Below, piece by piece: positions 1-64,000 of a stretch of 64,000 bases of DNA (position 1 is the first letter of the stretch; each line of letters opens with the position of its first letter). Source of the DNA: Kineococcus aurantiacus (GTDB lineage Bacteria; Actinomycetota; Actinomycetes; Actinomycetales; Kineococcaceae); assembly GCF_013409345.1 (NCBI RefSeq), contig NZ_JACCBB010000001.1:2852001-2916000 (forward strand), given 5' to 3'. Below the pieces are notes generated by a model. The model was given only the letters and a program-made list of their open reading frames with translations, had not been told where the DNA came from and made no database searches. A program made the position numbers and the translations under genes.

Positions 1-755
1 ATGGGCCACCCGGCGTCGAGGAGGGTGTTCGGCCGCCAGGTCCCCTCGGCCAGCGCCATCGCGTACGCGGAGTCGGAGACGGCCTGCACGGCGAACCCGG
101 CGCCCAGCAGCGTCCACACCCGGCCCGGCCGCCAGCCGAAGACGGCGACGACGGACGTCATCATCATGAGCAGCAGCAGGTCGCTGATCGGGTAGGCCAG
201 ACCGGCCAGGGCGGGCAGCAGCTCGCCGGGGCTCATCCGCACCAGCCGGCCGATGAGCAGCAGGGCCGCCACGGCGCCGCCGGCGAAGGCGGCCAGCAGC
301 GCGTCCAGCCACACCGTGCGCAGGAGCTGACCCGCCCGGGCGCGCAGCAGCAGCACCACCCCCACGTAGGCCAGGGGGTACAGCAGCAGCCAGGAGGCGT
401 CGGACACCGAGGGGAACGGGACGACGGGGCGGAACTGGAGCACCGTGTAGTAGGTGAACGACCCCGTGGCGCCGGCCACCACGGCGGCGGCCAGGAACGA
501 CCAGGCGAGGCGCTCGGCGCGGACCGCCACCGCGCGCCAGAGCGCGACGAGCGCGAACAGCGGCCACATCGCGTTCTTGAGGTAGAGGTCGAACACCGGG
601 ATCGTCCGGCCGTTCGGCCGGAAGGGGGGCAGCAGGCTGAACAGGTAGAGGGCCACCCCGGCGGTCAGCAGCACCAGGAGCACCCGCACGGGTGCGGGGA
701 CGACCCAGGTGTCGTCACCGGCCCCCGGGCTCCGGCGTTCCGCGCGTCTGCTCAC
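1..755 (-). CDS. membrane sensor protein, 3' end outside window
   Basis: The frame reads from a GTG at 755 to the left edge, giving the first 251 residues; the C-terminus lies outside. About eight hydrophobic segments fill the visible part. Two patterns, a SVSDASWLLLYPLAYVG-like stretch and a AYPISDLLLL stretch, recur in the same order in the next gene upstream (850-2310), so the two N-termini are paralogous. Proteins with this multi-pass sensor usually carry GGDEF and/or EAL domains behind it, so a cyclic-di-GMP enzyme is the best guess, but no catalytic domain is visible here. It lies 94 bp downstream of 850-2310 on the same strand and may be co-transcribed. The GTG start is not supported by a strong ribosome site. 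Confidence 0.7.
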   Translation of the reverse strand, partial: MSRRAERRSPGAGDDTWVVPAPVRVLLVLLTAGVALYLFSLLPPFRPNGRTIPVFDLYLKNAMWPLFALVALWRAVAVRAERLAWSFLAAAVVAGATGSFTYYTVLQFRPVVPFPSVSDASWLLLYPLAYVGVVLLLRARAGQLLRTVWLDALLAAFAGGAVAALLLIGRLVRMSPGELLPALAGLAYPISDLLLLMMMTSVVAVFGWRPGRVWTLLGAGFAVQAVSDSAYAMALAEGTWRPNTLLDAGWP

Positions 756-849
756 CCCTAGAGGATCGGTCGGTGCGGCGGGCGGGTGAGGGGCCGAACG
801 GGTTGCGCTCCCCGTCCCGGGCCCGCCGTCCCCGGGCCCACCGCGCCGC

Positions 850-2310
850 CTACCGGGCACGCCCGGTGGCGGGGTCGCCCGAGGCCCGCCCCGCCACCTC
901 GCACCGGTCCCGGCCGGCGGCCTTCGCGGCGTACAGCGCCGCGTCCGCCCGCTGCAGCGTCGCGTCCGCGCTCTCGCCCTCGACCCACCGCGAGACCCCG
1001 ATGGAGCAGGTCTGGCCGTCGGGGACGACGGCGCGCAGCCCGTCGAGCCGGCGCTCGGCCTGCGCGGCCGGGCCGGTGACGACGGCCACGAACTCCTCCC
1101 CGCCCCAGCGGGCGAGGAAGCCGTCGGGGCCCAGGTCCTCCACCCACGCGGCCGCCGCGGACCGCAGGAGGTGGTCGCCGGCCTGGTGCCCGCGCGTGTC
1201 GTTGTAGCGCTTGAAGTGGTCGAGGTCGACGAGCGCCACGAACACGCCGTCGGCGCGGCCGGGCCGGCACAGGCGGGCCAGCTCGTGCTCCAGGGTGCGC
1301 CGGTTGGGCAGGCCCGTCAGGGGGTCGGTCCGCGCGAGGGCCTCCAGCTGCGCGGACTGCGACCGCAGGCGCTGCAGCAGGTCCCACACCCGGGCCACGA
1401 CGAGGGCGATGAGCGCGAGGGACCCGGCGGCCAGCCACCCCACGGCGACGGGCCGGTCCAGCAGGGCCATCACCACGAGCACGGCCGACGGCAGCGACGC
1501 GGCGACCGCCAGCAGGAACAGCCGGGGGGCCGTCAGCCCGCCGGTGGACGGGGACGCCGGCTCGGGGCGCCAGGGCGCGCGCGCGCTGGCGGCGGCGGTG
1601 GCCAGGCCCACGTAGTAGAGCAGCCACAGGGCGTTCAGCACGGGCCCGGAGGTGGTGCCGCCCACGGTGAGCTGCTGCAGGTTCCAGACCACGTCGGCGA
1701 CGATCGTGCTGGTGGTGCTGAGCACGAGCAGCCAGAACGCGGGGGGCCGCGCGCCCGGCCCGGTGACGAGGCGGGCGACGAGGAAGAAGAGCAGGACGTC
1801 GGCCACGGGGTAGGCGGAGCTGACGACCCGGGCCAGCGGCGGCTGGGCGGTGTCCGAGGCCACGGGCAGGACGACGAAGACCCCGAACAGGGTCGCCGCC
1901 GACAGCGACAGGATCGCCGCGTCCAGGAGGCTGCCGCGGTAGCGGCTGCTGGAGCGCTGCCGGTTCAGCGACAGCAGCCCGACCGTCACCGGGACGTAGG
2001 CCAGCAGGTAGAAGGCGTCACCGGGGGTGGGCCAGCGCTCCTGGCCGCGCAGGTCGCCCACCGCGAAGACGAGCTCACCGGCCAGGTAGAGGCACTGGCC
2101 GGCCAGCAGCCACCACCACGGGCCGCGGGAACGGGCCGGCACGCGCGGCACGGCGACCGCCGTGACGACGACGCAGACCACGACGGGCAGCAGGTAGAGC
2201 AGGGTCGCCGCCGCGGTGCCGGAGGCCGGGAGGGAGGCGAGCGCTGTGCACAGGAGACCGGCCGCGGCCGTGAGGACCGTCGGCCGCAGCGGCACGCGGT
2301 CGCAGGTCAC
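850..2310 (-). CDS. membrane-bound diguanylate cyclase (GGDEF)
   Basis: The protein of 486 residues makes cyclic di-GMP from two GTP. Residues 1 to about 300 form a multi-pass membrane sensor with the same conserved stretches as the neighbour at 1-755. A short helical linker (LLQRLRSQSAQLEALA) leads into a GGDEF domain that begins DPLTGLPNRR; the active-site loop is GGEEF near residue 404, so catalysis should be intact. The RxxD inhibitory site expected five residues before GGEEF is absent, so product feedback may be weak. I chose GTG 2310; a second GTG at 2295 is possible and neither has a clear ribosome site. The gene is divergent from dprE1, with 123 bp between them. Confidence 0.85.
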   Translation of the reverse strand: MTCDRVPLRPTVLTAAAGLLCTALASLPASGTAAATLLYLLPVVVCVVVTAVAVPRVPARSRGPWWWLLAGQCLYLAGELVFAVGDLRGQERWPTPGDAFYLLAYVPVTVGLLSLNRQRSSSRYRGSLLDAAILSLSAATLFGVFVVLPVASDTAQPPLARVVSSAYPVADVLLFFLVARLVTGPGARPPAFWLLVLSTTSTIVADVVWNLQQLTVGGTTSGPVLNALWLLYYVGLATAAASARAPWRPEPASPSTGGLTAPRLFLLAVAASLPSAVLVVMALLDRPVAVGWLAAGSLALIALVVARVWDLLQRLRSQSAQLEALARTDPLTGLPNRRTLEHELARLCRPGRADGVFVALVDLDHFKRYNDTRGHQAGDHLLRSAAAAWVEDLGPDGFLARWGGEEFVAVVTGPAAQAERRLDGLRAVVPDGQTCSIGVSRWVEGESADATLQRADAALYAAKAAGRDRCEVAGRASGDPATGRAR

Positions 2311-2421
2311 GGGGGAACCATCGGCACGTCGGGCGCCGTCCTGATGCCGCCGACCGTGGGACGCGACCGTGGGGCGCGGGGCCCGGGACGGTGTCGCCCG
2401 GGCGGTGTCGGGGGCGCCGGT

Positions 2422-2427
2422 TAGGCT
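2422..2427 (+). promoter_or_regulatory. -10 element TAGGCT of dprE1, leaderless
   Basis: TAGGCT ends six bases before the GTG at 2434, so transcription should begin at or next to the start codon. This position recurs before other genes in the window and decides the choice of 2434 over the GTG at 2437. Confidence 0.55.
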
Positions 2428-2433
2428 TCGACC

Positions 2434-3846
2434 GTGGTGAGCATCCCTGGTCTGAAGCCCCGTCCGGTCCCCGACACCGACGGGACCACCCGCACGCCCC
2501 AGCGGCTCACCGGCTGGGGCCGCACCGCGCCGACGACGGCGACGGTGCTGCACACCGCCGACCTCGACGTCATCGCCGAGGCCGTCCGCACCGCCGGCCC
2601 GCGCGGCGTCATCGCCCGCGGCCTGGGGCGCTCCTACGGGGACCCGGCCCAGAACGCCGGCGGGCTCGTCGTCGACATGACGGCCCTGGACCGCATCCAC
2701 GACATCGACGTCGACGCGGCCGTGGCCGACGTCGACGCCGGCTGCTCCCTGGACAAGCTGCTGCGCGCGGTCGTGCCGCACGGCCTGTGGGTGCCGGTCC
2801 TGCCCGGCACCCGCCAGGTGACCGTGGGCGGCGCCATCGGCGCGGACATCCACGGCGGCAACCACCACACCCAGGGCACCTTCACCCGGCACGTGCTGTC
2901 GCTGGACCTGCTGACCGCCGACGGGCAGATCCGCACGATCACCCCCGACGGCCCGGACCGCGAGCTGTTCCTGGCCACCACGGGCGGCATGGGGCTGACC
3001 GGCGTCGTGCTGCGCGCGAGGATCCGCCTGGACCGCGTCGAGACGTCCTACTTCATCGCCGACGTCGAGCAGACGCCCGACTTCGACGACATGCTCGAGC
3101 GGCTGCAGAAGAACGACGAGAACTACACGTACTCCAAGACGTGGTTCGACTCGGTGACCAAGGGCGAGCACATGGGCCGCGGCTTCCTGCTGCGCGGCTC
3201 GTCGGCGAAGCTGTCCGACCTGCCGCCGGAGCTGCGCAAGGACCCGCTGAAGTTCGACGCCCCCCAGCTGGCGCGCTTCCCCGACCTGTTCCCCTCCGGC
3301 ATGCTGAACCGGCTGTCGGCCAAGGCGCTGAACGAGTTCTACTACCGGAAGTCCAAGACGAAATCCGGTGTGGTGCAGAACATCACGCAGTTCTACCACC
3401 TGCTGGACCTGTTCGCGGACTGGAACCGGGCCTACGGTCCCGACGGCTTCCTGCAGTACCAGTTCGTCGTGCCCTTCGACCGGACCGACCTGCTGAAGTC
3501 GAGCATGGAGGCCATCGTGGAGTCCGGGCACATCTCGGCGCTGAACGTCCTCAAGCGCTTCGGCGACGCCAACGACGCCCCCCTGTCGTTCCCCACGCGC
3601 GGCTGGACGCTGGCGGTGGACCTGCCCGTGAAGAAGGGGCTGGGCCAGCTCTGCGACCTGCTCGACGAGATGGTCCTCGACGCCGGGGGCCGGCTCTACC
3701 TGGCCAAGGACTCCCGCACGACGGCCGACCGCTTCGCGCGCATGTACCCCGAGCTGCCGGCCTGGCGGAAGGTGCGCGACGAGGTCGACCCCGAGCGCAA
3801 GTTCGCCTCCGACCAGTCCCGCCGGCTGCAGCTCGTCACCGGCTGA
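2434..3846 (+). CDS. dprE1: decaprenylphosphoryl-beta-D-ribose 2'-oxidase DprE1
   Basis: DprE1 is the FAD oxidase that, with the reductase DprE2, turns decaprenylphosphoryl ribose into the arabinose donor for cell wall arabinan. The 470-residue protein follows M. tuberculosis DprE1 from end to end: RLTGWGRTAP, ARGLGRSYGD, PVLPGTRQVTVGGAIGADIH (FAD-linking region with His140), KFDAPQL, QFYHLLDLFADWNRAYGP, LYLAKDSRTTA with the catalytic Lys425. The residue matching Cys387, the target of covalent benzothiazinone inhibitors, is Ala394 (GWTLAVDLP). No DprE2 gene follows; the next gene is a GGDEF protein. Presence of DprE1 suggests an arabinose-containing cell wall. The start is fixed by the leaderless -10 at 2422. 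Confidence 0.93.
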   Translation: MVSIPGLKPRPVPDTDGTTRTPQRLTGWGRTAPTTATVLHTADLDVIAEAVRTAGPRGVIARGLGRSYGDPAQNAGGLVVDMTALDRIHDIDVDAAVADVDAGCSLDKLLRAVVPHGLWVPVLPGTRQVTVGGAIGADIHGGNHHTQGTFTRHVLSLDLLTADGQIRTITPDGPDRELFLATTGGMGLTGVVLRARIRLDRVETSYFIADVEQTPDFDDMLERLQKNDENYTYSKTWFDSVTKGEHMGRGFLLRGSSAKLSDLPPELRKDPLKFDAPQLARFPDLFPSGMLNRLSAKALNEFYYRKSKTKSGVVQNITQFYHLLDLFADWNRAYGPDGFLQYQFVVPFDRTDLLKSSMEAIVESGHISALNVLKRFGDANDAPLSFPTRGWTLAVDLPVKKGLGQLCDLLDEMVLDAGGRLYLAKDSRTTADRFARMYPELPAWRKVRDEVDPERKFASDQSRRLQLVTG

Positions 3847-3926
3847 ACGGGGGAGGTGGGGTCAAGGCGCACGGCCGCGGCGTCGACAGGAGCGGCAGGA
3901 CCCCACGGGGTGGACGACGGACGGCG

Positions 3927-5498
3927 GTGGTGAGCGTGGCGGGGCGCGTCGTGCTCGACCCCGCCCGTGAGCTGCTGCGCCGCGACCTCGCCGCGCTCGA
4001 CGAGCTGATCGGGGCCGACCCGCAGCGCGCCGCCGAGTCCGCCCTCGCCCTGGCCGAGCGGGCCGTCGCGCTCGGGGACGCCGACGCCGCCGTCCTGGCC
4101 CGCGTCGGGCAGGCCGAGGCGGTGCAGCGCGGCGGGGACTCCGCCGGGGCGGCGCACCTGCTGACGCAGCTGCGCGCGCAGCACGACGAGCTGGGTCCCG
4201 AGGCCGCGGTCCGCGTCGCCTGGACCCTGGCCCGCGTCTTCACCGACCTGGGGGACCGGCCCACCGCCCTCGAGCACGCCCTGGACGCCGCGGGGGGCTG
4301 CGGCGACGACCTCCCCCGCCGGCTGCGCACGCGCGTCTTCGTCAAGGTCGCCGACCTGCTCGACGAGCTCGGCGCTCACGAGGACTCCCGCGCCTGGTAC
4401 GGCCGGGCCGAGCAGCTCGCCGTGGGCGACGGGCAGCTGCACCTGCTCGTGGTGAACAACCGCGCGTACTGCGAGCTGGAGCGCGGGGACGTCGAGGCGG
4501 CCCGCCGGGAGATGGCCCTGCTGCTGGAGCTCAGCGACCGCTACGACCGGCCGCTGAACGCCAACAGCCTCGACACCGTCGCGCGCATCCACCTGCTGTG
4601 CGGGGAGCTGGTGCCCGCCGAGGCGGCCGCGCGGGCCGCCGTGGAGACGAGCGCGGCGATGGACGCCAAGAACGCCGACGACGGGCCCGTCTGCCTGCTC
4701 ACCCTCGCCGTGGTGCTGCGGGTCCGGGGGGAGGCCGAGGCCGCGGCGCGCGTCCTGGACGAGGCGCGCGCGGCGTGCGCCCAGGAGGGCTTCGGCACCG
4801 TCCGGTCTCAGATCCTCGCCGAGCAGGCCGAGGTGTTCGCGGCCCTGGGCGACTACCGGGCCGCCTTCGAGACCCACAAGGCGTTCCACGCCGCCGACCG
4901 CGAGCTGCTGTCGGAGCAGCGCGAGGCGCAGGCCCGGGCGCGGCAGGCCGTGTTCGAGATCGACGTCGCGCGCCAGGAGGCCGCCCGGTACCGGGAGGAG
5001 GCCCGCCGGGACCCGCTGACGGGTCTGCGCAACCGGTTGTTCGTCGATGAGCGCCTGCCCGAGCTGCTCGCCGAGTCCCGCCGCGGAGGGCGGGTCGCGG
5101 GCGCGGTCCTGCTCGACCTCGACCACTTCAAGGCCGTGAACGACACCTACTCGCACGAGGCCGGTGACGAGGTGCTGCGCCGCCTCGCCCGCATCCTTAC
5201 CGACGCCGTGGACGGCCGCCCCGGTCCGGAGTCGTTCGCGGCGCGCCTGGGCGGGGAGGAGTTCCTGCTCGTCGTGACCGGCGGCCACGACGGCTGCGCG
5301 GCGGAGCTCGCCGAGCGCGTGCGGCGCACCGTCGAGCAGGCCGACTGGTCCGCCGTCACCCCCGGCCGGGGCATCACCGTGAGCGCGGGCGTCGCGACCC
5401 TGGCGACCGACGGGGACAAGTCCTCGCTGCTGGCCGTCGCCGACGAGCGGCTGTACGCCGCGAAGGCGGCGGGCCGGAACCGGGTCTGCGCGGGCTGA
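3927..5498 (+). CDS. soluble TPR-repeat diguanylate cyclase (GGDEF)
   Basis: Residues 1-340 of 523 are helical TPR-like repeats rich in Ala, Leu and Glu, typical of a protein-binding sensor; no membrane segment or signal peptide is seen. A coiled stretch (EAQARARQAVFEIDVARQEA) leads to a C-terminal GGDEF domain from about residue 360 (RRDPLTGLRNR) with active-site loop GGEEF near residue 441. The domain ends in the usual ADERLYAAKAAGRNRV. The RxxD product-inhibition site is not present before GGEEF. Three GTG codons at 3927, 3930 and 3936 could be the start; none has a strong ribosome site. It lies 80 bp after dprE1 on the same strand. Confidence 0.85.
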   Translation: MVSVAGRVVLDPARELLRRDLAALDELIGADPQRAAESALALAERAVALGDADAAVLARVGQAEAVQRGGDSAGAAHLLTQLRAQHDELGPEAAVRVAWTLARVFTDLGDRPTALEHALDAAGGCGDDLPRRLRTRVFVKVADLLDELGAHEDSRAWYGRAEQLAVGDGQLHLLVVNNRAYCELERGDVEAARREMALLLELSDRYDRPLNANSLDTVARIHLLCGELVPAEAAARAAVETSAAMDAKNADDGPVCLLTLAVVLRVRGEAEAAARVLDEARAACAQEGFGTVRSQILAEQAEVFAALGDYRAAFETHKAFHAADRELLSEQREAQARARQAVFEIDVARQEAARYREEARRDPLTGLRNRLFVDERLPELLAESRRGGRVAGAVLLDLDHFKAVNDTYSHEAGDEVLRRLARILTDAVDGRPGPESFAARLGGEEFLLVVTGGHDGCAAELAERVRRTVEQADWSAVTPGRGITVSAGVATLATDGDKSSLLAVADERLYAAKAAGRNRVCAG

Positions 5499-5519
5499 CC
5501 CGCCCCGCTCCCGGCGCTC

Positions 5520-5599
5520 GAGGGTGCCCGATCACCGAGGTTCGTCCTGTCGTGATCGAGCACTCCTGTGATCGAGCACTCGCGGGGTCGGGCACCCTC
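5520..5599. terminator. long inverted repeat between convergent genes
   Basis: Twelve-base arms GAGGGTGCCCGA (5520-5531) and TCGGGCACCCTC (5588-5599) pair perfectly across a 56-base loop. The loop holds two copies of GTGATCGAGCACTC (5552-5565 and 5568-5581). It lies exactly between the convergent stops of the GGDEF and PhzF genes, so a two-way terminator is likely, though there is no U tract and the loop is unusually long. Confidence 0.45.
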
Positions 5600-6422
5600 A
5601 GGTGATGGGTACCGCCGCGCCCGTCACCACGATCCCGCCCTCGGCCGGGACGTCGACGAGCAGGACCCCGGGCCGCCCCACGTGCCGGCCCTGGTGGACC
5701 GTGACCCGCGCGGGGACCTCGACCAGGCCCAGGGCGCGCAGGTACCCCCCGAACGCCGCCGCCGCCGACCCCGTCGCCGGGTCCTCGGTGATCGACCCGA
5801 CGGGGAACACGTTGCGCGCCTCGTAGACGAGGGGCTCGCGGCGGTGGACGAACGTGAGGGTCGCGGGCCAGCCGTGCGCGTCCAGGACCCGGCGCGCCCG
5901 CTGCGGGTCGAAGGTGAAACCGTCGAAGCGGTCCGCCTCGCGCACGACGACGACCGGGTGCGGGTTGCCCGCCGACGCCAGGCGTGGGGGGTGGGAGGCG
6001 TCGAGGTCGTCCCGGCCCAGGCCGACGAGGTCGAGGAGCTCGTCGACGTCCTCCTCCGGCAACGCGGTGACGCGGGGTTCGACGCTGGTGAACGACGCGC
6101 GCCCCCCGGACGCCTGCAGCTCCACCGTCCCGACCGGGGTGTCGAAGGTGAAGGCCCCCGGCCCGTGCCGCCCGGCGAGGACGACCGCCGTCGCGACCGT
6201 GGCGTGCCCGCAGAACGGCACCTCGGCGTGCGGGGAGAAGTAGCGCAGGGCGAACCGGCGCTCGCCGGTGGTGGCGACGACGAACGCCGTCTCGGCGTAC
6301 CCGACCTCGGCCGCCGCGGCGAGCATCCGCGCGGCGGGGACGTCCGCGGCGTCGAGCACGATGCCCGCCGGGTTCCCGCCGGCGGGGTCGGTGGTGAAGG
6401 CGGCGTAGCGCAGGACGTCCAC
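5598..6422 (-). CDS. PhzF family epimerase/isomerase
   Basis: A 274-residue PhzF-fold protein, the size usual for the family. Hallmarks seen: the opening RYAAFTTDPAGGNPAG, the catalytic Glu in GYAETAFV, CGHATVATA, and the second-half motif DPATGSAAAAFGGYL. PhzF relatives do acid/base isomerisations of small acids (phenazine precursor, diaminopimelate-like substrates); no phenazine genes are nearby, so the substrate is unknown. The reading frame stays open well upstream, but the GTG at 6422 is preceded by TACCGT (6430-6435) with seven bases between, so a leaderless start there is preferred. It is divergent from the lipoprotein at 6502. Confidence 0.85.
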   Translation of the reverse strand: MDVLRYAAFTTDPAGGNPAGIVLDAADVPAARMLAAAAEVGYAETAFVVATTGERRFALRYFSPHAEVPFCGHATVATAVVLAGRHGPGAFTFDTPVGTVELQASGGRASFTSVEPRVTALPEEDVDELLDLVGLGRDDLDASHPPRLASAGNPHPVVVVREADRFDGFTFDPQRARRVLDAHGWPATLTFVHRREPLVYEARNVFPVGSITEDPATGSAAAAFGGYLRALGLVEVPARVTVHQGRHVGRPGVLLVDVPAEGGIVVTGAAVPIT

Positions 6423-6429
6423 CCGCCGG

Positions 6430-6435
6430 ACGGTA
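6430..6435 (-). promoter_or_regulatory. -10 element TACCGT of the PhzF gene
   Basis: Read on the minus strand, TACCGT stands seven bases before GTG 6422, the arrangement seen before other apparently leaderless genes here. Confidence 0.45.
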
Positions 6436-6489
6436 CCGCCCGCAGGGCCGTCCTCGTGACCTCTCTCGCGCACGCGCCGCGCCGGCTCG

Positions 6490-6495
6490 TACGGT
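6490..6495 (+). promoter_or_regulatory. -10 element TACGGT of the esterase lipoprotein gene
   Basis: TACGGT lies six bases before GTG 6502 and back to back with the PhzF promoter at 6430-6435, so about 80 bp serve both divergent genes. Confidence 0.5.
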
Positions 6496-6501
6496 CGGTG
6501 G

Positions 6502-8181
6502 GTGAGCACGAGCAGGCGAGCGGTCCTCGGTGGCGCGGTGGGGGTCCTGGCGTTGTCCGCCTGCGGGCCCGAGGAGCCCGGCGAGGCGTCCGGCGAGGCG
6601 TCCGGCGGGGCACCCACCACGGCCTCCCCGGCCGCGTCGGCGGCCTCGCTGGTCCTGGACGCCGGGGCGTGGCGCTACGACGCCGAGCACGACGTCTACC
6701 ACCAGGTCGGGCTGACCTACGTCGCGACGCCGCAGGCCCCCGACCGCGAGCGCCTGGCCGTCCACGTCCCGGGCCCGTACTTCTCCGGCCGCGACAACGG
6801 CGACGGCACCTTCACGGTGCAGGTCGACCCGGCGGGCACCGTGGGCGGCTGGACGGCTGCGACGGCGCCGATCGTGTTCCCGGTGGACACGCCGGGGTAC
6901 ACGGGGCAGGCGGCCCCGGGGGAGTACCGGTACGAGGACGTCGCGGCGACGGTGTCGGCCGGTCTCGTGCACGTCGTCGCGGGGCTGCGCGGCACCGACA
7001 CGAACGCCGACGGCTACGACGGCAACGCGCCGTGGGGGGTGGCCGACCTGAAGGCCGCGGTCCGGTACGTGCGGGCCAACGCGGGCGCGGTCCCGGGCAG
7101 CACCGACCGCGTCGTCCTGTACGGGCACAGCGGCGGCGGGGCGCAGACGGCCGTGGCGGGGGCGTCGGGGGACGCGGCGGAGTTCGAGCCGTACCTGCGG
7201 GCGCTGGGGGCGGCGGCGACGTCGGACGCCGTGGCGGCCGCGGTGTGCTGGTGCCCCATCACGAGCCTGGGGTCGGCGAACGCCGCGTACGAGTGGAACA
7301 TGGGGCAGTTCTCCACCGACGGGACCCGCGCGCCGGGGACGTGGACCGCCCGGTACTCCCGGGACCTGGCCGCGCGCTACGCCGGGTACGTCAACGGCCT
7401 GGGGCTGACCGACGAGGCGGGGAACGCGCTGACGCTGACCGCCTCGGCGCAGGGGGTGGACCTGGCCGGCAGCTACCACGACTTCGTCCTGGCGGCGCTG
7501 GGCACGTCGCTCACCCGGTTCCTGGCGACGACGCCGTTCCCGCACACCCCGGCGGGGTCGTCGACGGCGTACGCGACCGCGGCGGACTACGTCGCGGGCC
7601 TCGACGGCGGCACCGGGTGGGTGAGCTACGACCCGGCGGCGCAGCGGGCCACCGTGCGCGACCTCGGCGGGTTCGTGCGCAGCCAGAAACCTCCGACGAA
7701 GGACGTCGGGGCCTTCGACGGGGTGGACCGGGGTGCGACCGAGAACGCCGTGTTCGGCCGCGGCACGCGGAACCTGCACTTCTCGCAGCTCGCGCACGAC
7801 GTCGTCGAGGCCGGTGAGCAGGAGTACGCCGCGCTGGGGGGCTGGGAGGAGGGTTTCTCCGCGTCGGCCTACGCCTCGGACCTGGAGCAGACCGACAGCG
7901 CCGGTCAGGACGCCGCATCCCGGGTCGCCGCGTACGACCCGTTGCACTTCCTCGCCGACGACCACCCCGGCGCCTCGCTCGCCCCGCACTGGCGGATCCG
8001 GACGGGGCTCACCCAGGGGGACACCGCGAGCACCGTGGAGCTGAACCTGGCCGCGGCCCTGCGGGGGCGGGGGGTGGACGTCGACTTCGCGACCGTGTGG
8101 GGTGTCGGCCACACGGAGGCGGAGGAGACGGGCGACCACACGGAGAACTTCGTCGCGTGGGTGCGGGACCGGTTCAGCTGA
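6502..8181 (+). CDS. secreted alpha/beta-hydrolase lipoprotein, tannase-like
   Basis: The 559-residue protein begins with a lipoprotein signal (RR then LALSAC, lipid-linked Cys about residue 20), followed by a low-complexity Gly/Ala/Ser/Thr linker to about residue 50. The body is a serine hydrolase with nucleophile motif GHSGGGA and a preceding GLRGTDTNADGYDGNAPWGV loop; a late GVGHTEAEETGDH stretch probably supplies the catalytic His. This layout resembles bacterial tannases and feruloyl-esterase-like enzymes, which cut ester bonds of plant phenolics; that substrate is an inference. It would act on the outer face of the membrane. The start is set by the leaderless -10 at 6490. It stands alone and faces the LacI gene tail to tail. 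Confidence 0.75.
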   Translation: MSTSRRAVLGGAVGVLALSACGPEEPGEASGEASGGAPTTASPAASAASLVLDAGAWRYDAEHDVYHQVGLTYVATPQAPDRERLAVHVPGPYFSGRDNGDGTFTVQVDPAGTVGGWTAATAPIVFPVDTPGYTGQAAPGEYRYEDVAATVSAGLVHVVAGLRGTDTNADGYDGNAPWGVADLKAAVRYVRANAGAVPGSTDRVVLYGHSGGGAQTAVAGASGDAAEFEPYLRALGAAATSDAVAAAVCWCPITSLGSANAAYEWNMGQFSTDGTRAPGTWTARYSRDLAARYAGYVNGLGLTDEAGNALTLTASAQGVDLAGSYHDFVLAALGTSLTRFLATTPFPHTPAGSSTAYATAADYVAGLDGGTGWVSYDPAAQRATVRDLGGFVRSQKPPTKDVGAFDGVDRGATENAVFGRGTRNLHFSQLAHDVVEAGEQEYAALGGWEEGFSASAYASDLEQTDSAGQDAASRVAAYDPLHFLADDHPGASLAPHWRIRTGLTQGDTASTVELNLAAALRGRGVDVDFATVWGVGHTEAEETGDHTENFVAWVRDRFS

Positions 8182-8228
8182 CCCCGGCCTGACGCGCGGC
8201 CGCCCACCCCCACCGGACCCGAGCCCCG

Positions 8229-8248
8229 CCCGGTGATCGATCACCGGG
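8229..8248. terminator. perfect 20-bp palindrome between convergent genes
   Basis: CCCGGTGATCGATCACCGGG is an uninterrupted palindrome lying between the stops of the esterase (8181) and the LacI gene (8261). With no loop bases it may serve as a cruciform terminator for both strands or as a protein site. Confidence 0.45.
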
Positions 8249-8260
8249 AGGGGGTGGGGG

Positions 8261-9259
8261 TCAGACCGCGACGGTGGACTCGCGGACGACGAGGCGGGTC
8301 GGCATGGTCGTGGTGCCGGGGGAGGGGTCGCCGGCCACGGCTTCCAGCAGCAGTTCCCCGGCGCGCCGGCCCAGGGCCTCCAGGCCCAGGTTCACGGTCG
8401 TCAGCGGTGGGCGGGAGGCCAGGGCGATGACGTCCCAGTCGTCGAACCCGACGACGGCGACGTCCTGCGGCACCCGGCGCCCGGCGTCGCGCAGCCCGTC
8501 GCAGACCCCGCGGGCGATCTGGTCGCTGCCGCAGGTGACGGCGTCGACGTCGGGGTGCCGGCGCAGCAGCAGGTCCGCGGCCAGCCGTCCCCACCGCTCG
8601 CTCCAGTCCCCGTGCAGCACCGGGCCCACGAGCGCCCCGCCCGCGGTCCGCTCCACCGCGGCGCGCCGGACCTGGGTGGCGTGGTGGTCGGCCGGGCCGG
8701 TGACGTGGGCGACGCGGCGCCGGCCGAGGTCGAGGACGTGCTGGACGGCGGCGGTGGCCCCGCCGGCCTGGTCGGCGACGAGGGAGGTGTCGCGCGGGTC
8801 CTGGGAGGGGGTGAAGGCGTAGACGACGGGGACGGGCGCGGCCAGCCGGGGGCGGGGGTCGGTGCGGCGGCCGGTGACGATGATGCCGTCCACGCGCCGG
8901 GCCAGGAGGGTGCGCAGGTAGTGCTGCTCGCGCAGCGGGTCGTCGCGGCTGTCGCACAGCAGGACGCTCATCTCCCCGGCGCCGAGGGCGTTCTCGGCGC
9001 CGAGCATGACGGGGATGGAGAAGCGGCCGAAGCTGTCGGTGGTGATGAGCCCGACGGTGTAGCTGCGGCCGGAGGACAGCCCGCGCCCGAGGGGGTCGGG
9101 GGTGAAGCCGAGCTGCTCGGCGGCGCGGCGCACCCGCTCGCGCGTCTCGGCGCGCAGCTGGCCGGTGCCGTTGAGGGCCTTGGAGGCGGTGCCGGCCGAG
9201 ACGCCCGCCAGCGCCGCGACGTCCACGATCCGTGCCGGAACGACGCTTTCCGTCACCAT
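8261..9259 (-). CDS. LacI family transcriptional regulator of the arabinoside operon
   Basis: The 332-residue protein has the N-terminal LacI helix-turn-helix (IVDVAALAGVSAGTASKALNG), the hinge region RRAAEQLGFTPDPLGRGL, and a periplasmic-binding-protein-like sensor domain to the end (DAVTCGSDQIARGV, DVAVVGFDD, TTVNLGLEALGRRA). It is divergent from the GH127/ABC operon and probably represses it until a sugar, perhaps an arabinose oligosaccharide, binds. The ATG at 9259 has a strong ribosome site GGAGGT three bases upstream on the minus strand. A LacI-type palindrome lies at 9336-9347 over the start point of the target operon. Confidence 0.9.
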   Translation of the reverse strand: MVTESVVPARIVDVAALAGVSAGTASKALNGTGQLRAETRERVRRAAEQLGFTPDPLGRGLSSGRSYTVGLITTDSFGRFSIPVMLGAENALGAGEMSVLLCDSRDDPLREQHYLRTLLARRVDGIIVTGRRTDPRPRLAAPVPVVYAFTPSQDPRDTSLVADQAGGATAAVQHVLDLGRRRVAHVTGPADHHATQVRRAAVERTAGGALVGPVLHGDWSERWGRLAADLLLRRHPDVDAVTCGSDQIARGVCDGLRDAGRRVPQDVAVVGFDDWDVIALASRPPLTTVNLGLEALGRRAGELLLEAVAGDPSPGTTTMPTRLVVRESTVAV

Positions 9260-9299
9260 CGACCTCCAAGTCCGGGGATTCGCAGCAGGTTACCGCGTC

Positions 9300-9328
9300 T
9301 TGACGGCGGCGGGAGCGAGTCCTACGGT
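9300..9328 (+). promoter_or_regulatory. promoter of the GH127/ABC operon
   Basis: A -35 TTGACG (9300-9305) and -10 TACGGT (9323-9328) are 17 bp apart. Transcription should start near 9335. Confidence 0.65.
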
Positions 9329-9335
9329 CATCGCA

Positions 9336-9347
9336 GAAAACGTGTTC
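9336..9347. promoter_or_regulatory. LacI-type operator
   Basis: GAAAACGTGTTC is a palindrome with central CG and one mismatch, the usual LacI-family form. It covers the predicted start point of the operon, a position that fits repression by the divergent LacI protein. Confidence 0.6.
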
Positions 9348-9389
9348 CGACTTTTCCGGGCACCGCTTCCCGACCTCGATGGAGAGCTG

Positions 9390-11333
9390 ATGACCAGCAC
9401 GACCGCTGGACCCGCCGTGACCAACGCCCCCGCCGCGCCGACCGCCGCGGCCGCCGTCGCGCTGCACCCCGTCCCCCTCGGCGCCTCGCGCAGCACCGCC
9501 GGGTTCTGGTTCGACCGCATGCAGGCCAACCGCCGCCAGGCCCTGCGCACCGGCTACGAGAAGCTCGAGACGGCCGGGAACCTGCGCAACCTGCGCATCG
9601 CCGCGGGCCGGGAGCAGGGCGAGGTCAAGGGCCCGATCTTCATGGACTCCGACGTCTACAAGTGGCTCGAGGCCGCCGGGTGGGAGTACGGGCGCGAGGC
9701 CGACGAGGAGGTCCTCGGCTGGATCCGCGAGATCACCGACGTCGTCGCCGCCGCCCAGGCCCCCGACGGCTACCTCGACTCCGTGCAGCAGGTCCGCGGG
9801 AAGGGCGAGCGCTACACCGGCCTGCACTGGAGCCACGAGCACTACTGCGCCGGGCACCTGTTCCAGGCCGCCGTCGCGGTCCACCGCAGCACCGGCGAGA
9901 CCGGGCTGCTCGACGTGGCCGTGCGCCTGGCCGACCACCTCGTCGCCACCTTCGGGCCCGGCCGCAACGAGGAGGTCGACGGGCACCCCGTCGTCGAGAT
10001 GGGCCTGGTCGAGCTGTACCGCGAGACCGGGAAGCAGGAGTACCTGGACCTGGCCCGCTGGTTCGTCGACGCCCGCGGCCACGCCAGCATCCAGGCCGAG
10101 CACGGCGCCGACCCCACGTACTTCTCCGACCGCGTCCCCGTGCGCGAGGCGACCAGCCCCGAGGGCCACTCGGTGCGGGCGGTGTACTTCACCGCCGGCG
10201 CCGCCGACGTGGCCGCCGAGACCGGCGACACCGAGCTGCGCGACGCCCTCGTGCGGCAGTGGGAGGGGATGCTCGCCTCCAAGACGTACGTCACCGGCGG
10301 CATCGGCTCGCGCTGGGACTGGGAGCAGTTCGGCGACCACCACGAACTCCCGCCGGACCGCGCCTACGCCGAGACGTGCGCCGCCATCGGCAGCGTCCAG
10401 TGGACCTGGCGGCTGCTGCTGGCCACCGGGGAGGCCCGGTACGCCGACCTCGTCGAGCGCACCCTCTACAACGCGTTCCTGCCCGGGGTCTCCCTGGCCG
10501 GGACGGAGTACTTCTACGTCAACGCCCTGCAGCTGCGCCACGGCGCCCACGCCGAGGAGGAGCGCAGCGTCGCGAACGGCCGGCGGCCGTGGTTCGACTG
10601 CGCCTGCTGCCCGCCGAACATCATGCGCACGCTGTCCTCGCTGGACGCCTACGTCGCCACGCGCTCGGAGACCGGCGGGGTGCCCGGCGTGCAGGTCCAC
10701 CAGTACACGACGGGCACGATCGAGGCGGCCGGGGCGAGCCTGCGGGTCACCACCGACTACCCGTGGGACGGGACCGTCCGCGTCGAGGTCGAGCGCAGCC
10801 CCGGGGAGTTCGAGCTGGCCCTGCGCGTGCCGGCCTGGGCGCAGGGCGCCTCGGCCACCGTGGCCGGGACCGCGCTCGACGTGACCCCGGGGGAGTACCT
10901 GCGGGTGCGCCGGGAGTTCGCCGCCGGCGACGTCGTGGAACTGGTCCTGCCGATGACCGTGCGCGTCGTGGAGGCCGACCCCCGCGTCGACGCCGTCCGC
11001 GGCAGCGTCGTCGTCGAGCGCGGCCCGCTGGTGTACGCCGTCGAGCAGGCCGACCTGCCCGACGGCCTGCCCGCCGACGACGTGCGCGTCCGGGTCGCCG
11101 AGGTGCGCACCGCGCAGGCCGAGCACCGCCCCGACCTGCTCGAGGGCGTCACCGTCCTGCACCTGCCGGTGCACGCCGCGCTCGCGGCGGGCACCACCCC
11201 GCTGTACCGCCCGGCCGGGGACGACCCGGCTCCGCAGGCGGCGGCCGAGACGCAGGTCGTCCCGGCCATCCCCTACTACGCGTGGGCCAACCGGGACCTC
11301 GGGGCCATGCGCGTCTGGTTGCCGCGGGCCTGA
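9390..11333 (+). CDS. GH127 beta-L-arabinofuranosidase
   Basis: The 647-residue protein is the length usual for GH127, whose characterised members release L-arabinose from beta-L-arabinofuranosides such as those of plant extensins and arabinans. The zinc-site residues can be seen: YAETCAAIGS (Glu and first Cys, near residue 327) and FDCACCPPN (Cys pair, near residue 408), the set that holds zinc and supplies the nucleophilic Cys in family members. A C-terminal beta-sandwich region follows. No signal peptide is seen, so it acts in the cytoplasm on imported sugars. ATG 9390 has ribosome site GGAGAG. It is the first gene of an operon with the importer genes that follow. Confidence 0.88.
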   Translation: MTSTTAGPAVTNAPAAPTAAAAVALHPVPLGASRSTAGFWFDRMQANRRQALRTGYEKLETAGNLRNLRIAAGREQGEVKGPIFMDSDVYKWLEAAGWEYGREADEEVLGWIREITDVVAAAQAPDGYLDSVQQVRGKGERYTGLHWSHEHYCAGHLFQAAVAVHRSTGETGLLDVAVRLADHLVATFGPGRNEEVDGHPVVEMGLVELYRETGKQEYLDLARWFVDARGHASIQAEHGADPTYFSDRVPVREATSPEGHSVRAVYFTAGAADVAAETGDTELRDALVRQWEGMLASKTYVTGGIGSRWDWEQFGDHHELPPDRAYAETCAAIGSVQWTWRLLLATGEARYADLVERTLYNAFLPGVSLAGTEYFYVNALQLRHGAHAEEERSVANGRRPWFDCACCPPNIMRTLSSLDAYVATRSETGGVPGVQVHQYTTGTIEAAGASLRVTTDYPWDGTVRVEVERSPGEFELALRVPAWAQGASATVAGTALDVTPGEYLRVRREFAAGDVVELVLPMTVRVVEADPRVDAVRGSVVVERGPLVYAVEQADLPDGLPADDVRVRVAEVRTAQAEHRPDLLEGVTVLHLPVHAALAAGTTPLYRPAGDDPAPQAAAETQVVPAIPYYAWANRDLGAMRVWLPRA

Positions 11334-11357
11334 GGCCCGGGTTCTGGAGGAGGTGCG

Positions 11358-12671
11358 ATGGAGCTCCACCGCAGGGACGTCCTCGGGCTGGGCGGGCTCG
11401 CCGCCCTGGCAGCGCTGCTGCCGGGGTGCGCGTCCGCCCTGCCCGAGGCGGACGTCAGCGCCGCCGGTTTCGGTCAGGACGCCACCGGGACCGTGCGGCT
11501 GTGGTGCCGGGCCGCGACGGTCGTCGGGGTCCGGCAGGTCGTCGACGCGTTCAACGCCTCCCAGGACGCGGTGACCGTCGAGGTCACCCCCGTCCTGGAC
11601 GGGCAGTACGTCACCAAGCTCGCCACCGCGATCCGGGGCGGGAACGTGCCCGACATCGTCGACATCGACGACATCAACTCGATGCTGTTCATCTACCGCG
11701 ACTCCTTCACCGACCTGACGCCGCTGGTGCAGCAGCTCGACTTCGCCGCGCAGCTCAACCCCGGCCAGCTCGGCCTGGCGACGCGGGACGGCAAGCACTA
11801 CGGCGTCCCCTACATCGCGGACAACTCGGCGCTGTTCTACAACACCGAGCTGTTCGAGCGGGCCGGTCTGGACCCGCTGGAGCAGACCCAGGACCTCGAC
11901 GGGCTGCTGGAGGCCGCGCGGGCGATCGGCGCCCTCGGGGACGGCACCTACGGCTGGTCGGTCGACGCGAACGCCGCGGGCATCCTCGGGTTCGTCGTCC
12001 AGCCGCACATCTGGGCGGCGAAGGCCCCGAACATCGTCGGCGACGTCGGGGAGCAGCGCGGGGCGATGGCCGGCAACGACGCCGTGCGCCGCACGTTCGA
12101 GTTCTACCGGACGCTGTGGACCGAGGAGCTGATGCCGAAGAACAACTTCGCCGGCGACGGCTCGCGCTGGGGCGCGGACTTCCGGGACGGCACGGTCGGG
12201 ATGATCCCGGCGAACTTCTCCGTCGCGGTGCTCAACGCCGCGCCGGAGATGCAGGCCAAGACCGGGGTCGTGCTGCTGCCCGGCCCCGACGGCGGCCGGG
12301 CGACCTTCGCCGGCGGGGACAACCTCTGCATCCCGCGCGGGGCGGCGAACGCCTCGGGCGCGTGGCAGTTCGCCAAGTTCGCCCTCGACCTGCCGCAGCA
12401 GACGAAGCTGCCCGCCGGCGGGTACATCCCCGTCCGCTCCGACGCCGCGACCCCGCAGTACCGGCAGGAGTTCCCGCTGGCCGTCGCGCCGCTGGACGGG
12501 ATCGCGGGGGCCTACGCCCCCACGACGCTCGCCTACAACCTGCTGTTCAACCAGCAGGACTCGCCGTGGATCGCGGCGTTCCGCCGGGCCGTCTTCGACG
12601 GGGACCTGGACGGGGCGCTGGCCCAGGGCCAGAAGGACTTCGACCGCATCCTGGAACAGGCGCAACTGTGA
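11358..12671 (+). CDS. ABC sugar importer, solute-binding lipoprotein
   Basis: The 437-residue protein is a CUT1-type extracellular sugar-binding protein. It begins with an RR-containing lipoprotein signal (ALLPGC, Cys about residue 27) and continues with the family pattern VVDAFNASQDAVTVEVTPV, GNVPDIVDIDD, HYGVPYIADNSALFYN, and a hydrophobic-aromatic ligand region further on (GDNLCIPRGAANASGAWQF). It should capture the oligosaccharide cut by the GH127 enzyme encoded 24 bp upstream. The ATG at 11358 has a good ribosome site (GGAGG). Its stop overlaps the next start by four bases (GTGA). Confidence 0.88.
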   Translation: MELHRRDVLGLGGLAALAALLPGCASALPEADVSAAGFGQDATGTVRLWCRAATVVGVRQVVDAFNASQDAVTVEVTPVLDGQYVTKLATAIRGGNVPDIVDIDDINSMLFIYRDSFTDLTPLVQQLDFAAQLNPGQLGLATRDGKHYGVPYIADNSALFYNTELFERAGLDPLEQTQDLDGLLEAARAIGALGDGTYGWSVDANAAGILGFVVQPHIWAAKAPNIVGDVGEQRGAMAGNDAVRRTFEFYRTLWTEELMPKNNFAGDGSRWGADFRDGTVGMIPANFSVAVLNAAPEMQAKTGVVLLPGPDGGRATFAGGDNLCIPRGAANASGAWQFAKFALDLPQQTKLPAGGYIPVRSDAATPQYRQEFPLAVAPLDGIAGAYAPTTLAYNLLFNQQDSPWIAAFRRAVFDGDLDGALAQGQKDFDRILEQAQL

Positions 12672-13582
12672 GCACCCTCACCCGTGACCCGGCGTCCCTC
12701 GACCGCAACCCCAGGTCCCTCACCCACCCCGCCCGCACCGGGCTCCTGCTGACCCTGCCGGCGCTGGCGTTCGTCACGGTCTTCGTCCTGGTGCCGCTGG
12801 CCTTCGCGGTCTACATGTCGCTGACGAACTGGCCGCTCATCGGTTCCTACGACTTCATCGGCCTGGGCAACTACGCCGCCATCGCCTCCGACCCGGTCTT
12901 CTGGAAGTCGGTGGGCTACACGCTCGTCTACACCGCGGTCGTCACGCTGCCCATCCTCGTCCTGGGGTACGTCCTGGCCGTGGTCGTGCGCAGCAACCGG
13001 CGCTTCTCCACGGTGTTCCGGACGATCTTCTTCGTCCCCTACGTCGTGGGCCTGACGACGCTGAGCTTCCTCATGGTGCTGGAGGCGCAGCCGGGCTCCG
13101 GCATGGTCAACGTCGTGCTGGAGACGCTGGGGATCACCGACGGGACGACGGCCTGGCTGGCCGACGGGCCGCTGGCCACCGGCCTGATCTGCGTGATGAT
13201 CGTGTGGGCCGTCTCGGGCCTGACGATGGTCCTGCTCATGGGCGGCATGCAGGGCATCCCGCGCGACGTCTACGAGTCCGCCGAGATGGACGGGGCCTCG
13301 TGGTGGCAGCGCGAGCGCAGCATCACGATCCCCATGCTGCGCCGCACGATCGCGATGAGCCTGGTCATCTCCGTCATCGGATCCCTGCTGGCCTTCACCC
13401 AGTTCTACGTCCTCACCCGCGGCGGCCCGGGCACGGACACCCAGACCGTCGTCATGTACGTCTACCAGCGCGGTTTCGTGCAGCTGCAGCTCGGCGCCGC
13501 GTCCGCCCTGTCCATCGTCCTGGTCGTCGTCATCGGCCTGGTGACCGCGGCCCAGTTCCGGCTGCTGCGCGAGAAGGAGTGA
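12668..13582 (+). CDS. ABC sugar importer, permease (MalF type)
   Basis: The 304-residue protein has six membrane segments after a short cytoplasmic N-terminus, as in CUT1 permeases. The EAA loop that contacts the ATPase reads YESAEMDGASWWQRERSITI near residue 200. It starts with GTG 12668 inside the stop of the binding-protein gene, showing translational coupling, and ends five bases before the partner permease. No ATPase gene is in the operon, so a shared MsiK-like ATPase encoded elsewhere is expected. Confidence 0.88.
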   Translation: MSTLTRDPASLDRNPRSLTHPARTGLLLTLPALAFVTVFVLVPLAFAVYMSLTNWPLIGSYDFIGLGNYAAIASDPVFWKSVGYTLVYTAVVTLPILVLGYVLAVVVRSNRRFSTVFRTIFFVPYVVGLTTLSFLMVLEAQPGSGMVNVVLETLGITDGTTAWLADGPLATGLICVMIVWAVSGLTMVLLMGGMQGIPRDVYESAEMDGASWWQRERSITIPMLRRTIAMSLVISVIGSLLAFTQFYVLTRGGPGTDTQTVVMYVYQRGFVQLQLGAASALSIVLVVVIGLVTAAQFRLLREKE

Positions 13583-13586
13583 CCCG

Positions 13587-14510
13587 ATGGCCACGTTGAC
13601 GAGGGCGGGCCGCCCGCAGGACCTGCGGGTGCGGCGGACGGGGACGGGCGGCGCACCGGCCGCGGGCCGGGCCGAGACCCGCACGAAGCTGACGCTGTAC
13701 TGGCTCGGCGGCACGCTCGCCGCGCTGGTGTTCCTGGTGCCGCTGGCCTGGTCGGTCCTGCGGTCGTTCCAGTCCAACGACGCGATCGTCGCGACCGACC
13801 CCAGCGCGCGGGACCTGTTCTCCCTCACCACCGCGAACTTCTCGGCCCTGTTCAGCAGCGACCTGGACATCCTGCGGTCGGTGGGCAACAGCCTCGTCGT
13901 CGCGATCAGCACCGCGGTCCTCACCGCGGTGGTGGCGACGCTGGCCGGGTACGGCTTCGGGCGGTTCCGCTTCCGCGGCCGCAACGTCCTGTTCGGCGTC
14001 GTCGTGGTGACGATGATGGTGCCGTTCCAGGCGATCATCACCCCGCTGTACCTGCAGATGAACGCCATGGGCCTGACCGACTCCCGGCTGGGGCTGGTGC
14101 TCTTCTACACGACGGTGAACCTGCCGTTCGGGGTGTTCGTCATGCGCAACGCGTTCGAGACGATCCCCGCCGAGATCGAGGACTCCGCCCGCGTCGACGG
14201 CGCGGGCACGATGCGGGCGCTGGTGTCGGTGCTGCGCCCGATGCTGATCCCCGGGATGGCGACCAGTGCGCTGTACGCGTTCCTGGCCAGCTGGACCGAG
14301 TTCCTCGGGGCGCTCACGTTCCTCACCGACGACCGCCTCTACACGCTGCCGCTGTCGCTGGTGAACCTGCAGTCCGGGGCGTACGGGGCCGTGAACTACG
14401 GCTACCTCGTGGCCGGGGCCGTCGTGGCGATGGTGCCGTGCGTCGTCCTCTACGTCGCGCTGCAGCGGTTCTACGTCGCCGGCCTGGCCTCGGGCGCCGT
14501 CAAGGGCTGA
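13587..14510 (+). CDS. ABC sugar importer, permease (MalG type)
   Basis: The 307-residue partner permease has a Gly/Ala/Arg-rich cytoplasmic N-terminus of about 35 residues, then six membrane segments. The EAA loop reads EIEDSARVDGAGTMRALVSV near residue 195. It forms the membrane channel with the product of 12668-13582. It is the last gene of the operon and is followed by a strong hairpin. The ATG at 13587 follows the previous stop by four bases. Confidence 0.88.
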   Translation: MATLTRAGRPQDLRVRRTGTGGAPAAGRAETRTKLTLYWLGGTLAALVFLVPLAWSVLRSFQSNDAIVATDPSARDLFSLTTANFSALFSSDLDILRSVGNSLVVAISTAVLTAVVATLAGYGFGRFRFRGRNVLFGVVVVTMMVPFQAIITPLYLQMNAMGLTDSRLGLVLFYTTVNLPFGVFVMRNAFETIPAEIEDSARVDGAGTMRALVSVLRPMLIPGMATSALYAFLASWTEFLGALTFLTDDRLYTLPLSLVNLQSGAYGAVNYGYLVAGAVVAMVPCVVLYVALQRFYVAGLASGAVKG

Positions 14511-14533
14511 CGGGGCACCGGGCCGGGCGACGC

Positions 14534-14579
14534 AGGAGGGGGTGGTCACCGCGGGAACCCGCGGCGGCCACCCCCTCCT
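14534..14579. terminator. hairpin terminator between convergent genes
   Basis: Perfect 12-bp arms AGGAGGGGGTGG (14534-14545) and CCACCCCCTCCT (14568-14579) enclose a second 7-bp stem CCGCGGG/CCCGCGG with a two-base loop. It serves the ABC operon and the convergent gene at 14592. Confidence 0.7.
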
Positions 14580-14591
14580 CGTGCCGGTGGG

Positions 14592-15239
14592 TCAGGGCGC
14601 CCAGCTGAAGATGCCGGGCACGCGGAACGTGCGGTCGGGGGTCCCGCCCTCGCCGTCGAACCCGACGGTGATGCCGAAGACCTTCGCGTGCAGCAGGGTC
14701 GTGGGGCGCTTCCCGCACACGCCGTACTCGGCCGGCGTGGGGAACTCCAGGGTGGCGACGAGCTTGGCGGAGTTCGAGTCGATCCGGGTGTACCCGTTGA
14801 CGTCCGAGTACGGCGTCGCGGGGAGGATCGGCAGCGTGCTCTTGACCAGCCGGGGGCGCGGGTCGTCCCCGCACGCCACGGCGGCGTGCATCCGGGCCGA
14901 ACCGCGGCTACCGACGGAGCCGAGCCCGGAGATCGGGCAGCCCTCCGCGCTGGTCTCGTCGTCGCACGCGACGACGCCGCCGAAGGCGTCGAAACCGGTC
15001 AGCGTGAGCCGCAGGTCGACGTACCCGCAGTCGCTGATGGGCGGGTAGTCCGTCGTGCACTTCGGGTAGATCGGCGTGTCGGCGGGGCCGTAGGTCTCGA
15101 CCTGGGCCGAGGCGAGCTGGACCGTCGGCGCGGTCGTGCCGGTGGTGGTGCCGGTGGCCGCGCCCGCCGGGGCGGCGGCCGCGACGGTGAGCGCGAGCGC
15201 GGTGGCGAGCGCCCCGGCGGCGGCGGTGGTGCGTTTCAC
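14592..15239 (-). CDS. small secreted protein of unknown function
   Basis: I do not recognise a family. The 215-residue protein begins with a classic Sec signal (KR, then an Ala/Leu-rich core, cleavage about APAGAATG near residue 30) and a Thr/Gly linker. The mature part has about six Cys (KCTTDYPPISDC, VVACDDETSAEGC, VACGDD, YGVCGK), suggesting disulfides and an extracellular beta-rich fold. The frame is open upstream to 15323, but GTG 15239 has an ideal ribosome site (GGGGGG) and begins the signal peptide, so it is chosen. The nearest genes give no functional hint. Confidence 0.7.
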   Translation of the reverse strand: MKRTTAAAGALATALALTVAAAAPAGAATGTTTGTTAPTVQLASAQVETYGPADTPIYPKCTTDYPPISDCGYVDLRLTLTGFDAFGGVVACDDETSAEGCPISGLGSVGSRGSARMHAAVACGDDPRPRLVKSTLPILPATPYSDVNGYTRIDSNSAKLVATLEFPTPAEYGVCGKRPTTLLHAKVFGITVGFDGEGGTPDRTFRVPGIFSWAP

Positions 15240-15354
15240 TGGTTCCCCCCGAGTGAGTGCTGGGGACCCACCCCCATGGGCCCGGACAGCAGTGTGACCG
15301 TCACCCGCTGTCACTGCAAGCAACTTGGACTACTCCGCGCGGGTGAACTCAGGC

Positions 15355-15370
15355 GGCGGTCCGGACCGCC
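15355..15370. terminator. 16-bp perfect palindrome at the end of the MocR gene
   Basis: GGCGGTCCGGACCGCC is an uninterrupted palindrome touching the stop codon of the MocR gene. It may end that transcript, but it has no loop or T run. Confidence 0.3.
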
Positions 15371-16791
15371 TACACCAGCACTTCCAGGGGCCGCAGCAAC
15401 GGCCCGGACGTCCGGACCTCCTCCCACGCGCGGGCCAGCCGCTGGACCGCCGGCGCGACGGCGTCGACGTCGAGGCCGAAGGGCAGCCGCAGGTAGCGCT
15501 CGAACTCCCCGTCGAGGCCGAAGCGGGGCCCGGCGGTGACCAGGACGCCGCGACGCCGCGCCGCCAGGGCCAGCGCCGAGCTGGTGGCCGTGCCGAGGTT
15601 CACCCACAGGGCCAGCCCCCCGCTCACGCCGGGGACCCGCCACTGCGGCAGCACCTCCGCCAGTTCCGCGACGAGGGCGTCGCGGCGCGAGCGCAGGGCG
15701 CGGCGGCGGCCGACGAGGACGTCGTCGAGCCGGGGCAGGCAGCGGGCCACGACGAGCTGCTCCAGGACGGGGGTGCCCAGTTCCCACGGCGACCGGTGCG
15801 CGGCCAGGTGCCGGACGGTCGCGGCGTCGGCGCGGACCCAGCCGATCCGCAGCCCGCCCCACAGCGACTTGGCGGCCGAGCCGACGTGCAGGACGTCCGC
15901 GGGGAACGGGGTGGACCGCGCCGGCGGGTCGATCGCGAGGTCGGCGGTCGTCTCGTCGACGACGAGCCGGGTCCCGTACCGCCGCGCCAGTTCCACGACC
16001 CTCGCCCGCTGCGCCGCGGGCATCACCGCGCCGGTCGGGTTCTGGAACGTCGGCATCAGGTAGGCCAGGGCGGGCCGCGTCCGGGCGAAGGCGTCCTCCA
16101 GGGCGTCCGCGTCCCACCCGCCGGGCCGCTCGCCGTGCGCGGCGGTGACCGGCACGGCGACGAGCCGCCCGCCGGCGGCGCGGGCCGCGTCGAGGGCGTG
16201 CGGGTAGCCGGGGCTCTCGACGAGGACTCGGTCGCCCGGGGTCAGGACGCTGCGGCAGACCAACCCGACGGCGTGCTGGGCGCCGAGGGTCACGAGCACC
16301 TCGTCCGGGGTCGTGGGCAGGCCGCGGGCGGTGTACCGCGCGGCCAGCGCGGTGCGCAGCTCGGGGACCCCGAGCAGTTCGTACCCGTCGCCGCGCAGGT
16401 GGTCGGCGGCGTCGTCGACGGCCGCCCGCAGCGCCTCCTGGACCTCCGGCGCCGCCGGCAGCACGGCCCGGGTGAGGTCGAAGGTGGCCGAGGCCAGGGG
16501 GTGCGGCTCGACGGCGGGTCCGGTGGCGGGCAGCACCAGGACGCTGCCCGACCCGCGGACGCTGCGCAGCAGCCCCTCCTCGCGCAGCCGCGCGTAGGCG
16601 GCCGCGACGGTGGTGCGGCTGACGCCGAGCGCCGCGGCGAGCTCCCGCTCGGCGGGCAGCCGGGTCCCGGAGGCGATGCGGCCGTCGACGAGCAGCAGCC
16701 GGATGCGCCCGGCGAGCGCGCGCAGGGCCGGTCCGTCGTCGCGCCACCGGCCGAGGAGGTGGCGCAGGCTGGACGCGGAGAGGGTGGGCAC
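15370..16791 (-). CDS. MocR/PdxR-type regulator (GntR HTH plus aminotransferase domain)
   Basis: The 473-residue protein has an N-terminal GntR winged helix (LPAERELAAALGVSRTTVAAAYARLREEG, residues about 40-75), a linker, and a type I aminotransferase domain that binds PLP as a sensor. The PLP lysine is in SAAKSLWGGLRIGW, with NPTGAVMP and the DE in VVDETTADL also present. MocR proteins control pyridoxal phosphate synthesis or amino-compound use. It is divergent from a YczE-type membrane protein, a pairing known for MocR genes. The start GTG 16791 is supported by TACGGT six bases upstream. Confidence 0.88.
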   Translation of the reverse strand: MPTLSASSLRHLLGRWRDDGPALRALAGRIRLLLVDGRIASGTRLPAERELAAALGVSRTTVAAAYARLREEGLLRSVRGSGSVLVLPATGPAVEPHPLASATFDLTRAVLPAAPEVQEALRAAVDDAADHLRGDGYELLGVPELRTALAARYTARGLPTTPDEVLVTLGAQHAVGLVCRSVLTPGDRVLVESPGYPHALDAARAAGGRLVAVPVTAAHGERPGGWDADALEDAFARTRPALAYLMPTFQNPTGAVMPAAQRARVVELARRYGTRLVVDETTADLAIDPPARSTPFPADVLHVGSAAKSLWGGLRIGWVRADAATVRHLAAHRSPWELGTPVLEQLVVARCLPRLDDVLVGRRRALRSRRDALVAELAEVLPQWRVPGVSGGLALWVNLGTATSSALALAARRRGVLVTAGPRFGLDGEFERYLRLPFGLDVDAVAPAVQRLARAWEEVRTSGPLLRPLEVLV

Positions 16792-16797
16792 CAGGCC

Positions 16798-16803
16798 ACC
16801 GTA
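16798..16803 (-). promoter_or_regulatory. -10 element TACGGT of the MocR gene
   Basis: Read on the minus strand, TACGGT stands six bases before GTG 16791, indicating a leaderless mRNA. The 43-bp gap also holds TTGGA-N5-TCCAA (16831-16845), which runs into the start of the divergent gene and could be a regulator site. Confidence 0.45.
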
Positions 16804-16834
16804 CTCGGATTGGCACTGTCGAAGGGGGTGTTGG

Positions 16835-17473
16835 ATGCGGTCCAATCCTGGGGTGAGAAGTCCACTGCCCGTCGCCCGGCTCGTCCAGCTCCTCGTCGGC
16901 CTCGTCCTGTACGGCGTCGGCGAGGGCCTCATGGTGCTCGCCCACGTCGGGGTCGGGCCCTGGTCGGTGCTCGCCACCGGGCTCGCCGACCTGACGGGCG
17001 CCGGCGTCGGCTGGCTCACCAACCTCATCGGCCTCGTGGTCCTCCTGCTGTGGATCCCGTTGCGGCAGAAGCCGGGGATCGGGACCCTGCTCAACGTCCT
17101 GCTCGTGGGGACGGTCATCGAGGCGACCGTCGACCTGCTCCCGGCCCCCGAGCTGCTCGCCGTGCGGGTCCCGCTGTTCGCCGCCGGGATGGTGCTGCTG
17201 GCCGTCGCCAGCGGCGTCTACATCGGCGCCGGCCTCGGGCCCGGGCCGCGGGACGGCCTGATGACCGGCCTGCACGCGCGGACGGGCCGGCCGATCTGGC
17301 TGTGCCGGTGCGCGGTGGAGGTCTCGGCGCTCGTGCTGGGGTGGCTCATGGGCGGCGACGTCGGGGTGGGGACCGTGGTGTTCGCGTTCGGCATCGGCCC
17401 CCTCGTGGGGTTCGTGCTGCCGCGCCTCGACGCGTCCCGGCGGTCCGCGGTGCTCCCGGTGCCGGCCCGGTAG
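16835..17473 (+). CDS. YczE/YitT-type integral membrane protein
   Basis: The 212-residue protein has five or six hydrophobic segments and the family's internal-repeat pattern of Gly-rich helices (VGEGLMVLAHVGVGPWSVLATGLADLTG and GVYIGAGLGPGPRDGLMTGL). YczE-like proteins are thought to be transporters or channels of unknown substrate and are often next to MocR regulators, as here. The ATG at 16835 has AAGGGGG about seven bases upstream; GTG 16853 is an alternative. The stop TAG is also the first half of the -10 for the next gene. Confidence 0.75.
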   Translation: MRSNPGVRSPLPVARLVQLLVGLVLYGVGEGLMVLAHVGVGPWSVLATGLADLTGAGVGWLTNLIGLVVLLLWIPLRQKPGIGTLLNVLLVGTVIEATVDLLPAPELLAVRVPLFAAGMVLLAVASGVYIGAGLGPGPRDGLMTGLHARTGRPIWLCRCAVEVSALVLGWLMGGDVGVGTVVFAFGIGPLVGFVLPRLDASRRSAVLPVPAR

Positions 17474-17476
17474 CGT
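17471..17476 (+). promoter_or_regulatory. -10 element TAGCGT of the YciI-like gene
   Basis: TAGCGT overlaps the stop codon of the YczE gene and lies six bases before ATG 17483, so the small gene can be read from its own leaderless promoter. Confidence 0.4.
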
Positions 17477-17482
17477 CCGGGC

Positions 17483-17761
17483 ATGCCGTACTTCGCCGCC
17501 ACCTACGCCTACACGCCCGACACCCAGACGCGGGACGCCGTGCGCCCGGCCCACCGGGAGTACCTGGCGTCCCTGGAGCAGCTCGTCCTGTCCGGTCCCA
17601 CCGACGACGACGGCGCCCTCCTGCTCTTCGAGGCCCCCGACGCCGCGGCCGTCGAGGCGCTGCTCGACGCCGACCCGTTCCACCTCGACGGCCGGGTCGT
17701 CGGGTCCCGCCGCGTCGTCGGCTGGAACCCGGTGCTGGGGCGGCTGAAGAGCGCCCTCTGA
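17483..17761 (+). CDS. YciI family protein
   Basis: The 92-residue protein has the ferredoxin-like YciI pattern: opening FAATYAYTPDTQTRD, the conserved HREYLASLEQLVLSGPT (usual active-site His region), LLLFEAPDAAAVEALLDADPF and a final V-G-W strand. YciI proteins are small dimeric enzymes or stress proteins with poorly known substrates. It follows the YczE gene by nine bases and converges on the HglS gene with only 21 bp between the stops. Confidence 0.8.
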   Translation: MPYFAATYAYTPDTQTRDAVRPAHREYLASLEQLVLSGPTDDDGALLLFEAPDAAAVEALLDADPFHLDGRVVGSRRVVGWNPVLGRLKSAL

Positions 17762-17782
17762 CCCCTGCCGGGCTCCGCGGCG

Positions 17783-19174
17783 TCACCCCGCGGCCAGCGG
17801 CCGACCGAGTTCACGCCGCACCGCCCGCAGCGACTCCTCCTGCTGGGCCTCGTAGAGGTCGAAGGGGTCCAGCACGGGGGCGCCGATCGCCTCCGAGAGC
17901 CGGGCCGCGTCCCACACCGCCCCCGCCCGGGCGTCGTCGCGGGTGCCCTCGTCGGTGAGGTTGGACTGGAAGATGCCCGCCGCCGAGCGGGGCAGGAAGT
18001 CCTCGTAGACGATCGGTTCCGCCACGAGCACCCCGGTGCGCAGCAGGGTGCCCGGGTCCGCGTCGGCCGTCCCCGCCGCGCGGTCGCCGACGGCCCACGT
18101 CGCGAACCCCAGCCCCTGCGCGAGGAGTTCGCGCTCGGTCGCCGGCAGGTTCTCCCGCCACACCTCCCGGGCCACCTCGACACGGGTGCGCACCTCACCC
18201 GGCCGGGCCCGGCGCGCGTCCACCTCGGCGACCATCGCGTCGTACAGGTCCCGGCCACGGCGGGTCAGGGCGATGCCGCGCTGCTCCACCTCCCCGAACC
18301 GGACGCGCAGGGTGGCGCGCTCGACGCGGCCGTCGGGCAGCCGGAACACCCGGTCCTCGGCCAGGGCCCGGAACGACGTCTGCCGCAGCAGGACGTCGGG
18401 CCCCTCCCAGGCCGGGGGGCCCTGGATCTCGTCGATCATCTCGATCCCCCGGGCCCGCATGCGCGCGTAGAGGTCGTCGATGTCCAGCACCCGCGGCGTC
18501 AGGTGGTTGACGTGGGTGGAGGGGACCCCGCCGATGTCGGCGGCGACGGAGGAGACGGTCTCCAGGTGCTCGTACCAGGCCTTGTCGACCGGTTCGCCGG
18601 ACAGCGCGAACGCGGCCGCGGCCAGGGTCAGCAGCCGCCCGGCGGCCGGCTCGTCCAGACCCCCGCCGGTGGCGGCCGCGTCGGCCAGGTCCAGCAGCTC
18701 GTCCCCGAACAGCCGGCGGGCGGCGAGGAACCGTTCCAGCCGCTCGCGGGTCGGGTCGTCGAAGAACCGGCGGTCGTCGGTGGCCAGCACGGAGGTGAAG
18801 ACGCGGAACGGGTTGCGCGCCAGCTCCTCCGGGTCGACGGGGCGGAACGCCGTCGAGACCACGGGGACCGAGCTGCGGGAGGCGTCGCGCAGGTCGTAGA
18901 ACCCGACGGGGTGCATGCCGAACGCGGCGAACACCCGCGCCACCTGCCCCAGCTCGCGGGCCGAGCCCACCCGGATCGCGCCGTGCCGCTCGGCGGTGAC
19001 CCGCTCGACGCTGCCCAGGCGCTCGGCCGACCGGCCGCGCCGGGCGGCGACGTCGGCGTTGACGGCCCGGGAGACCTCCACGAGGTCCTCGTAGGCCGGG
19101 ACCTCGCGGCCGTAGGTGGCGGCCAGGGCCAGGGCGAAGCGGGCCCGCAGTTCCCAGGTCGGGACGTGCGCCAT
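17783..19174 (-). CDS. hglS: 2-oxoadipate dioxygenase/decarboxylase (HglS/YdcJ, DUF1338)
   Basis: HglS is an Fe(II) enzyme that converts 2-oxoadipate with O2 into D-2-hydroxyglutarate and CO2 at the end of bacterial lysine breakdown. The 463-residue protein has the family length. The metal set can be read as His64, His221 or His224 (STHVNHLTPR) and Glu295 or Glu297 (RFGEVEQRG). The substrate-binding Arg of HglS lies four residues after the first His; here HGAIR gives His64 and Arg68. ATG 19174 has the ribosome site GGAAGGAG. It is the last gene of the four-gene minus-strand operon, 25 bp after the dehydrogenase, and this context agrees with the function. Confidence 0.88.
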   Translation of the reverse strand: MAHVPTWELRARFALALAATYGREVPAYEDLVEVSRAVNADVAARRGRSAERLGSVERVTAERHGAIRVGSARELGQVARVFAAFGMHPVGFYDLRDASRSSVPVVSTAFRPVDPEELARNPFRVFTSVLATDDRRFFDDPTRERLERFLAARRLFGDELLDLADAAATGGGLDEPAAGRLLTLAAAAFALSGEPVDKAWYEHLETVSSVAADIGGVPSTHVNHLTPRVLDIDDLYARMRARGIEMIDEIQGPPAWEGPDVLLRQTSFRALAEDRVFRLPDGRVERATLRVRFGEVEQRGIALTRRGRDLYDAMVAEVDARRARPGEVRTRVEVAREVWRENLPATERELLAQGLGFATWAVGDRAAGTADADPGTLLRTGVLVAEPIVYEDFLPRSAAGIFQSNLTDEGTRDDARAGAVWDAARLSEAIGAPVLDPFDLYEAQQEESLRAVRRELGRPLAAG

Positions 19175-19199
19175 CGGTGCTCCTTCCTCAGGGGTTCGC

Positions 19200-20372
19200 T
19201 CAGAGACGGACGTGGACGCGCCCGGGACGGCCGCTGCGGTCCATCGCCGCGCGCACCCGGTCCTGGGCGAGGCGGCGCGCGGCCGCGTGCGGGGGTTCCC
19301 CGGCCCGCCGGGCGGCGTCCAGGACGTCCACGGTGTTGCGGGACAACCGGTCCGCGACCGCGTCGAGGACCCGCTGCTCCTCGACGGGGAACACCGAGTA
19401 CCGCGCGTCCATCGCGAACGCCGCGGCCACCACCCCGCCGGCGTTGGCGATGAAGTCGGGGACCACGACGACGCCCCGCTCGTGCAGCACCCGCAGCGCC
19501 GCCGCGTCGGCGGGCAGGTTCGCGCCCTCGACGACGACGCGGGCCCGCACCCCCGCGGCCAGCTGCGCGTCCAGGACGTCCTGGCGCGCGGCGGGCACGA
19601 GGACGTCGGTGTCCAGCAGCAGTTCCGCCCCGGCGGGCAGCAGCCGCGCGCCGGGCACGTCGCGGGCGACGTGGTGGACCAGGCCGTCGCCGTGCGCGGC
19701 GGCGGCCAGCAGCGCGGGCACGTCGAGGCCGTCGGGGCGGTGCACGGCCCCGGCGGCCGTGGAGACCGCGACGACCTGCGCGCCCAGGGCGTCCAGGCGG
19801 CGGGCGGCGGCCCGGCCCACGGCCCCGAAACCCTGGACCACGACGCGGGACCCGGCGACGGCACCGCCGGTCCAGGCCAGCGCCGCGGCGGCGGCCCCGG
19901 CGACGCCGTGGCCGGTGACGCCCCACTGGTCGTAGGGAACGCCGCCGGTCTCGCGGGGGCTGCCGACCGCGGCGCCGCGGTCGCGCAGCTCGTCCTGCAC
20001 GACGGCCGCGTCGTCCTCACCGAGCCCCATGTCGAGGCCGACGACGTACTCCGAGGGCACCTCGTTGGCCAGGGCCCGCACGAACCGGCGCAGGTGCAGC
20101 TCCTTGTCCGGGGAGGCCGGGTCCCAGCGGATCCCGGCCTTGGCGCCGCCGAAGCCGAGGTCGACCGCGGCCCACTTCCAGGTCATGACCCGCGCCAGCC
20201 GTCCCACCTCCGAGACCGTGAGGTCCGGGGCCATGCGCGTACCGCCCTTGCCCATGCCGCGGGCGGTGTTGTCGATGACCAGGACCCCGCGCATCCCGCT
20301 GCGGGGTTCGGCGACGGTGACGACCTTCTCGGGCCCCCACTCGTCGACGTGGCTGAAGTCGTCGGCGATCAC
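19200..20372 (-). CDS. Glu/Leu/Phe/Val-type amino acid dehydrogenase
   Basis: The 390-residue NAD(P)-dependent dehydrogenase has the substrate domain motif GMGKGGTRMAP, the catalytic Lys in LGFGGAKAGIRWDP, and a Rossmann domain VVVQGFGAVGRAAARRL. Family members deaminate glutamate, leucine, phenylalanine or valine to 2-oxo acids. In this operon the missing step between aminoadipate (product of the ALDH7 upstream) and 2-oxoadipate (substrate of HglS downstream) is just such a deamination, so I infer an L-2-aminoadipate dehydrogenase; sequence alone does not fix the substrate. GTG 20372 overlaps the ALDH stop by four bases (GTGA). Confidence 0.85.
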   Translation of the reverse strand: MIADDFSHVDEWGPEKVVTVAEPRSGMRGVLVIDNTARGMGKGGTRMAPDLTVSEVGRLARVMTWKWAAVDLGFGGAKAGIRWDPASPDKELHLRRFVRALANEVPSEYVVGLDMGLGEDDAAVVQDELRDRGAAVGSPRETGGVPYDQWGVTGHGVAGAAAAALAWTGGAVAGSRVVVQGFGAVGRAAARRLDALGAQVVAVSTAAGAVHRPDGLDVPALLAAAAHGDGLVHHVARDVPGARLLPAGAELLLDTDVLVPAARQDVLDAQLAAGVRARVVVEGANLPADAAALRVLHERGVVVVPDFIANAGGVVAAAFAMDARYSVFPVEEQRVLDAVADRLSRNTVDVLDAARRAGEPPHAAARRLAQDRVRAAMDRSGRPGRVHVRL

Positions 20373-21973
20373 GCTGCGCCCGAACCGAAGTCGACGCCCT
20401 GCGCCAGCGGCAGGTCGCGGGAGAAGTTCACGGTGGTGGTGGCCCGGCGCATGTAGGCGCGCCAGGAGTCCGACCCGGCCTCGCGCCCGCCGCCGGTGGA
20501 CTTCTCCCCGCCGAACGCGCCGCCGATCTCGGCGCCGGAAGTGCCGATGTTGACGTTGGCGATGCCGCAGTCGGACCCGACGACGGAGGTGAACAGCTCC
20601 GCCTCTCGCTGGTCGCGGGTGAACACCGCCGACGACAGCCCCTGCGGCACGTCGTTGTTGAGGGCGAGGGCCTCCTCGAACTCGCGGTAGCGCAGCACGT
20701 ACAGCACGGGGGCGAACGTCTCGCGGCGCACGACGTCGAGCTGGGCGGGGACCTCCACGACCGCCGGCCGCACGTAGTGCGCCCGCTGCGGCCCGACCGC
20801 GACCCGCTCGCCGCCGACCACGACCGACCCGCCCCCGGCGACGGCCTCGTCGACGGCGGCGCGCATCGCGTCGTGGGTCGCGGCGGAGAACAGCGGGCCG
20901 ACGAGGGTGGCCGGGTCGAAGGGGTCACCCACGCGCAGGCCGGAGTAGACGGTGCTCAGCCGGGCCAGCAGCTCGTCGGCGACGGACTCGTGGACGATGA
21001 GCCGCCGCAGCGTGGTGCAGCGCTGGCCGGCGGTCCCGGCCGCGGCGAACACGATGCCGCGCACCGCGAGGTCGAGGTCGGCGCTGGGGGTGACGATCGC
21101 GGCGTTGTTGCCGCCGAGCTCGAGGATCGCGCGCCCGAAACGGGCCGCGACCCGCGGGGCGATCTCGCGGCCGAGGCGCTCGGAGCCGGTCGCGGACAGG
21201 ACCGGGACCAGGGGGCTGTCGACGAGGGGGGCCGCCCCGGTGGCGTCGGCGACGACGGTTCGGTTCAGGCCCGCGGGCATCCCCAGCTCGGCCGCGGCCC
21301 GTTCCAGCAGCGCGGAGGCGGCGAGCGCGACGAGCGGGGTGCGCTCGGAGGGTTTCCACACGACGGTGTCGCCGCAGACCAGGGCCAGCGCCGCGTTCCA
21401 GGCCCAGACGGCGGCGGGGAAGTTGAACGCCGAGATGACCCCGACGACGCCGACGGGGTGCCAGGTCTCGCTCAGCCGGTGCTCGGGGCGCTCGGAGGGC
21501 AGGGTCCGGCCCTCCAGCTGCCGGGACAGGCCCACGGCGAGGTCGCAGACGTCGACCATCTCCTGCACCTCACCCAGCGCCTCGGAGCGGATCTTGCCGA
21601 CCTCGACGCCGATGAGGTCGGCGAGGGGTTCGCGGTGCTCGGTGAGCAGGTCGCCCAGCCGGCGGACCAGGCGCCCGCGGACGGGGGCCGGGACGGTGCG
21701 CCAGCGCAGCCACGTCTCGTGGGCGGCGGCGACCGCGGCCTCGACGTCGGCGGCACCGGCCGCGGGCACCGTCGCGACGACCTGCCCGTCGAGGGGGCTG
21801 ACGACGTCGAAGGCAGCCCCGCCGGTGGTGGGGGAGGTGGCGGGGGGCGCCGGCCGGTCGGGGTCCACGCCGCAGGCGCGCAGCGCGGCGCGGGCGACGG
21901 CGCGCGGGTCGGTGCGCAGCTCGGTGGTGGGTCCGGTGGTCGATGCGGTGGTGGGCTCGGTGGTGGTGCTCAC
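20369..21973 (-). CDS. amaB: alpha-aminoadipate semialdehyde dehydrogenase (ALDH7 family)
   Basis: The 534-residue protein oxidises L-aminoadipate 6-semialdehyde, in equilibrium with piperideine-6-carboxylate, to L-2-aminoadipate. The C-terminal signature NIGTSGAEIGGAFGGEKSTG followed by GGREAGSDSWRAYMRR and the ending SRDLPLAQGVDF match human antiquitin (ALDH7A1) nearly word for word. Catalytic Glu is in LELGGNN (about residue 284) and the nucleophilic Cys in AGQRCTTLRR (about 317). The first 35 residues are a Thr-rich extension absent from most relatives. GTG 21973 has ribosome site GAGGAGA. It is second in the operon, 45 bp after the FAD oxidase. Confidence 0.92.
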   Translation of the reverse strand: MSTTTEPTTASTTGPTTELRTDPRAVARAALRACGVDPDRPAPPATSPTTGGAAFDVVSPLDGQVVATVPAAGAADVEAAVAAAHETWLRWRTVPAPVRGRLVRRLGDLLTEHREPLADLIGVEVGKIRSEALGEVQEMVDVCDLAVGLSRQLEGRTLPSERPEHRLSETWHPVGVVGVISAFNFPAAVWAWNAALALVCGDTVVWKPSERTPLVALAASALLERAAAELGMPAGLNRTVVADATGAAPLVDSPLVPVLSATGSERLGREIAPRVAARFGRAILELGGNNAAIVTPSADLDLAVRGIVFAAAGTAGQRCTTLRRLIVHESVADELLARLSTVYSGLRVGDPFDPATLVGPLFSAATHDAMRAAVDEAVAGGGSVVVGGERVAVGPQRAHYVRPAVVEVPAQLDVVRRETFAPVLYVLRYREFEEALALNNDVPQGLSSAVFTRDQREAELFTSVVGSDCGIANVNIGTSGAEIGGAFGGEKSTGGGREAGSDSWRAYMRRATTTVNFSRDLPLAQGVDFGSGAA

Positions 21974-22018
21974 GGGGTCTCCTCGGGTGGGGCGGGTGCG
22001 GCGGCGGACGGGGCGCGG

Positions 22019-23242
22019 TCAGACGATGGCCACCTCGGTGCGCCGGACGGGCGCGGCGAAGCGGTCGGCGCTGAAGGCGCCGACGTCGAGGGCGGGGGTG
22101 CGGCCCAGCAGCAGGTCCCGCACGCACTCGGCCGCGGCGGGCGCCTGGAGGAACCCGTGGCCGGAGAAGCCGGTGGCGTACAGGAAGCGGAAGGGCGTGC
22201 CGGTGGCTTCCCCGATGAGGGCGTTGCGGTCGGGGGTCTCCTCGTACAGCCCGGCCCACCCGCGTTCGAGGGGGACGTCGGCCAGGGCGGGGGCGACCCG
22301 GCGCAGGACCGCGCGCAGCCCGGTGTGCCAGGCGGTGTCGACCTCGCGGTCGAAACCTGCCGGTTCCGCGGGGTCGGCCCAGCCCAGCAGCAGGCCGCCG
22401 TCCTCGCTGCCGTGGAAGTAGGCGGTGCTGGACTGGTCGATGGTGAAGGGCACCGCGTGCGGGCGCGCGGGGGAGGGCGGGGCGAAGGCGACCTGGCGGC
22501 GGCGGGGCACGACGGGCAGGTCCACCCCGGCCAGGGCGGCGAGCGCGCCGGACCACGCGCCGGCCGCGCAGACGACGGCGGGCGCCAGCACGGCCGAGTT
22601 GTCAGACAACCTCACGCGCGCCTGCCCGGCGGGTCCCTCCTCCACGGCGACGACCTCGGCGCCGGTGCGGAAGCGCACCCCGGCCGCGCGCGCCCGTCGC
22701 GCCAGGGCGTGGACGACGGCCCGCGGCCGGGCGAACCCGGCGTCGGGGGACCACACCGCGGCCAGCAGCCCGGTGGGGTCGAGGTAGGGGCAGCGGCGGA
22801 CGGCCTCGGCGGGGTCGACGAGCCGGGTGGGGACGCCCAGGGCGTTCTGCACGCCGGCGCCGGCGGCGTGGCGCTCGACGTCGGCGGCGTCGCGCAGGGC
22901 GAACAGGTACCCGACCTCGCGCAGGCCGACGTCGGGCCCTCGCCCGCGCCCCGGTCCGTGCCCCTCGCCGCGGGCGAGGGCCCGGTAGGACTCCAGGCTG
23001 CGGCGGGCCAGTTCCACGTTGGCGGGGTCGGAGAACACGGCCCGCACCCCGCCGAGGGGTTTGCCGGAGGAACCGGCGGCGAGGTCGTCGCGTTCGAGCA
23101 CGACCACGTCGGTCGTCCCCGCCCGCGCCAGCGCGTCCGCCACGGCGACGCCGAGGATGCCGCCGCCGATGACGACGACCGCGGCGCGTTCGACGTTCCC
23201 GGTGCCGGTCGCGCGGGGTACCCCTCCGTGCGTCGTGGTCAC
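22019..23242 (-). CDS. FAD-dependent amine/imino acid oxidase (DAO/SoxB type)
   Basis: The 407-residue protein has an N-terminal FAD fold (VVVIGGGILGVAVADALARAG, then ERDDLAAGSSGKPLGG) and a DAO-fold substrate domain ending YEETPDRNALIGE and FLYATGFSGHGFLQAPA, as in sarcosine oxidase beta and related enzymes. Heading an operon for aminoadipate semialdehyde oxidation, it may oxidise L-pipecolate (as AmaA does in Pseudomonas putida) or another lysine derivative; this is inference. GTG 23242 has a strong site GGGAGGAGA. The coding sequence contains GTTGTCAGACAAC at 22598-22610, a copy of the palindrome at the frl promoter. Confidence 0.82.
   Translation of the reverse strand: MTTTHGGVPRATGTGNVERAAVVVIGGGILGVAVADALARAGTTDVVVLERDDLAAGSSGKPLGGVRAVFSDPANVELARRSLESYRALARGEGHGPGRGRGPDVGLREVGYLFALRDAADVERHAAGAGVQNALGVPTRLVDPAEAVRRCPYLDPTGLLAAVWSPDAGFARPRAVVHALARRARAAGVRFRTGAEVVAVEEGPAGQARVRLSDNSAVLAPAVVCAAGAWSGALAALAGVDLPVVPRRRQVAFAPPSPARPHAVPFTIDQSSTAYFHGSEDGGLLLGWADPAEPAGFDREVDTAWHTGLRAVLRRVAPALADVPLERGWAGLYEETPDRNALIGEATGTPFRFLYATGFSGHGFLQAPAAAECVRDLLLGRTPALDVGAFSADRFAAPVRRTEVAIV
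22598..22610. promoter_or_regulatory. intragenic copy of the frl operator palindrome
   Basis: GTTGTCAGACAAC lies inside the FAD oxidase gene and contains the same 11-mer TTGTCAGACAA found at 24316-24326. It matches the GntR/FadR half-site pattern TNGT-N3-ACNA and may be an auxiliary site. Confidence 0.35.
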
Positions 23243-23276
23243 GGTTCTCCTCCCGGTCCGGTGGTTCGGTGGGTTC

Positions 23277-23305
23277 ACCGTGCCGCCCGCGGGCCCACCG
23301 GACAA
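23277..23305 (-). promoter_or_regulatory. promoter of the lysine catabolic operon
   Basis: On the minus strand a -35 TTGTCC (23305-23300) and a weak -10 CACGGT (23282-23277) are 17 bp apart. The -10 departs from TANNNT, as in promoters that need an activator. Confidence 0.4.
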
Positions 23306-23311
23306 GCGACG

Positions 23312-23328
23312 GGTTCTGCGGTCGAACC
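23312..23328. promoter_or_regulatory. LysR-type box between divergent genes
   Basis: GGTTC-N7-GAACC is a perfect inverted repeat with the T-N11-A form used by LysR regulators. It sits just upstream of the -35 of the lysine operon, an activating position, and directly before the -10 of the lysR gene, an autorepressing position. Confidence 0.55.
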
Positions 23329-23330
23329 GT

Positions 23331-23336
23331 TAGGTT
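23331..23336 (+). promoter_or_regulatory. -10 element TAGGTT of the lysR-type gene
   Basis: TAGGTT lies six bases before ATG 23343, so the regulator mRNA is probably leaderless. Confidence 0.5.
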
Positions 23337-23342
23337 CCCTGC

Positions 23343-24251
23343 ATGGACGAGCTGGGTCGCGTGGGGTTGCGGGCGCTGGTGGAACTGGCCCGGCGGGGCA
23401 GCATCGCGGCGGTCGCCGAGGACACCGGGTACACCGCAGGCGCTGTCTCGCAGCAGATCGCGCGGCTGGAATCCGTGGTGGGGCACCCGCTGACGGTCCG
23501 TTCGGGCCGGGGGGTCCGGTTGACGGACGTGGGGCGGGTGCTGGCCGAGGAGGCCGTGGCCGTGCTGCGCGCGGAGGAGGCGGCGCTGGCCGCGGCGCGG
23601 GCGGCGCGCACCGAGGTCCGGGGTCAGTTGCGCATCGGGGTCTTCGGCAGCACCGCGGCGACGTTGCTCGCGCCGCTGGTCCTGCGGTCGGCGCAGGTCC
23701 ACCCCGGGTTGCGGCTGACGAGCCGGGAGGTCGACGTGGACGACACCGCGGCGGCGGTGCGGCGCGGGGAGGTCGACGTCGCGTTCGGCGTGGAGTACCC
23801 CGACGCACCGATGCCGCGGCGGCCCGAGACCGAACTCGTGCCGCTGCTCACCGAGCGGTTCGCGCTGGCGGTGTCGCCGGAGGTTCCCGGGCCGGGACGC
23901 ACCACGCTGTCCGCGGCGGCGCGGTGGCCGTGGATCCTCACGCCGGCCTGCACGCCGTTCGGGGCGGCGGTGCGCAACGCGTGCCGGTCGGCGGGTTTCG
24001 AACCCGACGTGCTGCACGAGGTGACGGACACGTCGGCGGCGCTGCTGCTGGCCGGCCGCGGGCTGGGGGTCACCCCGGTGACCCCGCTCATGCGGCGGCT
24101 GGGGACGGAGCCGGTGCGGGTGCTGGAGCTGGACGACGTCGTCGAGCGCCGGATCGTGCTGGTGCGCCACCGCGCGGACGCGGGCCGGGCGACGGTGCGG
24201 GCGCTGACCGAGGTGCTGCGCGCGGTGACGGCGGAGGAACCCGTCGGCTGA
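23343..24251 (+). CDS. LysR family regulator of the lysine catabolic operon
   Basis: The 302-residue protein has the LysR winged helix (GSIAAVAEDTGYTAGAVSQQIARLE, residues 16-45) and the two-lobed effector domain (GQLRIGVFGSTAATLLAPL, LLLAGRGLGVTPVTPL). It is divergent from the FAD oxidase/ALDH7/dehydrogenase/HglS operon and very likely controls it, with a lysine-pathway intermediate as inducer. The start at ATG 23343 follows its -10 by six bases, so no ribosome site is needed. The frl operon begins 105 bp after its stop on the same strand. Confidence 0.88.
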   Translation: MDELGRVGLRALVELARRGSIAAVAEDTGYTAGAVSQQIARLESVVGHPLTVRSGRGVRLTDVGRVLAEEAVAVLRAEEAALAAARAARTEVRGQLRIGVFGSTAATLLAPLVLRSAQVHPGLRLTSREVDVDDTAAAVRRGEVDVAFGVEYPDAPMPRRPETELVPLLTERFALAVSPEVPGPGRTTLSAAARWPWILTPACTPFGAAVRNACRSAGFEPDVLHEVTDTSAALLLAGRGLGVTPVTPLMRRLGTEPVRVLELDDVVERRIVLVRHRADAGRATVRALTEVLRAVTAEEPVG

Positions 24252-24285
24252 GCGGAAGTCGTACGAACAGCGTGCGACGAAACCG

Positions 24286-24315
24286 TTGACAGCAGTTGTC
24301 TGCTTGGACATTCTT
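24286..24315 (+). promoter_or_regulatory. promoter of the frl operon
   Basis: A consensus -35 TTGACA (24286-24291) is followed at 17-18 bp by CATTCT/ATTCTT. The stretch 24280-24340 is much richer in A and T than its surroundings, marking a control region. Confidence 0.6.
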
Positions 24316-24326
24316 TTGTCAGACAA
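24316..24326. promoter_or_regulatory. GntR/FrlR-type operator
   Basis: TTGTCAGACAA is a perfect palindrome around a central A and matches the FadR-type GntR consensus TNGT-N3-ACNA. It covers the predicted start point. A further half-site TTGTCTG lies at 24296-24302 between -35 and -10. The GntR gene in the operon is the likely binder. Confidence 0.55.
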
Positions 24327-24356
24327 GTTGCTGCAAAGTCTGATGGGAGGTGCCGG

Positions 24357-25139
24357 GTGATCGGGGTCATCGGTGACAACACCATCGACCGCTACGTCGG
24401 CGAGGTCGAGCGGACCTTCGTCGGCGGCAACGCGCTGAACGTCGCGGTGCAGCTGCACCGGCACGGGCGGCCCGTGCACTACTCCGGCGCCGTCGCCGAC
24501 GACCCCGACGGGCAGGTCGTCCGCGCGGCCGTCGAGGCCCAGGGCGTGGGCGTGACCGGTCTGCGCACCGATCCCGGCGAGACGGCCGTGACGCTGGTGG
24601 AGGTCGCCGCCGACGGCGAGCGCTCCTTCGCCCGCGAGGACTTCGGCGTCACCGCCCGCTTCGTCCCCGCCGAGGCCGAACTGGACCTGCTCGCCCGCTG
24701 CGACTGGGTGCACCTCGGCATGACCGCTGCGGCGCAGCAGGTCCGCGACGCCCTGCGCGCCCGCGGCCCGGTGCGCCTCAGCCAGGACTGCGCCGTCAGC
24801 CCCGGCCACGACGGGCTGGAGGTCGCCTTCCTGTCCGTCGGCGACGACCGCTCCCGGGCGCCGGCCGCCGCCCGGGAGGCCCTCGCCGGCGGGGCCCGGC
24901 TGGCCGTCGCCACCTGCGGGGCCGCCGGCGCCTACGCCACCGACGGGCAGCGGGAGTGGTGGCAGGACGCCACCGCCGCCGACGTCGTCGACACCACCGG
25001 GGCCGGTGACTCCTTCATCGCCGGCTTCATCGCCGCGCGGGTGGACGGGCACGACGTGCCCACCGCCCTGCGCACCGGCTCGCAGTGGGCCGCCGCCACG
25101 TGCGGCCACCTCGCGGGCTGGCCGCAGGACCCCTCGTGA
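24357..25139 (+). CDS. frlD: PfkB-family fructoselysine 6-kinase
   Basis: The 260-residue protein is a ribokinase-fold sugar kinase of the short FrlD type. It opens IGVIGDNTIDRY, binds sugar with TFVGGNALNVAVQLHRHG, and ends with the catalytic motif DTTGAGDSFIAGF (about residue 215), whose Asp activates the sugar hydroxyl. FrlD phosphorylates the 6-OH of fructoselysine. Its neighbour encodes the matching deglycase FrlB and the operon also has FrlC, so the assignment rests on family plus context; glucoselysine or other Amadori compounds are possible. GTG 24357 has the ribosome site GGGAGG. Confidence 0.83.
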   Translation: MIGVIGDNTIDRYVGEVERTFVGGNALNVAVQLHRHGRPVHYSGAVADDPDGQVVRAAVEAQGVGVTGLRTDPGETAVTLVEVAADGERSFAREDFGVTARFVPAEAELDLLARCDWVHLGMTAAAQQVRDALRARGPVRLSQDCAVSPGHDGLEVAFLSVGDDRSRAPAAAREALAGGARLAVATCGAAGAYATDGQREWWQDATAADVVDTTGAGDSFIAGFIAARVDGHDVPTALRTGSQWAAATCGHLAGWPQDPS

Positions 25140-25218
25140 CCTTCCCGGCGCCGCGCCGGGACCCCGACGACCGCCGCCCCTCCGGGCCGGCGGGACCCAC
25201 CACCCAGGGAGTGGAACC

Positions 25219-26232
25219 ATGCTGAACTTCGACGAAGAGCGCTTCGTGCGCATCCAGTCCGGCGCCGTCGGGCTCGCCGGGCAGCTGCACCGGGCCGTGG
25301 CCGACGCGCTGGAGGCCGGCGCGCAGAACCTGTTCTTCCTCGGCGCCGGCGGGGTCACCCTGCTGACCCACCCGGCCGCGCGCCTGCTGCAGACCACCTC
25401 GACCTTCCCCGTCCACCTGGACATGGCCGCCGAGCTCGTGGTGCGCGACAACGTGCACCTCGGGCCGCAGTCCCTCGTCGTCATGCCCTCGCTGTCGGGC
25501 ACCACGAAGGAGGCCGTCGAGGCGCTGGAGTTCTGCCGCGCCAAGGGCGCCCGCGTCCTCACCCTCACCGGGCACGCCGACACCCCGATGGCGCAGCTGG
25601 CCGACGTGAACTTCACGAACTTCGCCGAGGACGACACCTCCAGCGAGTCGTACTACCTGCAGACCCTGCTCATCGCCCTGTCCGTCATGCACCTGCGCGG
25701 GGAGCACGACGCCTACCCGCAGACGGTCGCCGAGCTGGAGGCGCTGCCCGCCCAGCTCGTCGAGGTCAAGCGCGCGTTCGAGTCCCGCGCCGCGGAGATC
25801 GCCCGCACCATCAAGGACGAGCCGTACCACGTCATCACCGCGGCCGGGTCGGCCTGGCCCGAGGCGTACTACTACGGCATGTGCATCCTGGAGGAGATGC
25901 AGTGGATCCGGACCCGCCCGGTGCACGCCTCCGACTTCTTCCACGGCACCCTCGAACTCGTCGAGGCCGGCGTCAGCGTCGTCGTCCTCAAGGGCGAGGA
26001 CGAGACCCGCCCGCTGGCCGAGCGCGTGGAGAAGTTCGTCCCCGACCACACCGAGAAGCTGCTGGTGCTGGACACCGCCGACTTCGAGCTGCCCGGCACC
26101 TCCGCCGCCGTGCGCGCGCTCGTCTCCCCGGTCCTGCTGGCCACGGCCCTGGAACGGCTCAGCGCCCACCTGGAGGTGCTGCGCGACCACCCGCTCACCA
26201 CCCGCCGCTACTACCGGCGCCTGGACTACTGA
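25219..26232 (+). CDS. frlB: SIS-domain fructoselysine-6-phosphate deglycase
   Basis: The 337-residue protein has two SIS domains (LFFLGAGGVTLLTHPAARLL; VVMPSLSGTTKEAVEAL; VITAAGSAWPEAYYYGMCI). The stretch LEEMQWIRTRPVHASDFFHG holds the Glu and His that act in this deglycase group (FrlB/FraB). FrlB splits fructoselysine 6-phosphate into glucose 6-phosphate and lysine, the point where this operon would hand lysine to the neighbouring catabolic operon. ATG 25219 has the ribosome site GGGAGTGG. It follows frlD by 79 bp. Confidence 0.85.
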   Translation: MLNFDEERFVRIQSGAVGLAGQLHRAVADALEAGAQNLFFLGAGGVTLLTHPAARLLQTTSTFPVHLDMAAELVVRDNVHLGPQSLVVMPSLSGTTKEAVEALEFCRAKGARVLTLTGHADTPMAQLADVNFTNFAEDDTSSESYYLQTLLIALSVMHLRGEHDAYPQTVAELEALPAQLVEVKRAFESRAAEIARTIKDEPYHVITAAGSAWPEAYYYGMCILEEMQWIRTRPVHASDFFHGTLELVEAGVSVVVLKGEDETRPLAERVEKFVPDHTEKLLVLDTADFELPGTSAAVRALVSPVLLATALERLSAHLEVLRDHPLTTRRYYRRLDY

Positions 26233-26380
26233 GACCCGACCACCGACCGTTCCGACCACCCGACCCCGGAGGCCAGCGTGCCCGGCACCCGCCCGAGCGC
26301 CCCGCTCACCGCGGCGCTCGCCGCGCTCCCGCGGGAGACTCCGCAGGTGCCGCTCGTCGGGCTCGTCCCGGTGGGTTCAG

Positions 26381-26386
26381 TAGCGT
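26381..26386 (+). promoter_or_regulatory. possible -10 TAGCGT of the gntR gene
   Basis: TAGCGT stands 29 bases before ATG 26416 in the 183-bp gap after frlB; the -35 is weak. The rest of that gap (26233-26380) shows no gene I can support, although the frame is open from 26278. Confidence 0.35.
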
Positions 26387-26415
26387 CGCTCCCCTCGACG
26401 GAGGAGGGGACCACC

Positions 26416-27135
26416 ATGCCCGACAAGCGGCCGCTGCCCAGCATCGTGCGCGACCAGCTCATGGACCTGCTGCGGGCGCAGGGGTTCAAGCCGGGGGACC
26501 GGCTGCCCAGCGAGGCGGAGATCTCCCGCCTGTGGGACGTCGGGCGCAGCAGCGTCCGGGAAGCGCTGAAGCTGCTGGAGCAGGAGGGGCTGGTCCAGGC
26601 CGAGCGCGGCCGGGGACGGTTCCTGTCCTCCCTCGGCAGCCTCAGCGTGGACCGGCCCATCACCCGGTTCGAGTCCGCCACCCAGATGCTGGCCAGCCTG
26701 GGGCGCAGCAGCCGCACCATGGTGCTGTCGGTCACCGAGACCGACCCCTCGCCCGAGGCGGTCGAGGCCCTCGGCCTGGCCGAGGGCGAACGGGTCGTCC
26801 GCCTCGAGCGGCTGCGCTCGGACGGGGACGACCCCCTCATCTACAGCGTCGACACCATCCCGGCCTTCTGCATCCCCGGCCCCGTCCGCCACGTGGACTG
26901 GACCGGCTCGCTCACCGAGCTGCTCGCCATCCAGGGGCACCTGCCCGTCTCCTCGGCCGCCCGCCTGCAGGCCGTCGAGCTGCCCGAGCAGGTGCGCACC
27001 CAGTACCACCTCGACGGTTTCGGCCCGTGGCTGCTCATCACCGAGACCGCCATCACCACGACCGGCCGCCGGGTCCTGCTCGCCGAGGACTACCACCGCG
27101 GTGACGCCTTCACCTTCAACGTCCTGCGCCGCTGA
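26416..27135 (+). CDS. GntR family regulator (FrlR-like, UTRA domain)
   Basis: The 239-residue protein has a GntR winged helix (LPSEAEISRLWDVGRSSVREALKLLEQEGLVQ, residues 35-65 region, with the VREAL recognition helix) and a C-terminal UTRA effector domain (YSVDTIPA, ending AEDYHRGDAFTFNVLRR). It probably represses the frl operon until fructoselysine 6-phosphate or a similar ligand binds, as FrlR does in other bacteria. ATG 26416 has the strong ribosome site GGAGGAGGGG. A GTG at 26278 would add 46 poorly conserved-looking residues and is rejected. Likely operators are at 24316-24326 and 22598-22610. Confidence 0.85.
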   Translation: MPDKRPLPSIVRDQLMDLLRAQGFKPGDRLPSEAEISRLWDVGRSSVREALKLLEQEGLVQAERGRGRFLSSLGSLSVDRPITRFESATQMLASLGRSSRTMVLSVTETDPSPEAVEALGLAEGERVVRLERLRSDGDDPLIYSVDTIPAFCIPGPVRHVDWTGSLTELLAIQGHLPVSSAARLQAVELPEQVRTQYHLDGFGPWLLITETAITTTGRRVLLAEDYHRGDAFTFNVLRR

Positions 27136-27193
27136 GCGACGCAGGGGCCAGCGCGCCGGCCCCGGCCGGCGACCACCCCCCGAGAGAGGTCCC

Positions 27194-28657
27194 ATGTCCG
27201 CACGCACCGCGCTGAGGCTGCCGACCCCCGTCCCCGCCTCCCCCCAGGACCGTTCCTACTGGCTCGACACCACCGTCCCCGAGCGGGGTGACGAGCTGCC
27301 CGCCCTGCGCGGGGACACCACCGCCCGCGTCGCCGTCGTCGGCGGGGGGCTGACCGGCCTGTGGACGGCCTACCGCATCGTCCAGGCCCAGCCCGACGCG
27401 GACGTCGTCGTGCTGGAGGCCGAGTTCTGCGGCGCCGGGGCCTCGGGCCGCAACGGCGGCCAGGTCCACAGCTGGTGCGAGAGCCTGGACCGCCTCGAAG
27501 CCGTCGTCGGGCCCCGCGAGGCGGTCCGGCTGGCCCGCGCCTCGGTGGAGGCGATCGAGGAGCTCGCCGCCCTGCAGGACGGCGGCCTGGACATGGACCT
27601 GCGGCTGGACGGCTGGATCTGGGGCGCCAGCTCCCGGGCCCAGGAGGGGGCCTGGGCCGACGCCCTGGCCCGCAGCCGCGCCGCCGGCCTCGACGTCTAC
27701 ACCGAGCTGGACGCCGACGGGATGCTGGCCCGCACCGGGACGGCCACGTCGTACCAGGGCGTGGTGGAGGAACGCGCCGGGAGCCTGCACCCCGGCAAGC
27801 TCGTGCGCGGGCTGCGCGACCTCCTGCTCGCCCGGGGTGTGCGCATCCACGAGCGCACGCCCGTCACCGAGATCGGGTCCGGTCCGCGGCCGGTGCTGCG
27901 GACCCCCGGCGGCAGCGTCCGCGCCGAGAAGGTCCTGCTCGCCACCAACGCCTGGGCCGGGGCCATCCCCGAGATCAACCGCTTCATGTACTCCGTGGAG
28001 AGCCAGGTCGTCGTCACCGTCCCGATCCCGGACCGCCTCGACGCCCTGGGCTGGAAGAGCGGGGCGTCCATCTGCGACTCCCAGCGCCAGGTGCTGTACT
28101 TCCAGCGCACCGTGGACGGGCGCGTGCTGCTCGGGCAGGGCACCGGGAACCCCGTCTTCGCCGGCCGCCTCGGCGCCCGCACCAACCGCAACCCCCCGCT
28201 GGCGGCCAGCGCCGTCGCCGAGCTGCACCGGCTGTACCCCTCGCTGGCCGACGTCCCCATCGCCTACGACTGGGTGGGCGCCATCGACTGCGTCGCCACC
28301 CACGTCCCGGTCCTGGGGACCCTCACCGACCGCCCCGACGTGCACTACTGCGTCGGCTGGAACGGCACCGCGCTGGCCCAGCTGCCGGTCGTCTCCCGGA
28401 TCCTGGCCTCGGTCCTGCTGGGGACCGACGACGAGTGGGGCCGCAGCCGCCTCGTCGGGGCCCCGCCCGTCCCGGTGGTCCGCGAACCCGTCCGCTTCCT
28501 CGGCGCGCAGGTCGTGCGGGCCGCCATCGTGCGCCGCAACGCCCTGGAACGGCACGACCGCCGGGTCGACCCCCTCACCCGGGCCCTGACCCACCTCATG
28601 CCCACCCCCGAGGCGGTCCCGGCCCCCGACGAACCCGGCCGCACCCCCGCCGTCTGA
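27194..28657 (+). CDS. FAD-dependent oxidoreductase (DAO/PuuB-like)
   Basis: The 487-residue protein has the FAD motif VAVVGGGLTGLWTAYRIVQ, the second FAD signature GAGASGRNGGQVHSW, and a DAO-type substrate domain ending YCVGWNGTALAQLPVVSRIL. It resembles gamma-glutamylputrescine oxidase (PuuB) and the pipecolate oxidase AmaA in layout, and bacterial fructosyl-amino acid oxidases belong to the same superfamily. Within the frl operon it could oxidise an Amadori compound directly or act on lysine/pipecolate downstream; the sequence does not decide. ATG 27194 has the ribosome site GAGAGAGG. The 138-bp gap after it holds no gene. Confidence 0.8.
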   Translation: MSARTALRLPTPVPASPQDRSYWLDTTVPERGDELPALRGDTTARVAVVGGGLTGLWTAYRIVQAQPDADVVVLEAEFCGAGASGRNGGQVHSWCESLDRLEAVVGPREAVRLARASVEAIEELAALQDGGLDMDLRLDGWIWGASSRAQEGAWADALARSRAAGLDVYTELDADGMLARTGTATSYQGVVEERAGSLHPGKLVRGLRDLLLARGVRIHERTPVTEIGSGPRPVLRTPGGSVRAEKVLLATNAWAGAIPEINRFMYSVESQVVVTVPIPDRLDALGWKSGASICDSQRQVLYFQRTVDGRVLLGQGTGNPVFAGRLGARTNRNPPLAASAVAELHRLYPSLADVPIAYDWVGAIDCVATHVPVLGTLTDRPDVHYCVGWNGTALAQLPVVSRILASVLLGTDDEWGRSRLVGAPPVPVVREPVRFLGAQVVRAAIVRRNALERHDRRVDPLTRALTHLMPTPEAVPAPDEPGRTPAV

Positions 28658-28795
28658 GGACCCACCACCGCACGACCCGCACCACCCGCACGCAGGAGCA
28701 CCGCCCGGGGGCCGTCGACACCGTCGTCGGCGCCGCCCCCGACCGCCCGGCAGCACCTCAGCGCTCGTCACCCCGACACGACCAGGAGGTCAACC

Positions 28796-30118
28796 ATGCC
28801 CGGAAACACGCGCCGCGCGCTCGTGGCGGCCGGTCTCACCGCCGTCCTCGGCCTCGCCGCCTGCGGGGGCGGGGGGTCCGGCACCGGCGCGGTGGCCGAC
28901 GTCACCGCGTCCCCCACCTACTCCGGTGAGCTGAGCATCCTCACCAAGTTCGGCCAGGCCGAGCTCGCGCCCTACTTCACCGACCTCGCCGCCGCGTACG
29001 AGCAGCAGCACCCCGACGTCGACGTGAAGCTCATCCAGGAGACCGACCAGAGCGTCAAGGACAAGACCAAGACGCTGGTCGCCTCCCAGGCGCTGCCCGA
29101 CATCTACTTCACGTGGACGGGCAACTGGGCGGACAACTTCACCCGCGCCGGCCTGGCCGCCGACCTCACCCCCGTCCTCGGGCCCGGCACCGAGTGGGGT
29201 TCGACCTTCAGCAAGCCGATGCTCGACGCCTTCGCGCAGGACGGGAAGTACTACGGCATCCCGCTCTACACCGACGCCAAGTTCATGGGCTACAACGAGA
29301 AGGTCTTCGCCGACCTCGGGCTGGACGTGCCCGCGACGTTCGAGGAACTGCTGTCCGACTGCGGCACGATCCAGGCCGCCGGGCTGGAACCCATCGCCTT
29401 CGGCAACAAGGACGGCTGGCCCGGCCTGCACTACCTGCAGCAGCTGTTCGCCTACAACGTCCCCACCGCGACGCTGGAAGCCGACTTCGACCCGGCCACC
29501 GCCACCTGGACCGACCCCGGCTACGTGAAGTCCATGGAGCAGTTCGTCCAGCTCGTCCAGCGGTGCACGAGCACCGGCGCGCAGTCCAACGGCGTCCTCT
29601 ACACGACCGCCAAGCAGCAGCAGTCCGACGGCCACGCCGCCATGTACTACCAGGAGATCATCGAGTTCGACGGGACCGCAGCCGAGGGCACCCCGCTGGC
29701 CCGCGACGGTTTCGGGTTCTTCCCCCTGCCCGTCCCCGAGGGCGCCGCCGGCGACCCGGAGGCGATCGAGGGCGCCCCCGAGGGGTACTTCGTCAACGCC
29801 CGGTCGAAGAACGCCGCCCTCGCGGTGGACTTCATGAAGTTCGTCACCAGCCAGGAGAACGGCAAGGTCCTCTCGGCCCCGCCGTACGGGCAGCCCAGCG
29901 CCGTCGTGGGCGCCGCGGGCACCTCCAGCCCCGCCGTCGCCGCCTCCGTCCAGGAGCTCGACGAGGCCAGCGCCGTGATCCCCTGGCTGGACACCATCAC
30001 CGTCCCCGACGTGGCCAGCGCGTGGCTCGCCGGGGGTGAGGCGCTCGTCAACGGCGACCGGACACCGCAGGAGGTCCTCGCCGGCGTGCAGAAGGCCTCC
30101 GCCGCGGCGAAGGGCTGA
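28796..30118 (+). CDS. ABC importer, solute-binding lipoprotein (frl operon)
   Basis: The 440-residue CUT1-type binding protein begins with a lipoprotein signal (VLGLAAC, Cys about residue 22) and a Gly/Ser linker. Family patterns follow: YFTDLAAAYEQQHPDVDVKLI, LPDIYFTWTGNWADNF, YYGIPLYTDAKFMGYNEKVF. It should bind the Amadori compound, as FrlO does in Bacillus subtilis; that ligand is inferred from the operon. ATG 28796 has an ideal ribosome site AGGAGG. The next gene follows after four bases. Confidence 0.88.
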   Translation: MPGNTRRALVAAGLTAVLGLAACGGGGSGTGAVADVTASPTYSGELSILTKFGQAELAPYFTDLAAAYEQQHPDVDVKLIQETDQSVKDKTKTLVASQALPDIYFTWTGNWADNFTRAGLAADLTPVLGPGTEWGSTFSKPMLDAFAQDGKYYGIPLYTDAKFMGYNEKVFADLGLDVPATFEELLSDCGTIQAAGLEPIAFGNKDGWPGLHYLQQLFAYNVPTATLEADFDPATATWTDPGYVKSMEQFVQLVQRCTSTGAQSNGVLYTTAKQQQSDGHAAMYYQEIIEFDGTAAEGTPLARDGFGFFPLPVPEGAAGDPEAIEGAPEGYFVNARSKNAALAVDFMKFVTSQENGKVLSAPPYGQPSAVVGAAGTSSPAVAASVQELDEASAVIPWLDTITVPDVASAWLAGGEALVNGDRTPQEVLAGVQKASAAAKG

Positions 30119-30122
30119 GCCG

Positions 30123-31091
30123 GTGGCCCACGACACCTCCTCCCGCGCGCCGGCCGGCCGCGCCCCCGTCGGGCGTCCGCCGCTGCCCACCGCCGCCCGG
30201 GCCCGGACCGGGACGGCGCGCCGGGCCCTGGGCCTGGTGTGGGTGCTGCCGGCCCTGGTCGTCCTGGCGGTCTTCGTCTACCTGCCGCTGGTGCAGAACC
30301 TCGGGTTCAGCTTCCTGAGGTGGGACATCTTCAGCGGCACGTTCTCCTTCGCCGGCGGCGACAACTACCGGAAGATGGCCGGCGACCCGGTGTTCTGGCG
30401 GTCGCTGCGCAACAACATCGCCTACGCCGTCGTCTCGGTCGTGGTGCAGGTCTTCGGGGCCCTGCTGCTGGCCGCGCTCGTCGAGAGCCTGCGCAGCGAC
30501 CGGTGGCGCCGGGCGCTGCGCGCGGTCTACTTCATCCCCTCGGCCATCTCCATCACGGTCGCGGGCCTGCTGTTCTACTTCCTCTACGAACCGAACCTCG
30601 GCCTGCTCAACGCCGCCCTCGGGGGCCTGGGCCTGGACGGGCTGGAGCACGCCTGGCTGGGCGACAGCGGCACCGCCGTCTACGCGGTCATCGCCATGAG
30701 CCAGTGGCAGGGTTTCGGCTACAGCACGCTGCTGTTCGCGCTGGCCATCCAGCGCATCCCCCCGGAGATCATGGAGGCCGCGGCCCTCGACGGGGTCGGT
30801 CCCGTGCGCCGCTTCCTGCAGATCACCGCCCCCCTGGTGGGGGAGATGACCTCGCTCATGGTGATCGTCACGATCTCCGGCGCCTTCCAGGTGTTCAACG
30901 AGGTCATGGTCATGACCTCCGGCGGACCCGACAACTCCTCGCAGGTCCTCGGGACGTGGCTGTACCAGAGCGGTTTCGTGCAGAACGACTTCGGGTACGC
31001 GGCGGCGATCGCCGTCGTGGTGTTCTTCGTGACGTTCCTCGTCGCGCTGGCGCAGCTGGCGCTGGGCCGCCGGCGCAGAGTGGAGTGGTGA
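30123..31091 (+). CDS. ABC importer, permease (frl operon)
   Basis: The 322-residue CUT1 permease has a cytoplasmic N-terminus of about 35 residues and six membrane segments. The EAA loop reads EIMEAAALDGVGPVRRFLQI near residue 220. It corresponds to FrlN in position and type. GTG 30123 follows the binding-protein stop closely, and its own stop overlaps the next start (ATGA). Confidence 0.87.
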   Translation: MAHDTSSRAPAGRAPVGRPPLPTAARARTGTARRALGLVWVLPALVVLAVFVYLPLVQNLGFSFLRWDIFSGTFSFAGGDNYRKMAGDPVFWRSLRNNIAYAVVSVVVQVFGALLLAALVESLRSDRWRRALRAVYFIPSAISITVAGLLFYFLYEPNLGLLNAALGGLGLDGLEHAWLGDSGTAVYAVIAMSQWQGFGYSTLLFALAIQRIPPEIMEAAALDGVGPVRRFLQITAPLVGEMTSLMVIVTISGAFQVFNEVMVMTSGGPDNSSQVLGTWLYQSGFVQNDFGYAAAIAVVVFFVTFLVALAQLALGRRRRVEW

Positions 31092-31921
31092 TGACCGCGA
31101 CCGGAACCCGCTACCTGGCCCGGGTGTGCCTGTGGGGGCTGCTGCTGTCCCTGGCCGTCGTGGTCGTCTACCCGCTGCTGTGGATGGTGCTCAACGGGTT
31201 CAAGACCAACGCCGAGCTGTTCGCCAACCCCTTCGCCCTGCCCCACCAGTGGGGGCTGGGGAACTTCGCCGCCGCCTGGGACCGCGGCGTCAGCAGCTAC
31301 CTGGCGACCAGCGTCTTCGTCACGATCGTCTCGACGCTGAGCACCGCGCTGCTCAGCGCCTGGGCGGCCTACGGCCTGACCCGGCTGCGGGTCCCGCTGG
31401 AGGGCCCGCTCACCGCGGTGGTCCTGGCCGGGCTCATGCTGGCCCCCACCGTCGCCCTCATCCCGCTGGTCCAGCTGTTCCAGCGCCTCGGGCTCTACAA
31501 CAGCGTCTGGGCGCTGGTCATCCTCTACACCGCGTTCCGCATCCCGTTCACGACGTTCCTCATCCGCGCCTACATGGTCGAGATCCCCCGTGAGATCGAC
31601 GAGGCCGCCAGCATCGACGGGGCCGGACCCGGGTACACGTTCTGGCGGATCGTCCTGCCGCTGTGCAAGCCGATCATGGCCTCGGTGGTGATCCTGCACG
31701 TGCTGTTCGCGTGGAACGAGTACCTGTTCGCGATGATCTTCACCAGCGGGGCCGGCACCCAGACGCTGCCCGTCGGCCTGACGAACCTCATGGCCCGGCA
31801 CGGGACCGACTACCCCGTCGTCTTCGCCGGCATGGCCATCGCCGCGCTGCCCATGGTGCTGCTCTTCTTCGGCGGCCAGCGCTGGTTCATCCGCGGCCTG
31901 GCCGACGGGGTGGGCAAGTGA
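31091..31921 (+). CDS. ABC importer, permease (frl operon)
   Basis: The 276-residue MalG-type permease has six membrane segments and the EAA loop EIDEAASIDGAGPGYTFWRI near residue 180. It pairs with the product of 30123-31091 and corresponds to FrlM. ATG 31091 overlaps the previous stop and its stop overlaps the frlC start by four bases, so the three genes are translationally coupled. As in the other importer of the window, no ATPase gene is present. Confidence 0.87.
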   Translation: MTATGTRYLARVCLWGLLLSLAVVVVYPLLWMVLNGFKTNAELFANPFALPHQWGLGNFAAAWDRGVSSYLATSVFVTIVSTLSTALLSAWAAYGLTRLRVPLEGPLTAVVLAGLMLAPTVALIPLVQLFQRLGLYNSVWALVILYTAFRIPFTTFLIRAYMVEIPREIDEAASIDGAGPGYTFWRIVLPLCKPIMASVVILHVLFAWNEYLFAMIFTSGAGTQTLPVGLTNLMARHGTDYPVVFAGMAIAALPMVLLFFGGQRWFIRGLADGVGK

Positions 31922-32778
31922 GCCCCACGGCCACCGGCACCCGGCTGCGGATCACCGGCTCGAACTTCAGCTACCAGCACACCACCTTCGCGCGGTTCTG
32001 CGCCGACGCGGCCGAGCTGGGCCTGCGGGACCTGGAGCTGTGGGGGATCGCGCCGCACCTGCAGGTCGACACCGCCACCGCCGCGGACGTCGCCGCGCTG
32101 CGCGCGGAACTGGACCGGCACGGCCTGCGGGTGCGGTGCCTGACCCCCGAGCAGGTCGTGTACCCGGTGAACCTCGCCTCCGGCGACGAGGGCCTGCGCC
32201 GGCGCAGCGTGGCGCTGTTCCGGCGCGCCGCCGACATCGCCGCCGACCTCGGCAGCGACCTGCTGTTCCTCACCTCCGGGCGCGGCTACGAGGACGAACC
32301 GGTCGAGCCGGCCCGGGCCCGGTCGGTCCGGTCGCTGCGCGAAGTGGTCGCCCACGCCGCCGGACTCGGGCTGGAGTGCGTCCTGGAACCGCTGCAACGG
32401 CGCGAGACCAACCTCGTGCGCACCACCGCCGACCTGCGCGCCGCGCTCGACGACGTCGGGGAACCGTCCCTCGGGGTCGCCCTGGACACCGTGGCGATGG
32501 CGTGCGCGGGGGAGGGGGTGCAGGACTACCTGCGGGCGTTCGGCGTCGGGACCGGCGGCGTGCGCCACGTCCACCTCGTCGACGGCACCCCCGCCGGGCA
32601 CCTCGTGCCCGGCGAGGGGGACCTGCCGCTGGCGGACGTCGTGGCCGCGCTGACGGCCGCGGGGTACCCGGGGTGGGCGACGTTCGAGCTGTTCGGCGAC
32701 GGCGGGTACGCCCTGGACCCGCGCCCGGCGCTGGAACGCTGCCTGGAGTGGTTCCGCGGGCTCGACGCCGCGGCCTGA
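31918..32778 (+). CDS. frlC: fructoselysine 3-epimerase (FrlC), TIM-barrel
   Basis: The 286-residue protein is a xylose-isomerase-like TIM barrel. It tracks E. coli FrlC closely: LELWGIAPH, CLTPEQVVYPVNLASGDEGLR, VLEPLQRRETNLV, VALDTVA, HVHLVDGTPAGHLVPGEGDL, ATFELFG. The metal ligands Glu (LEPL), Asp (LDTV), His (HVHLVD) and Glu (FELFG) are all present. FrlC interconverts psicoselysine and fructoselysine, widening the range of glycated amines used. GTG 31918 lies within the stop of the permease gene. It is the last gene of the frl operon and a strong hairpin follows. Confidence 0.85.
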   Translation: MSPTATGTRLRITGSNFSYQHTTFARFCADAAELGLRDLELWGIAPHLQVDTATAADVAALRAELDRHGLRVRCLTPEQVVYPVNLASGDEGLRRRSVALFRRAADIAADLGSDLLFLTSGRGYEDEPVEPARARSVRSLREVVAHAAGLGLECVLEPLQRRETNLVRTTADLRAALDDVGEPSLGVALDTVAMACAGEGVQDYLRAFGVGTGGVRHVHLVDGTPAGHLVPGEGDLPLADVVAALTAAGYPGWATFELFGDGGYALDPRPALERCLEWFRGLDAAA

Positions 32779-32824
32779 CCCCGCAGCAGGACCCCGCGGC
32801 AGGACCCCGCGGGACACCTCACCC

Positions 32825-32859
32825 GCCCCCTCCCCGCGCCGCCGGCGCGGGCAGGGGGC
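32825..32859. terminator. hairpin terminator after frlC, shared with manA
   Basis: GCCCCCT-CCCCGCGCC pairs across a GCC loop with GGCGCGGG-C-AGGGGGC, interrupted by one bulged C. It lies between the convergent frlC and manA stops. Confidence 0.6.
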
Positions 32860-32870
32860 GGACGCGCGCC

Positions 32871-34073
32871 TCAGCCGGCCCGGCCCACGGTGGCCGCGAA
32901 GGCCAGGACGCCGTCGTCGCCGGCCCGCAGCCGCGCCGGGCCCTCGGCCGCGCCCACCAGCAGGCTGCCCCCGCGCCGCAGTTCCTCGGCGTCCCCCGGG
33001 CCCGACGTCACGAGCGCGGAACCGGCCAGGACCAGCAGCAGCACCGGCCCGTTCTGCTCCACGGCCAGTTCCGCGCCCGGTCCGCCCTCCAGCCGCTGCA
33101 GCGCGAAGTCCGGCACGGGTGTGCGGAACACCCGGCTGCCCGCGGCGGTCTCCTCCGGCGCGACGCGGTGCGGTGCGCTGACGACCGGGTCGACGATCCG
33201 CAGCAGCTCCTCGACGTCGACGTGCTTGCTCGTCAGGCCCCCGCGCAGCACGTTGTCGGAGGCCGACATGACCTCCACGCCGGTGCCCTGCAGGTAGGCG
33301 TGCGGCGTCCCGGCCCCCAGGAACACGGCCTGCCCGGGGGCGAGGTCGACGTGGTTGAGCAGGGCCCCCACCGCGATCCCCGGGTCGGCGGGGTGGTGCT
33401 CGGCCAGCAGCCGGACGACCCCGGCGGTGGTGTCGTCCGCGTCGGCGGCCCGCGCCGCCGCCACCAGCCGCGTGACGAACCCCGCGGCCGGTTCGCCCCC
33501 GGACAGCAGCAGGCGCAGCGCCCCGCGCAGCGTCGCCGCGGGGTCCGGCCCGGCGAGCAGCGCGTCCAGCTCCGCCGACGTCCCCCCGCCGGGCGCCCCC
33601 AGCAGCCGGTGCAGGTCCGCGCGCACCGCCGCCGGGTCGCGGAAACCCGCCAGGGCCCGCATCGGGGTCACCGCGACCATCATCTCGGGTTTGGGCTGGT
33701 CGTCGACGTAGTTGCGGTGCGGGGCGCCCAGCGGCACGCCGCGCGTCTCCTCGTCCGCGAAACCGGCGCGCGCCTGTTCCGGGCTCGGGTGCACCTGCAC
33801 CGACAGCGGCCGGCCGGCGGACAGCACCTTCAGCAGGAACGGCAGCCGGGTCCCGCCGCGGCCCGCGGTCTCGGCGCCCAGCACGCCCGCGGGGTCGGCG
33901 GCCACGACGTCGGCCACCGTGCGGCCGTCGGCGGTGGGTGTCGGGAAACCCGGGTGGGTGCCGATCCACAGTTCCGCCTCCGGGCCCCCCGCGGGTTCCC
34001 GGCCCAGCAGGCGGGAGATCCCGCCGTCGGTGCCCCAGTCGTAGTCGCGGATGGCCGGCTCGAGGGTGATCAC
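32871..34073 (-). CDS. manA: mannose-6-phosphate isomerase, class I
   Basis: ManA interconverts mannose 6-phosphate and fructose 6-phosphate. The 400-residue protein has the zinc-site motifs of type I isomerases: SVQVHPSPEQA (Gln and His), the Glu in PKPEMMVAVTP, and GTPHAYLQGTGVEVMSASDN (His) followed by VLRGGLTSKHVDV. GTG 34073 is preceded at seven bases by TACCCT (34081-34086, minus strand), suggesting a leaderless mRNA. It is downstream of an ABC-2 exporter on the same strand, but a repeat-bearing gap of 119 bp and its own promoter suggest separate transcription. Confidence 0.93.
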   Translation of the reverse strand: MITLEPAIRDYDWGTDGGISRLLGREPAGGPEAELWIGTHPGFPTPTADGRTVADVVAADPAGVLGAETAGRGGTRLPFLLKVLSAGRPLSVQVHPSPEQARAGFADEETRGVPLGAPHRNYVDDQPKPEMMVAVTPMRALAGFRDPAAVRADLHRLLGAPGGGTSAELDALLAGPDPAATLRGALRLLLSGGEPAAGFVTRLVAAARAADADDTTAGVVRLLAEHHPADPGIAVGALLNHVDLAPGQAVFLGAGTPHAYLQGTGVEVMSASDNVLRGGLTSKHVDVEELLRIVDPVVSAPHRVAPEETAAGSRVFRTPVPDFALQRLEGGPGAELAVEQNGPVLLLVLAGSALVTSGPGDAEELRRGGSLLVGAAEGPARLRAGDDGVLAFAATVGRAG

Positions 34074-34080
34074 CTCCCCG

Positions 34081-34086
34081 AGGGTA
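34081..34086 (-). promoter_or_regulatory. -10 element TACCCT of manA
   Basis: Read on the minus strand, TACCCT lies seven bases before GTG 34073. Confidence 0.4.
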
Positions 34087-34143
34087 GCGACCGCGGGGCT
34101 CGCGGACCGGCTCCTCGCAGAACCCACCACCGAACCCGCCGCC

Positions 34144-34179
34144 GGGGCGAGGACCGGGGCGAGGACCGGGGCGAGGACC
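34144..34179. repeat. three 12-bp tandem repeats upstream of manA
   Basis: GGGGCGAGGACC occurs three times without a gap in the space between the ABC ATPase stop and manA. Confidence 0.8.
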
Positions 34180-34192
34180 GGGGGCGCGGGCC

Positions 34193-35158
34193 TCAGCCCG
34201 ACGTCGCGTACAGCGTGCGCAGGACGTCGGCGATGTCGGGTTCCTCGACCGACAGGTCGCGGACGTCGGCGTCCTGCGCGACCTGCGCCAGGACCTGCGC
34301 GGCCGTGGTCTCCTGCGCCGAGAACGCGTACCGCAACCGCAGCCCGCCCTCCTCGACCCCCAGCAGTTCGGCGCCCGGGACCGTGCGCGGGGTCACCGGC
34401 GCGCGCAGGTCCACCACGAGGATCCGCCGGGCGCCGACCCGGCGGACCAGCCCCGGCAGGTCCCCGTCGTAGGCGGCGCGGCCGCGGTCGACGACGAGCA
34501 CCCGGTCGCACAGCCGCTGCACGTCCCCGGTGTCGTGGGTCGTCAGCAGCAGCGTCGTGCCGCGCTCGGCCCGTTCGGCGTCCAGGAAACGCCGCAGCCG
34601 TTCGCTGGACAGGACGTCCAGGCCGATCGTCGGCTCGTCGAGCAGCAGGAGTTCGGGGGAGTGCAGCAGCGCCGCGGCCACCTCCCCGCGCATCCGCTGC
34701 CCCAGCGACAGCTGGCGCACGGGGGTCGCGAGGAACCGGCCGAGGTCGAGGCGCTCGTCGAGCTCGCGCAGCCGGGGTTCCCACACCGACCGCGGCAGGC
34801 GGTGGATCGCGGCGAGCAGCCGGAACGACTCGCGCAGCGGCAGGTCCCACCACAACTGGCTGCGCTGGCCGAAGACGACGCCGATGCGGCGGGCGAGGTC
34901 GCGGCGGCGGGCCACGGGGTCCAGGCCGCACGTGCGGACGGTCCCGCTGGTGGGGACGAGGATGCCCGTGAGGAGTTTCACGGTCGTCGACTTCCCGGCC
35001 CCGTTGGCGCCGAGGAAACCCACCGACTCGCCCGGCGCGACGCGCAGCGACAGGCCGTCGACGGCGCGGACCACCGTGCGCCGGCGGCGGAACCGGCTGC
35101 CGGACTCCTCCCGCACCACGTACTCGCGCACGAGGTCGTGCACCTCCAGCGCGTTCAC
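34193..35158 (-). CDS. ABC-2 type exporter, ATP-binding protein
   Basis: The 321-residue ATPase has Walker A GANGAGKST, the Q-loop in VVFGQRSQLWW, signature LSLGQRMRGE, Walker B LLLLDEPTIGLD and switch His in TTHDTGD. It powers the two membrane proteins encoded immediately upstream. GTG 35158 overlaps the stop of the second permease by four bases. Substrate unknown; such three-gene units with a DUF990-type pair of permeases occur widely in actinobacteria. Confidence 0.9.
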   Translation of the reverse strand: MNALEVHDLVREYVVREESGSRFRRRRTVVRAVDGLSLRVAPGESVGFLGANGAGKSTTVKLLTGILVPTSGTVRTCGLDPVARRRDLARRIGVVFGQRSQLWWDLPLRESFRLLAAIHRLPRSVWEPRLRELDERLDLGRFLATPVRQLSLGQRMRGEVAAALLHSPELLLLDEPTIGLDVLSSERLRRFLDAERAERGTTLLLTTHDTGDVQRLCDRVLVVDRGRAAYDGDLPGLVRRVGARRILVVDLRAPVTPRTVPGAELLGVEEGGLRLRYAFSAQETTAAQVLAQVAQDADVRDLSVEEPDIADVLRTLYATSG

Positions 35159-35961
35159 GAACCGCTGCCCGTGTAGTGCCGCACCCCGGCGCGCCACAGC
35201 AGCAGCGCGACGCCCCACGCCACCGCCGCCGCGACGGGGCAGAACCAGCCCAGCCAGGCCGGCAGACCCGCCGGGCCCGGTTCGCCCAGCAGCGCCAGCA
35301 CCGGCAGGTACGCCACGAACGCGGCCGGGACGAGGTAGCAGAACAGCCAGCGCAGCGCCCCGGAGTACAGCGAGGCCGGGTACTGCGCGGCGGTCACGCC
35401 GCCGTAGGTGATGCTGTTCACGGCTTCCCGGCCGTCGAGCAGCCAGAACTGCAGGGCCCCGGCGACGACGAAGACGGCGCCGAAGACGGCGGTGCCCCCG
35501 CACAGCGCCCCGGCCAGCAGCGCCAGCGCCCGCGCGTCCAGCGCGACCCCGGTGTGCGGCCACGCCACCACCAGCACGACGACCCCGATCGCGACCCGGC
35601 CCAGGCGCTTGAGCGACACGTCGGAGGTGGTGAGCTGGGCCAGCACGGGCAGGGGGCGCAGCAGGAGCGCGTCGAGGGTGCCCGTGCGGATCGCGGTGGG
35701 CAGGTCGTCGACGTGCCCGAGCAGGAGGTCGGCGAGGGCGAACGTCACGTTGGCCAGCGCGAACACCAGGCAGGCCTGCCAGACGTCGAGACCGCCGAGG
35801 GTGGTGGCGCGGGAGAACACGACGTAGATCGTCGCGAACTCGCTGACCCCGGTGCCGACGTTGGCGAGGAGGTCGGCCGCGAAGGACGCCCGGTAGGCCA
35901 CCTGGGACCGGACGCGCGAGCCCAGGACCGCGCGGTAGGCGGCGAGGGTGCTCTCAGCCAC
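35155..35961 (-). CDS. ABC-2 type exporter, membrane protein 2
   Basis: The 268-residue protein has six hydrophobic segments and the pattern of the PF06182-like ABC-2 membrane family (RSQVAYRASFAADLLANVGTG, TGTLDALLLRPLPVLAQL, GREAVNSITYGG, ASLYSGALRWLFCYLVPAAF). It pairs with the upstream membrane protein. GTG 35961 lies inside the end of that gene (8-bp overlap). Confidence 0.82.
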   Translation of the reverse strand: MAESTLAAYRAVLGSRVRSQVAYRASFAADLLANVGTGVSEFATIYVVFSRATTLGGLDVWQACLVFALANVTFALADLLLGHVDDLPTAIRTGTLDALLLRPLPVLAQLTTSDVSLKRLGRVAIGVVVLVVAWPHTGVALDARALALLAGALCGGTAVFGAVFVVAGALQFWLLDGREAVNSITYGGVTAAQYPASLYSGALRWLFCYLVPAAFVAYLPVLALLGEPGPAGLPAWLGWFCPVAAAVAWGVALLLWRAGVRHYTGSGS

Positions 35962-36745
35962 CCTGCACCACCAGCCGGCGCGCCCCCGCGGCCAGCAGGA
36001 CCCGCCCGCCCAGGAGCAGGGCCGCCAGCCAGCCGAGCTGGGTCGCGACCAGCCGCAGCGCGTCCGCGCCCGTCGCGCGGGCCAGGAGCAGGTCGACGGG
36101 GGTCTGCAGCATCGAGGGGAAGGGCGTCGCCGCGGCCAGGGCCTGCAACCACCCCGGGAACCACGCGACGGGGAGGGTGAGCCCCGTCAGCAGGGTCGCC
36201 AGCACGGTGTAGAGCAGCAGGACCCCGCGGACCTCGGTGAGCCAGAACGCCGTGAGGTTCACCAGCCAGCGCGCCGCGAACGAGACCGAGACGCCGAGCG
36301 CGGTGCCCACCGCGCCCAGCGCGTACGGGGCCGGGGTGGCCGGCAGGGCGAGCCCGGTCAGCAGCAGGCCGGCCAGCAGCGGCGGGAGCCCGCGGGGCAG
36401 GAGGGTGTACGCCGCCCGGCCCAGGTCGGTGGCCCACGCCGCCAGTTGCGGGTCGACCGGCCGGGCCAGGTCGAAGGCGATGTCGCCGGTCCGCACGCGG
36501 CGGGCCACCTCGTCGTCGGCGAAGACGCTCACGGGGGCCAGCAGGGCCTGGGTGACCCAGGCGAACGTGGCGGCCTGGGCGGCGTCGTACCCGGCGACGG
36601 TGCCGGCCGTGCCGACGGTCCCGGTGAGGACCGCGGCCTTGAGGGCGCCGAAGACCGAGTTCGTCAGGGCTCCCGCGGCCGTGGCCGCCCGGTACGTCGA
36701 CCACCGGCGGAACCCCGCCGCGGCGAGGGCGGGGTAGACCGGCAC
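35954..36745 (-). CDS. ABC-2 type exporter, membrane protein 1
   Basis: The 263-residue protein has six hydrophobic segments and the same layout as its partner (GFRRWSTYRAATAAGALTNS, RVRTGDIAFDLARPVDPQL, VAWFPGWLQALAAATPFPSM). It is first in the exporter operon. GTG 36745 has TAGGGT eight bases upstream on the minus strand (36754-36759), again suggesting a very short or absent leader. Confidence 0.82.
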   Translation of the reverse strand: MPVYPALAAAGFRRWSTYRAATAAGALTNSVFGALKAAVLTGTVGTAGTVAGYDAAQAATFAWVTQALLAPVSVFADDEVARRVRTGDIAFDLARPVDPQLAAWATDLGRAAYTLLPRGLPPLLAGLLLTGLALPATPAPYALGAVGTALGVSVSFAARWLVNLTAFWLTEVRGVLLLYTVLATLLTGLTLPVAWFPGWLQALAAATPFPSMLQTPVDLLLARATGADALRLVATQLGWLAALLLGGRVLLAAGARRLVVQGG

Positions 36746-36778
36746 GTCGACCGACCCTAGTGCCGGGCGCGCGCGGTG

Positions 36779-36808
36779 CCCAGGGGTTCAGCGCCCAGGG
36801 GTTCAGCG
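36779..36808. repeat. 15-bp tandem duplication at the NUDIX gene stop
   Basis: CCCAGGGGTTCAGCG occurs twice in tandem. The second copy contains the TGA stop of the NUDIX gene (36803-36805) and the first copy places another in-frame TGA 15 bases further on. Confidence 0.75.
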
Positions 36809-37471
36809 CAGCAGCGGCGGGTGCAGGGTCGTGGCCGGCCCGCGGCGGAACAGCCCGGCGGGGCGGCCGCCGTCGCGCGTGGTCGTGGTGCCGGTGGGTT
36901 CGAGGAAACCCGCCGCGCCGGTCACCTTGCGGTGGAAGTTCCGCGGGTCCAGCGCGGTGCCCCAGACGGCCTCGTAGACGCGGCGCAGCTCGGCGACGGT
37001 GAACTCGGCCGGGCAGAACGCCGTCGCGAGGGGGGTGTACTCCAGCTTGGCCCGGGCCCGCTCGACGGCGTCGGCCAGGAGGTCCTCGTGGTCGAAGGCG
37101 AGGTCGGGCAGGTCGGCGACGGGGGTCCAGCGCGCGTCCGCGGCGTCGGTGCCGGCGCGGGGGACGGGCAGGTCGGGGGCCAGCGCCAGGTAGCAGACGG
37201 TCACGACGCGCTGGCGGGGGTCGCGGCCGGGTGCCCCGTAGGTCGCGACCTGCTCGAGGTGGACGAGCCCGCGGGGCAGCCCGGTCTCCTCCGCCAGCTC
37301 CCGGGCCGCGGCGCCCGGCAGGTCCTCGTCCGGTCGCACGAACCCGCCCGGCAGCGCCCAGCGGCCCAGGAACGGTTCCTCGCCGCGTTCGACGAGCAGG
37401 ACGTGCAGCGCGCCCGCGCGCACGGTCAGGACGACGAGGTCGACGGTCACGGCGAGGGCGGGGTGGCTCAC
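36803..37471 (-). CDS. NrtR-like NUDIX-domain transcriptional regulator
   Basis: The 222-residue protein joins a NUDIX domain (residues 1-140; complete box GGFVRPDEDLPGAAARELAEETGL pattern G-x5-E-x7-REL-x-EE-x-GL) to a C-terminal winged helix (FTVAELRRVYEAVWGTALDPRNFHRKV, then GAAGFLEPTG). This is the layout of NrtR, the ADP-ribose-sensing repressor of NAD genes. The NUDIX box is intact, so it may also hydrolyse an ADP-ribose-type compound. GTG 37471 has TACGCT six bases upstream. It is divergent from the SPFH/NAD-kinase-like pair, and a large palindrome lies between them. Confidence 0.85.
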   Translation of the reverse strand: MSHPALAVTVDLVVLTVRAGALHVLLVERGEEPFLGRWALPGGFVRPDEDLPGAAARELAEETGLPRGLVHLEQVATYGAPGRDPRQRVVTVCYLALAPDLPVPRAGTDAADARWTPVADLPDLAFDHEDLLADAVERARAKLEYTPLATAFCPAEFTVAELRRVYEAVWGTALDPRNFHRKVTGAAGFLEPTGTTTTRDGGRPAGLFRRGPATTLHPPLLR

Positions 37472-37477
37472 CCGGTG

Positions 37478-37483
37478 AGCGTA
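37478..37483 (-). promoter_or_regulatory. -10 element TACGCT of the NUDIX regulator gene
   Basis: Read on the minus strand, TACGCT lies six bases before GTG 37471 and directly beside the palindrome at 37484-37514, so bound repressor would also block this promoter. Confidence 0.5.
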
Positions 37484-37514
37484 CCCACTTGTCGTCGACT
37501 TGACGACAAGTGGG
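37484..37514. promoter_or_regulatory. 13-bp-arm palindrome, likely NrtR-type operator
   Basis: CCCACTTGTCGTC (37484-37496) and GACGACAAGTGGG (37502-37514) are perfect inverted copies with a 5-bp spacer. The site overlaps the -35 of the SPFH gene and touches the -10 of the regulator gene. A partial half-site GACGACAACAAG follows downstream (37535-37546). Confidence 0.7.
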
Positions 37515-37528
37515 GGGAGGCTTATCGT
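37500..37528 (+). promoter_or_regulatory. promoter of the SPFH/NAD-kinase-like operon
   Basis: A -35 TTGACG (37500-37505) and -10 TATCGT (37523-37528) are 17 bp apart. The -35 lies inside the palindrome, as expected for repression. Confidence 0.65.
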
Positions 37529-37562
37529 CACTGCGACGACAACAAGTCCCGAGGAGGACCCC

Positions 37563-38558
37563 GTGGCCGACATCACCCGCTACCCCTTCGCCCGCCACCT
37601 GCGCAGCACCCCCACCACCCACGTCATCCACCACCGCCGCGGCAAGCTCGCCCACACCGGCACCGGCCAGGCCTTCTGGTTCCGCCCCCTGTCGGCCACC
37701 CTGTCCGAGCTGCCCGTCGACGACCGCGAGCTGCCGCTGCTCCTGCACGCCCGCACCGCCGACTTCGTCGACGTCACCGTCCAGGCCACCGTCACCTTCC
37801 GCATCGCCGACCCCGACCTCGCCGCCACCCGCGTCGACTTCTCCCTCGACCCCGCCACCGGCCGCTGGCGCGCCGCCCCCCTGCAGCAGATCGCCGGGCT
37901 GCTCACCGAGACCGCCCAGCAGCACGTCCTCGACGTCCTCGCCGGCCTGCCGCTGCTGCAGGCCCTCACCGACGGCGTCGCGCTCACCCGCGAGCGCATC
38001 ACCGCCGGCCTGCTCGCCGACAGCCGCCTCGCCCACACCGGCCTCGCCCTCGTCGACGCCCGCGTCGTCGCCGTCCGCCCCGACCCCGACGTCGAGAAGG
38101 CCCTCGGCACCCCCACCCGCGAGCGCCTGCAGACCGAGGCCGACGGGGCCACCGCCCAGCGCCGCGCGCTCGCCGTCGAACGCGAACGCGCCATCAGCGA
38201 GAACGAGCTGCAGAGCAAGATCGAACTGGCCCGCCGCGAGGAGCAGCTCGTCGCCCAGCGCGGCGCCAACCAGCGCCGCGGCGTCGAGGACGCCGCGGCC
38301 GCCGACGCCGTCCGCACCACCGCCGAGGCCGAGCGCGAGGAACGGCTCGCCCAGGCCCACGCAGCCGCCCGCCGCGCCCAGGGCGAGGCCGACGCCGCCG
38401 CCGAGGCCGCCCGCCTGGCCGCCGTCGCCGGCACCCCGCCGGAGGTCCTGCTCACCCTGGCCCTGCGCGAGTTCGCCGGGCAGCTGCCGGACGTCGGCAC
38501 CCTCGTCCTGACCCCCGACGTCGTCACCGGCGCCCTCGCCCGGCTGGTGCGGCCGTGA
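37563..38558 (+). CDS. SPFH/band-7 domain protein
   Basis: The 331-residue protein has an SPFH-like beta domain in the first 180 residues (PTTHVIHHRRGKLAHTGTGQ; HARTADFVDVTVQATVTFRI) and then a long charged helical region rich in Ala, Glu and Arg (QRRALAVERERAISENELQ onward), typical of oligomerising flotillin-like proteins. No membrane segment is evident. SPFH proteins form membrane-associated rings that organise partners. GTG 37563 has the ribosome site GAGGAGG. Its stop overlaps the NAD-kinase-like gene by four bases, so the two products are probably partners. Confidence 0.82.
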   Translation: MADITRYPFARHLRSTPTTHVIHHRRGKLAHTGTGQAFWFRPLSATLSELPVDDRELPLLLHARTADFVDVTVQATVTFRIADPDLAATRVDFSLDPATGRWRAAPLQQIAGLLTETAQQHVLDVLAGLPLLQALTDGVALTRERITAGLLADSRLAHTGLALVDARVVAVRPDPDVEKALGTPTRERLQTEADGATAQRRALAVERERAISENELQSKIELARREEQLVAQRGANQRRGVEDAAAADAVRTTAEAEREERLAQAHAAARRAQGEADAAAEAARLAAVAGTPPEVLLTLALREFAGQLPDVGTLVLTPDVVTGALARLVRP

Positions 38559-39448
38559 GCCTGGCGCCCCGGGCCGTCCTCGTGCACCGGCGCACCGCCT
38601 ACGCCGAGACCGTCGCCCGGCACGGCACCCCCGGCGCGGCCGACTTCTTCCTGCGCACCCGCAGCCGCCGCCTGGCCGAGCTCGCCGAGGCCGACGAGCA
38701 GCAGCGGCGGGCGCTGGCCGCCGTCGCCGCCGCGGTCCCCGCCGACTGGCGCACCGGTGCCGTCGAGCGCGCCGAGCTGCCGCGGTTCCTGTTCGCCCCC
38801 GAGGACGTCGTCGTGGTCGTCGGCCAGGACGGCCTCGTCGCCAACGTCGCCAAGCACCTGTCCGGCCAGGTCGTCGTCGGCATCGACCCCGCCCCCGGCC
38901 GCAACGCCGGCGTCCTCGTCCCGCACCGCGCCGCCGACGCACCCGACCTGCTGCGTCGCAGCGTGTCCGACGCCCCCTGCGAGCTGCGCACCATGGTCCG
39001 CGCGAGCACCGACGACGGGCAGGAGCTGCACGCCCTCAACGAGGTCTTCGTCGGTCACCGCAGCCACCAGACCGCCCGGTACGTCCTGGGCTGCGACCGC
39101 GACGGCCACCACCGCCACGAGGAGCAGGCCTCCAGCGGCGTCGTCGTCGGCACCGGGACCGGTGCCACCGGCTGGCTCGCCTCCCTGGCCCGCGCCCGCC
39201 GCGCGACCGGGCTGCCGGCGGCCACCGACCCCGCGCTGGCCTGGTTCGTCCGGGAGGCCTGGCCCTCCCCGACCACCGGCGCCGACCTCGTCGCGGGGAC
39301 CCTGGCGCAGGGCGCGCTGACCCTGGACGTCCTGTCCGACGAGCTCGTCGTCTTCGGCGACGGCCTGGAGGAGGACCGGCTGACCGTCACCCGCGGCCAG
39401 CGGGTGCACGTCGGGGTCAGCCCGCGCCACCTGGCGCTGCTGCGCTGA
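38555..39448 (+). CDS. NAD-kinase-fold protein with altered motif
   Basis: The 297-residue protein carries the NAD kinase fold in its second half. VVVVVGQDGLVANVAKHL stands where the GGDG motif lies (GQDG here), VVVGIDPAPGRNAGVL matches the GIN-G strand, NEVFVGHRSHQTARY matches the NE-D motif and SSGVVVGTGTGATGW the TPTGSTAY loop. The first Gly of GGDG is replaced, so NAD phosphorylation is uncertain; it may be a divergent kinase or a nucleotide sensor. Residues 1-80 are a helical extension absent from housekeeping NAD kinases. GTG 38555 overlaps the SPFH stop. Confidence 0.75.
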   Translation: MSLAPRAVLVHRRTAYAETVARHGTPGAADFFLRTRSRRLAELAEADEQQRRALAAVAAAVPADWRTGAVERAELPRFLFAPEDVVVVVGQDGLVANVAKHLSGQVVVGIDPAPGRNAGVLVPHRAADAPDLLRRSVSDAPCELRTMVRASTDDGQELHALNEVFVGHRSHQTARYVLGCDRDGHHRHEEQASSGVVVGTGTGATGWLASLARARRATGLPAATDPALAWFVREAWPSPTTGADLVAGTLAQGALTLDVLSDELVVFGDGLEEDRLTVTRGQRVHVGVSPRHLALLR

Positions 39449-39508
39449 ACGCGGCGGCCGGGCCGTTCCGTGCCCGAGCACCCCTCCCGCGGCGGCACAC
39501 TTGAGCAC

Positions 39509-42382
39509 GTGACCCTGATCGACGACAACCGCGCGACGACCGCTGCCGCTGACGGTGGGGCCCCCGGCGCGGACCTGGTGGACGCCCTCAACGCGGTGCT
39601 CGGCACCGACCCCGCCTCCGGGGTCGTGGACGCCTCCACCCGCCGCCGCGCCGAGTACACGACCGACGCGTCGAACTACCGCGTGGTCCCGCAGGTCGTC
39701 GTCTTCCCCCGCTCGGTCGAGGACGTCGAAGCCGTCTGGGCGGTCTGCCGCGAGCTGGGCGTCCCCTTCACCTCCCGCGGCGCGGGCACCTCCGTGGCGG
39801 GCAACGCCATCGGCTCCGGCGTCGTCCTGGACTTCTCCCGCCACCTCAACCGCGTCCTGGAGATCGACGCCGAGGGCATGACGGCGCTCATCGAACCGGG
39901 CGTCATCCTCGACGACCTGCAGCGGCAGGCCGCCCCGCACGGGCTGCGGTTCGGGCCCGACCCCTCCACCCACGCCCGCTGCACCGTCGGCGGCATGATC
40001 GGCAACGACGCCTGCGGCTCGCACGCCCTGGCCTACGGCCGCACCTCCCACAACGTCGTCGCCCTGGAGGTCCTCGACGGGCACGGGCGCCGCTACTGGA
40101 CCGACGAACCCCCCGCCGAGCTGGTCGAGGAGCTGCGCGCGGTCGCCTCGCAGCACCTGGGGCTGATCCGCACGACGTTCGGCACCTTCGGCCGCCAGGT
40201 CTCCGGGTACGCCCTGGAGCACCTGCTGCCCGAGACCGGCGGCCCGACCGGCACCGCGCTGGCGCGGCTGCTCACCGGGTCCGAGGGGACGCTGGCGACG
40301 ATCCTGCGCGCCCGGGTCCGCCTCGTGCGGCAGTCGCCGTCCACCACCTTCGTCGTGCTGGGCTACCCCTCGATGCACGAGGCCGCCGACGCGACCCCGG
40401 CCCTGCTGGAGCACGCCCCCCTCGCGGTCGAGGGCATCGACCGGCGCCTGGCCGACGTCGTCGTGCGCCGCGGCGGGTCGGTCGACGGGCTGCCCGGCGG
40501 CGACGGGTGGCTGTTCGTCGAGATGGGCGGGGAGACCCCGCAGGAGTCCCTGGCCGCCGCGCAGGCGATGGTCGCCGACTCCCGCGCCCTCGACTCGGTG
40601 ATCATCCCGACGGCGGCGGAGGCGCGGGCGCTGTGGCGCATCCGCGAGGACGGCGCCGGGCTGGCCGGGCGGTCCCCCGAGGGGCTGCCCGCGTGGCCGG
40701 GCTGGGAGGACGCCGCGGTCCCGCCCGCCAGGCTGGGGGAGTACCTGCGCGAGTTCGACGCGCTCATGGCCTCCCACGCCGTCGACGGGCTGGCGTACGG
40801 GCACTTCGGGGACGGCTGCATCCACGTCCGCATCGACTTCCCCCTCTACGAGGACGGTGGCGGCGCCGCGGCCAAGGCGTTCCTGGAGGACGCCGCGCGG
40901 CTCGTCGCCAAGCACGGCGGGTCGCTGTCGGGCGAGCACGGCGACGGCCGCGCCCGCGGCGGCCTGCTGCCGCTCATGTACGACGCCGAGGCGATCACCG
41001 CGTTCGAGGAGGTCAAGCGCGCCTTCGACCCGGCCGACCTGCTGAACCCCGGCGTCATCGTGCGCCCCGCCGACGTCGCCGCCGACCTGCGGGTCCCCGC
41101 CGCCCGCCCCGCGCACGCCCTCGGCATGCCGCTGAAGTTCGCGTACTCCCGCGACGAGGGCGACCTGACCCGCGCCGTCCACCGCTGCGTCGGCGTCGGC
41201 AAGTGCCGCGCCGACTCCGGCGGCGTCATGTGCCCCTCGTACCTGGCGACCGGCGACGAGAAGGACTCCACCCGCGGCCGCGCGCGGCTGCTGCAGGAGA
41301 TGGCCAACGGCACCCTCGTCACCGACGGGTGGCGCTCGCAGGAGGTCAAGGACGTCCTCGACCTGTGCCTGTCCTGCAAGGGGTGCTCGGCGGACTGCCC
41401 CGCCGGGGTGGACATGCCCACCTACAAGGCCGAGTTCCTCGACAAGTTCTACGCCGGCCGGCTGCGGCCCGCGAACCACTACCTGCTCGGGTGGCTGCCG
41501 CGCTGGTCGAAGCTGGCGACGGCCGCGCCGGTCCTGACGAAGCTCGTCAACGCGCTGACGTCGGTCCCGGCGCTGGCCTGGACGGCGAAGGCGGTGGGCG
41601 GGGTGGCGCAGGAGCGGCCGCTGCCGGAGTTCGCGGTCGAGACGTTCCGCGACTGGTTCGCCAAGCGGCCCGTCGTCCCCGGCGAGCCGGTGCTGCTGTG
41701 GGTGGACTCCTTCACCGAGCACTTCTCCCCGGAGGTCGGCAAGGCCGCGGTGAAGCTGCTGGAGCACCTCGGGTTCGAGGTGCGGCTCACCGAGAAGCAG
41801 GTCTGCTGCGGTCTGACGTGGGTCTCCACGGGCCAGCTGGACGGGGCGAAGCGCCAGTTGCGCACGTCGCTGGACGCGCTGGGGACCTCGAACGTCCCCG
41901 TCGTCGGGCTGGAACCGTCGTGCACGGCGCTCCTGCGCGACGACGCCGCCGAACTGCTGCCCGACGACCCCCGCGCGCACGCGCTGGAGCGCCGGGTGAA
42001 GACCCTGGCCGAGCTCATCGCCGAGCAGCGCCCCGACTGGACCCCGCCGCAGGTGGACACCCGCGCCGTCGTGCAGCCGCACTGCCACCAGCACGCCGTC
42101 ATGGGGTTCGCCGCCGACGCCGCGCTGCTGGCCAAGGCCGGCGTCGACGCCCAGGTCCTCAACGGCTGCTGCGGCCTGGCGGGGAACTTCGGCGCCGAGG
42201 CCGGGCACTACGACGTCTCGGTGCAGGTCGCCGAGCACGCCCTGCTGCCGGCGCTGCGCGAGCGCGGCGACGCCGTCGTGGTCGCCGACGGGTACTCCTG
42301 CCGCACCCAGTCCGACAACCTCACCGGGGTCCGGCCCAAGCACCTGGCCGAACTCCTCGCCGAGGCGCTGCCGGACCGCTGA
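39509..42382 (+). CDS. FAD-linked oxidase / Fe-S dehydrogenase (Dld-YdiJ type)
   Basis: The 957-residue fusion has a PCMH FAD domain (TSRGAGTSVAGNAIG, DPSTHARCTVGGMIGNDACG), an FAD-oxidase C domain (YGHFGDGCIHVRIDF, GEHGDGRARG), then a 2x4Fe-4S region (CVGVGKCRADSGGVMCPS and CLSCKGCSADCPAG) and two CCG domains (KQVCCGLTW, NGCCGLAG). Relatives oxidise D-lactate or D-2-hydroxyglutarate (E. coli YdiJ). Since HglS in this window makes D-2-hydroxyglutarate, that substrate is attractive but unproven. GTG 39509 is the only sensible start; no good ribosome site is seen. Confidence 0.85.
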   Translation: MTLIDDNRATTAAADGGAPGADLVDALNAVLGTDPASGVVDASTRRRAEYTTDASNYRVVPQVVVFPRSVEDVEAVWAVCRELGVPFTSRGAGTSVAGNAIGSGVVLDFSRHLNRVLEIDAEGMTALIEPGVILDDLQRQAAPHGLRFGPDPSTHARCTVGGMIGNDACGSHALAYGRTSHNVVALEVLDGHGRRYWTDEPPAELVEELRAVASQHLGLIRTTFGTFGRQVSGYALEHLLPETGGPTGTALARLLTGSEGTLATILRARVRLVRQSPSTTFVVLGYPSMHEAADATPALLEHAPLAVEGIDRRLADVVVRRGGSVDGLPGGDGWLFVEMGGETPQESLAAAQAMVADSRALDSVIIPTAAEARALWRIREDGAGLAGRSPEGLPAWPGWEDAAVPPARLGEYLREFDALMASHAVDGLAYGHFGDGCIHVRIDFPLYEDGGGAAAKAFLEDAARLVAKHGGSLSGEHGDGRARGGLLPLMYDAEAITAFEEVKRAFDPADLLNPGVIVRPADVAADLRVPAARPAHALGMPLKFAYSRDEGDLTRAVHRCVGVGKCRADSGGVMCPSYLATGDEKDSTRGRARLLQEMANGTLVTDGWRSQEVKDVLDLCLSCKGCSADCPAGVDMPTYKAEFLDKFYAGRLRPANHYLLGWLPRWSKLATAAPVLTKLVNALTSVPALAWTAKAVGGVAQERPLPEFAVETFRDWFAKRPVVPGEPVLLWVDSFTEHFSPEVGKAAVKLLEHLGFEVRLTEKQVCCGLTWVSTGQLDGAKRQLRTSLDALGTSNVPVVGLEPSCTALLRDDAAELLPDDPRAHALERRVKTLAELIAEQRPDWTPPQVDTRAVVQPHCHQHAVMGFAADAALLAKAGVDAQVLNGCCGLAGNFGAEAGHYDVSVQVAEHALLPALRERGDAVVVADGYSCRTQSDNLTGVRPKHLAELLAEALPDR

Positions 42383-42411
42383 GTCCCGTCCCGTCGAGAG
42401 GTCACCAGGGC

Positions 42412-43017
42412 ATGAGCCGAGTCGTCTGCCACCAGTCCACGTCCCTCGACGGGTACTCCGCCGGCCCGGACCAGTCCCTGGAGCACCCGATGGGCACCGG
42501 GGAGGTCCGGCGCCTGCACCAGTGGATGTTCCGCGCCGACGAACCCGGCCACGGGGCCGACGCCGCGTGGCGCGCCGACCTCCTGCGGCCGATCGGTGCG
42601 GTCGTCATGGGCCGCAACATGTTCGGCCCCGTCCGCGGTGGGTGGCCGGACGAGTCGTGGCGCGGCTGGTGGGGCGAGGAACCGCCGTACCACGCGCCGG
42701 TGTTCGTCCTCACCCACCACGAGCGGGCGCCGCTGGAGACGACGGGCACGACGTTCCACTTCGTCACCGGCGGTTTCGACGAGGCGTTCGCCCGCGCCCG
42801 CGAGGCCGCCGGGGACCAGGACGTCCGCATCGCCGGCGGTGCGTCCACCGTCCGGCAGGCGCTGGCCGCGGGCGTGGTCGACGAGCTCCGCCTCGACATC
42901 GCCCCGTTCCTGCTGGGGGCGGGGGAGCGGCTGTTCGACGGGGTGAGCGGGTTCGGGCTCGACCCCGTCGAGGTCGTCCACTCGCCGCTGGCGACGCACG
43001 TCCGCTACGCGCGCTGA
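42412..43017 (+). CDS. dihydrofolate-reductase-like (RibD C-terminal type) protein
   Basis: The 201-residue protein has the DHFR/RibD-C fold pattern: VVCHQSTSLDGYSAGPDQ at the N-terminus, IGAVVMGRNMFG, VFVLTH, and DVRIAGGASTVRQALAAGVVDELRLDI for the nucleotide-binding half. Such stand-alone proteins are probable NADPH-dependent reductases; the substrate is unknown and true folate reduction is unlikely. It follows the FAD/Fe-S gene by 29 bp. ATG 42412 has AGAGG about 15 bases upstream and AGGG closer. Confidence 0.82.
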   Translation: MSRVVCHQSTSLDGYSAGPDQSLEHPMGTGEVRRLHQWMFRADEPGHGADAAWRADLLRPIGAVVMGRNMFGPVRGGWPDESWRGWWGEEPPYHAPVFVLTHHERAPLETTGTTFHFVTGGFDEAFARAREAAGDQDVRIAGGASTVRQALAAGVVDELRLDIAPFLLGAGERLFDGVSGFGLDPVEVVHSPLATHVRYAR

Positions 43018-43092
43018 CCCCCACCCCACCCCCACTCCGCCCAATCCCCACTCCCCGCCCCGCGACGTCCCGCCCCCGCGACGTCCCGCTCG

Positions 43093-43143
43093 AAGCACGG
43101 TTCGGGCCCTGACTGCGCGCGTTCCAGGGCCCGAACCGTGCTT
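43093..43143. repeat. 19-bp-arm inverted repeat, element copy A
   Basis: AAGCACGGTTCGGGCCCTG (43093-43111) and its exact reverse complement (43125-43143) flank a 13-bp spacer. It lies between the DHFR-like gene and the convergent DUF559 gene, so it can act as a terminator, but the same arm recurs at 44151-44176 and inverted at 44234-44258, so it is also a repeat family. Confidence 0.85.
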
Positions 43144-43158
43144 GGAGCAGGAGAGGGG

Positions 43159-44049
43159 TCAGGGCACGCGGAGCGCACGGCGCTGGCGGGCGACGGCCCG
43201 GGTGACGGCGTCGACGACCTCTTGGGGGTCGCGGAGCATCCGCGCGGTCACGTGGACCACCTCCCAGCCCGCCTCGCGCAACCGGCGCAGTCGGAGCCGG
43301 TCCTGCGACAACTGCTCGCGCAGCGCGTGCCACTCCCCGTCGTACTCCACGGCGACCCGGAAGTCCTCCAGGGCCAGGTCCAACCGGGCCACGAAGCGAC
43401 CGGCGGCGTCGTGGACGACGTGGCCCGGTTCCACGGGGATCCCCGCCCGGTGCAGGACGACCCGCACCTTCGACTCGGGCCGGGACTCGGCGCGCGGGTC
43501 GCACAGGTCGGCGGCCTGGCGGGCCTGCACGACGTGCGGGTCGTGGACGTCGAGGAGCCGCAGGCGGTACGACGGCAGGTGGACCAGGCCCGCCCGCACC
43601 GCGGCGTCGAGGTCGGCGACGGCGTCGAGCAGGTCCACGCGCGTCGTCAGATCGAAGGCCATGCGGTGCGCACTCGCCAGCGGGACGCCGTCGCGCACCG
43701 GGCCGGCGTCGACCCGCTTGGCGCGCCGCAACGCGATGCCCTGCGTGGTGGCCCACCGGACCCCGTCGGGCATCAGCACCTCCACCGGGTCCTCCCACCG
43801 GGTCAGTTCCACGCCGAGCAGGGTCGCCTGCGAACGGCCGGTGACCACTGCGCCGGGGGGCAGCAGGAGAGCGGCCGCCTTGCAGCGCAGCCGGTGGGTG
43901 AGGGGCGCACCCCGCACCGTGTAGACGCCCCGCAGGACGCGCTGAACCTCCTCGCCCCGGAGTTCCTTCTTGCTGAAGACCCCGTCGCGCACGGCGTCTC
44001 GGCCGAGGAACACCTCGGGCAGGAAGATCGATCTGTTCCGTCGTCGCAC
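43159..44049 (-). CDS. DUF559/AbiEi-like protein with nuclease fold
   Basis: The 296-residue protein has an N-terminal helix-turn-helix like that of AbiEi antitoxins (RDGVFSKKELRGEEVQRVLRGVYTV) and a C-terminal DUF559 domain of the Vsr/PD-(D/E)XK fold. The core ESKVRVVLHRAG, RFVARLDLALED, VAVEYDGEWHAL, REAGWEVVHVTA gives Glu, Asp and Glu positioned like a nuclease site. Function of this actinobacterial group is unknown. GTG 44049 has a fair ribosome site (GGAGGC). The gene is flanked on both sides by the same inverted repeat sequence, which may be coincidence or a functional link. Confidence 0.8.
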   Translation of the reverse strand: MRRRNRSIFLPEVFLGRDAVRDGVFSKKELRGEEVQRVLRGVYTVRGAPLTHRLRCKAAALLLPPGAVVTGRSQATLLGVELTRWEDPVEVLMPDGVRWATTQGIALRRAKRVDAGPVRDGVPLASAHRMAFDLTTRVDLLDAVADLDAAVRAGLVHLPSYRLRLLDVHDPHVVQARQAADLCDPRAESRPESKVRVVLHRAGIPVEPGHVVHDAAGRFVARLDLALEDFRVAVEYDGEWHALREQLSQDRLRLRRLREAGWEVVHVTARMLRDPQEVVDAVTRAVARQRRALRVP

Positions 44050-44150
44050 CGGGTCAGCCTCCGGGACGGCGGACCACCGGGCCGGTCCGCCGGCCGGCAC
44101 CTGTGGACGACGCGCCGTCGCGCCGGCCTGTGGAAACAGGGCGCGCGTTC

Positions 44151-44258
44151 CCGCTCGACGCACGGTTCGGGCCCTGGTGCGGGGTGTCGGCGGGGCTCGA
44201 TGTGTGCTTCGCGCCCGCGGGGCGAGGGCGGGAGGGCCCGAACCGTGCTTCGAGCGGG
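44151..44258. repeat. inverted repeat pair, element copy B
   Basis: CCGCTCGACGCACGGTTCGG (44151-44170) continuing to 44176, and its near-perfect inverted partner at 44232-44257, face each other across about 55 bp. The right arm is the exact reverse complement of 43086-43110 on the other side of the DUF559 gene. Confidence 0.8.
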
Positions 44259-44301
44259 AAGGCGGGGTGGGGGAAGGCGGGGTGGGGGAAGGCGGGGCGG
44301 G
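44257..44301. repeat. three 15-bp tandem repeats before the amidohydrolase
   Basis: GGAAGGCGGGGTGGG occurs three times head to tail (44257-44271, 44272-44286, 44287-44301; the last has one T to C change). They end just before the -10 of the next gene. The gap 44050-44319 holds only these repeats and the promoter. Confidence 0.85.
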
Positions 44302-44307
44302 GGCGGG

Positions 44308-44313
44308 TAGGTT
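44308..44313 (+). promoter_or_regulatory. -10 element TAGGTT of the amidohydrolase gene
   Basis: TAGGTT lies six bases before GTG 44320, giving a leaderless mRNA; the tandem G-rich repeats fill its upstream region. Confidence 0.5.
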
Positions 44314-44319
44314 CGGGCC

Positions 44320-45531
44320 GTGTCCGAGACGTCCCAGCTCCTGGCCGCCATCGCCGACACGGGGCGGGACCCGGTGCGCGGCGGCTACTCGCGCCCCGTG
44401 TTCGCCGCCGCCGAGCGCGAACTGCTCGACTGGTACGTCGCCGAGCTGGACCGGCGCGGGCTGGGGGCCGAGACCGACCGCAACGGCGTCGTCTGGGCGT
44501 GGTGGAACCCGGCGGGCGTGCCGCTGCAGGACACCGTCGTCACGGGCAGCCACCTCGACTCCGTGCCCGGCGGGGGAGCGTTCGACGGTCCCCTGGGGGT
44601 CGCGTCGGCCCTGCGCGCCGTGGACCTGCTGCGCGAGCGCGGGGTGGTCCCGGCCCGGCCGCTGGGGCTGGCGGTCTTCCCCGAGGAGGAGGGGTCCCGG
44701 TTCGGGGTGGCCTGCCTGGGGTCGCGGCTGCTGACCGGGGCGATCACCCCCGAGCGCGCGCTGGGGCTGACCGACCCGGACGGGAACACCTTCGCCGACG
44801 TGGCGCGGGCGGCGGGGCTGGACCCGGCCGGGTTCGGCCGGGACGACGAGGCGCTGGCCCGCGTGGGCACCTTCGTCGAGCTGCACGTCGAGCAGGGCCG
44901 GGGGCTGGTCGACCTCGGCGCGCCCGTCGCGGTGGCCGGTTCGGTCATCGGCCACGGCCGGTGGCGCTTCACCGTCCACGGGCAGGGCAACCACGCCGGG
45001 ACGACGCTGCTGGAGGACCGCCGCGACCCGCTGCTGGCCGCCGCCCGCGTCGTCGTCGCCGCCCGCGAGGTCGCCGCGGCGCACCCGGGGACCCGCGCCA
45101 CCGTGGGCCGGTTGCAGCCGGTGCCCGGCGGGACCAACGTCATCGCCTCGCGCGTGGACCTGTGGCTGGACGTGCGGCACCCCGAGGACGCCGTGACGGC
45201 CGCGGTCGTCGCCGAGGTCTCCCGGCGCGCGGTCGAGCTGGCCGCGGCGGAGGGGTGCACGGTCCAGGTGCGCGAGGAGTCCCTGAGCCCGACCGTCGCC
45301 TTCGACGCCGGGCTGGCGCGACGGCTCTCGGGCGTCCTGCCGACGGCGCCGCGGTTGGACACCGGCGCCGGTCACGACGCGGGCGTCCTCGCCGGGCGGG
45401 TCCCCTCCGCGATGCTCTTCACCCGCAACCCCACCGGGGTGTCGCACTCCCCGGAGGAGTTCTGCACCGACGACGACGCCGAACTCGGGTCGGTCGCCCT
45501 CGCCGACGTCCTGCAGGACCTGCTCGGCTGA
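44320..45531 (+). CDS. M20 family amidohydrolase (allantoate/N-carbamoyl amino acid type)
   Basis: The 403-residue protein is a binuclear zinc amidohydrolase like allantoate amidohydrolase and N-carbamoyl-L-amino acid hydrolase. Metal ligands can be read: VTGSHLDSVPGGGAFDGPLG (His, Asp), FPEEEGSRFG (Glu), ELHVEQG (His) and GVSHSPEEF (His). The dimerisation domain lies in the middle (VHGQGNHAGTT). No purine or pyrimidine degradation genes are beside it, so the exact substrate is open. Start fixed by the leaderless -10. It converges on the beta-helix gene with 15 bp between stops. Confidence 0.87.
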   Translation: MSETSQLLAAIADTGRDPVRGGYSRPVFAAAERELLDWYVAELDRRGLGAETDRNGVVWAWWNPAGVPLQDTVVTGSHLDSVPGGGAFDGPLGVASALRAVDLLRERGVVPARPLGLAVFPEEEGSRFGVACLGSRLLTGAITPERALGLTDPDGNTFADVARAAGLDPAGFGRDDEALARVGTFVELHVEQGRGLVDLGAPVAVAGSVIGHGRWRFTVHGQGNHAGTTLLEDRRDPLLAAARVVVAAREVAAAHPGTRATVGRLQPVPGGTNVIASRVDLWLDVRHPEDAVTAAVVAEVSRRAVELAAAEGCTVQVREESLSPTVAFDAGLARRLSGVLPTAPRLDTGAGHDAGVLAGRVPSAMLFTRNPTGVSHSPEEFCTDDDAELGSVALADVLQDLLG

Positions 45532-45546
45532 GCCGGGGACCGCGGG

Positions 45547-46401
45547 TCAGGAACAGGGCGTCACGGGGAACTCCAGCGGCGAACCGTCGCGCGTGTAGGT
45601 GTTGCAGCGCAGCTCCATGACGTCCCCGTCGACGAGGAAACCGGTCACGTGCCGGTCGTTCCACACGAAGCGCGAGTCCACGACGCGACCGCTGCACTCG
45701 AAGGCGTCGACGCCGGAACCGTTGCGCTGCAGGGTGCTGCGCGCCACGTCGTAGTGGCCGTCCTGACCGCAGGCCAGGCCCGCGCTGGAGTTCTCCCGCA
45801 GGACGGAGTCGCGCACGACGAGGCCGTCCCAGCCGACGGAGAACGAGAACAGGCCGATCCCGTTGCCGGACACCACGGAGTGGTCGAGCCGCAGGACGCC
45901 GTCGAAGAACGACTCGCCCCCGCGGCCGCCGCCGGTGATCCAGGTGTCGCGCACCGACAGCGCCCCCTCCCAGCCGGCGCGGACCCCGGTGGTGTTGCGG
46001 TCGACGCGCAGCCCGCGCAGGGTCGCGCTCACAGCCGGCGGGGTGTCCACGCTCGGGTCGTCGGGCCCGGCCTCGACGCCGGTGCCCCAGCCGGTGATCG
46101 TGCCGTTGCGCACCACCGCGTCCCGGGCGGCGACCACCACGCCGCGCCCCTGGCCGCCGGGCCCGACGAGGCGGTGCCCGTTGAGGTTCAGCTCGATCCC
46201 GTCGGCGGCCAGGGTGAGGCCGCCGCCGGTGGGGCACACGACGTCGGAGGCCAGGCGCACGCTGGAGGTCAGGACCGCGCCGCAGGCGGGGGTGCTCGGG
46301 CGGGGGACCGCGGCGGGGGCGGCGGCCGCGGCGGGGGTGGCGGTGAGGACGGTCGCGGCGGCCACGACCGCCGTGCTCCAGGTCGCTGCGCGTCCGTTCA
46401 C
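45547..46401 (-). CDS. secreted parallel beta-helix protein
   Basis: The 284-residue protein begins with a Sec signal (Ala/Val-rich, cleavage near ATPAAAAAPA) and then repeats short strands of the kind LRGLRVDRNTTGVRAG, LSVRDTWITGGG, LRLDHSVVSGNGIGLF, LVVRDSVLRENSSAGL, that is a right-handed beta-helix of about seven coils. Such folds are used by polysaccharide lyases and surface proteins, but no lyase active site is recognised. Cys pairs may close the ends. GTG 46401 has a GAGGGGG ribosome site; the GTG at 46419 is the alternative. Confidence 0.78.
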   Translation of the reverse strand: MNGRAATWSTAVVAAATVLTATPAAAAAPAAVPRPSTPACGAVLTSSVRLASDVVCPTGGGLTLAADGIELNLNGHRLVGPGGQGRGVVVAARDAVVRNGTITGWGTGVEAGPDDPSVDTPPAVSATLRGLRVDRNTTGVRAGWEGALSVRDTWITGGGRGGESFFDGVLRLDHSVVSGNGIGLFSFSVGWDGLVVRDSVLRENSSAGLACGQDGHYDVARSTLQRNGSGVDAFECSGRVVDSRFVWNDRHVTGFLVDGDVMELRCNTYTRDGSPLEFPVTPCS

Positions 46402-46417
46402 GGTGGGCCCCCTCGTC

Positions 46418-46433
46418 ACGACACCAGTGTCGT
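46418..46433. promoter_or_regulatory. inverted repeat over the start point of the beta-helix gene
   Basis: ACGACAC-CA-GTGTCGT is a perfect 7-bp-arm palindrome. On the minus strand a -10 TACTCT (46439-46444) lies just upstream, so the palindrome would cover the transcription start, a repressor position. Confidence 0.4.
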
Positions 46434-46539
46434 CACGGAGAGTATCGCCCAGGACACGCTCAGGAAAGAGGACGGCTCACACGCGCACCGGGGCGGCGGA
46501 GGCGGTGCACCCGCCCCGCCGCCCCGGTGGCGAACACCC

Positions 46540-47541
46540 TCAGCTGGGGGAGGGGTCGGTGCCCTGGGCGGCCTCGCGCAGGGCCGGCAGGATGTCCGAC
46601 TTCGCGGCCTCCAGGAACCCGCCCTGGTGCTCCCCGCCGATCTGCACCAGCGCCAGGTCGGTGAAACCGGCCTCGAAGTACGCCGAGGCCGCCTCGACGA
46701 TCGCGTCGACGTCGTTCCCGCAGGGGATCTGCTGCGCCACGTCCTCCGGGCGGACGAACTGCGTGGCCCCCGCGAAACCCGCCGTCGTGGGCAGGTCGGC
46801 GTTCACCTTCCAGCCACCGGCGAACCAGCGGAACTGCTCGTGCGCGCGGGCGACCGCCGCGTCGCGGTCGGCGTCCCAGCTCACCGGCATCTGCCCGATG
46901 CGGCGGCCCGGGCCCTGCCCCGGTTCGCGCGCGGCGTCCCAGGCGCCCAGCGCGGCGTCGGGCTCGACGGCGATCAGGTGGTCGGCCAGCGGCGAGAAGC
47001 GGGTCGCGGACTTCTCCCCGCTCACCGCGACCGCGATGGGGACCCGGTGCTCCGGGACGTCCCACAACCGGTGGGAGTCGACCCGGAAGTACTCGCCCGC
47101 GTAGGTCAGCAGGTCCCCGTCGAAGAGGTTCGAGATGACCTCGACCGCCTCGACGAGCATGTCCTGACGCTCCTCCACGGCCGGCCAGCCCTGCCCCACG
47201 ACGTGCTCGTTGAGGTTCTCCCCCGACCCCAGCCCCAGCACGAAGCGGCCCTCGGACAGGATCTGCACCGTCGCGGCCTTCTGCGCCACGACCGCGGGGT
47301 GGTAGCGGATCGTGGGGCACGTCACGTACGTCATGAGTTCCACGCGCGAGGTCGTCGCGGCCACCGCCCCCAGCACCGACCACGCGTACGGCGCGTGCCC
47401 CTGGGAGGTCAGCCACGGCGAGGCGTGGTCGGAGAAGACGACGGTGTCGAACCCGGCCTCCTCGGCGGCGCGGGCGTCGCGGACCAGCCAGCGCGGGTCC
47501 GACTGCTCGCTCATGCACGTGTAGCCGATGCCCACGCTCAC
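46540..47541 (-). CDS. F420-dependent LLM-class oxidoreductase
   Basis: The 333-residue TIM-barrel flavin/deazaflavin enzyme opens VGIGYTCMSEQSDPRWLV and contains FDTVVFSDHASPW, TYVTCPTIRYHPAVVAQKAATV, LGLGSGENLNEHVVGQGWP and IAVAVSGEKSATRF, features of the F420-dependent glucose-6-phosphate dehydrogenase-like group (TIGR03557 type). The true substrate is not known. F420 use fits an actinobacterium. GTG 47541 overlaps the stop of the DJ-1/PfpI gene by four bases, so both are one operon. Confidence 0.85.
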   Translation of the reverse strand: MSVGIGYTCMSEQSDPRWLVRDARAAEEAGFDTVVFSDHASPWLTSQGHAPYAWSVLGAVAATTSRVELMTYVTCPTIRYHPAVVAQKAATVQILSEGRFVLGLGSGENLNEHVVGQGWPAVEERQDMLVEAVEVISNLFDGDLLTYAGEYFRVDSHRLWDVPEHRVPIAVAVSGEKSATRFSPLADHLIAVEPDAALGAWDAAREPGQGPGRRIGQMPVSWDADRDAAVARAHEQFRWFAGGWKVNADLPTTAGFAGATQFVRPEDVAQQIPCGNDVDAIVEAASAYFEAGFTDLALVQIGGEHQGGFLEAAKSDILPALREAAQGTDPSPS

Positions 47542-48092
47542 GCGATCGCCTCCAGCAGCGCCCGGTTGAACGCCGGCAGGTCGTCGGGGTTGCGGCTGGT
47601 GACCAGCGGCCCGGGGCCGTTGCGGTCCACCACGACCTCCTCGTCGACCCACTCGGCGCCCGCGTTGGTCAGGTCGGTCCGCAGCGAGGGCCACGACGTC
47701 ATGCGCCGGCCCTTCAGGACGTCGGCCTCGGCCAGCGTCCACGGGGCGTGGCAGATCGCCGCGACCGGCCGCGTCGAGGCCGCGAACTGGCCCACGAACT
47801 TCACCGCCGACAGGCTCGTGCGCAGCGCGTCGGGGTTGGCGACCCCGCCGGGCAGCACCAGCGCGGCGTACTCCGAGGGGCTGGCGTCGTCGACGACGAC
47901 GTCCACGTCGAACGTGTCGGCCTTGTCGAGGTGGTTGAAGGCCTGCACCTGGCCCGGGGCCGTCGACAGGAGCACCGGTTCCCCGCCGGCCTCCTGCACG
48001 GCCTTCCACGGCTCGGTGAGCTCGACCTGCTCGATGCCCTCCGGCGCGACGAGGAACGCGACCTTCTTGCCCTTCAGCTGGCTGTCCGTCAT
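47538..48092 (-). CDS. DJ-1/PfpI family protein
   Basis: The 184-residue protein has the PfpI pattern: KKVAFLVAPEGIEQVELTEP with the conserved Glu, ALVLPGG, and the nucleophile elbow AAICHAPWTLAEA with the reactive Cys. Members act as glyoxalase-like deglycases, chaperones or peptidases in stress defence. I chose ATG 48092; an ATG at 48128 in the same frame would add 12 residues. Neither has a strong ribosome site. It is co-transcribed with the F420 oxidoreductase and divergent from fbaA. Confidence 0.87.
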   Translation of the reverse strand: MTDSQLKGKKVAFLVAPEGIEQVELTEPWKAVQEAGGEPVLLSTAPGQVQAFNHLDKADTFDVDVVVDDASPSEYAALVLPGGVANPDALRTSLSAVKFVGQFAASTRPVAAICHAPWTLAEADVLKGRRMTSWPSLRTDLTNAGAEWVDEEVVVDRNGPGPLVTSRNPDDLPAFNRALLEAIA

Positions 48093-48205
48093 GTTGACCA
48101 CGCTCGCACCGGAGGCCGCCCTCGGCATCCGGGAAGGGTCGGCTGCCCGGGCGACGGGGGCCGTGGAAGGATCGAGCCGCCAGAGCCGCCAGACGGAGGA
48201 GTCTC

Positions 48206-49228
<1,023 letters not shown>

Positions 49229-49233
49229 CCCGC

Positions 49234-49269
49234 CGCCCCTCCGCGGCCGACCCCGGCCGCGGAGGGGCG
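49234..49269. terminator. hairpin terminator after fbaA
   Basis: A perfect 16-bp stem, CGCCCCTCCGCGGCCG (49234-49249) with its complement (49254-49269), has a four-base loop ACCC. It also closes the convergent STAS gene. Confidence 0.75.
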
Positions 49270-49276
49270 CCGGTCC

Positions 49277-49702
49277 TCAGGCCGGCTGGGGGCCGTCGTC
49301 GTCCGCGGTGCGCGCCGCGGCCGACGTCAGCCCCGGCTCCTCGTCGACGACGTCGAGCAGCTGCACGATGTTCGTCGTCTCGATGAGGAACTTCACGACC
49401 GCCGGCGGGCGGATGAGGGTCACCCGGTGCGCCTTGGACCGCGACGCCAGGCGGGCCAGGAAGGCCAGCCCCGTCGAGTCCATGAACGTCACGTGGTGGG
49501 CGTCGACCTGCACCGGCCGGCCCGAGCTGAGCGCGTCCTCCGCGGCCTCCAGCAGGTCCGGCCCGAGCTCGGCGTCGATCTCACCGGTGAGCACGACGCG
49601 GGTGGCCCGGGGTTCGTAGAGGACGTGCACCGATCCGGGGTCCACCGAGCGCACCTGGGGCACCCGGGGGGACTCTCCCGGCGGTGTGGCGTCATTCGTC
49701 AT
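49277..49702 (-). CDS. STAS-domain anti-sigma factor antagonist
   Basis: The 141-residue protein has a STAS domain in the middle (RVVLTGEIDAELGPDLLEAAEDAL, then VDAHHVTFMDSTGLAFLARLA, in which the Ser of DSTG is the regulatory phosphorylation site). Such proteins bind anti-sigma kinases when unphosphorylated. The divergent gene encodes an RsbU-type phosphatase with its own kinase domain, so the two may form one stress-signalling switch. ATG 49702 has a good ribosome site (GGAGG). The N- and C-termini are acidic tails. Confidence 0.87.
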   Translation of the reverse strand: MTNDATPPGESPRVPQVRSVDPGSVHVLYEPRATRVVLTGEIDAELGPDLLEAAEDALSSGRPVQVDAHHVTFMDSTGLAFLARLASRSKAHRVTLIRPPAVVKFLIETTNIVQLLDVVDEEPGLTSAAARTADDDGPQPA

Positions 49703-49960
49703 GAGTCCTCCGCAGTACGTCCGCTGTATCGCCGTGCCCGGCTTCTGCAGGCAGCGGATGTCGTCCCGCACGGCCTTGAACCGCACGGCGGGCCCACCGG
49801 TCCCCGCGCCACCCTCGACGCGCGGTCCGTGCGACCCCCCTGCATGCTATCGAGGCCCGGTCCGCGCCGACCCGCGCAGGTCCGCGCGCCCCGCCGACCC
49901 GCCCCGACACCGCCCCGACGCACCCGCACCGACCCCGCCCGACCCGAGGAGCCCCACCGC

Positions 49961-52372
49961 ATGCCCGGCAGCCGACCGCAGGCGCTCGCGCTGCGCGTGC
50001 CCGCCGCCGTGCTGCTCCTGGAGTCGGTCCCGGGCCGGGCCACCGGCGCCCTGCTGGCCCTCGACGACGCCGGCCGCGCCTGCGCCGGGCTGGGGCCCGG
50101 CGACCCGCTGCCGGCCGACCTCGCCGCCTACCGCGAGCGGGCCGGGCTGCCCGGCGGGCCCGTCTGGGAACGCCTCGCGCAGGGGCTGGCCGTGGCCGGG
50201 CAGCTCCTGGGGGGCCACCTGTGGGTGATGGCCGGGCGGGTCCCCGACCGCGACCAGCTCGTCGTCGTGCTCGCCGAGGCCGACCTGCCCGACCCGTCCG
50301 ACCCGTCGGCCGGCCCCGGACCGGCCCCGGGGAGCGTCGTCGCGGCCGCGCCCGGGACGGCCCTGTCGGCCGTGCGCGACGGCGGCGTCGTCGTCGAGTG
50401 GGCCGACGGCGGGTACGCGCGCACCACGGGCACCCCCGCCCCCGAGGTCGTCGGCCGGTCCTCCGCCCACCTGCTGCGCGCCCGCGACGAGCAGGCCCTG
50501 GACGAGCTCGCCGCGGCCGTCGCCACCGGCCGGCCCACGACCGTGGTCGTCCTGGACCACCGCGCCGACGGCACCGACTTCCTGCACCAGGTGCGGGCCG
50601 TGCCCCTGCGCGACCGCACCGGCGCCGTCGGCCACGTCCTGACGCGGCACACCGACGTGACCCGCCGCACCGCCGCGGACCGCGGCGCCGGCGCGCGGCT
50701 GGCCACCCTCACCCGGCTCGACGCCGTCCTGGACACCGGCGGGGAGGACCCCGCCGCGACGCTGCAGGCCGTCGCCGCCGCCCTCGGGGACCAGCTCGTC
50801 GCCGCCGCGCTCGTCGCCGAGGTCCGGACCCGCCCCGGGACCCAGGCCGTGGAGGCCGAGGTCGTCGCCGCCCACGGCCGTGACCTGCACCCCCGCCTCG
50901 GCCGCCGCTTCCGGCGCCCGCGCGGCACCGACCCCACCGCCGGCCCCGTCCCCGACCCCGTCCTGCAGGCCGGCGCCGGCCACCTCGTGGACCTGGGCAC
51001 CGCCGACGCTCCCGTCGGGACCGTCACGGCCTGGCTGGGCGAGCTGAGCGGGGCGGGGACGGGCACCGGCGCGCTCGCCGTCGCGTTGAGGGGACGGGAG
51101 GACGTCCTCGGCGTCCTGGTCGTCCGCCCCCACCCCGGCGGCCTCGGGCCCGAGGACCGCTCGGTCGTCGCGGGCGCGGCCCGGCGGACGGGGCTGCTGG
51201 TGGAGAACGCACGACTGCACGAACGGGAGCACGCCTTGGCCGAGACGCTGCAACGCAGCATGCTGCCGGACTCGACCGGCCTGGAGGGCATCGACGGCCT
51301 CGACGTCTGGACCTTCTACGCCTCCAACGCCGACCACGCCCAGGTCGGCGGCGACTGGTACGACGTCCTGCCGGCCACCGGGGAGGGCCCGGGCGGGACC
51401 GCCGGCGGGTCGGTCGCCGGCGTCGTCGTCGGCGACGTCGTCGGCCACGACCTCGAGGCCGCCGCCGCGATGGGCCAGATCCGCTCCGTCGTGCGGACCG
51501 CCGCCCACGAGTTCGACGACCCCGGCAGCGTCCTCATGCGCGTCGACCAGCTCGCCTCCGGGATGCGGATCGGGCGGATGGCCTCCCTCGTCTTCGCGAC
51601 CCTGCAGCGCCTCGACGACGGCGAGTGGGAGATGGCCTGGTCCAGCGCCGGGCACCTGCCGCCGCTGCTGCGCCGCGGGACCGACGTGGAGGTGCTCAGC
51701 GAGGCCACCGGGACCCTCGTCGGCCTCGGCGAGCGGCCCCGGCCCACCCGCGAGCGGGCCCTGTCGCCCGGCGACGTCCTCGTGCTCTACACCGACGGCC
51801 TCATCGAGACCCGCGCCCGGCCCATGCGCGACGGCCTCGAGGTGCTCGTCGAGGTGCTGTCGCGGTCCCGGGCCCGCGACGCCGCCGGGATCGGGGAGGA
51901 GCTGCTCGCCGGGCTGGGCGACACCCCCGAGGACGACACCGCCATCGTCGTCGTGCGCGTGCCCGAGGAGTCCGAGCTCGGCGGTGAGCCCCTGCGGACC
52001 GCCGACACCCCGCGCCGGCGCCGCTGGCAGCTGCCCTCGGAGCCGTCGTCCATCGGCAAGGCCCGCCACGCGACCCTGCGCGCCTGCGCCGTGTGGGGCC
52101 TGGACCGCGGCCCCGTGGCCGAGATCGTCGTGTCCGAGCTCGTCGCCAACGCCGTCCTGCACGGCTGGGGAACCATCGGGCTGCGGCTGTTCGACCTGCC
52201 CGGCACGCTGCGCATCGAGGTCGAGGACGACAGCCCCGAGGAACCCCGGGTCGTCGAGGCGCGCCCCGACGGCGCCGGCGGGCACGGCATGCGGCTCGTC
52301 GCCTCGCTGGGGCGGTGGGGGACCACCCGCACCCGCCGGGGCAAGATCGTCTGGGTCGAGATCAGCCACTGA
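49961..52372 (+). CDS. multidomain RsbU-type phosphatase with PAS, GAF and kinase domains
   Basis: The 803-residue protein has, in order, an N-terminal region with PAS-like fold to about residue 235, a GAF-like sensor (about 240-425), a PP2C/SpoIIE phosphatase (about 430-665; GGDWYDV, VVGDVVGHD, YTDGLIE, DDTAIVVV) and a C-terminal HATPase_c domain (about 690-803; ELVANAVLHG, EDDSP, GGHGMRLV). The last domain is of the anti-sigma kinase type, so phosphatase and kinase are on one chain. The likely target is a STAS protein such as the one encoded divergently. ATG 49961 has GAGGAG upstream. The 258-bp gap before it holds no gene. Confidence 0.88.
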   Translation: MPGSRPQALALRVPAAVLLLESVPGRATGALLALDDAGRACAGLGPGDPLPADLAAYRERAGLPGGPVWERLAQGLAVAGQLLGGHLWVMAGRVPDRDQLVVVLAEADLPDPSDPSAGPGPAPGSVVAAAPGTALSAVRDGGVVVEWADGGYARTTGTPAPEVVGRSSAHLLRARDEQALDELAAAVATGRPTTVVVLDHRADGTDFLHQVRAVPLRDRTGAVGHVLTRHTDVTRRTAADRGAGARLATLTRLDAVLDTGGEDPAATLQAVAAALGDQLVAAALVAEVRTRPGTQAVEAEVVAAHGRDLHPRLGRRFRRPRGTDPTAGPVPDPVLQAGAGHLVDLGTADAPVGTVTAWLGELSGAGTGTGALAVALRGREDVLGVLVVRPHPGGLGPEDRSVVAGAARRTGLLVENARLHEREHALAETLQRSMLPDSTGLEGIDGLDVWTFYASNADHAQVGGDWYDVLPATGEGPGGTAGGSVAGVVVGDVVGHDLEAAAAMGQIRSVVRTAAHEFDDPGSVLMRVDQLASGMRIGRMASLVFATLQRLDDGEWEMAWSSAGHLPPLLRRGTDVEVLSEATGTLVGLGERPRPTRERALSPGDVLVLYTDGLIETRARPMRDGLEVLVEVLSRSRARDAAGIGEELLAGLGDTPEDDTAIVVVRVPEESELGGEPLRTADTPRRRRWQLPSEPSSIGKARHATLRACAVWGLDRGPVAEIVVSELVANAVLHGWGTIGLRLFDLPGTLRIEVEDDSPEEPRVVEARPDGAGGHGMRLVASLGRWGTTRTRRGKIVWVEISH

Positions 52373-52408
52373 GACCAGCCACCGAGATCAGCCACTGAGA
52401 CCAGCCAC
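52357..52408. repeat. 26-bp tandem duplication over the RsbU-type stop codon
   Basis: A 26-bp unit beginning CGAGATCAGCCACTGAGACC is present twice without a gap (52357-52382, 52383-52408). The first copy contains the end of the phosphatase gene including its TGA. Confidence 0.85.
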
Positions 52409-52422
52409 CGAGGAGACCGCAG

Positions 52423-52838
52423 ATGTCCACCGGGACCAACCTGCTGGGCGGCCCGCCGCCCACCCACCTGCCCGCCGTCCCCGAGGTCGACGCGGCCCTG
52501 GCCGCCGGCACCGACCCCGACGCGGTCGCGGCCGCCCACCCGGCGGCCTCGCTGCCGTGGGCGCTGCTGGCCGAGCGCGCCCTCGCCGCCGGGCAGACGA
52601 TCACCGCGTACGCCTTCGCGCGCACCGGCTACCACCGCGGCCTGGACGCCCTGCGCCGCGCCGGCTGGCGCGGTCACGGGCCGGTGCCGTGGGCGCACGA
52701 GCCCAACCGCGGGTTCCTGCGGGCGCTCGCCGTCCTGCAGCAGGCCGCCCAGGCCATCGGGGAGGAGGAGGAAGCGGTGCGCTGCACCACGTTCCTCAAC
52801 GACTGCGACCCCGCCGCGGCCCGGGAGCTGCTTCCCTC

Positions 52839-52842
<4 letters not shown>
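52423..52842 (+). CDS. DUF3151 family protein
   Basis: The 139-residue protein belongs to a conserved actinobacterial family of unknown function, recognised by NLLGGPPPTHLP at the N-terminus, LPWALLAERAL, TAYAFARTGYHRGLDALRRAGW and EPNRGFLRALAVLQQAAQAIGE. The protein is helical and soluble. It usually lies between fba and purA, as here. ATG 52423 has GAGGAGA upstream. Its stop overlaps the next gene by four bases. Confidence 0.88.
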
Positions 52843-55766
<2,924 letters not shown>

Positions 55767-55998
55767 GCCCCGCGACGGCGCGGTGACCCCGGCCGTTGCG
55801 CCGGGGAACGCCGCCGCGACCGGGGTGGGGACCCGGCCCCGCCGCGGGACGTCACCGGGCGCGCCGGACCCACCTCGCCTCCGTGACGGGTGCTCGCTGC
55901 GAGCGCGTGCGCGCCAGGGTCGAGCGCGACCGCGCCTCGACGTCGTGGCGGCCGGGTGCGCCGGGGACGCGTCCCGGCGGGACTCCTCCTCGAACTCC
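55767..55998. other. intergenic stretch without a supported gene
   Basis: Between the GNAT gene and the xylanase promoter I see no gene, repeat or RNA I can support. Open frames here lack the third-position GC bias of real genes in the window. Confidence 0.6.
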
Positions 55999-56027
55999 TT
56001 GACGCAGTGCGACCACCCGCTTACGGT
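55999..56027 (+). promoter_or_regulatory. promoter of the xylanase gene
   Basis: A -35 TTGACG (55999-56004) and -10 TACGGT (56022-56027) are 17 bp apart, the same form as at 9300-9328. Confidence 0.65.
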
Positions 56028-56047
56028 TCGGGCTGTCGGGAATCTCC

Positions 56048-56058
56048 CGATAGTTTCG
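56048..56058. promoter_or_regulatory. candidate operator downstream of the xylanase promoter
   Basis: CGATAGTTTCG is a palindrome with one mismatch, of the CGAAA-N-TTTCG kind. It lies about 14-24 bases after the predicted start of transcription and may bind the LacI protein encoded at 57387. Confidence 0.4.
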
Positions 56059-56109
56059 AGGTGAGCGGTCCACGGCCGTCTCGCCGCCACCCGTGCGAAG
56101 GAGCACGTC

Positions 56110-57270
56110 ATGCGCTTGAGCCGATCCCTCCTGGTCGGGGCCCTCGGGGTCACCGCCGTCCTGTGCACCCCGGCGACCGCCCTCGCCGCCGCGCCGACCT
56201 CGGCGCCCTCGCTCTACAAGAGCTCCCCCGCCGACTCCCTGCGCAACCTCGACAAGCCCTTCGGCCTGCGCATCGGCACGGCCGTCAACACCGACCTGCT
56301 CGCCTCCGACCCGCAGTACGCGCAGCTCACCGCGCAGCAGTTCGACTCCGTGACCGCGGAGAACGTCATGAAGTGGGAGGCCGTGGAACCCCAGCGCGGA
56401 ACCCTCGACTTCGCCGCCGCCGACCGCCTCGTCGACTTCGCCCGCGCCAACAAGCAGCGCGTGCGCGGACACACCCTCGTCTGGCACAGCCAGCTCCCTT
56501 CGTGGCTGCAGGCCACGATCACCTCCACCACCGACGCCGCGGGCAACCGGGTCGACACCTCGAGCCTGCCGGCGAGCGAGCTGAAGGCGCTGCTGAAGAA
56601 GCACGTCCAGGACGAGGTCGGCCACTTCAAGGGCCGCATCTGGCAGTGGGACGTCGTCAACGAGGCCTTCAACGAGGACGGCACCCCGCGCCAGGACATC
56701 TGGTACCAGGCCTGGGGCGGCATGGGCTACATCGCCGACGCCTTCCGCTGGGCCCACGAGGCCGACCCGAAGGCCGAGCTGTTCTACAACGACTACAACA
56801 TCGAGTACACCGGTCCCAAGAGCAACGCCGTCCACGCGCTCGCGAAGGAGCTCAAGGCCGAGCGCGTGCCGATCGACGGCGTCGGGTTCCAGACCCACCT
56901 CGACACCCAGTACGGGTTCCCGGACCTGCAGGCCAACCTGCAGCGCTTCGCCGACCTGGGCCTGTTCGTCGCCGAGACCGAGGTCGACGTCCGCAGCATC
57001 CTGCCGGTGACGGCCGAGGTGCAGGCCGCGCAGACCTCGTACTGGAGGCAGACCCTGCAGGCCTGCCTCGCGGTGAAGAACTGCATCTCCTACACCGTGT
57101 GGGGTTTCGGCGACGCCTACTCGTGGGTCCCCGGCACCTTCCCCGGCCAGGGGGCGGCGAACCTCTACGACGAGGACCTCGCCCCCAAGCCGCAGTACAC
57201 CGCGCTGCAGGACGTGCTGCGCACCACCCGGGCCCCGCACCGCGCGGAGTCCGGCGGCGGCTGGGCCTGA
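56110..57270 (+). CDS. secreted endo-1,4-beta-xylanase, GH10
   Basis: GH10 enzymes cut the xylan backbone. The 386-residue protein has a Sec signal (cleavage near TALAAAPTS, about residue 27) and one catalytic domain: FDSVTAENVMKWEAVEP, RGHTLVWHSQLPSW, the acid/base Glu in WQWDVVNEAF and the nucleophile Glu in VAETEVDVR, with YTVWGFGDAYSWVPG near the end. No carbohydrate-binding module or linker follows, so it is a minimal xylanase. ATG 56110 has the ribosome site AAGGAG. A LacI gene follows on the same strand. Confidence 0.93.
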   Translation: MRLSRSLLVGALGVTAVLCTPATALAAAPTSAPSLYKSSPADSLRNLDKPFGLRIGTAVNTDLLASDPQYAQLTAQQFDSVTAENVMKWEAVEPQRGTLDFAAADRLVDFARANKQRVRGHTLVWHSQLPSWLQATITSTTDAAGNRVDTSSLPASELKALLKKHVQDEVGHFKGRIWQWDVVNEAFNEDGTPRQDIWYQAWGGMGYIADAFRWAHEADPKAELFYNDYNIEYTGPKSNAVHALAKELKAERVPIDGVGFQTHLDTQYGFPDLQANLQRFADLGLFVAETEVDVRSILPVTAEVQAAQTSYWRQTLQACLAVKNCISYTVWGFGDAYSWVPGTFPGQGAANLYDEDLAPKPQYTALQDVLRTTRAPHRAESGGGWA

Positions 57271-57276
57271 GCCACC

Positions 57277-57306
57277 GCGGCGCGGGGGTCGCTCCCCCCG
57301 CGCCGC
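57277..57306. terminator. hairpin terminator after the xylanase gene
   Basis: Perfect 12-bp arms GCGGCGCGGGGG (57277-57288) and CCCCCGCGCCGC (57295-57306) enclose a six-base loop. Confidence 0.6.
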
Positions 57307-57347
57307 CGGTCCGCCCGGCGCACCACCGCGACCGGTGGGGCGCCGGG

Positions 57348-57353
57348 TAGGGT
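57348..57353 (+). promoter_or_regulatory. -10 element TAGGGT of the LacI gene at 57387
   Basis: TAGGGT lies 33 bases before ATG 57387, leaving a short leader with a GGGGAGGG ribosome site. Confidence 0.35.
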
Positions 57354-57386
57354 CGAACCCTGCACCAGGGGAGGGTTCGCGGGACC

Positions 57387-58403
57387 ATGGCCGAGCGCAT
57401 GACCATCTCGCAGCTCGCCGCTGCCGCCCAGGTCTCCGTCCCCACGGTCTCGAAGGTCCTCAACGGGCGTCCGGACGTGGCCAGCGGGACCCGGGCCCGC
57501 GTCGAGGCCGCCATCCAGCGCCACGGCTACCAGCGCCGCCGCGCCGCCACCCCCCGCGGTCCCCGGCTGATCGACCTCGTCTTCAACGAGCTCGGCAACC
57601 CCTGGGCCCTGGAGGTCATCCGGGGGGTCGAGGGCGCGGCCCGGGAGCAGGGCGTGGAGGTCGTGCTCTCGGAGTGCTCCGGGGCGCGCACCCCCCGACA
57701 GGAGTGGCTCGACAGCGTCCTCGAGCGGCGCCCCACCGGCGTGATCATGGTGTTCTCCGACCTCGACCTCGACCAGCGGACCCAGCTGGAGGCGCGCAGC
57801 ATCCCCTTCGTCGTCGTCGACCCCGTCGGCGAGGAGCAGAGCGACGTCCCCTCCGTCGGCTCGGCGAACTTCAGCGGCGGTCAGCAGGCCACCCGTCACC
57901 TCCTCGACCTCGGCCACCGCCGCGTCGCCGTCATCGGCGGACCGCCCGAGACCCTGGCCAGCCGGGCGCGCGTGGGGGGCTACCGCGACGCGCTCGCCCG
58001 GTACGGGGTGCCCGTCGACGAGGCGCTGGTCCGCCACGGGAACTTCTTCGTCGAGGACGGCCACGACGAGGCGCTGAGCCTCCTGACCGGCCCGAACCCG
58101 CCGACGGCGATCTTCGCGGGCAACGACCTGCAGGCCCTCGGCGTCTACCGGGCCGCGCGGGAACTGGGCCTGCACGTCCCCGACGACCTCTCCGTCGTGG
58201 GGTACGACGACCTGCCCGTGGCCCGCTGGGTCGGCCCCGAGCTGACGACGGTGCACCAGCCCCTGACCCGGATGGCCGCCGCCGCCACCGGGCTGCTCCT
58301 CACCCTCGCCGCCGGGGAGGAACCCCCCGCGCTGCGGATGGACCTCGCCGTGGACCTCGTCGTCCGCGGCAGCACCGCCCCGCCGCGGCCCCGGGCCGGC
58401 TAG
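57387..58403 (+). CDS. LacI family regulator, probably of xylan use
   Basis: The 338-residue protein has the LacI helix-turn-helix (TISQLAAAAQVSVPTVSKVLNG), hinge and sugar-sensing domain (IDLVFNELGNPWALEVIRGVE, IFAGNDLQALGVYRAA, LSVVGYDDLPVARWVGPELTTV). It probably represses the xylanase gene just upstream, with xylose or a xylo-oligosaccharide as inducer; this rests on position and on the palindrome at 56048. ATG 57387 is chosen; ATG 57399 is an alternative. A hairpin follows. Confidence 0.88.
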   Translation: MAERMTISQLAAAAQVSVPTVSKVLNGRPDVASGTRARVEAAIQRHGYQRRRAATPRGPRLIDLVFNELGNPWALEVIRGVEGAAREQGVEVVLSECSGARTPRQEWLDSVLERRPTGVIMVFSDLDLDQRTQLEARSIPFVVVDPVGEEQSDVPSVGSANFSGGQQATRHLLDLGHRRVAVIGGPPETLASRARVGGYRDALARYGVPVDEALVRHGNFFVEDGHDEALSLLTGPNPPTAIFAGNDLQALGVYRAARELGLHVPDDLSVVGYDDLPVARWVGPELTTVHQPLTRMAAAATGLLLTLAAGEEPPALRMDLAVDLVVRGSTAPPRPRAG

Positions 58404-58423
58404 GCGCACCGCTCACGACGGCA

Positions 58424-58464
58424 GCGGACCCGGGGCCGGCGGACCGTGCGGGCCCCGGGTCCGC
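58424..58464. terminator. hairpin terminator between LacI and MMPL genes
   Basis: Perfect 14-bp arms GCGGACCCGGGGCC (58424-58437) and GGCCCCGGGTCCGC (58451-58464) enclose 13 bases between the convergent stops. Confidence 0.65.
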
Positions 58465-58474
58465 GGCGCGCGGC

Positions 58475-61400
58475 TCAGGACCGCGAGGGTTCCCCGTCCG
58501 GGTCGTGCCGCACGGCCCGCTCCCCGCCGAGGCGGACCTCGACGTCGCGGTGCCCGGCCTCGGGGACGTCCACGCCCGTGGCGACCGGCGAGTACCCCGC
58601 GGCCGTCACCGTGTACCGGCCGGTGGACAGGTCGTCGAACGCGAACGCGCCGTCGTCGCCGGTGACGGCGGAGTCGACGACCGCGCCGCCGTCGTCGACG
58701 AGGGTCACGGACGCCTCCTGGACGGGGCGGCCGTCGCCGGCGGCCTCGACGGTGCCGACGAGGCGGCCGCCGTGGCTGAGGGCCACGTCGAGCTCGACGT
58801 CGTGCCCGTGCCCGACCTCGAGGTTCTGCGCGACGGGCCGGAACGTCTGCGACAGCACGCTCAGCACGTAGTTCCCGGCGACGAGGTCGCCGAAGCGGTA
58901 GGTGCCGTCGTCGCCGCTGCGGGTGGAGGCCACGACCGAGCCCTGCACGTCGAGCAGCGTCAGGACGGCCCCGGCGACGGGCCCGTGCCCGTCGTGCAGC
59001 CGCCCGTGCAGCGCGGCGCTGCCCAGCAGCCGCACGTCGTGCCGGACGGTGCGGTCGGAGACGGGCACGAGGTGCGCGACGGGCCGGGCGTCGGACGCCG
59101 CGACGATGAGCACGTACGTCCCGCCCGCCTGCAGGGGCAGGGAGTAGAACCCGACGTCGTCCGAGCGCGTCCGGGCGACCTGCCGGCCGGTGGGGTCGGT
59201 GACGGTGAGGGCCGCCCCGGTCAGCGGGTTCCCGGCGGTGTCGGTGACGACCCCGACGAGGCCGAGCGGGAGGTCCTGCAGGAGCCGCTCGACGCGCTGC
59301 TCGGCACCGACGCCGTGGTGCTCGGCGGCGGGCCCGGCCTGCCCGGCCTGCTCGGGGTGGCGGCGTTCGGGCTGGTGCCCGGCGCGCTGCGCGGGCAGCC
59401 CGGCCGGGGCGTCGGCCTCCTGGGCGAGGAGCTCGGTGAGCCCGCGGCCCTCGGCGTCGACGTTCGGGACGAGGCGCTGCGCCCACCGCGGCAGCCACCA
59501 GGCCGCGTCCCCCAGCAGGGTGAGCGCGGCGGGCATGATGACCATCCGCACCACGAGCGCGTCGGCCAGGACCCCGACGGTCAGGGCCATGCCGATGGAG
59601 CCGATGACCTGGTCACCGCTCGTGGCGAACCCGACGAAGACGCCGGACATGATGAGCGCGGCGGCCACGACGACGGGTGCGGAGCGGCGGAACCCGGCGA
59701 GCACGGCGTCGACGGGACGGCGGCCGTGGGCGTGCTGCTCGTGGATCGCCGAGACGAGGAACATCTGGTAGTCCATCGCCAGGCCGAACAGGATCCCGAC
59801 GACGAGGACCGGCATGAAGCTCAGCAGCGGGCCGGGCTGGGCGACCTGGAAGACGTCGGACAGCCACCCCCACTGGTAGATCGCCACGACCGACCCGAGC
59901 GAGGCGCCCAGGGACAGCAGGAAGCCGACGGTGGCCAGCAGCGGGACCGCCAGGGAGCGGAACAGCATGATGAGCAGCAGCAGCGCCAGCACGACGATGA
60001 TGGCGATGTAGACCGGCAGGGCGTCGTTCAGGGCGTCGGTGACGTCGATGTCCAGGGCCGTCTGGCCCGTGACGAGGACGTCGGCGCCGGTGGTGCCGCC
60101 GGTCGCGGAGCGGATGGCGCGCACCAGGTCCGAGGTCCGCTCGTCGGTGGGGCCGGACCCGGGGACGACGGTGATGAGCTGCGCCGTGCCGTCGGGGGAG
60201 GGGACCGCCGGCGTCACGGCCACGACGTCGGGCAGGGCCTGGATGCGCGGGCCGACCTCGGCGGCGACGGCGGCCGCCTCGGGCCCGTCGACCAGGACCA
60301 CGAGGGTCGACTGCGACCCCGGCCCGAAACCCTCGACGAGCAGGTCGTAGGCCTGGCGCTGGGAGGTCGCCGGGTCGGCGTTCTCGGCCGAGGGCAGGGC
60401 CGTGCGCATCGAGGCGACGGGGATGGCGATGGCCCCCACGGCCACGACGGCGACGAGCAGCGCGACGACGGGGTGCTTGGTCACCCCGCGCGCCCAGCGG
60501 CCCAGCGGGCCCCGGCCGGCGAGGTCGGCGGTCGCGTGGTCGTCGCTGTCGGCGATGGCCCGCAGGCCCGCGGGGTCGCGGTGGCGTTCCTTGCGGGGCA
60601 GCACCTTCAGGCCCAGGACCTTCAGGAACGCGGGGACGGCGGTGAGGGCGACGACGACGGCGACGGCGACGGTGGCGGCCGCGGCCAGGCCCATCTGGGT
60701 CAGGAAGGGGATGTCCACCACCGACAGCCCGACGAGGGCGATGACGACGGTGGTGCCCGCGAAGACGACGGCGGTGCCCGCGGTGCCGGTGGCCTTGGCG
60801 ATGGCCTGGTCCAGCCCCTCCCCGCGGCGCAGCTCGGTCCGGGTGCGGGCGAAGACGAACAGCGCGTAGTCGATGCCGACCGCCAGGCCGAGCATGCCCG
60901 CCAGGGCGGGGGTCGTCGTGGACAGCGAGACGACCTTGCCCAGCGCCATGATCCCCAGGTACCCGGCGCCGACGCCGAGCCCGGCGGTCAGCAGGTTCGC
61001 GCCCGCGGCCGCGAGCGCGCCGTAGGTGAGGACGAGGACGAGGAAGGCGACGGCGACGCCGATGGCCTCGCTGGCGTGGCCGGCCTCGGTGGTCTGGACC
61101 TGGGAGGTCACCTCGACGCGGACGTCGCCGGCGTCGTGGTCGGTGGCCGCCTCCAGGGCCTCGACCTGCTCGGGCGTCACGTCACCGACGGTGCCGTCGA
61201 AGGTGACGGTCGCGGCCGCGATGCGCTGGTCGCGCGAGAGCACCGGCGCCTGCACGGACAGCGGGTCGCTGACCGAGGCGACGCCGTCGAGCCCGCGCAC
61301 GTCGGCGAGCAGGTCCTGCACGACGGTGGCGTTGGTCCCGGTGAGCGTCTGGCCGGCGGGGGCCTGGAAGACGACGGTGGCGGTGGCGTTGCCGGCGCCG

Positions 61401-61600
61401 CTGGAGAACTTCTGCTCCAGCAGGTCCAGGCCGTCGCTGGCCTGGGTGCCGGGGATGGAGAAGCTGGTGTCCTGCGCGGCGGTCTGCTTGAGGCCGAAGG
61501 CGAGGCCGGCGAGGGCGGCGAGGAGGACGGCCCAGACGGCCAGGACCTGCCAGTGGCGGCGGGCGCTGAACCTGCCGAGTCGGTAGAGCAGGGTGGCCAT
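58475..61600 (-). CDS. MMPL family RND exporter with C-terminal beta-sandwich repeats
   Basis: The 1041-residue protein begins with a 12-segment MMPL/RND transporter (residues 1 to about 725): two large extracytoplasmic loops, LGLAVGIDYALFVFARTRTE in the first half and ILFGLAMDYQMFLVSAIHEQH in the second, with the proton-relay Asp-Tyr pairs. After a Gln/Ala/Glu-rich linker, three repeats of about 80 residues follow (VGVVTDTAGNPLTGAAL, LHGRLHDGHGPVAGAVL, LVGTVEAAGDGRPVQEASV), each a carboxypeptidase-regulatory-like beta-sandwich. By normal MMPL topology that tail is cytoplasmic, which is odd. ATG 61600 has AAGGAG upstream. The divergent TetR gene likely represses it. Confidence 0.88.
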   Translation of the reverse strand: MATLLYRLGRFSARRHWQVLAVWAVLLAALAGLAFGLKQTAAQDTSFSIPGTQASDGLDLLEQKFSSGAGNATATVVFQAPAGQTLTGTNATVVQDLLADVRGLDGVASVSDPLSVQAPVLSRDQRIAAATVTFDGTVGDVTPEQVEALEAATDHDAGDVRVEVTSQVQTTEAGHASEAIGVAVAFLVLVLTYGALAAAGANLLTAGLGVGAGYLGIMALGKVVSLSTTTPALAGMLGLAVGIDYALFVFARTRTELRRGEGLDQAIAKATGTAGTAVVFAGTTVVIALVGLSVVDIPFLTQMGLAAAATVAVAVVVALTAVPAFLKVLGLKVLPRKERHRDPAGLRAIADSDDHATADLAGRGPLGRWARGVTKHPVVALLVAVVAVGAIAIPVASMRTALPSAENADPATSQRQAYDLLVEGFGPGSQSTLVVLVDGPEAAAVAAEVGPRIQALPDVVAVTPAVPSPDGTAQLITVVPGSGPTDERTSDLVRAIRSATGGTTGADVLVTGQTALDIDVTDALNDALPVYIAIIVVLALLLLIMLFRSLAVPLLATVGFLLSLGASLGSVVAIYQWGWLSDVFQVAQPGPLLSFMPVLVVGILFGLAMDYQMFLVSAIHEQHAHGRRPVDAVLAGFRRSAPVVVAAALIMSGVFVGFATSGDQVIGSIGMALTVGVLADALVVRMVIMPAALTLLGDAAWWLPRWAQRLVPNVDAEGRGLTELLAQEADAPAGLPAQRAGHQPERRHPEQAGQAGPAAEHHGVGAEQRVERLLQDLPLGLVGVVTDTAGNPLTGAALTVTDPTGRQVARTRSDDVGFYSLPLQAGGTYVLIVAASDARPVAHLVPVSDRTVRHDVRLLGSAALHGRLHDGHGPVAGAVLTLLDVQGSVVASTRSGDDGTYRFGDLVAGNYVLSVLSQTFRPVAQNLEVGHGHDVELDVALSHGGRLVGTVEAAGDGRPVQEASVTLVDDGGAVVDSAVTGDDGAFAFDDLSTGRYTVTAAGYSPVATGVDVPEAGHRDVEVRLGGERAVRHDPDGEPSRS

Positions 61601-61669
61601 CGGGGCGGGCTCCTTCGCGGTGGGGGCGGACCGGGGTTCGTCGGCACCGGTGGCGACGCGCGCCGAACC

Positions 61670-61681
61670 AGCTGATCGGCT
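61670..61681. promoter_or_regulatory. second TetR-type operator
   Basis: AGCTGATCGGCT differs by one base from the core AGCCGATCGGCT of the palindrome at 61725-61742. It lies just after the predicted start point of the MMPL gene. Confidence 0.45.
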
Positions 61682-61686
61682 CATCG

Positions 61687-61715
61687 ACGGTACCCCGCGC
61701 CCGGCACCCTGCCAA
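61687..61715 (-). promoter_or_regulatory. promoter of the MMPL gene
   Basis: On the minus strand a -35 TTGGCA (61715-61710) and -10 TACCGT (61692-61687) are 17 bp apart. Confidence 0.6.
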
Positions 61716-61724
61716 CGGCTGAGC

Positions 61725-61742
61725 ACTAGCCGATCGGCTAGT
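61725..61742. promoter_or_regulatory. 18-bp perfect palindrome, TetR-type operator
   Basis: ACTAGCCGATCGGCTAGT is a perfect palindrome just upstream of the MMPL -35, in the space shared with the divergent TetR gene. Confidence 0.65.
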
Positions 61743-61820
61743 TCTCCGAGGGTCGCGGATCCGTCGGGAGTCGTAGGCGCGGGCGTGGGCGCGGGCGCGG
61801 GCGCACCCGGGGGCGCGGGT

Positions 61821-61826
61821 TAGAGT
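61821..61826 (+). promoter_or_regulatory. -10 element TAGAGT of the TetR gene
   Basis: TAGAGT lies 28 bases before GTG 61855, leaving a short leader with ribosome site GGGGAGG. The 60 bp upstream are a low-complexity GCGGGC-rich run. Confidence 0.45.
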
Positions 61827-61854
61827 CCCCCCAGGCCAGGAGCGGGGAGGACCA

Positions 61855-62454
61855 GTGACGACGACGGTCGGCGAGACGCGACCGGCGGGTCCGGGACGGC
61901 AGCGGCTGCACGAGGCGGCGGTCCGGCTGTTCGCCGAGCACGGGGTCAGCGGGACGTCGCTGCAGATGATCGCCGACGCGGTCGGCGTCACCAAGGCCGC
62001 GGTCTACTACCACTACCGGACCAAGGACGAGCTGGTCGTCGGCGTCGTCGCCCCGTTCATCGACCGGGTCTTCGCGGTGCTGGAGTCCGCCGAGGCGCGC
62101 CGGGGGCACCGGGCCCGCGTCGAGACGCTCGTCGACGGCCTCGTCGACGTCGTCGTCGACGCGCGCCGGTTGTACGTCGTCGCGGCCGTGGACCCGGTCA
62201 TCGCGCACCTGCACGCGGCCTACCCCCGGATGGCCGAGCTCGGTGACCGGATGCAGCAGCTCCTCGCCGGGCCCGGGGCGGACGCCGAGCGCCGGGTCGC
62301 CGTGGTGCTCTTCCTGTCCGGGCTGGTCGGGCCCATCGGCGACCCGACCTGCCGGGACGTCCCCGACGAGGAGCTGCGGCGGATGCTGTCGGACATCGGG
62401 CGGCGCCTCCTGCTGCCCCGCCGCCGCCCCCGGAGGGTCAGCGACCCCGCGTGA
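61855..62454 (+). CDS. TetR family regulator of the MMPL exporter
   Basis: The 199-residue protein has the TetR helix-turn-helix (AAVRLFAEHGVSGTSLQMIADAVGVTKAAVYYHYRTKDEL) and an all-helical ligand domain. It is divergent from the MMPL exporter gene and two related palindromes lie in the gap, so it likely represses exporter and itself until an exported compound binds. GTG 61855 has ribosome site GGGGAGG. Its last 17 bases overlap the convergent beta-propeller gene. Confidence 0.9.
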   Translation: MTTTVGETRPAGPGRQRLHEAAVRLFAEHGVSGTSLQMIADAVGVTKAAVYYHYRTKDELVVGVVAPFIDRVFAVLESAEARRGHRARVETLVDGLVDVVVDARRLYVVAAVDPVIAHLHAAYPRMAELGDRMQQLLAGPGADAERRVAVVLFLSGLVGPIGDPTCRDVPDEELRRMLSDIGRRLLLPRRRPRRVSDPA

Positions 62455-63793
62455 ACCGGAAGACGCTGAGGGTGCCGGCGTCCTCGTCGCTCGTCAGGAG
62501 CAGGTCCGACTGCGGCAGGGCCAGCACGCCCTCCGGGGCCTCGCCGGTCGGCAGGACCTGCGTGAGCCGCGGGGCGAGCTCGTCGGTCAGGTCGTACACC
62601 AGGACGGCGTCGCCGCGCTCGGAGCCGATGAACGCGTACGGGGTGGGTTCGCGGAACCGGTGCCGGCCCAGGGACAGGCCGCCGAACGCCGCGACCTCGG
62701 CCCCCTCGAACTCGGCGCCCTTGTCGTCGCTGCGGCCGTCGGGGTAGCGGCCGGCGTCGGCGAGCGCCTGCTCGGCGGAGGCGCCGGCGTCCCACAGGAC
62801 CCCGCCGGTGGGGGAGAACACCGTCCAGCCGCGGCCGCCGGAGGGTTCGGCGGCCAGGTCGCCCTCGTTCGCCGTGACGAGGTTCCCGCCGGCGGTCCAC
62901 TGGACGCCGTCGGGTTCGCGGGGGGCGGTGAGGTCCTCGGTGAAGGAGGCGACGCCGTCGTCGGTCAGGTCGGCGTCGGTGCGGTGGACGGTCCCGGCGG
63001 AGAAGGAGCCCACGACGGTGCCGCGGTGCAGGTCGACGAGCGCGACGGCGTTGTTCTCCTGCAGCGTGACGGCGGCGGTCCCGTCGGCGTTCACGTCGAC
63101 GAACTCCGGTTCGGGGTCCTCGGGGAACCGCGCACCGGGCAGGCCGGTGAGGTCCACCGTGGAGACCGACCAGTCGGCGGGGCCGCCGGACAGGTCCACG
63201 GCGGCGAGGGAACCGGCGGGCAGCTGCGGCAGGCCGCCCTCGACGCCGTCGACGACGAGCTCCTCGTCGCGCTGGTCCTCCAGCGCGACGCCCGCGACCG
63301 AACCGTCGGGGGCGATGGAGATCGAGTCGGGCTGGCCGCCGAGGTCGAGGGTGCGGACGACGCCGCGGCCGGCGACGGACAGGACGGCGAGGTACCCCGA
63401 GGGGTGCGCGAAGTCGCCGTCGGTGGTGTCGACGACGGCCAGCGCGTACGCGCCGTCGGGGGTGACGGCGACCGAGGTGGGTTCGCCCTCCAGCTGCACG
63501 GTCCCCAGCTCGCGCAGGGCCCGCGGCCGGGAGACGTCGACGAACCCGACCTCCCCGGCGCCGGAGTCGGTGTAGACGACGGTGCGGCCGTCGGGGGTGG
63601 CGGCGAGGATCTCGGCGACCTCACCGCTGACGGCGAAGGGCGCCTCCTCGACGAACCGGCCCGGGCCGGAGAAGGGTCCGGGGAACGGGCCGGGCCACGG
63701 GCCGGGGGACGCGGAGGCCGGCGGGACCAGGGCCAGACCGGTCGCGGGGACGAGGAGCAGGCCGAGCAGGGCGCTGCGGCGGGGGTGCTTCAC
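62438..63793 (-). CDS. secreted beta-propeller protein (choice-of-anchor I-like)
   Basis: The 451-residue protein has a Sec signal (KHPRR, Leu-rich core, cleavage near PPASASPG about residue 29), a Pro/Gly-rich spacer of repeated PGP(W/F) units, then about seven WD40/YVTN-like blades (ILAATPDGRTVVYTDSGAGE, SVAVTPDGAYALAVVD, SISIAPDGSVAGVALEDQRD, FVDVNADGTAAVTLQENNAV). EPDGVQWTAGGNLVTANEGD resembles the choice-of-anchor I group often joined to phosphatases or esterases; no enzyme motif is certain here. GTG 63793 has an ideal ribosome site AGGAGG. Confidence 0.8.
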   Translation of the reverse strand: MKHPRRSALLGLLLVPATGLALVPPASASPGPWPGPFPGPFSGPGRFVEEAPFAVSGEVAEILAATPDGRTVVYTDSGAGEVGFVDVSRPRALRELGTVQLEGEPTSVAVTPDGAYALAVVDTTDGDFAHPSGYLAVLSVAGRGVVRTLDLGGQPDSISIAPDGSVAGVALEDQRDEELVVDGVEGGLPQLPAGSLAAVDLSGGPADWSVSTVDLTGLPGARFPEDPEPEFVDVNADGTAAVTLQENNAVALVDLHRGTVVGSFSAGTVHRTDADLTDDGVASFTEDLTAPREPDGVQWTAGGNLVTANEGDLAAEPSGGRGWTVFSPTGGVLWDAGASAEQALADAGRYPDGRSDDKGAEFEGAEVAAFGGLSLGRHRFREPTPYAFIGSERGDAVLVYDLTDELAPRLTQVLPTGEAPEGVLALPQSDLLLTSDEDAGTLSVFRFTRGR

Positions 63794-63919
63794 AGGTGCC
63801 TCCTGGGTGGGGAGGCACCCGTCTACCGGGCCGGGACGTCCCCGCGGTGTCCACGACGTGAACACCGGGGACCGCCCGGCGGGCGGCGCCCGGGGTGGTC
63901 GGAGCGGGTGAGGGGCCGG

Positions 63920-64000
63920 TCAGGCGGTGGGGGCGACCTTGACGGTGAGGCCGTCGAGGTAGCTGCGCACGTTGGCGCGGACCTGCTCGACGTTGTCGCC
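63920..64000 (-). CDS. C-terminus of a gene running off the right edge
   Basis: The last 26 residues of a protein (ending VRSYLDGLTVKVAPTA, stop at 63920-63922) can be read from the right edge; the codon use shows strong GC third-position bias like true genes here. The rest lies outside the window, and the piece is too short to name. Confidence 0.5.
   Translation of the reverse strand, partial: GDNVEQVRANVRSYLDGLTVKVAPTA

What the first reader, a model, noticed from the sequence alone, without database searches (positions are those of the whole stretch)
17783..32778. Fructoselysine (Amadori product) operon joined to a lysine/2-oxoadipate catabolic operon
The frl operon (frlD, frlB, GntR, FAD oxidase, importer, frlC) should yield glucose 6-phosphate and lysine from glycated lysine. 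The operon next door encodes ALDH7, an amino acid dehydrogenase and HglS, which carry aminoadipate semialdehyde to D-2-hydroxyglutarate. Each family call rests on visible motifs; the idea that the 15 kb island burns both halves of an Amadori compound is inference. I do not know of a described case where these two modules are neighbours. The step from lysine to the semialdehyde is not obvious and may need one of the two FAD oxidases or a gene elsewhere.
Basis: partly seen in the sequence, partly recalled or inferred. Interest (0 to 1): 0.85.

Follow-up and report, generated by a model that had tools for sequence, protein, structure and literature searches.

The report
Glycated-lysine burning gene island
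Two neighbouring gene sets in this bacterium look able to take a sugar-damaged amino acid apart and burn both halves, and similar gene sets seem to have come together separately in at least one other bacterium, although the actual food molecule is not proven.

Summary
17783-32778 carries a fructosamine (frl-type) operon beside an operon of a flavin enzyme (FADoxA), piperideine-6-carboxylate (P6C) dehydrogenase, an amino acid dehydrogenase and HglS, with a divergent LysR gene. P6C dehydrogenase and HglS pass curated cut-offs; the frl proteins miss the fructoselysine-specific ones. The left operon is an actinobacterial module: FADoxA is in 30 of 57 HglS loci, lysine 6-aminotransferase in 6, never both, so FADoxA probably makes P6C, most simply from pipecolate. 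A YdiJ-like gene lies at 39470-42382. The frl-hglS linkage is rare (1 of 394 class genomes has both genes, this one; 2 of 32 HglS-bearing frl genomes have them within 20 kb) but recurs in Arthrobacter humicola, with the whole lysine set and a frlD-frlB pair in one run, and less fully in Ruicaihuangia caeni; the three HglS proteins sit apart in the tree. The frl operator TTGTCNGACAA has a second copy inside FADoxA here (about 1% by chance). Against: this genome shows no lysine 6-aminotransferase and no cyclodeaminase-family gene, so lysine's entry is open; R. caeni lacks P6C dehydrogenase. Joint use of glycated lysine is plausible, not shown.

The parts
17783..19174 (-). HglS, 2-oxoadipate dioxygenase/decarboxylase (2-oxoadipate to D-2-hydroxyglutarate)
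   Evidence: NF050083 697.2 bits over cut-off 600; PF07063; 6w1g alignment keeps H70, H226, E294 and R74 (residues from passages of PMC7286885). Start codon chosen by eye.
19200..20372 (-). ELFV-family amino acid dehydrogenase (AADH), proposed 2-aminoadipate to 2-oxoadipate
   Evidence: PF00208 and PF02812; no NCBIfam equivalog reaches its cut-off; role inferred from place: 17 of 18 AADH-bearing HglS loci also have FADoxA
20369..21973 (-). ALDH7-type L-piperidine-6-carboxylate dehydrogenase
   Evidence: NF050084 762.5 bits over cut-off 730; best PDB match 6rtr, Pcd, E 2.3e-206
22019..23242 (-). FADoxA, DAO/sarcosine-oxidase-type flavin enzyme, proposed P6C-forming step (L-pipecolate oxidase/dehydrogenase)
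   Evidence: PF01266; best PDB match 1y56_B, E 1.4e-45; in 30 of 57 HglS loci, never with LAT. Start by eye.
22599..22609 (.). second exact TTGTCAGACAA, inside the FADoxA coding sequence; candidate frl-repressor site
   Evidence: no exact match in 100 dinucleotide shuffles; synonymous shuffles of the 4 operon genes gave 25 sites in 2000 rounds
23343..24251 (+). LysR-type regulator of the lysine/pipecolate module
   Evidence: PF00126/PF03466; a LysR relative of 30% or more lies within 1.5 kb of FADoxA in 13 of 30 FADoxA loci, the window included
24316..24326 (.). frl operator TTGTCAGACAA, 30 bases before frlD
   Evidence: TTGTCNGACAA lies within 400 bp upstream of frlB in 40 of 80 loci; 41 sites in 32,000 bp there against 5 in 1,503,454 bp elsewhere
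24357..25139 (+). FrlD-like PfkB kinase (fructosamine 6-kinase)
   Evidence: best NCBIfam hit fructoselysine 6-kinase 145.7, below cut-off 247
25219..26232 (+). FrlB-like SIS deglycase
   Evidence: PDB 2a3n E 4.3e-64, 8glr, 3eua; NF008481 102.1, below cut-off 430; E226 and H242 invariant in 11 sequences
26416..27135 (+). GntR/UTRA repressor, FrlR-like (start by eye)
   Evidence: PF00392 and PF07702
27194..28657 (+). FADoxB, DAO-family flavin enzyme of the frl operon; substrate unknown
   Evidence: best NCBIfam TIGR03329 380 below cut-off 632.8; relatives of 45% identity or more in 16 of 80 frl loci; AF2 model pLDDT 82.2, best fold matches glycine/sarcosine oxidases
28796..30118 (+). sugar ABC importer, binding protein
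   Evidence: carbohydrate binding-protein models match, below cut-off
30132..31091 (+). sugar ABC importer, permease 1 (start approximate)
   Evidence: translation; relatives of 56-72% in importer-bearing frl loci
31091..31921 (+). sugar ABC importer, permease 2
   Evidence: translation; relatives of 53-71% in importer-bearing frl loci
31918..32778 (+). FrlC-like epimerase
   Evidence: PF01261; best NCBIfam fructoselysine 3-epimerase 129.2, below cut-off 305
39470..42382 (+). YdiJ-like FAD/Fe-S dehydrogenase, candidate D-2-hydroxyglutarate dehydrogenase, 6.7 kb beyond the frl operon with unrelated genes between
   Evidence: 52% to the gene that ends the A. humicola run; best NCBIfam NF049975 439.1, below cut-off 1350

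Best explanation
Two catabolic units that probably work together. Right unit: an ABC importer (no ATPase gene in the operon) brings in an Amadori compound, FrlC may epimerise it, FrlD phosphorylates the sugar at C6, and FrlB cuts it into glucose 6-phosphate and an amino acid; a GntR repressor acting on TTGTCAGACAA controls it. Left unit: FADoxA makes piperideine-6-carboxylate (most simply from L-pipecolate), ALDH7 oxidises it to 2-aminoadipate, the ELFV dehydrogenase gives 2-oxoadipate, HglS gives D-2-hydroxyglutarate, and a YdiJ-like enzyme (one copy 6.7 kb beyond the frl operon) gives 2-oxoglutarate; LysR controls it. If the amino acid released is lysine, the island carries both halves of glycated lysine into central metabolism. 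Backed by curated cut-offs: HglS and ALDH7. Inferred: the roles of FADoxA, AADH and the YdiJ-like gene, the fructoselysine substrate, the repressor-operator pairing and cross-regulation. Missing: lysine to pipecolate in this genome.
For: HglS and P6C dehydrogenase over cut-offs; HglS metal and substrate residues kept. FADoxA in 30, LAT in 6, both in 0 of 57 HglS loci; cyclodeaminase/ketimine-reductase-family (OCD) match in 13, all with FADoxA (two of these proteins checked). frl next to hglS in R. caeni and A. humicola, three separate places in the HglS tree. In A. humicola: LysR, FrlD2, FrlB2, amino-acid ABC importer, OCD-family gene, FADoxA, HglS, ALDH7, AADH, YdiJ-like, all +. Of 3 HglS-bearing genomes among 22 actinobacterial frl loci (sorted by me from record titles, after seeing the data), 2 have HglS within 20 kb; chance about 2e-4. 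Second operator copy in FADoxA.
Against: This genome has no LAT over cut-off and no OCD-family match, so no known route from lysine to P6C was found; G028 and G044, which carry FADoxA, have neither as well. No class-wide co-occurrence: 21 FrlB, 34 HglS, 1 both of 394; 0 of 12 surveyed frl neighbourhoods with HglS. Over all 80 frl genomes 32 have HglS and only 2 have it within 20 kb; chance about 0.02. R. caeni has no P6C dehydrogenase at E 1e-100. frl proteins miss the fructoselysine cut-offs. The second operator copy is about a 1% event by chance and has no exact counterpart in the A. humicola or R. caeni stretches with the lysine/HglS genes. A related frl operon in Cereibacter sphaeroides 2.4.1 lies next to an asparaginase gene, so the amino acid may differ.
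Confidence: 0.5

Rival explanations
1. Two independent catabolic units that are neighbours by accident of gene gain. The frl operon serves other fructosamines (for example alpha-glycated amino acids) and the left operon serves pipecolate or lysine from plants and soil.
For: 28 of 30 FADoxA loci and 54 of 57 HglS loci show no frl gene in the stretch fetched, and 48 of 80 frl genomes show no HglS. No OCD or LAT in this genome. B. subtilis frl favours alpha-glycated amino acids (PMC12632257, abstract and passages). frl beside an asparaginase gene in C. sphaeroides.
Against: Three phylogenetically separate linkages, one of them a single run with frlD2-frlB2 in front of the lysine set; LysR directly followed by a frlD-frlB pair in both the window and A. 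humicola although these proteins are only 29% alike; second operator copy.
Confidence: 0.35
2. One of the flavin enzymes acts directly on N-epsilon-substituted lysine (fructoselysine or carboxymethyl-lysine), cutting the C-N bond to give aminoadipate semialdehyde without free lysine or pipecolate.
For: FADoxA and FADoxB belong to the sarcosine/glycine oxidase group, many of which attack secondary amines (chemistry recalled); weak FADoxA matches to fructosyl amine oxidases; no other lysine entry enzyme found in this genome. P6C dehydrogenase is present in 4 of 9 tested genomes with FADoxB in an frl operon.
Against: FADoxA occurs in 28 loci without frl nearby and, in 13 loci, with an OCD-family match in the fetched stretch, one checked being closest to ketimine reductases, which points to pipecolate. 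FADoxB sits in frl operons of 5 of 9 tested genomes without P6C dehydrogenase (G470, G472, G475, G481, G485), where such a product would be a dead end.
Confidence: 0.1

Closest known systems
Pseudomonas putida D-lysine/pipecolate pathway (AmaA, AmaB, aminotransferase, HglS, YdiJ; gene names partly recalled)
   Same: P6C dehydrogenase, HglS and a YdiJ-like enzyme; a DAO-family flavin enzyme in the proposed pipecolate oxidase slot
   Different: FADoxA is not AmaA by NCBIfam (32.9 bits, cut-off 600); a dehydrogenase stands where P. putida uses an aminotransferase (recalled); genes are clustered and beside frl
Bacillus subtilis frlBONMD-frlP fructosamine operon
   Same: SIS deglycase, PfkB kinase, binding protein, two permeases, a repressor gene close by
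   Different: no frlP-like ATPase gene in the window operon (in B. subtilis FrlP, encoded downstream in the operon, or MsmX energises the importer; PMC12632257, passages); has FrlC-like and FADoxB genes; gene order differs
Escherichia coli frl and Salmonella gfr fructoselysine systems
   Same: FrlD, FrlB, FrlC-type proteins by best NCBIfam hit; FrlB's best solved matches are 2a3n/8glr
   Different: ABC importer instead of the gfr PTS (PMC12675984, passages) or FrlA (recalled); scores below the equivalog cut-offs
Intestinimonas AF211 fructoselysine and lysine operons (PMC4697335)
   Same: both halves of fructoselysine used, gene clusters about 20 locus tags apart
   Different: a lysine-to-butyrate route

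Membership tests
HglS (2-oxoadipate dioxygenase/decarboxylase) | passes curated family model | tested here: met
   NF050083 697.2 over 600; the other HglS model NF049974 378.5 is below its 550
HglS (2-oxoadipate dioxygenase/decarboxylase) | H70/H226/E294 metal triad and R74 | tested here: met
   alignment to 6w1g, read by position; residues named in passages of PMC7286885
L-piperidine-6-carboxylate dehydrogenase | passes NF050084 | tested here: met
   762.5 over 730
P. putida-type pipecolate/2-oxoadipate pathway | AmaA L-pipecolate oxidase | tested here: not met
   FADoxA 32.9 and FADoxB 119.7 bits, cut-off 600: works-like claim only
P. putida-type pipecolate/2-oxoadipate pathway | D-2-hydroxyglutarate dehydrogenase YdiJ | tested here: inconclusive
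   window 39470-42382 best hit NF049975 439.1 below 1350
P. putida-type pipecolate/2-oxoadipate pathway | route from lysine to pipecolate or P6C in the genome | tested here: inconclusive
   no LAT over cut-off, no PF02423 at 1e-10; other reductase, racemase and oxidase families not tested
fructoselysine frl operon (E. coli type) | equivalog cut-offs for FrlD, FrlB, FrlC | tested here: not met
   145.7/247, 102.1/430, 129.2/305
fructosamine kinase-deglycase operon (general) | PfkB kinase and SIS deglycase with importer and GntR/UTRA regulator | tested here: met
   shared operator
fructosamine kinase-deglycase operon (general) | activity on fructoselysine | not testable with these tools
   needs an enzyme assay

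The most novel reading that the evidence does not exclude
Actinobacteria have more than once joined fructosamine deglycation to a pipecolate-to-2-oxoglutarate operon, making a route that burns both halves of glycated lysine, and in this genome the fructosamine repressor also governs the lysine unit through a second operator copy inside its first gene.
Probability: 0.3. Interest if true: 0.75.

Novelty: new variant of a known kind. Interest (0 to 1): 0.58.

Why it matters
Amadori compounds form in decaying plant matter and heated food, and most described bacterial pathways end at glucose 6-phosphate and a free amino acid. A linked island would show how soil actinobacteria use the amino acid half too. 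It also brings out an actinobacterial FADoxA-HglS-ALDH7-AADH-YdiJ-like operon for which my literature listings showed no description, a flavin enzyme (FADoxB) kept in frl operons of two phyla with no role known to me, and a testable operator.

Tried and rejected
FADoxB as the lysine-to-P6C enzyme: set aside because 5 of 9 tested genomes with FADoxB in an frl operon have no P6C dehydrogenase at E 1e-100 (G470, G472, G475, G481, G485); 4 of 9 have it (G000, G474, G489, G493). So disfavoured, not excluded.

Lysine 6-aminotransferase elsewhere in the genome: none over cut-off. Cyclodeaminase/ketimine reductase of PF02423: none in the window genome (4 of 8 genomes searched had one).

Conservation of the island in the genus: not found (HglS 0 of 10 congeners; a strong FrlB relative in 1 of 10, 34% identical).

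Sharing of the operator by the lysine unit in A. humicola or R. caeni: no exact TTGTCNGACAA in the stretches searched, and matches with up to 2 mismatches are about as many as chance gives (core). The window's second copy is not a general feature.

The rest of the 32 were excluded by eye from coordinates; where contigs differ the true distance is unknown.

Fold search for FADoxB gave only the broad glycine/sarcosine oxidase and amino acid deaminase group at 20% identity or less in the 50 rows shown; no substrate can be read from it. FADoxA was not folded.

Literature: nine searches listed no paper that describes frl beside hglS or P6C dehydrogenase; I saw the listings, and passages of six papers (PMC4912152 gave nothing used). 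Only open-licence PubMed Central papers are held.

The ABC ATPase partner of the importer was not searched for.
Full report
What is there. HglS (NF050083 697.2 over 600) and the ALDH7 protein (NF050084 L-piperidine-6-carboxylate dehydrogenase, 762.5 over 730) pass curated cut-offs; HglS keeps H70, H226, E294 and R74 of the P. putida enzyme in the alignment to 6w1g (residues from passages of PMC7286885). FrlD, FrlB and FrlC have the fructoselysine models as best hits but below their cut-offs. FrlB matches the solved SIS proteins 2a3n and 8glr and, less closely, 3eua, named a putative fructose-aminoacid-6-phosphate deglycase. E226 and H242, invariant in 11 sequences, have the spacing I recall for the FraB catalytic pair (recalled, not from a call).

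Anatomy. Left operon, minus strand: FADoxA, ALDH7, AADH, HglS. LysR stands divergently from FADoxA and is followed on the plus strand by FrlD, FrlB, GntR, FADoxB, binding protein, two permeases, FrlC. No ABC ATPase gene is in the operon; in B. subtilis the ATPase FrlP is encoded downstream in the frl operon and MsmX can replace it (passages of PMC12632257). The genes examined on both sides are unrelated, but a YdiJ-like gene lies at 39470-42382, 6.7 kb beyond FrlC.

The left module is a common actinobacterial unit. I collected 57 HglS loci: the window, R. caeni, A. humicola, Actinoallomurus soli, 15 of the window's order (HglS in 16 of 99 genomes), 18 of the family of A. humicola (19 of 295 genomes) and 20 of the class (34 of 394; 21 of the 33 others were fetched, counting G024). 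FADoxA relatives of 40% or more are in 30, LAT of over 60% in 6, both in 0 (chance 0.008; for the order and class loci alone 0.046; neither corrected for kinship). AADH of 50% or more is in 18, 17 of them with FADoxA; OCD-family matches of 28% or more in 13, all with FADoxA; a YdiJ-like gene of 40% or more in 18. LAT over cut-off is elsewhere in the genome of three FADoxA carriers (G018, G081, G093), so the exclusion concerns the cluster, not the genome. Of 8 genomes searched for PF02423, 4 had none, among them FADoxA carriers G000, G028 and G044, which also have no LAT over cut-off: FADoxA modules can stand without either known feeder. The L197 OCD protein is closest to piperideine-2-carboxylate/pyrroline-2-carboxylate reductase models (180.5, below cut-off 322); the A. 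humicola one to an ornithine cyclodeaminase family model (184.9, below 417) with the reductase model second. The economical reading is pipecolate, P6C, 2-aminoadipate, 2-oxoadipate, D-2-hydroxyglutarate, 2-oxoglutarate. FADoxA's best solved match is 1y56_B, named sarcosine oxidase in the PDB; I recall it as an L-proline dehydrogenase subunit.

The right module. A scan of named genomes with an FrlB alignment gave 80 loci, the best 80 of a capped list. A FADoxB relative of 45% or more is in 16 of 80: 15 of the 24 loci with the binding protein and 1 of the 56 without (p 2.7e-9 without correction for kinship), in 6 actinobacterial and 10 alphaproteobacterial loci by record title; one of them, L143, gave a stop in translation. 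C. sphaeroides 2.4.1 carries it on plasmid pB. TTGTCNGACAA lies within 400 bp upstream of frlB in 40 of 80 loci, 41 sites in 32,000 bp against 5 in 1,503,454 bp elsewhere; only 4 of 22 actinobacterial loci have the exact form, 13 of 22 the core TGTCNGACA. In the window the frl promoter has it (24316-24326), and the only other exact copy is inside FADoxA (22599-22609). Dinucleotide shuffles gave none in 100; synonymous shuffles gave 25 sites in 2000 rounds for the four operon genes and 3 in 300 rounds for 33 genes. So about 1% by chance: a hint, not proof.

Is the pairing real? Against: in the class survey 21 genomes have FrlB at 1e-25, 34 have HglS at 1e-60, and only the window genome has both, which is no more than independence predicts (about 1.8); 0 of 12 frl neighbourhoods fetched from the order and class surveys show HglS; the 10 other species of the genus have no HglS and one has a 34% FrlB relative. 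Of the 80 named frl genomes 32 have HglS (5 of 32, 27 of 48), and within 20 kb only 2. For: those 2 are R. caeni (FrlD, FADoxB, FrlC, HglS in one row, its only HglS) and A. humicola (same contig by its length, 507,566 bases). Alloyangia pacifica has HglS on the FrlB contig about 28.5 kb away. The chance of 2 or more of 32 is about 0.02, and of 2 or more of the 3 actinobacterial ones about 2e-4; that second group was chosen after seeing the data, and I sorted it by record titles, leaving out L092, titled Mycobacterium, whose frl arrangement looks alphaproteobacterial and whose genome has no HglS. The HglS tree (60 rows) puts window, R. caeni and A. humicola in three separate, well supported places, with one origin in 0% of 200 bootstrap trees. 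In A. humicola the order is LysR, FrlD2, FrlB2, amino-acid ABC importer, OCD-family gene, FADoxA, HglS, ALDH7, AADH, YdiJ-like, all on one strand; FrlB2 is only 29% like the window FrlB, so this is a separate assembly of the same kinds of genes.

Weak points. The window genome has no LAT over cut-off and no PF02423 gene, so either lysine is converted by untested families or FADoxA has another substrate. R. caeni has no P6C dehydrogenase at 1e-100 and no FADoxA seen in its locus, so its HglS is unlikely to be fed by the same route; HglS there is followed by a D-2-hydroxyacid dehydrogenase. That leaves A. humicola as the one full parallel. The frl substrate is not fixed: FraB and FrlB are said to be specific for different compounds (PMC9609667, passages), and for GfrE and GfrF the text and the legend of PMC12675984 disagree on which takes which (passages).

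Verdict. Precedent in principle exists in Intestinimonas (PMC4697335, passages). Nine literature searches (listings) showed no description of this pairing. New variant of a known kind. On checking, several counts were mended; the odds did not need to change.

Noticed in passing
L070, L073, L074, L081, L086, L087, L121, L124, L125, L127-L129, L135, L140, L143, L148; L233:6391-7803: A FADoxB-type flavin enzyme is a recurrent frl-operon gene across two phyla with no role known to me; in Cereibacter sphaeroides 2.4.1 it is on plasmid pB near an asparaginase gene and a UgpC-type ATPase gene.
   Followed up: partly
window 24357-32778: The frl operon looks mosaic: importer and FrlC are closest to Agromyces loci (54-72%), GntR to Actinoallomurus/Streptosporangiaceae/Streptomyces loci (67-72%), FADoxB to Arthrobacter, Leifsonia and Ruicaihuangia (57-59%).
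   Followed up: partly
L155:5886-8314, L206: HglS relatives in R. caeni and G523 stand beside D-2-hydroxyacid dehydrogenase genes without an ALDH7-type P6C dehydrogenase nearby: perhaps another use of HglS.
   Followed up: partly
L192, L195, L197-L199, L201-L203, L205: A divergent unit of GntR regulator, amino-acid binding protein, OCD-family gene and ABC importer beside FADoxA-HglS-ALDH7-AADH-YdiJ-like genes in the family of A. humicola.
   Followed up: partly
L156+L157 (A. humicola contig, 126354-128284): A second, distant frlD-frlB pair directly after LysR and before an amino-acid-type ABC importer.
   Followed up: partly
window 15370-17473: YczR-like MocR regulator and YczE membrane protein genes on opposite strands, overlapping as called.
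   Followed up: no
window 9102-14510: GH127 glycosidase gene with sugar ABC importer genes, possibly another plant-sugar unit close by.
   Followed up: no
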